This document shows, in pieces, positions 1-37,738 of a DNA stretch of 37,738 nucleotides. The position numbers were made by a program, and so were the translations under genes. This DNA comes from Cochliopodium minus (taxonomy: Eukaryota > Discosea > Himatismenida > Cochliopodiidae). The first letter of the stretch is position 1, and each line of letters begins with the position of its first letter. The DNA is taken from NCBI GenBank assembly GCA_024220525.1, contig JAMYWO010000040.1, forward strand, positions 171,735-209,472, read 5' to 3'. Under the pieces are notes generated by a model, which searched no databases, was not told the origin of the DNA, and saw only the letters and a program-made list of their open reading frames with translations.

Positions 1-9
1 TATTTACAG

Positions 10-1091
10 GCCCTGACATGTGGATGTTGAAAAAAATAGAATTTCCTTCTGACAAAAACTTTAGATATCCAATACCTAGGTAATTTTTTTTTCTGTTGGT
101 TTTTTCAAAAAAACTTTTTTACAAAAAAAAAATTATTGCAGCAGCATCATCGATATTTCTCCATCTTTTTTAAATTTTTTGGGTTATAATTCTCTTAAAA
201 ATTATGATTATGAGAATCTCATTTCTGTTCGCCAACGATTCACTCCTGTTCCCGGAACCAAAAAAATATTGAATTTAAATGTCGAAATAGTTAGTGGATT
301 AAAAACGCCTACTTCTAATAATAATGAACATATTTTCATGAAAAGATCCGATGGGAAATACATACATGTAAATAATTTAATTTAATGTAAAACTTATTTT
401 TTGATTGACTTTTATCAAAAACAAGATTATAACCAACACGACCATACAATTTGTAAAAAAAAACTTTTTTTTTTTTTAAATATCTTGATAAATTTTTTTA
501 GGATGCAAGAACAAAATTACCTAGTAAATTTATTTCTTTTATTTTACCTTTTATTTTAAATTCCACATAGATATGTGCACAATGAATGTAACCAAAGTTT
601 GTTTTGTCAACTTGAATGAAAATGATATCCCCAAATATTTTGATAAATACTCCGACTACAAATATTATTGTGAAAGTTATGAAGAAGTTCCAGATATTGT
701 CACTAAATACTGCAAAGAAATCAAAGTGTTGGATACAAACAAAAACTACTCCTACAACGTACATATATCTGAAAAAAATCTTCCTTTAACTAATCCATCA
801 CCAAATAATCTTCCCACACAAAATTTTATTCAATCAGAAAATATCAATGATTTAGAATCCTCCAATCTCTTTGATCCTGTATCTATTGCTTCAAATGATT
901 TTTCTTTTGACAATTTTGATTTTTCTCCTTCCTCCTCTTCTTCTTTTGAAGCTTTGCTCAATGAAAATAACAAAACTGATGTTAATCCAACAAATAATGT
1001 TAATTTGTTCACCAGTTACAATAATCTGGTTGCAGGATTAGAACATTCTTTCCAATCAAACAATGAAACAGATAATTTTTTAAATTTTTGA
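10..1091 (+). CDS. ZP1: PAS-domain zinc-cluster-family regulator, 5' end outside window
   Basis: Only the PAS-like and C-terminal parts are present. Exons: about 10-79, 142-365, a 27-nt microexon 426-452, 502-517 or so, 571-1091. The first exon holds the PAS start (PDMWMLKKIEFP, then YPIPSS). The next holds SPSFLNFLGY, which is shared with ZP3, ZP10 and ZP14. After the PAS comes the post-PAS block (NVTKVCFV..., YYCESYEEVPDI) and a Ser/Asn/Asp-rich tail ending NETDNFLNF-stop, matching ZP3. The zinc cluster, ribbon and coiled coil would lie upstream of base 1. The in-frame TAA just after YIHV is avoided by splicing at GTAAAT into the 27-nt microexon; ZP14 has a microexon of the same length at the same place. 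Family membership is clear; the role as a transcription factor is inferred from complete paralogs. Confidence 0.85.
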
Positions 1092-1210
1092 TATTTTACA
1101 AAATATTAAATTTTGAAAAATGTTTATTTTTTGAATAGATTTCGATCAGAAATCTCAATTTGATCTTTCAATGACTTTTGATATCTTTTTAAATATTGAA
1201 TATAAAAAAA

Positions 1211-2994
1211 ATGTCAGAGAAAAAGAATTTAAAAGACAAGGATAAGGATATCAAAAAAGATATCATAGCATGTTTAAAATGTCGAGTGAATCATCGAGTA
1301 ATTTTATAAATATAAATAAATTTTTATTTATATCTCAATATTCATCATAATTAGAAATGTGATGGAAAAAGGTAAATATTTATTCTTATTCAATCAAAAA
1401 TAATTGTTTATATGTTGATATTTTGAATAGACCTTGCTATCATTGTATAAAGAGGAAGATAGAATGTGAAAATGATACAAAGAGAAAAGCTGTTGGTAAA
1501 ATGTTTAATAACCCTATAAGATCTATCTTATATCTTTCATAGATACAAAAGAAATTATATTTATTGAAAATTATTTTATTTCAAAAAATATATTTTTTGT
1601 ATAATCTTATAGGAAGGCCAAAAATGACTGAATTGGAGAAAAAAGAAAAGAAATTGAGAAAGGCATCGATTAATTGTGAAATATGTAACACTAATAATAA
1701 AAATACTTACAAATTTTGTTCCAATTGTGGCCAAAAACTGCCAACATTTCAAAATAATTATCGAGATGATGATGATCTACAAAAGGAGATTGAGATATTG
1801 AAGCAAAAAGTGAATGAATTGAATTGTATAATTGATATGGGCAATATTTCAGTATCAAGTAATTTTTCTATACAAAAATATATTGTTAATTGTTGTAATT
1901 CATATATATGCCCAATATAATATGTTTTAAAAAAATATTTTTTTTTATTTCCTCTCACAATATGGAGATTAATTTAACATCAAAAAAAAATAATACAATT
2001 AATATTGAGATATTGGAACATCATTTTAAAGTATAATTTTTAAATTTATTTGAATTGATTTTTTTTTTTTTTAATTTTATTCGTAAAGATCAATCACAAG
2101 ATTCGGATATGTATTTTTTAAAGAAGATAATATTTCCTAAAGAAGAAAATCTATCATATCCCCTCCCATCTTTTTTGATGGAATCATCCAAAGCATTGGT
2201 AGAAATGTTGGGATACACAGAAACAGAATTACACAACACTTATATGCCTAATTTAATTCCCAAAAAGCATTATCACACCACTAGCGAGAAAGACATCATG
2301 TTTGTCAAAATGAAGAAGGATCATTCCATTTGTAAATTTACCTACGAAGAAAATCTTTTTATCAAACATCGTAACGGAAAATATCTTCACTTAATATTGG
2401 ATACTTCTGTTTTTTTGGTAAATTATTTGGTTTTATTTATCCATAAATTTTATTTTTTTTCATTTTATTTTATTATTTTTAAATCAATTTTTTAATCTTT
2501 TAACTTTTTTATTTAAAAAGGACAATAAAACTAAAATTCCCGAATTTGCTAGTTGTACAGTCACCAAAGTTTGCCAGATCTACGAAGAATCAAAAGTTCC
2601 CTCCTACATTTCCCCAACAAGCTTCACCTTCCACGGAGACAGCATCGACGACCTCCCACCCTCCATCAAAAAAAGAATTCAAATTTATTCCCCTAACAAA
2701 ACCAGTGACAACTTCTTCAGCAACTTTACGAAAACAAAACCTGTTAAAGAACCTAAACCTTCCAAGTTTTCTTTTAGAAATTCTTTTTCAAGCAGTCCTC
2801 CTAAGAATTCTCTATCTGGTAGTCCTCCTAAATCTTCTAATTCTTCTAGTTCTTCTTCCTTTCATGTTTCTTCTTCTGGGAATGAGCATGTCTCTCGTTC
2901 TCATGATTATTCTTCTGTTTTTAAGTTTTTTCCAATGTCCGATTTGTCTCTTGGTTATGAATCTAGTGATCTTCACCTCAACACCTATTTTTGA
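1211..2994 (+). CDS. ZP2: Zn2Cys6-zinc ribbon-coiled coil-PAS putative transcription factor
   Basis: Reconstructed exons 1211-1297, 1355-1371, 1431-1495, 1613-1858, 2089-2417 and 2521-2994 give about 405 aa with closing phases. Order of domains: Zn2Cys6 (CLKCRVNHRKCDGKRPC, continuing CxxC to a final C), a KRKAVGRPK motif, a zinc ribbon (CEIC...CSNCG), a coiled coil, a PAS-like core (FLKKIIFP, YPLPSFLMESS, EMLGY, NLIPKKH, HRNGKYLH) and a post-PAS block (TVTKVCQIYEESKVP, FTFHGDSIDDLPP). The tail is Ser/Pro-rich rather than Asn-rich and ends LHLNTYF, a weak version of the family terminus. The last exon has no in-frame ATG, and a longer overlapping frame at 2546-3013 is a shadow. The start ATG follows an A-run and lies only 119 nt after the ZP1 stop. 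Confidence 0.85.
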
Positions 2995-3046
2995 GAAAGA
3001 AGGGGAAAATTAATTAAAAATTTTTTGTCATTTTTAAAAAAAAAAA

Positions 3047-4454
3047 ATGTTGAATGAATATAAAGAAAAGAGAGTTGTTGTTGCTTGCCTTGGTTGTAGA
3101 TCTAATCATAAAGTAAATTATCTTCTTATTTTTTAAATAATAGTCCACTTATAATCTTTATCAATATTTGAATTTAGAAATGTGATGGTAAAAGGTAAAG
3201 AATTTTGAAAAGAGAGATTATGAAAGATGAGCTTATATTTTATTATGTTAGACCATGCGGATATTGTTTAAAGAGAAATGTGGAATGTGTTGAAAATCAT
3301 AAAAGAAAAGGATATGGTAAAAAAAAAATTGAAATGTTCAAAGGAAGTTTAATATAGACCCTATAATCCTATCCTAAATTAATTTTGTTGATTAATTAGG
3401 AAGACCTCCCAAAATGGATGGTGAAAAAAGAATTCTCCTCAACAAAAATACATCAGGGGAAATAAATTGTGAGAAATGTCTATCAATGATTAATCAAACG
3501 GATAGATTTTGTTCTCATTGCGGAAATCAACTTCCTCAACCAAAAAATTACAACGAATTATTGATAGAAATTAATTTTTTGAAGAATAAAGTTTTGGAAT
3601 TAACGAAAATAATAGAATTTAGAGGATCTAGGTCAGATATAATAGGTAAAATGATTCAATTTAATAACAGAGGAAATATTTATAAAATATTAAAACCTTT
3701 TAATCTTATTCAGTTCAAGACATGTCAATCATATCAAGAATGAATTCTACTTGTGAAGCAGAATGCATTTTTCCAGTGCCATGTTATGTGTTTGATATCT
3801 CTCCAACATTCCTAAACATGCTGGGATATAATCAAACAGAATTTTCAAATTACTACTATCCTGATTTAATCCACAGAAATCATCACCAAGTAAAATCTAT
3901 CCAAACTTTTTTTAATATTTTTTTTAATTGAAAAAAAAAGGTTATAAATGAAAATTCTTTAAACTGTGAATACAAAGAATTGAAGGGTATTGACCCCAAA
4001 ATATGCTTTGAAGAACAAATCTTTCTAAAAATGAAAAATGGGAACTATCTTTACTGTATCTCCAACTCCACAATATTTTGTGTAAAAAAAAAAAAAAGAA
4101 ACTTTTATAAAAGTTTTTTGAATTTACTTTATTTTAAATAAGGATGCTGTTAGTAAAAATCCCTCTCTTTATTCTATTCGTGTTCAAAAATTGTGCCAAA
4201 TAAACGTAACTGAAGAATCTTTGCCTCCTGCTGGTTTTCCCGACAAATTGACTTTTTATTTGAGTGATCTCTCTGACTTTACTTCTTGTAGTAATACTCC
4301 AACTTCAATCAACATAGACAAATTTTTTGAAAGTAGTAATGTTGACTTTTCATCCAATTTTCCAAAATCTTGTAATGGAACCAATAATAATGTCAGTTTT
4401 AACAGTTTATTTGTTGAGGGATCTTTTGATGTTGATAACTTTTTAAATTTTTAA
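3047..4454 (+). CDS. ZP3: Zn2Cys6-zinc ribbon-coiled coil-PAS putative transcription factor
   Basis: Exons 3047-3112, 3178-3194 (17 nt), 3252-3316, 3400-3645, 3720-3889, 3941-4081 and 4143-4454 close in phase to about 338 aa. The zinc cluster reads CLGCRSNHK / KCDGKR / PCGYC...VEC across three exons, followed by a KRKGYGRPPK motif. The zinc ribbon is CEKC...CSHCG and a coiled coil follows. The PAS part keeps P-x-P-x-Y-V-x-D, SPTFLNMLGY, YPDLIH and KNGNYLY. The post-PAS block is RVQKLCQINVTEESLP with LTFYLSDLSDF. The protein ends DVDNFLNF-stop, close to ZP1. The acceptor before the PAS exon could be 3713 or 3719; both keep frame. The start is the first ATG after a ten-A run, 52 nt downstream of the ZP2 stop. 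Confidence 0.85.
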
Positions 4455-5242
4455 ATAGAAAAACTTTTTAATGTAATAAAATAAAGTTTAATACATATTT
4501 TCTTCCTAAATTGGAGAATTTAATTCTCTACTATTCAATCATTTTCCTTTTCTCCATCACAACCATTCTAAATATTACCCTTTATTTCCTTTTGAACCAA
4601 CTTCTTCTTTGCAAATATTCAAACCTTTGTCTCCTTTCTCATAGTTTTTCTTTTCGTCCTAGTAGTCGTTTGTGATTTTCTCTCTAATAATTAAACTTTC
4701 TGGATTGGTTCTGCGAAGAATCCGTAAATGTTTGCTTTTCCAGTATTTTCCAATTCAAGATCCAACTTTTAAGTCTGAGTTAAAGCGTCTGTTTCTTACT
4801 AAAGCAGGGAAGATGTTCGATTCAAAGTTTAGGAGGAGTTTTCATGAAAAGTCAAACCAAAATTTTGAGATTTTTATCATACTCAATTTCGTTCAATTTG
4901 TTGGTTTCTTTAAACGACCAATGATAAATAATATCCATCCTCTAATATTGTGAAGGTAATCCACATCAATCATTACTTGAGAGGTCTTGCAGGAATTCTT
5001 TTCTTTTCCAGTCTCCAAGAACCTTTTTTTTTTTTTTTTTTCAAGAGCTTCCCAGAAAAACTCGAAATTCTCAATGGAGCTGATAAAGTTGATTATTGAA
5101 ATAGATTTCTTTGTTCTTCAGTTGGGACTTACATTTGATCAAGATTTATTTAAATATTGATAGAAATTGTCAATGTTGAAAAAGAAGCCATAAATATCCT
5201 CCACATATCAATATAAGATTCAAAAAAAAAGTTTTTGATTTA
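4455..5242 (+). other. Non-coding or degenerate stretch after ZP3
   Basis: No convincing gene. A 93-codon open frame at 4672-4953 shows no family motif, lies on a less AT-rich patch and has no spliceable partners that I could see. The opposite strand has stops in every frame. It may be a relic of an older coding sequence, but nothing identifies it. A T-tract occurs near 5022-5042. Confidence 0.4.
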
Positions 5243-5452
5243 ATGAAGTCAGAAAAAAAAAAAATGAAAAAAAAGTTTTATGTGTCAAAAGATATAGAAA
5301 ATGATGATTGCAATACTTTTGATGCAATATATGTCAAAAATGATAAATTAGAAGATCTAAAGAAAGAGATAGAGAAAATACGACAACTGAAATCTGGTGA
5401 ATATATCATAAAGTATAAGGAAGAGGGAAAATCATTAATCTCAATATTGTAG
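5243..5452 (+). CDS. Short ORF, possible ubiquitin-like header of a Crinkler-type gene (or its first exon)
   Basis: A 69-codon frame with a Lys-rich start. The segment FDAIYVKNDKLEDLKKEIEK resembles the xF-x-V...(V/L)xxLKKxI pattern of the ubiquitin-like header at the N-terminus of many Crinkler proteins (family knowledge). The match rests on pattern only. It sits 214 nt upstream of the SAM-headed Crinkler gene. The DNA just after its stop (5461-5640) is a degenerate copy of intron and exon sequence of that gene at about 6340-6480, so this may be the surviving 5' end of an earlier Crinkler copy, or an alternative first exon. A complete gene of only 69 residues is less likely. Confidence 0.4.
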   Translation: MKSEKKKMKKKFYVSKDIENDDCNTFDAIYVKNDKLEDLKKEIEKIRQLKSGEYIIKYKEEGKSLISIL

Positions 5453-5460
5453 AGATATCT

Positions 5461-6480
5461 TCTAATTTCTCACATAATATTTAATATTAAGAATAAGATC
5501 CTAAATCCACAGATTAAGCAGGCGATAAAATTATTTTCTTATAAATTAATCAAAAAGATCCTATTAACCAAAAATATCATTTATTTATTATTTCACTCTG
5601 AAATAGCAATATTTTTGCATCAACAAACTTATATATTTCCATGAATTTAAATTTTTAAAAAAAAAAATGAAGACCAATCTTAGAGAATCTCTTTGGGAAT
5701 TTTTAGAGAGAATTAATTTGGGTCAGTATTATAATATAATAAATAATCAAGGATTCATCGAGAAAGAAGAATTTTTGAGTCTGATCAAAGAAGAGAATTT
5801 GAATGAAATGAATTTCAAAATTAAAGACAAATTGAGAATATTAGAAGAAAAAATGGTTAAAAAAATAAAAATATATATATATTTTTCACCTTTTCTTCCA
5901 TTAAAGAAATTCAAATATAATGAAATAATTAATAATGGAAAACATAAAGAAGTGGTAGATTTTATCAATAACATTGATAGTATAGACGAAAATGATAAGA
6001 AAAGATATATTGTCAGTTTGATTGATAATAAATTAACAACAAAAGAAAGATTAAGCAAGATAGATGATTTTTCATTGGATAAAATAGGGATCGCAATTGG
6101 TGATAGAATCTCAATTTTCGATTCAATAAAGGTAAATAAATTAATATATTATTTGGTTCAAACAATTAATGTTGTATATCAAATATCTCACTAAATTTTT
6201 ATATTTGACCAAAAATTAATATAAGCGAAGTGATAAAAAATCATTTTCTCATAAATAAACAATAATATCCTTTATAAATTATCATAGCAAGTATCATTAT
6301 CAAGAATAATTTTCTATTGTTTTTATATTTTCTATATTTTTTCTCACAATAATATTTGATATTACAGATCCCAAATCCACAGATCCAACAGATGGAGGTA
6401 ATAAAAAATTATTTTCTCATAAATTAACCAAGAAAAAATAAATAATATTTTTGCATCAAATAACTTATATCTCAAAATTT
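5461..6480. repeat. Degenerate repeated segments flanking the SAM exon
   Basis: About 5467-5640 and about 6341-6480 share a run of similar words in the same order: CTCACA-TAATATTTRATATTA, GATCCYAAATCCACAGAT, AAATTATTTTCTYATAAATTAA, and AATATTTTTGCATCAA with ACTTATAT. A third partial copy of the ATTTTCTCATAAAT part lies near 6230-6260. The second copy overlaps the small predicted exon at 6368-6397. This points to an old tandem duplication of an intron-exon unit. Confidence 0.6.
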
Positions 6481-9400
6481 CTAAAACATTTGTTGGGCTT
6501 GATTGATAATTATCACCTTAAAAATTATTTACATTTAGTGCATAGCTTAAAATTTTTGATTTATTGAATTTTTTTTTTTTTGAAATATTTAGGATATAAA
6601 CAAAAGCCGAAAGGTAAATCATAATAAAGAATTTTAACCTTCATTCATATATGAATTTTCAAAATTATCATTTGAATCAAATAACTTTAATATATTTTTC
6701 GATATTTCTTAATTTGATTATTTATATCTATAAATTAAAGATAAAATTTTTCTCATTTAAATCTTATTTATAAAATATAAACTTATAAATGATCGTTAAA
6801 GATCAAAATTAATCAATTTATATACAATTGATAAACTTCTTTGAACCTAAAATATTTATTTATTTTATTAAAAATATCAACTTATGATATTTTCATTAGT
6901 CATATTTAAAAAATTTTAAGTAATTATCCTAATTAAATTTATTTTATTAATAAAATCACAATTTATCAAAATAGGATGAAATAAAAGAAATTCCTCAAAT
7001 AATCCCAAATGATTTTTTTGAAAAATTGAGAGTGGAAAATATGTTGGAGCTCAGTAAAAAAACAAACAGTTTTGCAACAGTAAAGAAGTTAGCTGAAGCA
7101 TGGGTAAAAAATAAAAATAGATTAACGTTTAAAGAAGGCAAAGAAGTGAATACATTTGCAGATACAATTTCAGGACAAGAAGAATGCATTTGGAATGTGA
7201 AAATATTTGATTCTATTGATCAGACAATCCATGAAACATCCATATCAAATGTTGATAGAAATCCAGCTTATTTAATCATTCCTGATCATCCTGGAAAGGG
7301 AAAAACAAGAATCTTGGGAGAGATAATTAGATCGGTCATGGATAACACTCTAGAAAAAAATTTTGAAAAATACCATCTTAAAAATCGAGGAAAATGTTCT
7401 ATGAATGGGTCATTTGGTTTGATGATCACCTTCAACGATCTTTTGAAGAAAACCCTCTATCAATTAGTCAATGATAAACATGAAGTAGCAAATACAAAGG
7501 AAATATTCAAGAGTGTTTTAGAGATAAATATTCATAACATAGATCTTGCTTGTAGAGCTGCATTTTGGTATTATTTGATTTTATTTCTTTTTTAAATTAT
7601 TTATTATTATTTCTTTTAGTCATTTTTTCCACTTTACTTCCGGAAATGGAATGAGAACAATTAATGTGGGGGATTTCAGAGAATTTTTGGAAAGATTTGG
7701 GTGGGTTTTTCTTCACTACAGATTTGAAGACTTTATACTTGATATTTTGGAAGATTACAAATTGACTCACAATATTTCTGATCCCATCTATTTTTTTTTG
7801 GGAATTGATGAACTTGGTGATCATCCAGCTTATTCAACTATTTTGGGCTTCATAAATAATATTCAAATCAAAAGAAGTAAAAATAATACTTTTTATTTCA
7901 TTCATTATTTTATTCATTCTATGTATTTATTTTGGTTTTTATTTATTTCTATTAATTTATTTATTTTCATATTTTTCTATTAATTTCATTTTATTGAAAT
8001 TTTAATTTCTTTTATTATTTTTATTATTGAAATAAAAATTCTTAGGAATTTTTTGTAAAAGTTCCAACCAAGGGGGGTGACCAATTAATTCCGATTTTTA
8101 CTGCATTACAACCAAAAATATTTAAGAGTGAATTCCAAGTTAATAAAACACCAGGAGCAGGGAGAAAGTTAATTTGGCTCAATCTTGATCCGATGAATTC
8201 ACTTGACAGAATAAAACTTGCAATAAAGCAAGAAAGCTTTGGACAGTTTGCATTTATTGCATATAACCTTGCGGATGGGATTTGGAGACACATTGAAAAG
8301 ATAAATTTAAATATTGAAGGTATAAAAAAAAAACTAAATAATCGTGAGATTGAATATAAGGATGTTTTCATTGAAATGTTGGATATCGGGTTTACTTATG
8401 GTGATGTCTTTCTACCCAATTCTTTTTGGAAGTTTATTGCAATCCCTCTCTTGAAACTTTCATGCCATTTGAACGACAGTTATGATGGAACAAGAAAGCA
8501 TCAAGATGATCGAGAAGAATACTCTGTGAGGGGAATTGTTTCTTCTGGTGTTTTGAGATCAATCGAGTTTTCTCTTGTTCCTAAATCTCAAGAAAAAGAC
8601 TTGTTGTTGAAAGACTGCACCATCACCGCTCTTACTCTTTTCAATTTTGGAAAGAAGCTTGTCAAAAATTTTGAAGAGGGACCAAATCATCTACTTGGTT
8701 GCTACCTGATCGAAATGGTGAAAACTACATCTAATTTAGACAATGACAAAGATTTTGAAAAGTTTGTTTTGTATCTTCTTGCAATCCAGTTACACATGAG
8801 AGCTTTTCTTATCAATTTTGATCTTCCTGCAACATCTTACCCCAATGCGATTCCTTCAATTGCTTCTCTTTCTTCTTGTAGATATGTACCATTTAAGAAA
8901 CTATTTCATGATTTTTGTGAGGTTGGAGGAGGATGGAATGAAAAATCTCTTGATTTCGATATTTTACTTTCTGAAAAAGGAGCTCCAATTACTTTTAAAG
9001 TAGATTTGGATCAAAAAATTTATTTACAAAGAAAAGTTCAAAGAACCTATTTAACAAGATTTTCTTCTGAAAAGGACTTTTCTTTGAACACACTTTACTC
9101 TTCTTCTCATTCCTTTGAAAAGGGAATTGATAGTTTATTTGCTCTACTTTCGTCAAAAAAAAAGATTTATTATGTCATGATCCAATCAAGAAATCGACAC
9201 AATAATTCGGAAACTATTGGGAAAATTCCAAAATCTAAAGTAAATGAAGATTTAACAAATGCACATCAACAACAAAAAGAAATTTCTGAAGTCATTACTC
9301 AACTGGAATGTCCACAAACTGGAAAGAAATTTCCAAGTAATTTTTTAATTTTTAAAAGAAAAAATAATTAATATTTTCATTTTTTCCAAAAGAAATGGAT

Positions 9401-9907
9401 AAAACAAACACCATTCTTCTCTACATTACATACAAAACTGTTGACATTGAAAATTGTGGTAAATTTAAAGATAAATTTCTCTGTGTATGTAAAGTTGAGC
9501 ATCCTAAAATCAATCAAATGATAGGAAATTTCAATCTTCCTTTGTACAATGATCATTTCAAAACAGTGTGCGCTATTTTAAATTGCAAAAATACACCGAA
9601 AATCAAAGTTCCAATGGCTTTTTATTGTGTAGAACATTTTCCAACTGCAACGTTTGATAAAGTTCCTTTTCTAAAAATGTATCAATTGGTCTCAATTTCT
9701 GGAGAACCTTTGTGTGAATGTTTCAGAACTATTTGGATGGTTTTGGAAGCAAAGATTCCAAACATTGCAGAATTTATCAAAATCGAAATTCTTTATTTTT
9801 TGACAAGGAAGATAGCATTAGATTTGAATGAACAAAATAGAGAAAAAAAAGGGAAGAGAAAAAGAAAGGAAAAAGATGAAGAATACGTATTGGAAGAAGA
9901 AGATTGA
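5667..9907 (+). CDS. Crinkler-type protein: SAM-like header, P-loop NTPase, REase-like domain, C-terminal NLS
   Basis: Reconstructed exons 5667-6131, 6368-6397, 6593-6613, 6975-7567, 7620-7876, 8062-9336 and 9393-9907 keep frame and give about 1051 aa. The two tiny exons are least certain. Residues about 1-60 look like a SAM domain (LWEFLERINLGQYY), with a second SAM-like stretch near 125-155 (DKIGIAIGDRISI). A P-loop HPGKGKTRIL lies at about 7284-7310, a GLMITFNDLLK strand follows, then FTSGNG and a Walker-B-like FFLGIDELGD near 7790-7820. The C-terminal part has an acidic strand (FDILLSEKG), then IQSRN and ILLYITYK, like the D...(Q/E)xK restriction-endonuclease fold reported for Crinkler-type effectors, but with Arg where Lys is expected. 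The end carries a KKGKRKRKEK basic cluster, a plausible nuclear-localisation signal. A nucleic-acid-targeting effector or conflict protein acting in nuclei is inference. ATG follows ten A residues. Confidence 0.7.
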
Positions 9908-10305
9908 ATAGATGAAGATCATGATGGAAGATCAAAAGAATTTAAATAAAAAATTTATCATATCTTTTTTTTCTTTTTAATCCTAAATTATAAATTAAAT
10001 AAAATAAAATTCTGTTTGGCATCTTACAAACCTTCTTGAATTTTATACGTTAAAATTACACTAATTACTCTTTCTTTCATCCTTTTTAATTTCTCATAAA
10101 CTCCAAATCTTCTTATCATTTGATCAAAAAGGAAATATAAAATAAAAAAAAAATTTAGGAAAGGGTGATAGATTAAATGCAACAATTTCTTAAATAATAC
10201 CATATTAATGAATAATACAAATTCATCTCAATCATAGCAATAATAAATTGAATAATAAAAATAATAACAATATATTATTGAATAAGAGCGAAGATAAGAT
10301 CCTAA
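9908..10305. other. AT-rich intergenic stretch after the Crinkler-type gene
   Basis: No ORF, RNA gene or repeat that I can support. It holds several AATAAA-like words and A-runs near 9950-10010 that could serve 3'-end formation of the gene upstream. Confidence 0.5.
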
Positions 10306-11029
10306 TTGAAAAATGATGTGCACACTAAAAAAGTTGGAATTGAAAAATACTTTAAAGAGATTGATTTGGGTGGATATACTTTGTTTATAGCCCAAATATT
10401 GAAAGAGGAAGGAGATGAGGAGAATATCACCACCAAAAAACTTGCGAGGATCATAAAAAATGAATATCAAGATTTGTTCCAAATCGCCACTGTTAACGAT
10501 ATGTCATTCTCTGAAAAGGAGAAAAATATCCCACTTCTTGAACGTATTCTAATTACAATAAAAATAGATATAAGGACGTTTTATGTGTTGAAAAAACAAG
10601 ATTCAAGTACCTCAAATCGAAATATGCCAAAAATAATATAGAAGACAATTATTTCTCATTGAAAATCGATGAACATGACGATGAGGGAGATCGTATGATA
10701 GTGATAATAATGATAATTATATCATCTTTGATGATTCTCGCCCAAAACAACAAAATTTTAAAATTATAGAAAATAAGGAACCTCCCATCAAAGAAGAAGA
10801 TATGATGATATTGACGGAGAAGAATATTTAGAGGAGGAAGATACAAGCAAATATATCAACGCCAATAATATTCGTGGAAATATCGAGGAGAATAGTGTGT
10901 TCATCTCCACCCAGGATCCCTTGGAGGATACCTGGATGATTTTTATGAGATGATCTGGCAAGCAAAATCTCAGATTTTCATCTCCCTATCTTCCTTAATC
11001 GAGAACAACAAATCCAAAATGTAAGCCAC

Positions 11030-11740
11030 TTTCAAAAAAAAAATATTTAATTTAAAAATATCTGCCCGATATTGTTATAAATTCTTTTATCCTCTTATAA
11101 TAACAAGATAGAATATCCATAACTTTTTTAATCCCATTGTAAAATCAACGAGATATATCTTCATTTATGGATAGATAAATTGGAATAGAGAATGATATAA
11201 AAATAATGCTAAATAAATTATATACCTTCGATTGAAAGAAATATTCATTATCTCTCTCAAGATTTTAATTTTGAATGGTATATTCTCTTTCATTTTACTC
11301 GATTTTGAGGTGAACATATATGTTCCACGTATTTTAACATTTGCAAAAAAATAATAATATGATTGATATAAGATATGTATTGCTCTAAATTTTAACATCT
11401 TGTTACTATAAATCCATCAAACCTGATACACTCTTCCTCTTATTTTATTTTTATTTTATTTGATTAAAAATTTATAGAGTGGGTTTGTAAAAGTTAAACA
11501 TTTATTGTCGATGATAGTCAATTATAATAAGGAGATTTTTTTTGTTCCCTCTCAAATTTCTCATCATATTAAATCTTCTTCTATATCATAAGGAGAAATA
11601 ATTTTTCCTTTTTATACAAATGTTTTTTTCATAAGTGAATATTGGAATCGCATTAAAATGCAAATAATTTTTCGTTATGTATTATTTTCAGAATTGAAAG
11701 AATATTCATTTTTCACTAAACATATGAAATAATTCGAATT
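11030..11740. other. AT-rich stretch between phosphatase fragments
   Basis: Probably intronic or decayed phosphatase sequence. A short open piece near 11637-11730 begins EYWNRIKM, which could be the remains of the C-x-x-YWP region, but this is too weak to call. No other feature seen. Confidence 0.35.
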
Positions 11741-12002
11741 TTTTGATGATAAAATTTTTTCTTTCGAATTTTTCCATTATAATTCCACTAAACAAAATAT
11801 CATATCATTCATTCAATCTCTCTTTTTCTTATATATTTTTTTTTTACATTTTCTTCAATTTTGGTTTGAATTTTGGCCCGAAAAAGATAAACTCATTAGT
11901 ACAAAAAATTATAAGATTTCAATCAAAGATGAATTTAGCGAGAGAAAGGACATTCGTATTTTGCAAGTTACAAGTTCCCACAACAAATCAAGAGATGAAG
12001 AA

Positions 12003-12121
12003 ACTTTTAAAAAGGAACTTTTTTTATTTTTTATTTTTTTATTTTTTATATTTTTTTATTTTTTTAATTTTTTTTATTTTTTTTATTTTTTTTATTTTTT
12101 TTATTTTTTATTTTTTTTAAT
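12003..12121. repeat. T-rich (TTTTTTAT)n microsatellite in an intron-like position
   Basis: Imperfect repeats of T5-8 with single A interruptions between two phosphatase-like coding pieces. Slippage-prone; assembly length here may be unreliable. Confidence 0.7.
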
Positions 12122-12275
12122 AAGAATGGCCTGATAACGAAGCACCCAAATATCCTTCCAACGTGACCGAAATATACACAAATTACAAAGAAAAATGAAG
12201 TAAATTTGGATTCCAAAAACTAAAGATATTCGTTTTAAAAAATTTAAACATTATTATTTGAACTAAAAAAAATGA

Positions 12276-12347
12276 GGGGGTTTAGCTCAGTTGGCAGAGC
12301 GCTTGTTTGTAAACAAGAGGTCATGAGTTCGATTCTCATAATCCCCT
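12276..12347 (+). tRNA. tRNA-Thr(UGU)-like gene with shortened anticodon arm
   Basis: A cloverleaf can be drawn by hand. The acceptor is GGGGGTT/AATCCCC with one G-T pair. The D arm is GCTC-AGTTGGCA-GAGC, the T arm ATGAG-TTCGATT-CTCAT, and the variable loop AGGTC. The internal boxes TAGCTCAGTTGG (A) and GTTCGATTC (B) fit RNA polymerase III, and a T6 run follows within 15 nt as a terminator. The anticodon arm is CTTGT-TTGTAA-ACAAG, which leaves a 6-nt loop, one base short of normal. With the missing T restored the anticodon would be UGU (Thr). It is therefore either a pseudogene or a one-base sequencing deletion. Confidence 0.75.
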
Positions 12348-12560
12348 TTATTTATTTTTTAAGTTTAAATTTTTAAAAGTGTTTTTGTTGGGTTGATCAT
12401 TTTTATAAGATGAGATGTTTTTGAAAAAATTATAAAAAATTTGATAGGGAGAATGATTTTTTAGAAAAATTGAAGGATTGAATGATAATTTAAGATCAAA
12501 ATGAATGAATAATTCAAAATACCCAAATGTTTGAATATATTAAACTGAAAAATAAATAAA
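12348..12560. other. AT-rich spacer downstream of the tRNA
   Basis: Contains the T-run terminator at about 12347-12360 and otherwise no recognisable element. Confidence 0.5.
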
Positions 12561-13830
12561 ATGAAAACAAAAGTTGGAAAGATGAAATATCAATTTCAGA
12601 ATATAAATATAAAAATTGAGAATGTTAAAAAATTTCTAGAAAATTTGCAAATTAAGAAGCTGGATGAATTAAACACCGTAAATAGATCCTTTTTCGAGAG
12701 TAATTTTTTTTTTTTGTTACATCTTATAAAATCATATCCTCCTATAAATGTATTCCATTCTAATATTTATATTGTGAAGTATATCAGGATATTTATGGAA
12801 TCTGCAGAAATAATGATCCTAATAGAATCACTATTTTGGAAAATCTACACAAGAAAGCGATGGAGACGATGATAAGATTGTTGGAGAGCACCAAAAAACA
12901 TCGAAATAATCTGGAATTCCAAATCGGGAATGATTTCGACGAAAATCAAAAAAAATCATTCAATGTGTCTTGATTGTCAACAAAAGAAAATTGATGCTCC
13001 CCAAAGTTTTGATATTACACAAAATATTCTCTTTGATGTTCAATCAAATGGATTTGGATTTTCTCGGAAAACACTTGTTCACTATTTATGTTTGGATGTC
13101 TTCTTATTTGGGAGAAACTTTTGCTTATTTTGACAGATCATACTTGCTCAAATTTCCAAACTATAATGAAGCAAAAAACAAATTTGTAAAAATTTCTATT
13201 TTTATTTTTTTTTAACTATTATTTTTTTTAAATCATTTTTTTTAAATCATTTTTTAATAATAAATCTTCTATAAAATTAATTTTTATTTTTTATTTTTAA
13301 ATTATTTTTTATTTTATTCAGGGACATAACAAATATTTCAAATTAAAAAAAGAAATCAAATTTTTTTTTGTTATTAAAATCAGAAAATTAAAAATATTTT
13401 TCCACTAACAAATTAATAATAGAAAAGTATAAAAGTATCATATCCCTTATTTTTTTTTTTTATTTTTAAATTATTTTTTATTTATTCAAATGAAAAAATA
13501 AGTCAAAAATTTTTTTTTGTAAGTATAATCAAATTTAAAAAATTTATTTTCGCTATATTATCATGTCCCTGATTTTATTTTTATTTTAATTTTAATTTTT
13601 TAAAAAAATTCTTATAGCCAATGATAGAAAAACTTTCTCCTCAAAGTTTTTTAAATTTCGGAAATTTTGAATGATGCTTGGTATATCCAAATCTACAACC
13701 CTCTTAAACTCCAATTCCAGAGTTCTCTTCAATGGTTTTTAACGATGAAATTAAATATAAGGAGTACATCAAAAAAATGGAAAATGTTGAAAAATATTTA
13801 TACGGTTTGTTGTTTAAGAAATAGAAACTC
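12561..13830 (+). pseudogene. Decayed multi-exon gene of unknown family, interrupted by a MITE
   Basis: The first open piece (12561-12704) ends at a GTAATT donor and joins a Glu/Lys-rich helix-rich piece (YQDIYGICRNNDPNRITIL, about 12779-12970). After an A8 run near 12947 the frame shifts by one and continues as IIQCVLIVNKRKLMLPKVLI and on to about 13187, ending at a GTAAAA donor. Further coding-like fragments follow the MITE at 13620-13830, again in two frames (MVFNDEIKYKEYIKKMENVE is one). I do not recognise the family; a helical adaptor-type domain is possible but unproven. Two frame breaks and a transposon relic argue against a working gene. Confidence 0.45.
13319..13571. mobile_element. 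hAT-like MITE with 8-bp target duplication
   Basis: Terminal inverted repeats CAGGGACATAAC (left) and CAGGGACATGAT (right, reverse complement) bound a 253-bp AT-rich, non-coding core. Both ends are directly flanked by ATTTTATT (13311-13318 and 13572-13579), an apparent 8-bp target-site duplication. A CAGGG terminus and 8-bp duplications are typical of the hAT superfamily. The flanks are low in complexity, so the duplication is suggestive rather than decisive. An internal TATCATATCCCTT near 13438 resembles a second, older right end. Confidence 0.6.
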
Positions 13831-13994
13831 CTGCTTGTATTCATGTCCCATCCAAATATCTTCCAAATGTGCAGTAGTTGATAGATTGTTGTTGTTTTAT
13901 TTTTCGCTAGCGAATACATTTCAAATTTTTTGTTAGCAAATTTATGGAAAGTAGAAATATTGGATATTTAGATAAACTGTAAGATGACCANAGC

Positions 13995-15131
13995 ATGTTA
14001 AGATCACAAATTGAAGAATTAAAGTCAATAATCAGATCAAAGGAAATGAGGGAGTTTTCGAGTAAAAAAGAACAATTAAAACAAAAAAATGATTTTTTAA
14101 GTATTTAATTCAAATAATATTCTATTTTCCATCATAGCAAATGAAATGTATATAATCAGTAGACAAGTGACTGGGAGCGAAGTTTATTATTGTCCTCCTC
14201 CTTCATTTATCGTAGGTTCTTTCTTTTCTCAAAAAAATTTTTCTTTTCTCAACAAAAAACTAAACTTTTATTTTTCCAAAACCAAAAAACACCTTTCAGA
14301 AGCAAGTCCTTCTTTTTTGAAATTGGTAAAAATTACAATTACAATTCCTTTTTTTCTTTATTTTTAATTTCATTCTTTTAATTATTGATAGCTTGGATAT
14401 GTAAATTTGGACAACTTTTTTTTCCCAGATCTCATCCACAAATCCCATTTCCAACGTAGGGTGAATGACGAGAATCATTCGCGAAGGAATGTGCCTGAGT
14501 ACAAACTTTTGATTGATAAGGAAGTTTTCTTAAGACACTTTGAAGGGTATTATGTTCATTTGCATGCCAAAATAACAGTTTACATTGTAAAAAAAAAAAT
14601 AACAAAACCCAATTTTTTGATATTAATTCTTTACTTCTTCTTTTTTAGGATCAGAATAATGTTCCTTCCATTGCAACTTTGAATGTAACAAAGATATATA
14701 AAATGAGAGTTGAAGAAATGAATTTGCCAAGAGGAGAAGATGTTCCCTGCTGTGTCTACACTTGTGAGAAGATTGGTAGAATGCCTTTTATGGCTCAAAA
14801 ATACAGCTACTTGATTGAAAAGGGATTCATGGATATTCCAAATCGTTACATTTCTCAAAATGTTAATTATTCTCAAAATGTTAATTATTCTCAGAATTTT
14901 AATGTCTCTCAAAGCATGAACATCAATAATATCAGTCACAGTAATAATTCGAAGAACCAAAATAATATCAACAAATCAAGTAATTTGCCAAACGAAATTA
15001 ACAACTTTTTTGATGATACTGTGAGTTCTTTGAATCTATCTTCCAATGGTCTTCTTCTTTCTCCCAACTCCAATAATGATTCATTCTTCATGGATCTTCA
15101 AGATACTGATTATTTCCAATTATTCTCTTAA
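13995..15131 (+). CDS. ZP4: coiled coil-PAS paralog without DNA-binding half
   Basis: Exons 13995-14100, 14138-14215, 14300-14325, 14392-14586 and 14649-15131 close in phase to about 295 aa. It starts directly in the coiled coil (MLRSQIEELKSIIRSKEMRE). Upstream there is no zinc cluster or ribbon, and the frame is stopped at 13970; base 13991 is an N. The PAS part is recognisable (CPPPSFI, SPSFLKLLGY, FPDLIH, HFEGYYVHLH, ITVYIV), as is the post-PAS block (NVTKIYKMRVEEMNLP). The tail has an 18-bp tandem repeat (14853-14906; reads YSQNVN) and ends DTDYFQLFS-stop. One intron needs a GTTCTT donor. It is either a 5'-truncated pseudogene at the edge of the rearranged insert or a PAS-only partner that dimerises with paralogs. 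Confidence 0.65.
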
Positions 15132-15220
15132 TTCTGTGTATTGAGAGAGGAAATAACAAGAATATTCCTCTTTTTTATGATTTTGTGAATAAAAATTTAA
15201 TTTATAAAAAAAAATTGAGG

Positions 15221-16731
15221 ATGATTTCAAGTGAGTTAATGAATTCTTCTCAAAGAGAAACTAGAAAAACTGTGGCATGTCTTGCATGCAAATTAGGACA
15301 TCGTAAATGTTGTGGTACAAGGCCTTGTTTCAATTGCACGATGAGAAAAGTTGAATGTGTTGAAAATCAAAAAAGAAAACCTGTGGGAAGACCTAAAATG
15401 TAAAAAAATTTCATCTTATTTTTCAAATATAATATCCTAATTTAAAAGGAGAATTTAAATTGAATTTTTTATTATACAGCAAAAATACCTTTGAAAAGAG
15501 AATTAAGAACAATAAATTTATTGAATGTAAACAATGCAAAGCTAAAATATCATTCGAAAGCAAATTTTGCAATTATTGTGGATTTAGATTGGAAGAATCT
15601 TTGGAAATGAAAAATATAAAGTTGAAGGAAGAAATTAATCAATTGAAAAAGAAAATAGTGGAGATGGTAGCGATTATAGAGTTGGGGAAATTTTCGGGTA
15701 TTAACATCAAAGTCATTATACCTTTATATCTTGAAAAATAAAAAAATTTTATATTTACTTATAAAATAGGTGGTGATATGTGGATTGTTATGAAGATTGC
15801 ACCAATAAATGAGGGAAAAAAAACATGTCCAATGCCTTCTCATATTCTTGGTATATATGATTCCATCAATATAAACTTTTCATTTTACATTATCTTTAAA
15901 AATAAATAGAAGTATCTTCTTCACTTTTGAAATTATTGGGATACGATAATCTGACTAACTATTATTATCCTGATTGTAAGAAATTTTTCAAAAAAAAAAA
16001 AACTTTTTTTTTTTCCCAATTAACAAACTCTCAAACTTCTTAGTGATACCTTTAAAAGTAAATACCTTTTAGGGTTTTAATTTAGGAAAAAAAAATTAAT
16101 TTCCTTTTTAAAAATAAAAGCATCACAAGTAAAATTAATTTTAATTGAAAATTTTCTTTTTTAATATTCTTTTTATTTGAAAAAAAAAATAAAGAGTAAT
16201 AGACAAAGAAAACAATACCTTCACTGCTGAGAAAGTAAATGGACAAATAGCTAATTGTAAAATGAGTTTTGAGGACAGCCTTTATTTAAGGCACTCTAAT
16301 AATCATTATGTCCAAGTTTTTTCAAAAGTGAGCACTTATATTGTATGATCAAAAATATTGGAAAATTTTTTATTTTTTTTTATTTTTTTTTTTTTGAAAC
16401 TAAATTTTTTATTTAGGATCATTGTAGTAAGTCACCTACGATTTGTACTGTTCATATTTCTGACATATGCAATTTTAAAGTGGAAGAAAATTCGGTGCCT
16501 TCAAAGAGTGACACACTTCACGGAACTTTTTATGTGGATAATTTTGATGAATTGCCTTCCATATTACAGAAGGTTGTTTCCTCTTCTGTTCCTGGTGATA
16601 TTCTTCGCCAAAATATTGAAAATCCAAGTTATTTAAGTTTTAACAATGATTTTCTTTTGCCTATTGATGATTCTTCTAAGAACGATCCTTTTTTTGATTC
16701 TTTTCAAAATGTTAATGATTCCTTTTTTTGA
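15221..16731 (+). CDS. ZP5: Zn2Cys6-zinc ribbon-PAS putative transcription factor
   Basis: Exons about 15221-15399, 15480-15697, 15770-15850, 15910-15975, 16044-16057 (14 nt), 16196-16342 and 16417-16731; about 339 aa. The zinc cluster is uninterrupted by introns (C-x2-C-x6-C-x5-C-x2-C-x6-C, KCCG in place of KCDG) and is followed by KRKPVGRPK. The zinc ribbon is CKQC...CNYCG, followed by a Leu/Ile/Lys coiled coil. The PAS region has DMWIVMKIAP, CPMPSHILE, LLKLLGY, YYPD/LIPLK and SNNHYVQV; the post-PAS block is HISDICNFKVEENSVP with FYVDNFDELP. It ends VNDSFF-stop, a shortened terminus. The junction of the 14-nt exon to the VIDKEN exon is one base out of phase with the nearest AG acceptors (16194, 16196), so an indel or an unusual acceptor is possible. 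Confidence 0.75.
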
Positions 16732-16907
16732 GTTTGATAAAATTAAAAAAAAAAATTTGATTTTTTAAAGATGATTTATTAATTCCTCTAAATAAGGAAA
16801 AGGTATATACATTGTTGTGAAACAAAATTTTTATTTTAGAATGACGAATATTTTCGCCAAATGATCCATCTCTTTTGTTTTCATAAATAAATTTAAATAA
16901 AAAAAAA

Positions 16908-19139
16908 ATGAAGGAAGATCTCTTTGAACTCAATGAAAATCGTACAAAAGGAAAAGTTGTTGCATGTCTTGGTTGTAGAGTAGCTCATAGGTAAATATTC
17001 AAATTATAACCTCCAAATTTTTTCCTTCATAAATTATTCTATCAAAAAATTCAAATAGAAAATGTGATGGGAATAGACCATGTTCATTCTGTTTATCTAG
17101 GAATATAGATTGTACTGAAAATAAAAAAAGAAAGGCAAATGGTAGACCAAGGTGAGTAATAAAAAAAAATTAATTAATATTTGTTGAATATCTTTCCAAT
17201 TAAATAATTATGATAACATTAATATTCTCTTTGATAAGACCTATATATTTTATAACAAAGTTATTGATTATTAAAAATGAAAAGTTCCAAAAATTGATTT
17301 TTTAAATCATTTTATCTATCTCAGAAAAACTAAAGATGAGTTAATAAATTTAATGGTGAACAAAAAAATAAATGATATCGGACCCAAATTGATTCATTCT
17401 TTATCATGCACTAATTGCAACACAAAACAAATAGGTATTGTTAAAAATTTTATATTAGTTATTTAATTCAAAAAAAAATAATAAGAGGGATCAAGATTTT
17501 GTAATCAATGTGGATTCGTAATTAATTTTTTTAAACATAAAAAGTCGATTGTTAATTTTTTTTTTTCCAAAAATAGAAACTTGCAGATACTCTCGAATAT
17601 AAAAACACACAACTTAATAATGAAGTGGATCTTCTGAAGAAAAAAATTCTTGAGCTCACAACCATCATAGAACTCAGGGATTATCAAAGTAATACTTTTC
17701 ACCAACATTTTTTAAATTGTTCAGAAAATTAATTAATAATTTTTTAAAAAAAAAGAATCAGATTTGTGGTTGATGATGAGATTGGTAAAAATAAAAAAAT
17801 TTTTTTTTTTGATAAATTAATATTTCCGAAAGGTCTATCCTAATGGAATGCAATATTGTAAAAAAAATAAACTCTTTTTTTTTTTTCTTAAATTTTTTTA
17901 TTAAAATATTTTTATTTAATCTTTATTAAGGTCCTTTCAGTTCATATGTATTGGGTAATTTATTTTTTGAAATTAATTTAAAAATAATCTTTATTTTTCA
18001 TCTAAAAAAAATAATAAATAGAGGCGAGCCATAACATTACCAAATTATTGGGTTACAACAATTTTAGCAATGTATTCTTTCCAAAACTGTAAATAAATTT
18101 AAAAATCAAATTATTTTTCAAAAAGTATTCACCAAATAAAACACTTTTTCGAAAATAAATTTAGAATACCTCCTCAACACATGAAATCGTAACATATTTT
18201 ATTTTTATTTTCATTAATTTTTATTTTAAAAAAAAATTAATTTTATTGTTTTTAGTTTTGACACAAGTAAAATACAGTTCAGTGTAAAGAGAATACAAGG
18301 ATTCGAAGTTCCCAAATCAGTGGCTGAAGAAGAGTTTTTTATCAAACATAATAACGGAACTTACGTCCACGCATTTTGCGAATTGACATACTATTATGTA
18401 AAAAAAAAAAATAAAAATATTTGCTGAAAATAAATTAAATAAAATTTTCAATCTCCTCACTTTATTTTTTTAAAAAAATTTTTTAGGACAGCAAATCTAG
18501 ACTTGCTCAGTTGGGTTCTTTGAATATCAAGAAAATTTGCAGTGTAAAAGTTGAAGAGAAATCTTTGCCTCAAAGTACACATCCTGTTCGGTAAATTAAT
18601 TTTAATTCACTTCTTGAACTATCTTAATTAATTTTTTTTTTTAACAGAGCTACATATGTTTGTGATCAATTTGATGAGTTACCTGGTAAAACAATTATTT
18701 ACAAAAAGTAATATTCTTTTCTTTATTTTGTTTTTTTTGTTTTTTTTTTTAATAAGATATAATCCAAAAAATGGGATCAATTTCTATTTCTTCTGAATCT
18801 CGCCCCAAACCTCCTTTTGATAATTTGTTCCAAAAAGAAAACGTAAGTTTCGAGCGTTTCGAAAACAAAACCAAAACCCTCCCTTCAATCAACAATAATG
18901 TTAATGATGCAAACTTGTTATCTTTGTCTACAAGCTTTAATTTTTCACCAGATTCTTTTTCTACTGAAAATTCGGACAATTCTGATGGTTCTTCTATTAA
19001 GGATAATCCTGTCAACTTTTTAGATTGTGACAATGGTTTCTTAGCTCTTTCTTCTAATAATCTTCTTGTTGGTGAAGCTGTTGACAACTTACCTAACTTT
19101 GAGATTTCCCAAAATGATGATCTTTTCTTTAATTTTTGA
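16908..19139 (+). CDS. ZP6: Zn2Cys6-zinc ribbon-coiled coil-PAS putative transcription factor, 14 exons
   Basis: The most intron-rich member. Exons are about 16908-16990, 17059-17151, 17325-17434, 17486-17517, 17577-17688, 17756-17784, 17833-17857, 17931-17954, 18022-18088, 18165-18188, 18256-18397, 18487-18590, 18648-18685 and 18757-19139. Phases close to about 421 aa. Motifs: CLGCRVAHR/KCDGNRPC, KRKANGRPR, ribbon CTNC...CNQCG, coiled coil, SDLWLMMRL, a 25-nt and a 24-nt exon carrying YPNGMQYCPFSSYVLE, ITKLLGY, FFPKLIPP, HNNGTYVHA, then post-PAS NIKKICSVKVEEKSLP and TYVCDQFDELP. The tail is Ser/Asn/Asp-rich and ends QNDDLFFNF-stop. Start ATG follows an A-run. Confidence 0.82.
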
Positions 19140-19661
19140 ATTCCTCAAAATTTGGTTTGTACATATATTTAAAACTCAATCTTTTTAAAAATTAAAATGA
19201 TTTTACTCAGATAATTTTTTAAATAATTTTGAATTTTTTTAAAACAAACTCATTTTTGTTGAAGAAACTCGAGAAAAGGGTAATTTTTTCATAGGGTCTC
19301 TTTAATACATTTTTGTGAGATAAAATGTTGATCAAACAATGTTAATAAACTTCTAATTTATCACAGGAGATTCTGAAAAAAAAATTTTTTTTATTTAAAA
19401 AGATATAAAGAAAAGTCTTGAATCAAAAGAGAACTTCAAGAAATAATGAAAGAACTTCAATAAAATTACAGAACTTTTAAATAAAATTATTGATTACAAC
19501 TTTGTTAGCGGATTCAAAATTTTTACTAACAAAATTTAAAGTGTTATAATATTTTTGGACATCCCTAATTAAAAAAAGAACAAATCAATAAAAATTATTT
19601 TGAAAGGATAAACTTAATTTTTTTTAAATCTCAAAGATTGAAAAAAAAAAAATAAAAAAAA
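19140..19661. other. AT-rich intergenic stretch between ZP6 and ZP7
   Basis: At 522 nt it is the longest spacer inside the right array. It contains an 8-bp inverted pair TTTGTTAG/CTAACAAA at about 19501-19537, followed by TTTTTGGACATCCC. A similar word set (CGCTAGCG, TTTGTTAGC) lies at about 13905-13935, so this may be a dispersed-element relic. No ORF. Confidence 0.4.
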
Positions 19662-22560
19662 ATGAACAATAGTTTAAATGAAACTGAAAAGAAAGAAAAG
19701 AGAAAAGTTGTTGCATGTTTACAATGCAAGATAGGACACAGGTAAAAATTTTGATAAATTTCAACAAAAGATAAAACAAATTTGGGAATTAATAAGTAAA
19801 TTATTTACTCCTCTTTAGAAAATGTGATGGAAATAGGTAAAATTGATGGAGATAGAGGTGTATATCAAAATTTTAATTTTCTTCTTTTATATATAATTTG
19901 AAAGACCATGTAATATATGCATCAAAAGAAAAGTGGAATGTGTTGAAAATAAAAAAAGAAAGCCATTGGGTATACAGAGGAGTATTTTAAATGAAAAGAT
20001 AAAATTTTTTTAATATTATTATCTTCATAGGAAGGCCAAGGTAAGAAGAAATCAATTGATAAAATAAAATGGAAGATATAAACAAGATTTGACTCTTTTA
20101 ATAAATTTTTGGACTGAATATGATAGAATTTCAAAATTTATCTCGCAAAATATCAAATGAAAGATGTCAAAAAATTTGATATTCTTGTTATTCAGGCCAT
20201 ATATAATAATCATTAAAATAATTCATTTGGAAAATAGAAAATGGAAATTACTTAATATATCGAATCTCATTATCAACCCTATATGATGATATTAATATCA
20301 AAATTTTATTTTTTATTATTTTGGTTATTTAAAAAAATAAATAAAAATTAACAGAAAAGATTTGGAGAAAAAAACTAAATTGGAAGCAGAACAAATAGAA
20401 CAAGAAATACAAGATGATGAAGTCCAACTTTCATGTGAGCAATGTAACGCGAAACAAATAGGTTGGTTTCATTTTCAAAAAAAAAAAAATTATTAGAACC
20501 TTAAATTAATAAATAAAAAGATGGTTCAAGATTTTGCAACCAATGTGGGAGTGTATACTTTTTTTTATTTTGAAAATTAAATCTAATTTTTTTTATTTTT
20601 TATTTTTTGTTTTAAAAAAGAAACTCCCTGAATCTTTGGAGTATAAGAACTTGCAACTCATAAAAGAGGTAATCTACTTCAAAAAATTGGATTTCAAAAA
20701 AAATTTATTTTTTCATTTTATTTTTATTTTGTTAATAATGTTTTATTTAAAGGTGGAAAGTCTGAGAAAAAAAATGATGGAACTTTCTTCTTTCATCCAG
20801 ATAAGAGAATATACTAGTAATTATTATTTTTATTTTTTATTTTATTTTTTATTTTTTTATTTTTTATTTTTTATTTTTTATTTTTTATTTTTTATTTTTT
20901 ATTTTTTATTTTTTATTTTTTATTTTTTACTTATATTTTTATTTTTATTTTATTCATTATCTAGCTTCGGATTCTTGGGCTATGTTGCGCCTCAACTTTC
21001 CTGATGATGGAAGGGTTCATTATCCTTTGCCTTCGTTCATCCTCGACACAGATCCTTCTTTCCTTAAAATTTTTGGATATGAAGACATGAGTAATTTCTA
21101 TTTGCCTCATTTGGTTCCTAAGTCAATTAGAAGAGTTGAAAATTTTATCATTTTATTTTATTTTTTTAAAAAAATTTTTTAAAATTTTTTTTTTTAATAA
21201 TTTTTTGATTTTTTTTTAATATTTTTAAAATATTAAATTTTTTTTAAATTTTTCTTTTTAGAAAGTTGATGACAACAAAGTGTTTTTCAAAGTGGAAAGG
21301 GTGAGGGGAATGATCAACCCCAAACTCGTGGGAGAAGAAAAAAATCTCTTCATGAAACACTCCAACGGAATGTACCTCCAAGTCAATTCCAAAGTCACTC
21401 TTTACTTTGTAAAAAAATAAAATATTAAAAGAAAATTTGAAAAAAAAAAAAACTAAAACAATTTTTTAGGACATTAATTCAAAAGTTCCAACTTTTGGAT
21501 TATTGAAGTAAAATTTTTTTTTTATTATTAATTTTTTATTTTTTATTTATTTAAAAAATCCAAAAAAAAGTATCAACAAAATTTTAGCTTCTGATATTCT
21601 CGAGTCAAGTATTCCTCAACTTGATATTGTAATAAGAGGGACATATTACTGTGATTTTCACGACAAAGTAGCTTTTTTTTTGAAAATTAAGATTTCATTT
21701 GAACAACTAAATTTTTTAAAAATAATTTTACGAATACATTTTTATTTAATTAACGATTATTATTTTCGATTTTTATTTTACAGATTCCAAAGATGATTGA
21801 AAATTTTTCTCGTCAAAGTTCATTCTTTGAAGAAGAAGTGATAAACCCAAACACCAACATTGAAAACATTAACGACAACTCCATCAATCTCTACAATATG
21901 AGCGATACCAATCAAAACTACAATAATAATTTTTATTATAATAATAATAATTTGATTCATCAAAATAACGATTTTTCTAATAATAATTTAAATATTTCAA
22001 ATAATAATTTGTTGAATAATTATTTAAATATTAATTCAAATAATCAAATTAATAGTGATACTAATGTAAGCAGTTGGTATCCCAACAATAATAATATCAA
22101 TAATATTAACAACAATAAAAATAATAATTTTAACTTCAACGATCCAAATTATCTAAATAATAGCTTCACCAACTTGAGTAATGTCAATCTCAACAATTTT
22201 ATACAATCTGACAACCCCAATACAAAAAACAACAACATTAATAATATCAATCTGAATCGTCTCGATCACAATACTGATCTTTACAACTCCAAAGATAACC
22301 ACGATATAATTGAAGCCAAACCAAATTTAATGATTCACATGGATATTAATAACAATAATCGGAGCAACAATATCTTAGTTCAAAACAATAATTTCCCTCA
22401 CGACAACCTTCAAGATAATAACAATACTAATAACATCAGCTCTGTTAATCTCAATAACCCTCCTGATCTTGTACATTCTTCTAACAGTCTCGTTATTCCT
22501 CTCAACAACTATTCTTTTGAAAATAATTTCGAAAATGATGATTTCTTTTCTCTTTTTTGA
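19662..22560 (+). CDS. ZP7: Zn2Cys6-zinc ribbon-coiled coil-PAS putative transcription factor with long Asn-rich tail
   Basis: Thirteen exons (19662-19741, 19819-19836, 19905-19969, 20031-20040, 20355-20461, 20521-20552, 20621-20668, 20753-20816, 20965-21134, 21262-21408, 21470-21507, 21571-21667, 21784-22560) close to about 550 aa, the longest member. The zinc cluster is split by an 18-nt exon (KCDGN) and the GRP motif by a 10-nt exon. Further parts: ribbon CEQC...CNQCGSKLPE, coiled coil, PAS core (SWAMLRLNFP, YPLPSFILD, SFLKIFGY, LPHLVP, HSNGMYLQV) and post-PAS YYCDFHDKIP. About 230 residues of Asn-rich, low-complexity tail follow, ending ENDDFFSLF-stop. Two donors are GTTGGT and GTTGAA. 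The tail is prion-like in composition; such tails in transcription factors often mediate activation or condensation (inference). Confidence 0.82.
20817..20964. repeat. (TTTTTA/TTTTTTA)n microsatellite intron in ZP7
   Basis: Intron between the coiled-coil and PAS exons, made almost only of T5-6A repeats, with a GTAATT donor and CTAG acceptor. Expected to vary in length between isolates. Confidence 0.8.
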
Positions 22561-22673
22561 TTAAATAATTAAAATTTGTTTTTTTAGTGGAATATTTATT
22601 TTTATGTTTTTCAATCGAAACTCGTTTTCCTAATTCAAATAAATGGTTTTTCTTTTTAATTTTTTTTTGTAAC

Positions 22674-23361
22674 AGTGAAGGTTTTTTACGATTCACCAAT
22701 CTCAATTTCACAGAAAAATTAATCACTTAATTCATTTTGAAAATATAAAATAAAAAATTGAAAGAAAAAACTGGAAATAAATTAAAACCCCAAAAATGAT
22801 TGAAGATTTGAGAGAAGATGAGATAATGGCTTGTTTGAATTGCAGAAAAAATCATAAGAAATGTGATAAAAAGAAACCTTGCACCAATTGTGCCAAGAAA
22901 AAAATAGAATGTATTATAAATCAAAAAAGAAAGCCAACAGGTAAAGATATTTCAAGATTTCATAAAGAAATTGTTAACATTCTTCATTTATAACTTTAAA
23001 GGAAGACCAGTAAAATACTCAGATAAAAGATTGAGATATGGAATTATTATTTGTGAGAAATGTAACTCTAAAAATGAGATGATTGCAAAATTTTGTATTG
23101 AATGTGGTATGAAAAATAATTTATATATTCCCTCCTTATAACTTTTTTTTCATTTCCTCAAAAAAGGATATAAAATATCAGATCAAATGATCTGCAAAAT
23201 AAATGAATTGAGCAAAGAAAATGAATTTTTGAAAAGAAAAAATCAAGAATTAAGCGATAATCTTCAACTCAGAAAATCATTGAGTAAATTAACCATAATT
23301 AACATTTTTGATAACTAATATAATTAATTCCATTCAAACAGGCACAGATTTGTGGTTTATG
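22674..23361. repeat. Direct repeat copy 1 (promoter plus DNA-binding half of ZP8)
   Basis: 688 nt match 24385-25072 at a constant offset of 1711 with one substitution seen (C at 23294, T at 25005). The block starts in the spacer about 120 nt before the ATG. It covers the zinc cluster, GRP motif, ribbon and coiled coil with their introns, and stops inside the first PAS exon. Confidence 0.9.
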
Positions 23362-24271
23362 ATGAAATTGGTCTTTCCTATTGAATGGAATTCCAAAACC
23401 ATAGTACCTTCTTATATTTTAGGTAAACTTTACAAGAATATTTAAAGTTTTTAAAACTTAATTATTTAATTTTTTAAATAGAAACATCTCAAAGCTTCAC
23501 AAACTTGCTCGGTTATGAACACATGGAACTCAACAATTTCTCCTTTCCCAATCTCATTCCTGCAAAAATGAAAAAAACTTTTGCACAAGAACACTACAAC
23601 TGCATTTTCAAGATAGAGAAAGTGAAGGGGTTGATGTGTCAAAAACTTTTCCACCAAAGAGATTTTTGTGTGAAACACACCGATGGGCATTTAATAAAAA
23701 TGTTTGCGAACATAAATATTTATCTCGTAAAAAAATTTTTAATGAAATTGAAACTTTAATTTTAAATAATTTTTAATTTTAGGATCCTTACACATCCCTA
23801 CCTTCCACTTCTACTATTCATGTTCTTGATGTTTGTTGTGATGTTGAGGATAGTTCGATGTCCAATAATATCTTACCAAAGGTTCACACTCTCACTTTCC
23901 AATGTGGTGAAAATGATCCTATTCCTCCTTTCATCAAAGAACACTCTGAAAGTTCCTTTAATAATAACATTAATAACAATCCCAACAATAATTCCAACAC
24001 TAGAAATAATAACAACAATAATAATAACTTAAATAATAACAACAATGCTTTAAACAATTTTAATAATGTAAATAACATAAACATAACTTATAATAACAAT
24101 TTTAACAATAGTAATAGTATTATGATTAATTCTGATTTTAATTTAATCATTGAAAAGGAAATTGAGAATGTGGGAGATGTTTTCAACTCTTTGAATGAAA
24201 ATAACTTTCTTTCTACTTCCATTGATCTCAATTTTTCAATCAATGATGAAAATTTCTTCACTAATTTTTGA
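22796..24271 (+). CDS. ZP8: Zn2Cys6-zinc ribbon-coiled coil-PAS putative transcription factor
   Basis: Exons 22796-22940, 23002-23106, 23167-23283, 23342-23422, 23482-23726 and 23783-24271 close to about 393 aa. The zinc cluster is in one exon (CLNCRKNHKKCDKKKPC, CAKKKIEC), with KRKPTGRP across the first intron. Further parts: ribbon CEKC...CIECG, coiled coil, PAS (TDLWFMMKLVFP, VPSYILE, FTNLLGYEHMELNN, HTDGHLIKM, INIYLV), post-PAS HVLDVCCDVED and LTFQCGENDPIPP. The tail has Asn-runs and ends NDENFFTNF-stop. The DNA-binding half and the promoter-proximal 120 nt are copied almost exactly in ZP9. Confidence 0.88.
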
Positions 24272-24384
24272 TTTTCCTTTCTTTTCTTGTAAAATAAAAA
24301 TAAATAAACCATTTTAAAAAATCTTTGAGAATTATTTTTAGAAGTGATTCTTTTCTTATTTTAAAAAGTTTTGAGTTCTCATTG

Positions 24385-25072
24385 AGTGAAGGTTTTTTAC
24401 GATTCACCAATCTCAATTTCACAGAAAAATTAATCACTTAATTCATTTTGAAAATATAAAATAAAAAATTGAAAGAAAAAACTGGAAATAAATTAAAACC
24501 CCAAAAATGATTGAAGATTTGAGAGAAGATGAGATAATGGCTTGTTTGAATTGCAGAAAAAATCATAAGAAATGTGATAAAAAGAAACCTTGCACCAATT
24601 GTGCCAAGAAAAAAATAGAATGTATTATAAATCAAAAAAGAAAGCCAACAGGTAAAGATATTTCAAGATTTCATAAAGAAATTGTTAACATTCTTCATTT
24701 ATAACTTTAAAGGAAGACCAGTAAAATACTCAGATAAAAGATTGAGATATGGAATTATTATTTGTGAGAAATGTAACTCTAAAAATGAGATGATTGCAAA
24801 ATTTTGTATTGAATGTGGTATGAAAAATAATTTATATATTCCCTCCTTATAACTTTTTTTTCATTTCCTCAAAAAAGGATATAAAATATCAGATCAAATG
24901 ATCTGCAAAATAAATGAATTGAGCAAAGAAAATGAATTTTTGAAAAGAAAAAATCAAGAATTAAGCGATAATCTTCAACTCAGAAAATCATTGAGTAAAT
25001 TAACTATAATTAACATTTTTGATAACTAATATAATTAATTCCATTCAAACAGGCACAGATTTGTGGTTTATG
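24385..25072. repeat. Direct repeat copy 2 (promoter plus DNA-binding half of ZP9)
   Basis: Counterpart of 22674-23361; one C/T difference observed over 688 nt, located in an intron. Confidence 0.9.
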
Positions 25073-25966
25073 TTGAAATTGATCTTTCCAATCAATGGAA
25101 AAATTGATGGAATAATGCCTTCATACATTATGGGTAAACTTTTTGTAAATAGTTGTTAATGAAAAACACTTAATAATTCTTAATTCTTTCTTAAATTAGA
25201 AACATCACAAAGTTTTTCAAATTTGTTAGGTTATGAATACATGGAACTTAACAATGTCTCTTTCCCTCGTCTTATCCCTGGAAAGATGAGTATGAAACCA
25301 ATTCGCACTCAATATGATCCGGTTTTCAAAATTGAGAAAGTGAAGGGGTTGATGTCCCAAAGACTCTCTCATCAAAGAGACTTTTATTTGAAACACACAA
25401 ATGGACATTGTCTCAAGCTTTTTGCAAACATAAATATCTATCTCGTAAAAAAAAAAGAAAAATATTATTTATATTACTTATTAAATAGAATAAAATCTGA
25501 TGTTTTGAATGAATTAATTTAGGATCCTTTCACATCTCTTCCCGCCACTGCAACTGTTCACGTTCTAGACGTTTGTGACTTTGTTGAAGAGAAATACATT
25601 CCCGATCATTTTTCAAAGCCTCACACTCTCACTTTCTATTGTGATGAAGGTATTGTTCCTCCATTCATCAAAAAACATTCCAAAGAATACATCAACATGA
25701 ATTACAACCCCAACACTCTTGTTAATAACAACTATAACAATACTTTAAACAGTTTTAATAATATAAATAACATAAACATAACTTATCATAACAGCTTCAA
25801 CAATAGCAATAGTAATATTGACAATTCTGACTTTAATTTAATCATTGAAAAAGAAATAGAGAATGTCGGAGATGTTTTCAACATACCCAAAGAAAATAAC
25901 TTTCTTTCTACTTCCATTGACCTTAATTTTTCGATGAATGATGAAAATATTTTTAACAATTTTTGA
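24507..25966 (+). CDS. ZP9: Zn2Cys6-zinc ribbon-coiled coil-PAS putative transcription factor, near-duplicate of ZP8
   Basis: Exons 24507-24651, 24713-24817, 24878-24994, 25053-25133, 25200-25444 and 25523-25966 close to about 378 aa. The zinc cluster, GRP motif, ribbon and coiled coil are identical in sequence to ZP8. From the PAS domain onward it diverges: MLKLIFPINGK, PSYIME, SNLLGYEYMELNN, LIPGKMSMKP and a shorter tail. Parts of the tail stay close to ZP8 (DFNLIIEKEIENVGDVFN and NFLSTSIDLNFS). It ends NDENIFNNF-stop. It therefore probably reads the same DNA site as ZP8 through an altered sensor or dimer domain (inference). Confidence 0.88.
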
Positions 25967-26116
25967 TAATCCTTTGTATAAAAAAAAACATTGATTCAAA
26001 GTATTTAGAATTCGAGAAATTTTGTTTCAATTTTTGTAATTAACGACGATAGTTTTTCGAATTTTCTTCTTTGAAAAATAATAATTTTTTTTGAAAGAGG
26101 AAATTTTTTCTTCCAA

Positions 26117-26185
26117 CAAAGAGGAATTTACAGAGGAGGTTCCTCCTCTTTGATTAAAATAATTTTTGATCAAAAAAAAAAATTA
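26117..26185. promoter_or_regulatory. Two potential hairpins upstream of ZP10
   Basis: CAAAGAGGA (26117-26125) pairs with TCCTCTTTG (26144-26152), and inside it GAGGAGG-TT-CCTCCTC forms a competing tight stem. Immediately after, AATAATTTTTGATC pairs loosely with the following A-rich TTATT stretch. The G+C of the first hairpin stands out from its surroundings. Function unknown; it could be an operator-like inverted repeat or a 3'-end structure of ZP9. Confidence 0.35.
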
Positions 26186-26311
26186 TTCATTGGAAAATGG
26201 ATAGAAATCTATGGTTATTGGTTCACTTAATTCTGTTCCAAAAAAAAAAAATTTTTTTATGACAACAGTAGAATTAAAATTTAATTTTATTTAAATTAAT
26301 TAAAAAAAAAA

Positions 26312-27997
26312 ATGAATGTGGCTTTTGATTCCAACATAATGGATACAGTGGCTTGCTTGAATTGCCGAAAAAATCATCGTAAATGTGATAAACAAAAACC
26401 ATGCAGCAATTGCGTGAAACATAAGATAGAATGTATGATTAATCCAAAGAGAAAACCGATTGGGCGTCCAACACCACAAAGTAAGAGAAAAATAAATAAG
26501 AATTCAAGAATTATAAAGAGATTACAAAATATAATAACAATCAATTCCCTTTTTACAATGATTAATCGTTCAAAATAAACATATTTTTTTCTCAACAAGA
26601 TAATAATATCAAAAAGACAAGATTCTACATAGATATAGAATTAAAATGTGAAAAATGTGATAAGGAATGTGATGTTGATTCCAAATTTTGTTCTCAATGT
26701 GGATCCAAGCTCCCAGAGCCTGTGAATTATAAGATGGATCAGCTAATAATGGAAAATGAAATGCTGAAGATGAAAAATGAGATGTTGATGAAGAATATCA
26801 TTCCAAATAAAGAAGAAAGTAAGTATAAATAAAATTTATTTTATGATGTATTATTCATAATGTGAAAGATGGAGAATCTCCCATACCCATATAATAATAT
26901 ATAAAGCGAATATATAACGCATATTTTTGAATTATAATCAATTTTATAATTTATCATTTATTTTTGTAAAGAAATGGAAGATATGTGGATGATGATCAAG
27001 ATATTCTTCCCCAAAGATGCAAAGGGAGTCTATCCACCACCAGCATTCATCCAAGGTAAAAATATTGAAAACATTATTTTTTTATTAAAAATTAATAAAT
27101 AAAATAAAATGAATTAAATTTAAGAAACATCACCTAGCTTCTTAAAAGCTTTGGGTTACAATTCTTTGAACAACTTTTATTTCCCTAAACTCATCGCCAA
27201 CAAAATGCAACAAAACGTGGACGAAAAAGAAATAAAAATAGGATTCAACTTGGAGAGGGTCAGTGGACTCATGGTAAACAAGCTCCTATTCAAGCAAGAG
27301 TTTTATTTGAAGCAACAAAACGAAAAATTCATGCACGTAGATATAAACATAACCTGTTACATTGTAAAAAAAAAATTTATTAATTATTGTGAGATTTTGG
27401 TTACAAAATTTATTAATTATTTCAATATTTTTAAGTAAATAAAATTTATTTTAATATTTTTTAGGATATAAAATTTTTGTATTTATATTTTTTTTTTGAA
27501 AGGAACCAATGACTCATTTACCCACTTTTGCCACTTTGAACGTAGTAAAATTTTATGAGAAAGACATTGAAGAATGCAATGTTCCCTCCAAATACATCCT
27601 CCAAAAAGATTTCACCCTTTTTCTCGACGCCAATGACGACATCCCTCAATTCATGGGAGTCAACCCCTTGAAGAACATTAACAATCCTAACCTCGTCTAC
27701 CAGAAAAGAAAACTTTTAGATTCTCTTAAAAAATTTAGCTTGAATCCCAACAATAATAACACTGGGAATATCAATATTAATAGTAACTTTAATTTGAATT
27801 TGGACAAGGATTTCTTTAGTTTGACTCAGGATATCTTTTTGAGTGACAACACTGTTTTTAGTTCAGAGTTTAACATCAACAATTTCCTTTTGAATTCTTC
27901 CACTGCCTCCAATAAGGATGGCAAGAGAGAGAATATTGGTAATGAGAATGTTGGGAATGATGGTGAAGATTTCTTTTCCAGTTTTTTGAATTCTTAA
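26312..27997 (+). CDS. ZP10: Zn2Cys6-zinc ribbon-coiled coil-PAS putative transcription factor
   Basis: Exons 26312-26480, 26600-26818, 26972-27055, 27125-27363 and 27503-27997 close to about 401 aa. The zinc cluster lies in one exon (CLNCRKNHRKCDKQKPC, CVKHKIEC) with KRKPIGRP directly attached. The second exon has no ATG but holds the ribbon (CEKC...CSQCGSKLPEP) and a Met/Glu/Lys coiled coil. PAS: EDMWMMIKIFFP, YPPPAFIQE, SFLKALGYNSLNNF, FMHVDINITCYIV. Post-PAS: TLNVVKFYEKDIEECNVP and FTLFLDANDDIP. The terminus is FFSSFLNS, an off-pattern version with three extra residues. A decoy TTAGGAT acceptor lies at about 27461-27467; it mimics the family junction but breaks frame. Confidence 0.85.
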
Positions 27998-28105
27998 TTC
28001 CCCATTAAAATTCTTTTTGTATATAAAATTGATGTTTTCTCTTTTTATTCTTTTTTCGTTAGAAGATTAAAAAAATAAAAAAAAATTCAAAAAAAAAAAA
28101 AAAAA

Positions 28106-29825
28106 ATGGAGGATAATAATTTGAATAAAGAAAGGAGAGATATAATAGCTTGTTGTAATAATTATCATATTTTCCTAAATTTTTAAAACCATTTTTTAAT
28201 ATACAAGTGAATTGCAGAAAGAATCACAAGAAATGCGATGGATTGAAACCTTCTTGTACATATTGCATACAAAGAAAATTTGAATGTATTACAGATAACA
28301 AGAGAAAACCAACAGGAAGACCTCCCAAATCAAAAACAGAAGAAAATCAACCCAAAAAATTGAAAAAAACAAAGAATACCACAAAAGAAAACAAAAAATC
28401 AATCAAATTTGAATTCAAATGTGATAATTGCAAATCTGTTCAAGATACTATCGCCAAATTTTGTAATCAATGTGGTTCAACTATGCCTTTATCTATCGAA
28501 AGTGAGAATTTACAATTAAAGAAGATGGTTTTTGATCTCAAAGAAGAAAATAATGAATTGATCAAAAGAAACAAAGAATTGACGAGAATCATTGATATCA
28601 AAACTAACAGTAATTTTAAAAAAATATTCAAAAAAAAAAAATCTTAAAATATAATAACATAATACAATCATAATTTGATCTCATTCTCGAATATAATAAA
28701 GGAATTATAAAATAAAAAGAAAAAGAGGAAATATATTATAAAATTATAAAAAGTTCCTCAAAATTCCTCAAAAAAATTATTTTTAGATTTTTAGATTATT
28801 TTTTTCTTTTCAAAGATGAGATTTGGGTTATTGCAAGAATAATAGTTCCTAATGATGGAAAACCACCATCACATCCAATCCCCTCATTCATAATGGATTA
28901 TTCAGAAGGATTTAGAAATTTGGTAGGATATGAACAACTGGACAATCTTCCACTTAATGATTTGACTCCCAATGCAGTAATCCAAAAGATGAAATGTTAT
29001 AATCAAGATAATAAGAAATTTGGATTTAAAATAGAAAGACACAAGGGGACAATCAACAAAAAAATAACGAATTATCACAACACTTATCTAAAGTATTTCT
29101 TTTTTTTTAATAATCTTTCAATTATACTAAAAATTCTTTTCTTTTCTTTTTTTAAAAAAGGCATGCTGATGGACATTGTGTATATTCTAACTTATCATTT
29201 TATTTTTAATTATACCTTTTTCTTTTTTTAATTCTAGATACATTTTAAATCCCATTTCACATTACATTTGGATTCAAAAACTTGCGTTCCAAGTCTTGTT
29301 TCATTGAAAGTGCTCGAAATAATTAATCTTCATTTAGACGAAAGCGAGATCGTTTTCGATCATCCTCCAATAATGACTTTTCATCTGGGAGAAGACGAAG
29401 AATTGCCTGTAAATTTCTTTTAAAAAATTATTAATGTTGATAAAAAAGTTATTTATTTCAACAATAAGGATTTTTTTAGCCGAAACTCTCATTTCACTAG
29501 TAAAAATACAGGTTATCTAGTCCCTTTTAGCTCCACAAATCCTCCAAGATTCCATAATAACATTCTTATTAATAACAACATAAACAACCATAACATCATA
29601 AACAACCATATAACAAATAATAACTCCATTCCAAACAATACCAATCTTACCTTTGTAAACAAAACAACAAATAATGTGAATAATACAAGTCAGATTCACT
29701 TAAACAATGATTTTTTACGTTCTCCTATTTGTGAATCTTCTCCTTCTCCAAATAATTACATTGTTCCTTTAAATTCTTACAATTTTGAAGGTTTTGATAC
29801 TGATTCTTTTTTCAATTTGTTTTGA
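28106..29825 (+). CDS. ZP11: Zn2Cys6-zinc ribbon-coiled coil-PAS putative transcription factor
   Basis: Exons 28106-28154, 28208-28609, 28816-29092, a 19-nt exon 29161-29179, 29238-29408 and 29469-29825 close to about 424 aa. The first intron cuts inside the first C-x2-C of the zinc cluster. The next exon carries CRKNHKKCDGLKPSC, KRKPTGRPPK and ribbon CDNC...CNQCG. PAS: EIWVIARIIVP, PIPSFIMDYSEGFRNLVGY, FKIERHKG, and the 19-nt exon HADGHC. Post-PAS: SLKVLEIINLHLDESEI and MTFHLGEDEELP. The tail is His/Asn-rich with NNxNNH repeats and ends DTDSFFNLF-stop. About 235 nt of the ribbon exon match ZP12 and ZP13, and the last 257 nt match ZP12 with one difference seen. Confidence 0.87.
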
Positions 29826-31405
29826 TTAAAATTAAATTTATAAAAATAAAAATGCTAGATAATAATTTGAATAAAGAAAGAAGAGATATAATAGCTTGTT
29901 GTAATAATCACTCATATTTTTCCTTGATTTATAACCCTTAATACATTTTATAAAGCAAATTGCAGAAAACATCACAAGAAATGCGATGGATTGAAACCAA
30001 AATGTTCATATTGCATACAAAGAAAAGTGGAATGTCTCACAGATAAAAAGAGAAAACCAACAGGAAGACCTCCCAAATCAAAAACAGAAGAAAATCAACC
30101 CAAAAAATTGAAAAAAACAAAGAATACCACAAAAGAAAACAAAAAATCAATCAAATTTGAATTCAAATGTGATAATTGCAAATCTGTTCAAGATACTATC
30201 GCCAAATTTTGTAATCAATGTGGTTCAACTATGCCTTTATCTATCGAAAGTGAGAATTTACAATTAAAGAAGATGGTTTTTGAATTGAGAGAAGAGAATA
30301 ATGAATTGATTGAAACAAACAAAGAATTGATCAAAAATCAAATCAGTAAATTATTTTTTTTAATAAATTATTAAGTTCCTATTTTTAAAAAAAGTTCCTC
30401 AAAGTTCCTGATTATTATAATTTAAAAAAATTTTTCAAGATGAGATTTGGGTAATAGCAAGACTAGTTCCCCCAAAAGATGAAAAACCACCACCCTTTCC
30501 GATTCCAGCATACATAATGGATTATTCAGAAGGTTTCAAAAAATTGATGGGAAACCAACAACTTGATAATCTTCCACTAACAAACTTGATCCCTGAAGTC
30601 ATAGTCCAAAAGATGAAATCAAAAAATCATCACAAAAAATCAGCAAGTTTTAATATTGAAAGATGCAAAGGGAGAATAAATAAAAAAATGACACACCAAG
30701 AAAAGATTTACCTAAAGTAAAATAATTTCTTTTTTCTTTGTTTAGTAATAACTTTTTTTCAAGACATGCTGATGGACATTGTGTAAAAAAAAAAACCCAA
30801 ATTTTTTCTTCAATTATTTAAATTCTTCTATTAAATTAAGATACACCTGGAAACTTTAATTACTTTCCATTTAGACCCAGTTACAAACATTCCTTACCTT
30901 ATTTCTTTTAAAATTCTCAAAATACTCAACCTTAAATTGCATGAAAGGGAAATTGATCAAGAATTATTTCCTCCATTAATGACTTTTCATCTTGACGAAA
31001 ACGAAGATTTACCTGTAATTTCTTTAAAAATTAATTTGAAAGAATTTAAAAGAATAAATTTTTTAGGGTTTCTTCCACCAAAACTCTCGTTATATAACAA
31101 AAAATACTGGCTTTTTAGCTCCTCCTTCCAAGTTCAAAAACATTGTGATTAATAACAACATAAACAACCATAACATCATAAACAACCATATAACAAATAA
31201 TAACTCCATTCCAAACAATACCAATCTTACCTTTGTAAACAAAACAACAAATAATGTGAATAATACAAGTCAGATTCACTTAAACAATGATTTTTTACGT
31301 TCTCCTATTTGTGAATCTTCTCCTTCTCCAAATAATTACATTGTTCCTTTAACTTCTTACAATTTTGAAGGTTTTGATACTGATTCTTTTTTCAATTTGT
31401 TTTGA
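29569..31405. repeat. Near-identical 3' tails of ZP11 and ZP12 (29569-29825 / 31149-31405)
   Basis: 257 nt at a constant offset of 1580 with one difference seen (A at 29773, C at 31353; Asn versus Thr). The exons just upstream are much less similar, which suggests conversion or selection limited to the tail and terminus. Confidence 0.85.
29852..31405 (+). CDS. ZP12: Zn2Cys6-zinc ribbon-coiled coil-PAS putative transcription factor
   Basis: Exons 29852-29900, 29956-30345, 30440-30716, 30764-30782, 30841-31014 and 31067-31405 close to about 415 aa. Same plan as ZP11: CRKHHKKCDGLKPKC, KRKPTGRPPK, CDNC...CNQCG, EIWVIARLVPP, PIPAYIMDYSEGFKKLMG, HADGHC, ILKILNLKLHEREI, MTFHLDENEDLP. It ends DTDSFFNLF-stop. 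The start codon lies only 26 nt after the ZP11 stop. The DNA-binding exon is almost that of ZP13 and the tail almost that of ZP11, whereas its PAS exon is distinct from both. Confidence 0.87.
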
Positions 31406-31497
31406 TTAAAAGTATTAAAGAAATAGCTTTCCTCAACATCTCTTTTTTTTTCAAATATTATTAAAATGAATAAATGTGCAAAAATTCAAAAAAAAAA

Positions 31498-33184
31498 ATG
31501 GAAGCAAATTTGAAAAAAGAAAGAAGAGATATTATCGCTTGTTGTAATTATTACTCATATTTTTCCAAAAAAAATTAACCTGAAGATTTAAAGTGAATTG
31601 TCGGCAACATCACACGAAATGCGATGGATTGAAACCAAAATGTTCATATTGCATACAAAGAAAAGTGGAATGTCTCACAGATAACAAGAGAAAACCAACA
31701 GGAAGACCTCCCAAATCAAAAACAGAAGAAAATCAAACCAAAAAATTGAAAAAAACAAAGAATACCACAAAAGAAAACAAAAAATCAATCAAATTTGAAT
31801 TCAAATGTGATAATTGCAAATCTGTTCAAGATACTATCGCCAAATTTTGTAATCAATGTGGTTCAACTATGCCTTTATCTATCGAAAGTGAGAATTTACA
31901 ATTAAAGAAGATGGTTTTTGAATTGAGAGAAGAGAATAATGAATTGATTGAAACAAACAAAGAATTGATCAAAAATCAAATCAGTAAATTATTTTTTTTC
32001 AATATTGAGGAACATAATATAATCAATAAATAATTCCTCATATTTTAAATTAAATCCTCGAAACTAATAATTATGGATTTATCATCCTTTAACAATCCAA
32101 AAATTGAAATTATATTTAAATAATAGATGAAATTTGGGTAATGGCAAGGATTATCCCTCCCAATGATGGAAAACCACCACCATTTCCAATTCCTGCTTTC
32201 GTAGTTGATTATTCAGAAGGATTCAGCAAATTATCAGGATATGAACAACTGCACGACTTTCCCTTCCACGACTTGATCCCTAACATCATTCTCCAAAAAA
32301 TGAGGAGGTTTCATCAAGAAGGCAAAAGACCCGATTTTAAAATAGAAAGGCACAAGGGAATCATCAACAAAAAAATAACGAATCAAGAAAGTAATTATTT
32401 AAAGTAATAACCTTTTTTGTTAATTTTTTTTTTTTTGAATTTTTAATTTTTTTTTTTCTTTATAAGACATGCTGATGGACATTGTGTAAAATCAAAATCC
32501 AAAAATTTTTTAACTTAATTTTTTTAGTTGATTTATGTTTTTTTCTTTTTAATTTTTTCTTTTAAATTTAAGATTCATTTTGAATCTATTTTCACTTTAC
32601 ATTTGGACCCAATTACGTTCATTCCCTATCTCATTTCTTTGAGAATTCTCAAGATCATCAACCTTCATTTGGAAGAGAGTGAAATAATACACGATGGTCC
32701 ACCAACAATGACATATCATCTTGACGAAGACGAAGAACTTCCTGTAAAACTTTTAAAATTAATTTTTCATTAATAATTTTTTAAATATTTATTAAAAAAA
32801 TATTCTTAATAGGTATTTTTCCACCCTAATCCTCGCTATACAAGCAAAAACTCTGGTTTCTTCCATCCTCTCCCTTCTACTCCTAAATTCAACAATAATT
32901 TCCTTATTAACAATAACATCAACAACCACAATATAATAAACAACCACATTGTTAATAATGGCAGCAATGGAATAAATTTATTTAATGGTCCTAATAATAA
33001 CTATAATAATGTAACTTTTGTAAATAAAACAACAAATAATGTGAATAATCCCAATCATATTCAGATACACAGTGATTTTTTACAGTCTCCTATAATTGAG
33101 TCGTCTCCTTCTCCAAATAATTACATTGTTCCTTTAACTTCTTACAATTTTGAAGGTTTTGATACTGATTCTTTTTTCAATTAG
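31498..33184 (+). CDS. ZP13: Zn2Cys6-zinc ribbon-coiled coil-PAS putative transcription factor with clipped terminus
   Basis: Exons 31498-31543, 31594-31983, 32127-32403, 32467-32485 (19 nt), 32573-32743 and 32813-33184 close to about 424 aa. The DNA-binding exon matches ZP12 closely (CRQHHTKCDGLKPKC, KRKPTGRPPK, CDNC...CNQCG). PAS: EIWVMARIIPP, PIPAFVVDYSEGFSKLSGY, FKIERHKG, HADGHC. Post-PAS: SLRILKIINLHLEESEI and MTYHLDEDEELP. The tail keeps YIVPLTSYNFEGFDTDSFFN but stops there: a TAG at 33182-33184 replaces the TTG of ZP11/12, so the final LF is missing. Confidence 0.86.
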
Positions 33185-33363
33185 TTTTTGATATTTTTCA
33201 AATAAATTTTGTATTTTAATTTATCTCTTTTTCAAAACAACAATTGGAAATCGCTTTCAATTTGACTTTAAATCAATGAAATATAATTCACTTTAATTTT
33301 AGTTTTCTGAATCTTGTTTTGTTCAATAAAAAATATGAAAGAATATCAAAAATAAAAAAAAAA

Positions 33364-35567
33364 ATGAATTCAAAAGAAAAAACAAAACTTCCAAGCAAAA
33401 GAGATGTGGTTGCTTGCAGTAATATATCCAAATGAACAAAAAAATTTCCATAAAAATTTTTAATCACTTTTCAAAAAATTTAATCCAAGTGAGTTGCCGA
33501 AAGAACCATAAGGTATATAAAAAAAAAATATTTGGAAAATAACTGAATAAAATGTTCTAAAAATTCAAATAAAGAAATGTGATGGAAAAAGGTAAATTGG
33601 ATTCAAAAGATTTTATCAATATAAAATTGATTTTTTATTGTTATTTAGACCATGTTCATATTGTGTAAAAAGAAAAGTGGAATGTGTAGAAAATGAAAAA
33701 AGAAAAGCTCATGGTAAAATATCATTTGAAGATAATCATTCATCCTCCCTTATTAATTTATTATCATTGTTAGGAAGACCTAAAAATCCAGAAGAATTAA
33801 AGAGATTGAAGAAGGAAGGGATAATTTGTGAATCATGTAAAAATAGGCAACAATATAATGGTAAAATAATAATCCCATTGAATTTACTTTGAAATACGAA
33901 CAAAGTTAATTCAAATATATAAATTTGATTCGATTTCACTGAAAATAATTATATTATTTTATAAAAAAATTAAATTTTAAAAGCGAAATTTTGTTCTGAG
34001 TGTGGTTTTAAATTCCTCCAAAACGCAAACAAAAAAACCAAAGTGAACGTAGATCCAAGAGACAAAGAAATAGAGTCACTGAAAAGAAAGATCGAAGAAA
34101 TGACCAAAGTCTTCGAGTACAAGACCCTTAATCGTAAAAAAAAAAAAATAGAAAAAATTCATTAAATCATCTTTTAATTATTTCATCTTTTTTTTTTAAA
34201 TGAAAGCTTTTGGGAATGAAATGATGATGGTCACAAAAATATTTTTTCCAAAAGAAGAGAAGATTACGTATCCCTTCAAATCTTTCGTTTTGGGTTACAA
34301 TTTTTTACATTTTTGGAATGTTTTAATTTTTTTATTTATTTTTTTAAAAATTTATTATTTATTTTTTTTTTTTTTACCTTGAATATATTTTTTATTTATT
34401 TTTTTAAAATTAATTTTTTTTAATATATTTTTTAAAAGATGTTTCTGCTTCGTTCCAAAATTTATTGGGATACAATAGTCTTAAAAATATGTTCTATCCG
34501 AACCTCATTCACAAAAGACATCACCACGTCATGGACAAGAAAAAATATAAGTTCACCTTACAAAGATCTGATGATGTTGTAATGACAAGTTTGGTTTTTA
34601 CTTCCAATGTTCTATGGAAACAAGCTGATGGAAATTATGTTCATGTAAATCGATCTATTTTTTTTTTTCTAATTAATCAGTTATTAAAATTAAATCATTT
34701 TTCAATTTAATCATTTTTTTTCAAATAAAAAAAAATTCAAAAAGGCCATTGTACAAAATAATATGTATTGTGTAACAAATTTTTTAAATCTTGTTTTTGC
34801 AAACTTTTTTTTTTTCTTAACAATTATTTTCTTAGGATACTGATACTGGATTTCCAAGTAAATATTCCATTTTTATTTAAATTTTTTTTTTTAAATGTTT
34901 TAAAACTGTTATTTATTTTTTTAAAAAAGGTTTCAACGTTATCAACGTGAAGAAAGTGGTTAATATTTATCCTGATGACAGCCAAATGCCCCCTCGTTTG
35001 AATCATCTCATGAACATTACCATCGTGTGCAATACCAAACACCAGTTGGCTGATTATATGAGTAGATTCACTGCCTATCCCATCCTTGAAAAACCTCTAA
35101 ACAATAATCATAATATTGATAATGTCAATTTTTATAATAATTTTGATAATAATATAAATGTAAATAATAATTTCTTTGTTGACAATAATGTTAATGATAA
35201 TTTCAATAATAATATTTTGGATGTCAATAGTTTGGAAAACAGCAACAACATCAATTTGTTTAAGAACAACTGCAGTTATCAAGATCTAAACATTTTGAGC
35301 ATTTCTTCAGAGGATTTAACCTTTTCCACTCCCAACATTGATTTCTTTTCAAACTGTGTAAATCTCAACAATAACAATAATCCTTCTTCTTCTTCTTCTT
35401 GTATGAATAATATTTGTAATCTTTCTAACAATTTCCCCAAAAACAATTTTAACCCTAACAGTAACTTGTCTTCCAGTAACTCTTTGATTGTACCAATATC
35501 TAATGACACCAATATATCTTTGTTTGAGAGTGAGTTGGAAAGCGAAAATTTGTTTACCTTTTTCTGA
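33364..35567 (+). CDS. ZP14: Zn2Cys6-zinc ribbon-coiled coil-PAS putative transcription factor, most divergent right-hand copy
   Basis: Exons 33364-33418, 33490-33512 (23 nt), 33575-33591 (17 nt), 33649-33713, 33774-33860, 33984-34133, 34207-34293, 34439-34644, 34745-34771 (27 nt), 34836-34857 (22 nt) and 34930-35567 close to about 458 aa. It combines both zinc-cluster intron positions known in the array: inside the first CxxC as in ZP11-13, and around KCDGK as in ZP2/3. Motifs: SCRKNHKKCDGKRPC, KRKAHGRPK, CESC...CSECG, coiled coil, MMMVTKIFFP, YPFKSFVL, FQNLLGYNSLKNM, YPNLIHKRHHH, QADGNYVH, post-PAS VKKVVNIYPDDSQMP. The Asn-rich tail ends ESENLFTFF-stop. PAS exons resemble ZP1 rather than its neighbour ZP13. 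One donor is GTTACA. Confidence 0.85.
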
Positions 35568-35738
35568 CCTTTCTCTCTTTTTGAATAAATATTGTCATTA
35601 AAAGGTTTGTGTAAATAAATATGAAGAATTAAAATCTAAGATTTTGTTTCAATCATCAAAGGATAACTTTGAATAATCTAAATTGTGGAATTAATAAAAG
35701 TTTTGATACATTTTGAAAAAAAAAAATAAAAAAAAAAA

Positions 35739-37738
35739 ATGTTGAGTGGGTAATAATTTTCAGTTTTTTTTTTTTAAATCACTATTTATTCACAATATTC
35801 TATTCTGAAAGGTATATGGAGGATTTATTGAAAATGTTGGAAGATGCTGGTCCTGAATATATGAGTATATTTTCCAAGATGAAAGAAGATACAAGGAAAG
35901 CCATCAAAGAATTAGAAAAATTGGGTGCAAGGGGTGAATCAATGGCCTATCTCATTCTTGCAGATATTTATACAAGTGGAACTGATACTATTCTTGCTGA
36001 TAAGCAAAAAATGCTTTTTTATTTGGAAAAGGCAGCAGAATTGAATGATTGCAGGGCTTATTTTTCTTTGGTAAAAATAAAAAAAATAAAAATCCCTTCT
36101 TTTTTTATTTCACTGTTTTAAATTTTGTCAAAAATTAATATCCGGTTGACAAAGTTAAGAAATTTTGTAGATGTCTAAATAAAATTTAGAGATTTTAAAC
36201 AAAAGAAATAGAAATTCTTTCAAACAATTTTTAAAATAATGCTTTATTTTTATTTTTTATGTTTAAATTCTTCAATGGATGTAAATTAATAATTTTTTCC
36301 TTTTTTTTTATTTTTTGAAGGGATGTGTTTACTACAATGGGCAGAGTTATCTTTTTTAAAAAACATTTAAATTAAAAAAATTTTTTATATTTAATAAAAA
36401 AAGCTGGAGTAAAAATTAGCATTGAGAAGGCCATTAAATATTGGGAACGGTAAAAATTTTGCGTCAAAAACCTTTTTTAAAATTTGTGAAATAAAAATAC
36501 ATAACAAATTAGGGCAACAGAATTAGGATCAGTATTGGCTTCTTACAATTATGGAAGAACGTATCTTGAAGGAATTTTAAATACAAAAATTGATATCAAA
36601 AAAGGTTTTTTAAAATTTATTTACTTATTTATTTATTACTTTTTTGATTTAATTTAGTTTTCGATTATCTTTTTATTTTTTTGATTTTATTTTATTTAAT
36701 TTTTTTTGAATTTTTTTTTGTATTTTTTAATTTAGGTTTGGAATACATTCATAAAGGTGTTCTTTTGGGAGATCGTTATTCTATTTATTTTATGGGAGCT
36801 GCTTATTCTTTGGGCAAGATTTTTATGAAAAAAATAATTTTACACCAATATTTATATTAATATTTGTTTTTTTTTTTAATTTATTTTTTTTATTTTTTTT
36901 ATTTTAAATTTTTAAATTTTTTATAACAGGACTTTATGGTTGCGAAAAAAATGAAAAAAAAGCCTTTGAATACATTGAAAAATCTGCCAAAATGGATCAC
37001 CCCGCTGCTCTACATGCTCTTGGAATGGCTTACTCAAAGGGGAATTCCATTTACAAGTAAAAAAAATTTTGACAAAAAAGAAATATTTTTATTTAATTAA
37101 TAAATAAATATTAAAAAATTAGTTCAAAAAAAAAAAAAAAATTAAATCTGAAATAAATTTAAAAAAATAAAAATTTTTAAAAAAAAAGAGTTGATTGTCA
37201 GAAAGCATTCAAATATTACGAAACAGCAGCGGAAAAAGGAAATTTGGAGAGTCTTTATTGTTTGGGGGTTTTGTATCACGATGGAATGGGTGTTCAACAA
37301 GATTTTAAGATGGCGGAACATTATTTCTTGCAAGCTTTCGAACAAAAAGTTTGCTCTTCTTCTGCTTACTATCTTTCCAAAATGTATTATAGAGGTGAAA
37401 TTAATGGAGAAAGAGATGAGAAAAAAGGTATTTATTTTTTTATGATTATAAGAATTTAAAATTATTATTTTTAATTTTAATTTTAATTTTTATATTATTT
37501 TATTATTTTTTTTTATTTAATTTAATATTTCATTTTCATCTTTTTCACTTATTATTTCTTAAAACTTTTTATTTTATTATCGATTTTTTAAAGGATTTCA
37601 TTATATAAATCTTTCTGCAAGTTTGGGAAATGTGGGTGCTGTAAAAACTCTCGAAAGGATCAAAAAAGATACACAAAAAAATAACAAAGAGGAGATGTAT
37701 TATCAGAACATCATTAAGGAAATGTACAGCAATCAAAA
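35739..37738 (+). CDS. Sel1/TPR-like repeat protein, 3' end outside window
   Basis: Exons 35739-35749 (11 nt), 35812-36070, 36321-36345, 36404-36449, 36513-36604, 36736-36813, 36930-37056, 37189-37427 and 37594-37738 keep frame throughout, giving about 340 residues so far. Successive 36-40 residue units carry the Sel1 pattern (ALxxLGxxYxxG...KAFxYxxKAA): CRAYFSLGCVYYNGQ, EKAIKYWERATELGS, LEYIHKGVLLGD, KKAFEYIEKSAKMDHPAALH, QKAFKYYETAAEKGN, LGVLYHDGMGV, KKGFHYINLSASLGN. Such solenoids act as protein-binding scaffolds, often around kinases or the ER (family knowledge); the partner here is unknown. The intron after 36813 has a GC donor (GCAAG...ACAG). Donors GTTATC and GTTTTT are also used. No signal peptide is apparent. 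Confidence 0.8.

Follow-up and report, generated by a model that had tools for sequence, protein, structure and literature searches.

Zinc-cluster (Zn2Cys6) transcription factors are usually called fungal-specific. In Gal4 and Put3, the cluster is followed by a basic linker and a coil. The bHLH-PAS factors (HIF2a/ARNT, CLOCK/BMAL1, AHR) have another DNA-binding domain and two PAS domains, compared to one in the family described here, with which they share only ~6-14% identity. AcuK/AcuM (yeast Ert1/Rds2/Gsm1) carry, like the members of this family, an N-terminal Zn2Cys6 cluster and a PAS domain in one protein, but they are fungal proteins with a few paralogs, whereas the present family has dozens of members in arrays. 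In the accessible part of the review devoted to them, AcuK/AcuM are described as gluconeogenesis activators working as homo- or heterodimers, glycine-to-alanine changes in their PAS domain impair function, and the term "zinc ribbon" does not occur (PMC12719309). Zn2Cys6 proteins have also expanded outside fungi, as probably here, in Amoebozoa, with 22 zinc-cluster transcription factors in Acanthamoeba castellanii and three in Dictyostelium; the available excerpt describes these factors without mention of an arrayed architecture that joins ribbon, coil and PAS (PMC4053784). For the scattered non-fungal zinc-cluster factors, two scenarios have been named, a fungal birth followed by transfers or an ancient origin followed by losses (PMC5415576).

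The window (the whole stretch of 37,738 nucleotides analyzed here) carries, between positions 15 and 35567, 14 paralogous units that are all on the plus strand and head-to-tail according to spliced gene models (Table 1), as the earlier note had proposed. Spliced-alignment scores range from 447 to 553 for the 12 complete units, values that are favored because these units also make up the alignment profile, and from 84 to 476 for 33 further places modeled in the same genome and absent from the profile, the lowest being pieces at gaps. The scores of the 12 complete units lie far above the top scores of 30 control alignments: 28 for 12 reverse complements, 28 for six other window stretches and 37 for 12 block shuffles. 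The aligner was limited to GT-AG introns, a few of which (in g04 and g11) shifted between alignment runs, and the exon joins of the 13 units other than g09 are homology-based. The scaffold contains long N gaps, and g00 begins inside the module series because one of them adjoins the left edge of the window; a single N is also present at 13991. The host DNA has an A+T content of roughly 75%, which does not agree with the 80.65% of Anaeramoeba ignava (PMC11550330); another species of that genus, such as A. flamelloides, would be a speculative candidate for the host. A 16-base universal rRNA motif gave no match. In total, the family occupies 47 places, some of them partial, and 28 of the 33 outside the window are located on scaffolds C40 and C7, including a near-copy of g03 that has a front (C7:248071).

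Table 1. Units of the array, features of g09 and front blocks shared between neighbors (positions in the window)
Feature	Position	Strand	Remarks
g00	15..1091	+	PAS half and N/S-rich tail; front half lost to assembly gap left of window
g01	1211..2994	+	complete, 405 aa, 5 introns
g02	3047..4454	+	complete, 340 aa, 6 introns
Array interruption by other genes	4460..13980	.	SAM domain 5607-6194; ORF 8046-9371 of dispersed family
g03	13995..15131	+	coil, PAS and tail only, without Zn cluster and ribbon; second intron 14216-14299
g04	15221..16731	+	complete, 334 aa
g05	16908..19139	+	complete, 422 aa, 13 introns
g06	19662..22560	+	complete, 539 aa, GIQ instead of GRP, long N-rich tail
g07	22796..24271	+	complete, 393 aa
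g07 block matching g08	22704..23363	+	98-100% identical, 5' flank and introns included
g08	24507..25966	+	complete, 378 aa, with a front half identical to that of g07
g09	26312..27997	+	complete, 401 aa, identical to transcript-derived P0001
g09 Zn2Cys6 cluster	26354..26434	+	CxxC-x6-C-x5-CxxC-x6-C
g09 GRP basic motif behind cluster	26462..26470	+	putatively AT-hook-like
g09 zinc ribbon	26647..26703	+	CxxC...CxxCG
g09 intron at coil/PAS junction	26819..26971	+	phase 1
g09 PAS exons	26972..27580	+	introns 27056-27124 and 27364-27502
g10	28106..29825	+	complete, 424 aa
g10 front block (one exon)	28203..28502	+	95% identical to reference copy 29951-30250
g11	29852..31405	+	complete, 418 aa
g12	31498..33184	+	complete, 424 aa
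Third front block of g10-g12 group	31589-31888	+	97% identical to reference copy 29951-30250
g13	33364..35567	+	complete, 458 aa, 10 introns

In the 12 complete paralogs, the modules follow each other in the order Zn2Cys6 cluster, GRP basic motif, zinc ribbon, coil, PAS and N/S-rich tail. The combination that the earlier note ascribed to every member was found in these 12 of the 14 units, where cluster, ribbon, coil and PAS lie in a single reading (with the GRP motif in all but g06), and is incomplete in g00, cut by the gap, and in g03, which has lost its front. The intron at the coil/PAS junction has the same phase and a position within three columns in all 12 complete genes. The joining of the modules in one transcript, on which the earlier note had made its reading depend, was verified for g09: its model equals EukProt P0001, a Trinity transcript product, over 401/401 residues, and its modules therefore share one mRNA.

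PF00172 matched the 12 core models at E 0.1 or better, which places them among Zn2Cys6 proteins, and single exons of g09 and g04 scored 44.6 and 27.7 bits, compared to a Pfam cut-off of 21; in the predicted structure, model confidence for this cluster is low (block pLDDT 45-67). The cluster also gave sequence matches to 6o19, 6e33, 3coq, 1ajy and 2er8, but the family differs from the Gal4/Put3/Leu3 type by a ribbon located between cluster and coil. The four cysteines of this ribbon are invariant (12/12) and its predicted model is confident; DZR matched 10 of the 12 at E 0.1, with scores below the Pfam curated cut-offs on the two exons scanned, so that this module is a candidate member of the DZR / Zn_Ribbon_1 class. 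The basic motif has the consensus KRKPxGRPxK, which we take to be AT-hook-like, with a core flanked by basic residues and a predicted contact in the AT minor groove. Structure prediction, suggested in the earlier note, confirmed the PAS fold and thereby membership of the PAS superfamily. Furthermore, a conserved acidic-FF C-terminus, newly recognized, ends 13 of the 14 window units (the C-terminus count omits eight of the 33 outside models, whose in-frame extension is short or runs into a gap or another frame). Among the Pfam matches tabulated for the family proteins, the fungal middle homology domain did not appear.

No account of this combination was found in the literature searched, and word-limited protein searches returned relatives only among EukProt members plus one short ENA protein, none of them named, in agreement with the impression of novelty given by the earlier note. 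These searches miss true relatives, since P0001, although in the query, once failed to return. No ribbon was seen in the sequence of P0006, which has a Zn cluster. The earlier note had also considered a remodeled branch of the ERT1/RDS2/AcuK family. The general plan of an N-terminal Zn2Cys6 cluster and a C-terminal PAS is indeed common to both, but the ribbon is extra here, no AcuK/AcuM-like protein and no sequence link to AcuK/AcuM appeared among the matches of the word-limited searches, and the EF1A copies of the host lack the insertion that is a mark of fungi and animals. The host is therefore probably not a fungus, and we consider such a descent improbable. In an EF1A search that scored 8000 proteins, at least 120 matches were obtained: two EukProt proteins at 94-96% and the others at 54-71%, among them those of Leishmania tarentolae (54%) and Pygsuia biforma (66%). 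PF24990 (PAS_13), which we take to be the PAS family of AcuK, had no match in the genome, a weak stand-in since its control matched in an archaeon. One PAS glycine is invariant across family members, a point in favor of this descent if it corresponds to the functional glycines of AcuK/AcuM (PMC12719309), which is a guess.

Some observations could suggest a decaying relic array, mostly non-functional: the lost front of g03, the missing Zn cluster in four of the 33 outside models (C7:211356, C7:213127, C7:218583 and C12) and 13 of the 14 window units for which no transcript appeared among the matches of the word-limited searches. However, frames are open in 12 of the 14 units, transcript-derived proteins exist for g09 and two C7 members, and the PAS halves of the pairs measured have dN/dS values of 0.18-0.27, making this explanation very unlikely. 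These values, which indicate purifying and not diversifying selection, also argue against the self-recognition locus put forward in the earlier note, with members varying between individuals. Tandem arrangement, recombination and diversification of the halves would fit such a locus, for which we found no evidence and which we hold to be the least credible explanation.

Comparison of neighbors revealed a mosaic divergence. Between g07 and g08, synonymous changes affect 0 of ~54 sites in the front half and 51 of 100 in the PAS half, and the shared block continues for ~20 nt beyond the intron at the coil/PAS junction (23284-23341). The g10-g12 genes display the same contrast at synonymous sites, weaker than in g07/g08; neither their first intron nor the g12 tail is homogenized. 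These are the only two window gene groups young enough for testing. The best reading is that the presumed DNA-binding fronts were homogenized by recombination in both groups, with the putative sensors diverging. A history of plain duplication in tandem, in which the front is under stronger purifying selection and neither recombination nor cassette exchange takes part, seems rather unlikely, because the synonymous contrast in both groups and the identity of g07/g08 in introns and 5' flank extend beyond protein-level selection. It would nevertheless be consistent with fronts that are, across all pairs, somewhat better conserved at the protein level (median pN 0.40 vs 0.47 for PAS), with the equally diverged halves of a recent C7 pair (211/213 kb, p 0.55) and with the g10-g12 block being a single exon preceded by a diverged intron. 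The exact identity of the g07/g08 fronts over hundreds of bases could be a product of short-read assembly, one copy having been filled in twice, and the N gaps and the N at 13991 go in the same direction. We find it unlikely that the near-identical fronts are partly such an artefact, since the g10-g12 fronts are 95-97% alike, each with its own differences, and since the breakpoint is different in the C7 pair at 199/200 kb, where only the first ~140 nt display the contrast (overall p 0.08).

Of the 861 pairs that 42 models can form, 741 had enough codons, and these were covered by Fisher tests on the halves. Nine pairs passed the Bonferroni line; five of these, one of them opposite in direction, are saturated and were set aside, and their passing indicates that the test is anti-conservative. 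Two trees were built after omission of g00 and four low-scoring pieces from the 47 places, then of four of the 42 rows in which a half was short or lacking. In the front tree, three alternative groupings were not rejected (p 0.144, 0.152 and 0.29), among them one that places C40:147643 beside its relatives by PAS (p-AU 0.152), a result that weighs against the main reading. The naming of the groups followed inspection of the trees, and the bootstraps had not settled.

The Zn cluster over the Pfam cut-off, PAS fold, coil and acidic-aromatic C-terminus support the multi-sensor regulatory family inferred in the earlier note. We therefore think that the locus probably belongs to a lineage-specific family of dimeric PAS-sensing zinc-cluster transcription factors, with arrays on at least three scaffolds, re-copied fronts and distinct PAS halves. 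In such proteins, (i) the Zn2Cys6 cluster would read a short GC-type half-site, (ii) the GRP motif behind it would add an AT-hook-like minor-groove contact, (iii) the ribbon would stiffen or extend the DNA-binding front, (iv) the coil would pair two subunits, (v) the PAS domain would sense a ligand or partner, and (vi) the N/S-rich tail, disordered and ending in the acidic-FF motif, would recruit the transcription machinery. Tandem duplication would be the source of new members, and recombination between neighbors would re-copy cluster, ribbon and coil up to about the coil/PAS intron and leave the PAS half distinct. Neighbors would thereby share DNA address and pairing surface and differ in input. 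More tentatively, the array may be a cassette-exchange locus, whose junction intron would let recombination re-copy one front (sometimes the activation tail) beside diverging PAS sensors, plugging new signals into existing regulons. Any advantage of the mosaic would be that near-identical fronts with differing sensors could connect many signals to one set of genes.

The acidic-FF C-terminus and the mosaic divergence are new here. With its shared fronts and different sensors, the mosaic opens a general question to testing, namely how signaling inputs are rewired onto existing target genes. It should also be emphasized that finding one zinc-cluster family at 47 places in a host that is probably not a fungus adds strong evidence on the scatter of these factors. 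Genome-wide, 59 Zn_clus exon matches were detected. Two minus-strand matches, with scores of 24-26 bits, were observed at C7:288-290 kb.

A purpose-written spliced aligner was run on each unit, the ninth full gene serving as its first template and a profile built from all 12 complete copies as the later one; it recovered 14 units (g00 to g13) in the window, all on the plus strand. Twelve of them share one module order: Zn2Cys6 cluster, basic KRKPxGRP motif (missing from g06, alone among the complete units), CxxC...CxxCG ribbon, short leucine-rich coil, PAS domain and N/S-rich tail, with a short D/E-LP motif between PAS and tail in most cases. These 12 units scored 447-553 in spliced alignment versus at most 37 for 30 controls, a comparison that favours them since the profile includes the same units. 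Other genes, over about 9.5 kb, separate g02 from g03. A near-copy of g03 that has a front (the part before PAS) is present at 248-250 kb of scaffold C7, with the beginning of a g04-like gene after it, and suggests a secondary loss of the front in g03. A single unknown base (window 13991) stands exactly at the start of this truncated unit and may mark an assembly joint. The window has a GC content of about 25%; the organism has short introns and the standard code.

The modules of g09 form one protein, since the Trinity-derived EukProt protein P0001 is identical to its model over 401/401 residues; the joining of the modules in one transcript, assumed in the earlier note, is thus borne out for this gene. 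Judged by eye, P0003 (incomplete) is the counterpart of the gene at C7:198161, and P0002, a further member, is close to C40:147643 without being equal to it; P0004 (incomplete) matches the gene at C7:202387 at 100%. No transcript of the other 13 window units was found in protein searches of at most 100 words each; given this limit, and since one search missed P0001 itself, the lack of matches is weak evidence for silence or absence of members.

In the 44.65-Mb genome (598 scaffolds), P0001 as query gave 83 exon matches and PF00172 gave 59. Beyond the window, 33 places, several of them partial, were modelled in the genome stretches examined; C40 and C7 hold 28 of them, with all of their exon matches in plus orientation. 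At C7:288-290 kb, two weak matches on the minus strand were left out of these 33. Four members (C7:211356, C7:213127, C7:218583 and 1401-2650 of the C12 stretch examined) lack the Zn cluster and have all or most of ribbon, coil and PAS; they could serve as pairing partners without DNA binding of their own. C40:120513 was recovered solely from the coil/PAS junction onward. Three scanned ORFs of C110 and one of C336 represent other Zn-cluster genes, whose modules are arranged differently. Near the lone member of C201, an ORF read from the sequence as protein tyrosine phosphatase-like occupies 3374-4327 of the stretch examined.

Features in the window and on other scaffolds of the same genome (window on C40)
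Feature	Location	Strand	Remarks
g00	window	plus	incomplete; truncated by an N-filled assembly gap to the left of the window
g03	window 13995-15131	plus	coil, PAS and tail only
g07	window 22796-24271	plus
g08	window 24507-25966	plus
g09	window 26312-27997	plus
g10-g12	window 28106-33184	plus
ORF with SAM domain	window 5607-6194		inside array interruption; SAM_1, E 1.5e-6
ORF	window 6975-7595		between g02 and g03, beside ORF 8046-9371; weak nSTAND3 match, E 0.06
ORF	window 8046-9371		between g02 and g03; no Pfam match; 16 genomic exon matches including itself, some with stops
Sel1-repeat coding exons	window 35717-37459		right of array, scaffold end; E 1e-14 at 37181-37456, weak at 35717-36118
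Modelled places	C40, left of window	plus	n = 8
Modelled places	C7:198-250 kb	plus	n = 20
Modelled places	C308		n = 3
Modelled place	C201		n = 1
Modelled place	C12		n = 1
Tandem Zn2Cys6 ORFs, different linker	C110:124000-131500	minus	weak PAS_9 match in one of three scanned, E 0.07

A feature beyond the earlier note is that, in some of these genes, the two halves have diverged to different extents. Units g07 and g08 share a block (about 22.70-23.36 kb of the window, 98-100% identical) that takes in the 5′ flank and introns and ends just beyond the coil/PAS intron; synonymous change affects 0 of about 54 sites before this intron versus 51 of 100 after it. The same contrast, weaker, was observed in g10, g11 and g12: ribbon and coil are almost alike, the Zn part is intermediate and the PAS half distant, while the first intron has diverged and the tail is similar in g10 and g11 only. 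Among 741 pairs tested, six have pS <=0.36 in one half; four of these, from two gene groups, show the front/PAS contrast (p 7e-15 to 1e-6), one lacks it (p 0.55) and one shows it weakly (p 0.08). Five further pairs lie beyond the Bonferroni line but are saturated. All 12 complete genes have their coil/PAS intron in phase 1, so an exchange of PAS at this point could leave the reading frame intact. The member at C40:147643 is placed differently in front-half and PAS-half trees, whose bootstraps had not settled; in an AU test on groups picked after the trees were seen, this difference is supported on the PAS side (p 9e-5) and not on the front side (p 0.152). The self-recognition role suggested earlier finds no support, because the measured PAS halves evolve under purifying selection.

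A second feature beyond that note lies at the C-terminus: the motif [DE]x0-2[FYIL][FL] is present in the last 12 residues of 13 of the 14 window members (g01 being the exception) and of 22 of 25 other members. Expected counts of 14 are 1.8 for random tail 12-mers and 7.0 for shuffled ends, and 13 was reached in 0.1% of 2000 shuffles of the window-member ends. It looks like an acidic-aromatic activation motif. On the best reading, the family members would act as dimeric activators whose inputs are distinct but whose DNA addresses are shared or related; that they bind DNA, pair and sense is predicted from the domains.

The closest described plan is that of the AcuK/AcuM pair, in which PAS changes are reported to impair function and AcuM accepts the PAS of yeast Rds2 and works (PMC12719309). 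What the array shares with the ERT1/RDS2/AcuK branch is the general plan; a family link was not found in the protein searches of at most 100 words each. In a full-text literature search (zinc cluster, ribbon, PAS, arrays, non-fungal occurrence), no description of this architecture was found by title or abstract among the papers listed, in agreement with the earlier note, which did not recognise it as described. Profile searches of 5.8 billion proteins (at most 100 words each) returned, apart from EukProt members, P0005, an ENA protein of 155 residues that contains Zn cluster, ribbon and coil, and P0006, a Zn-cluster protein with no visible ribbon. Zinc-cluster factors number 22 in Acanthamoeba and three in Dictyostelium (PMC4053784), and why they occur so patchily in non-fungal lineages is acknowledged to be an open question (PMC5415576).

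The genome holds two diverged EF1A copies, both devoid of the insertion found in animals and fungi. Among the 120 matches listed for one copy, two EukProt proteins reach 94-96% and the rest 54-71%; of those whose organism name is visible, the one from Pygsuia is nearest (66%).
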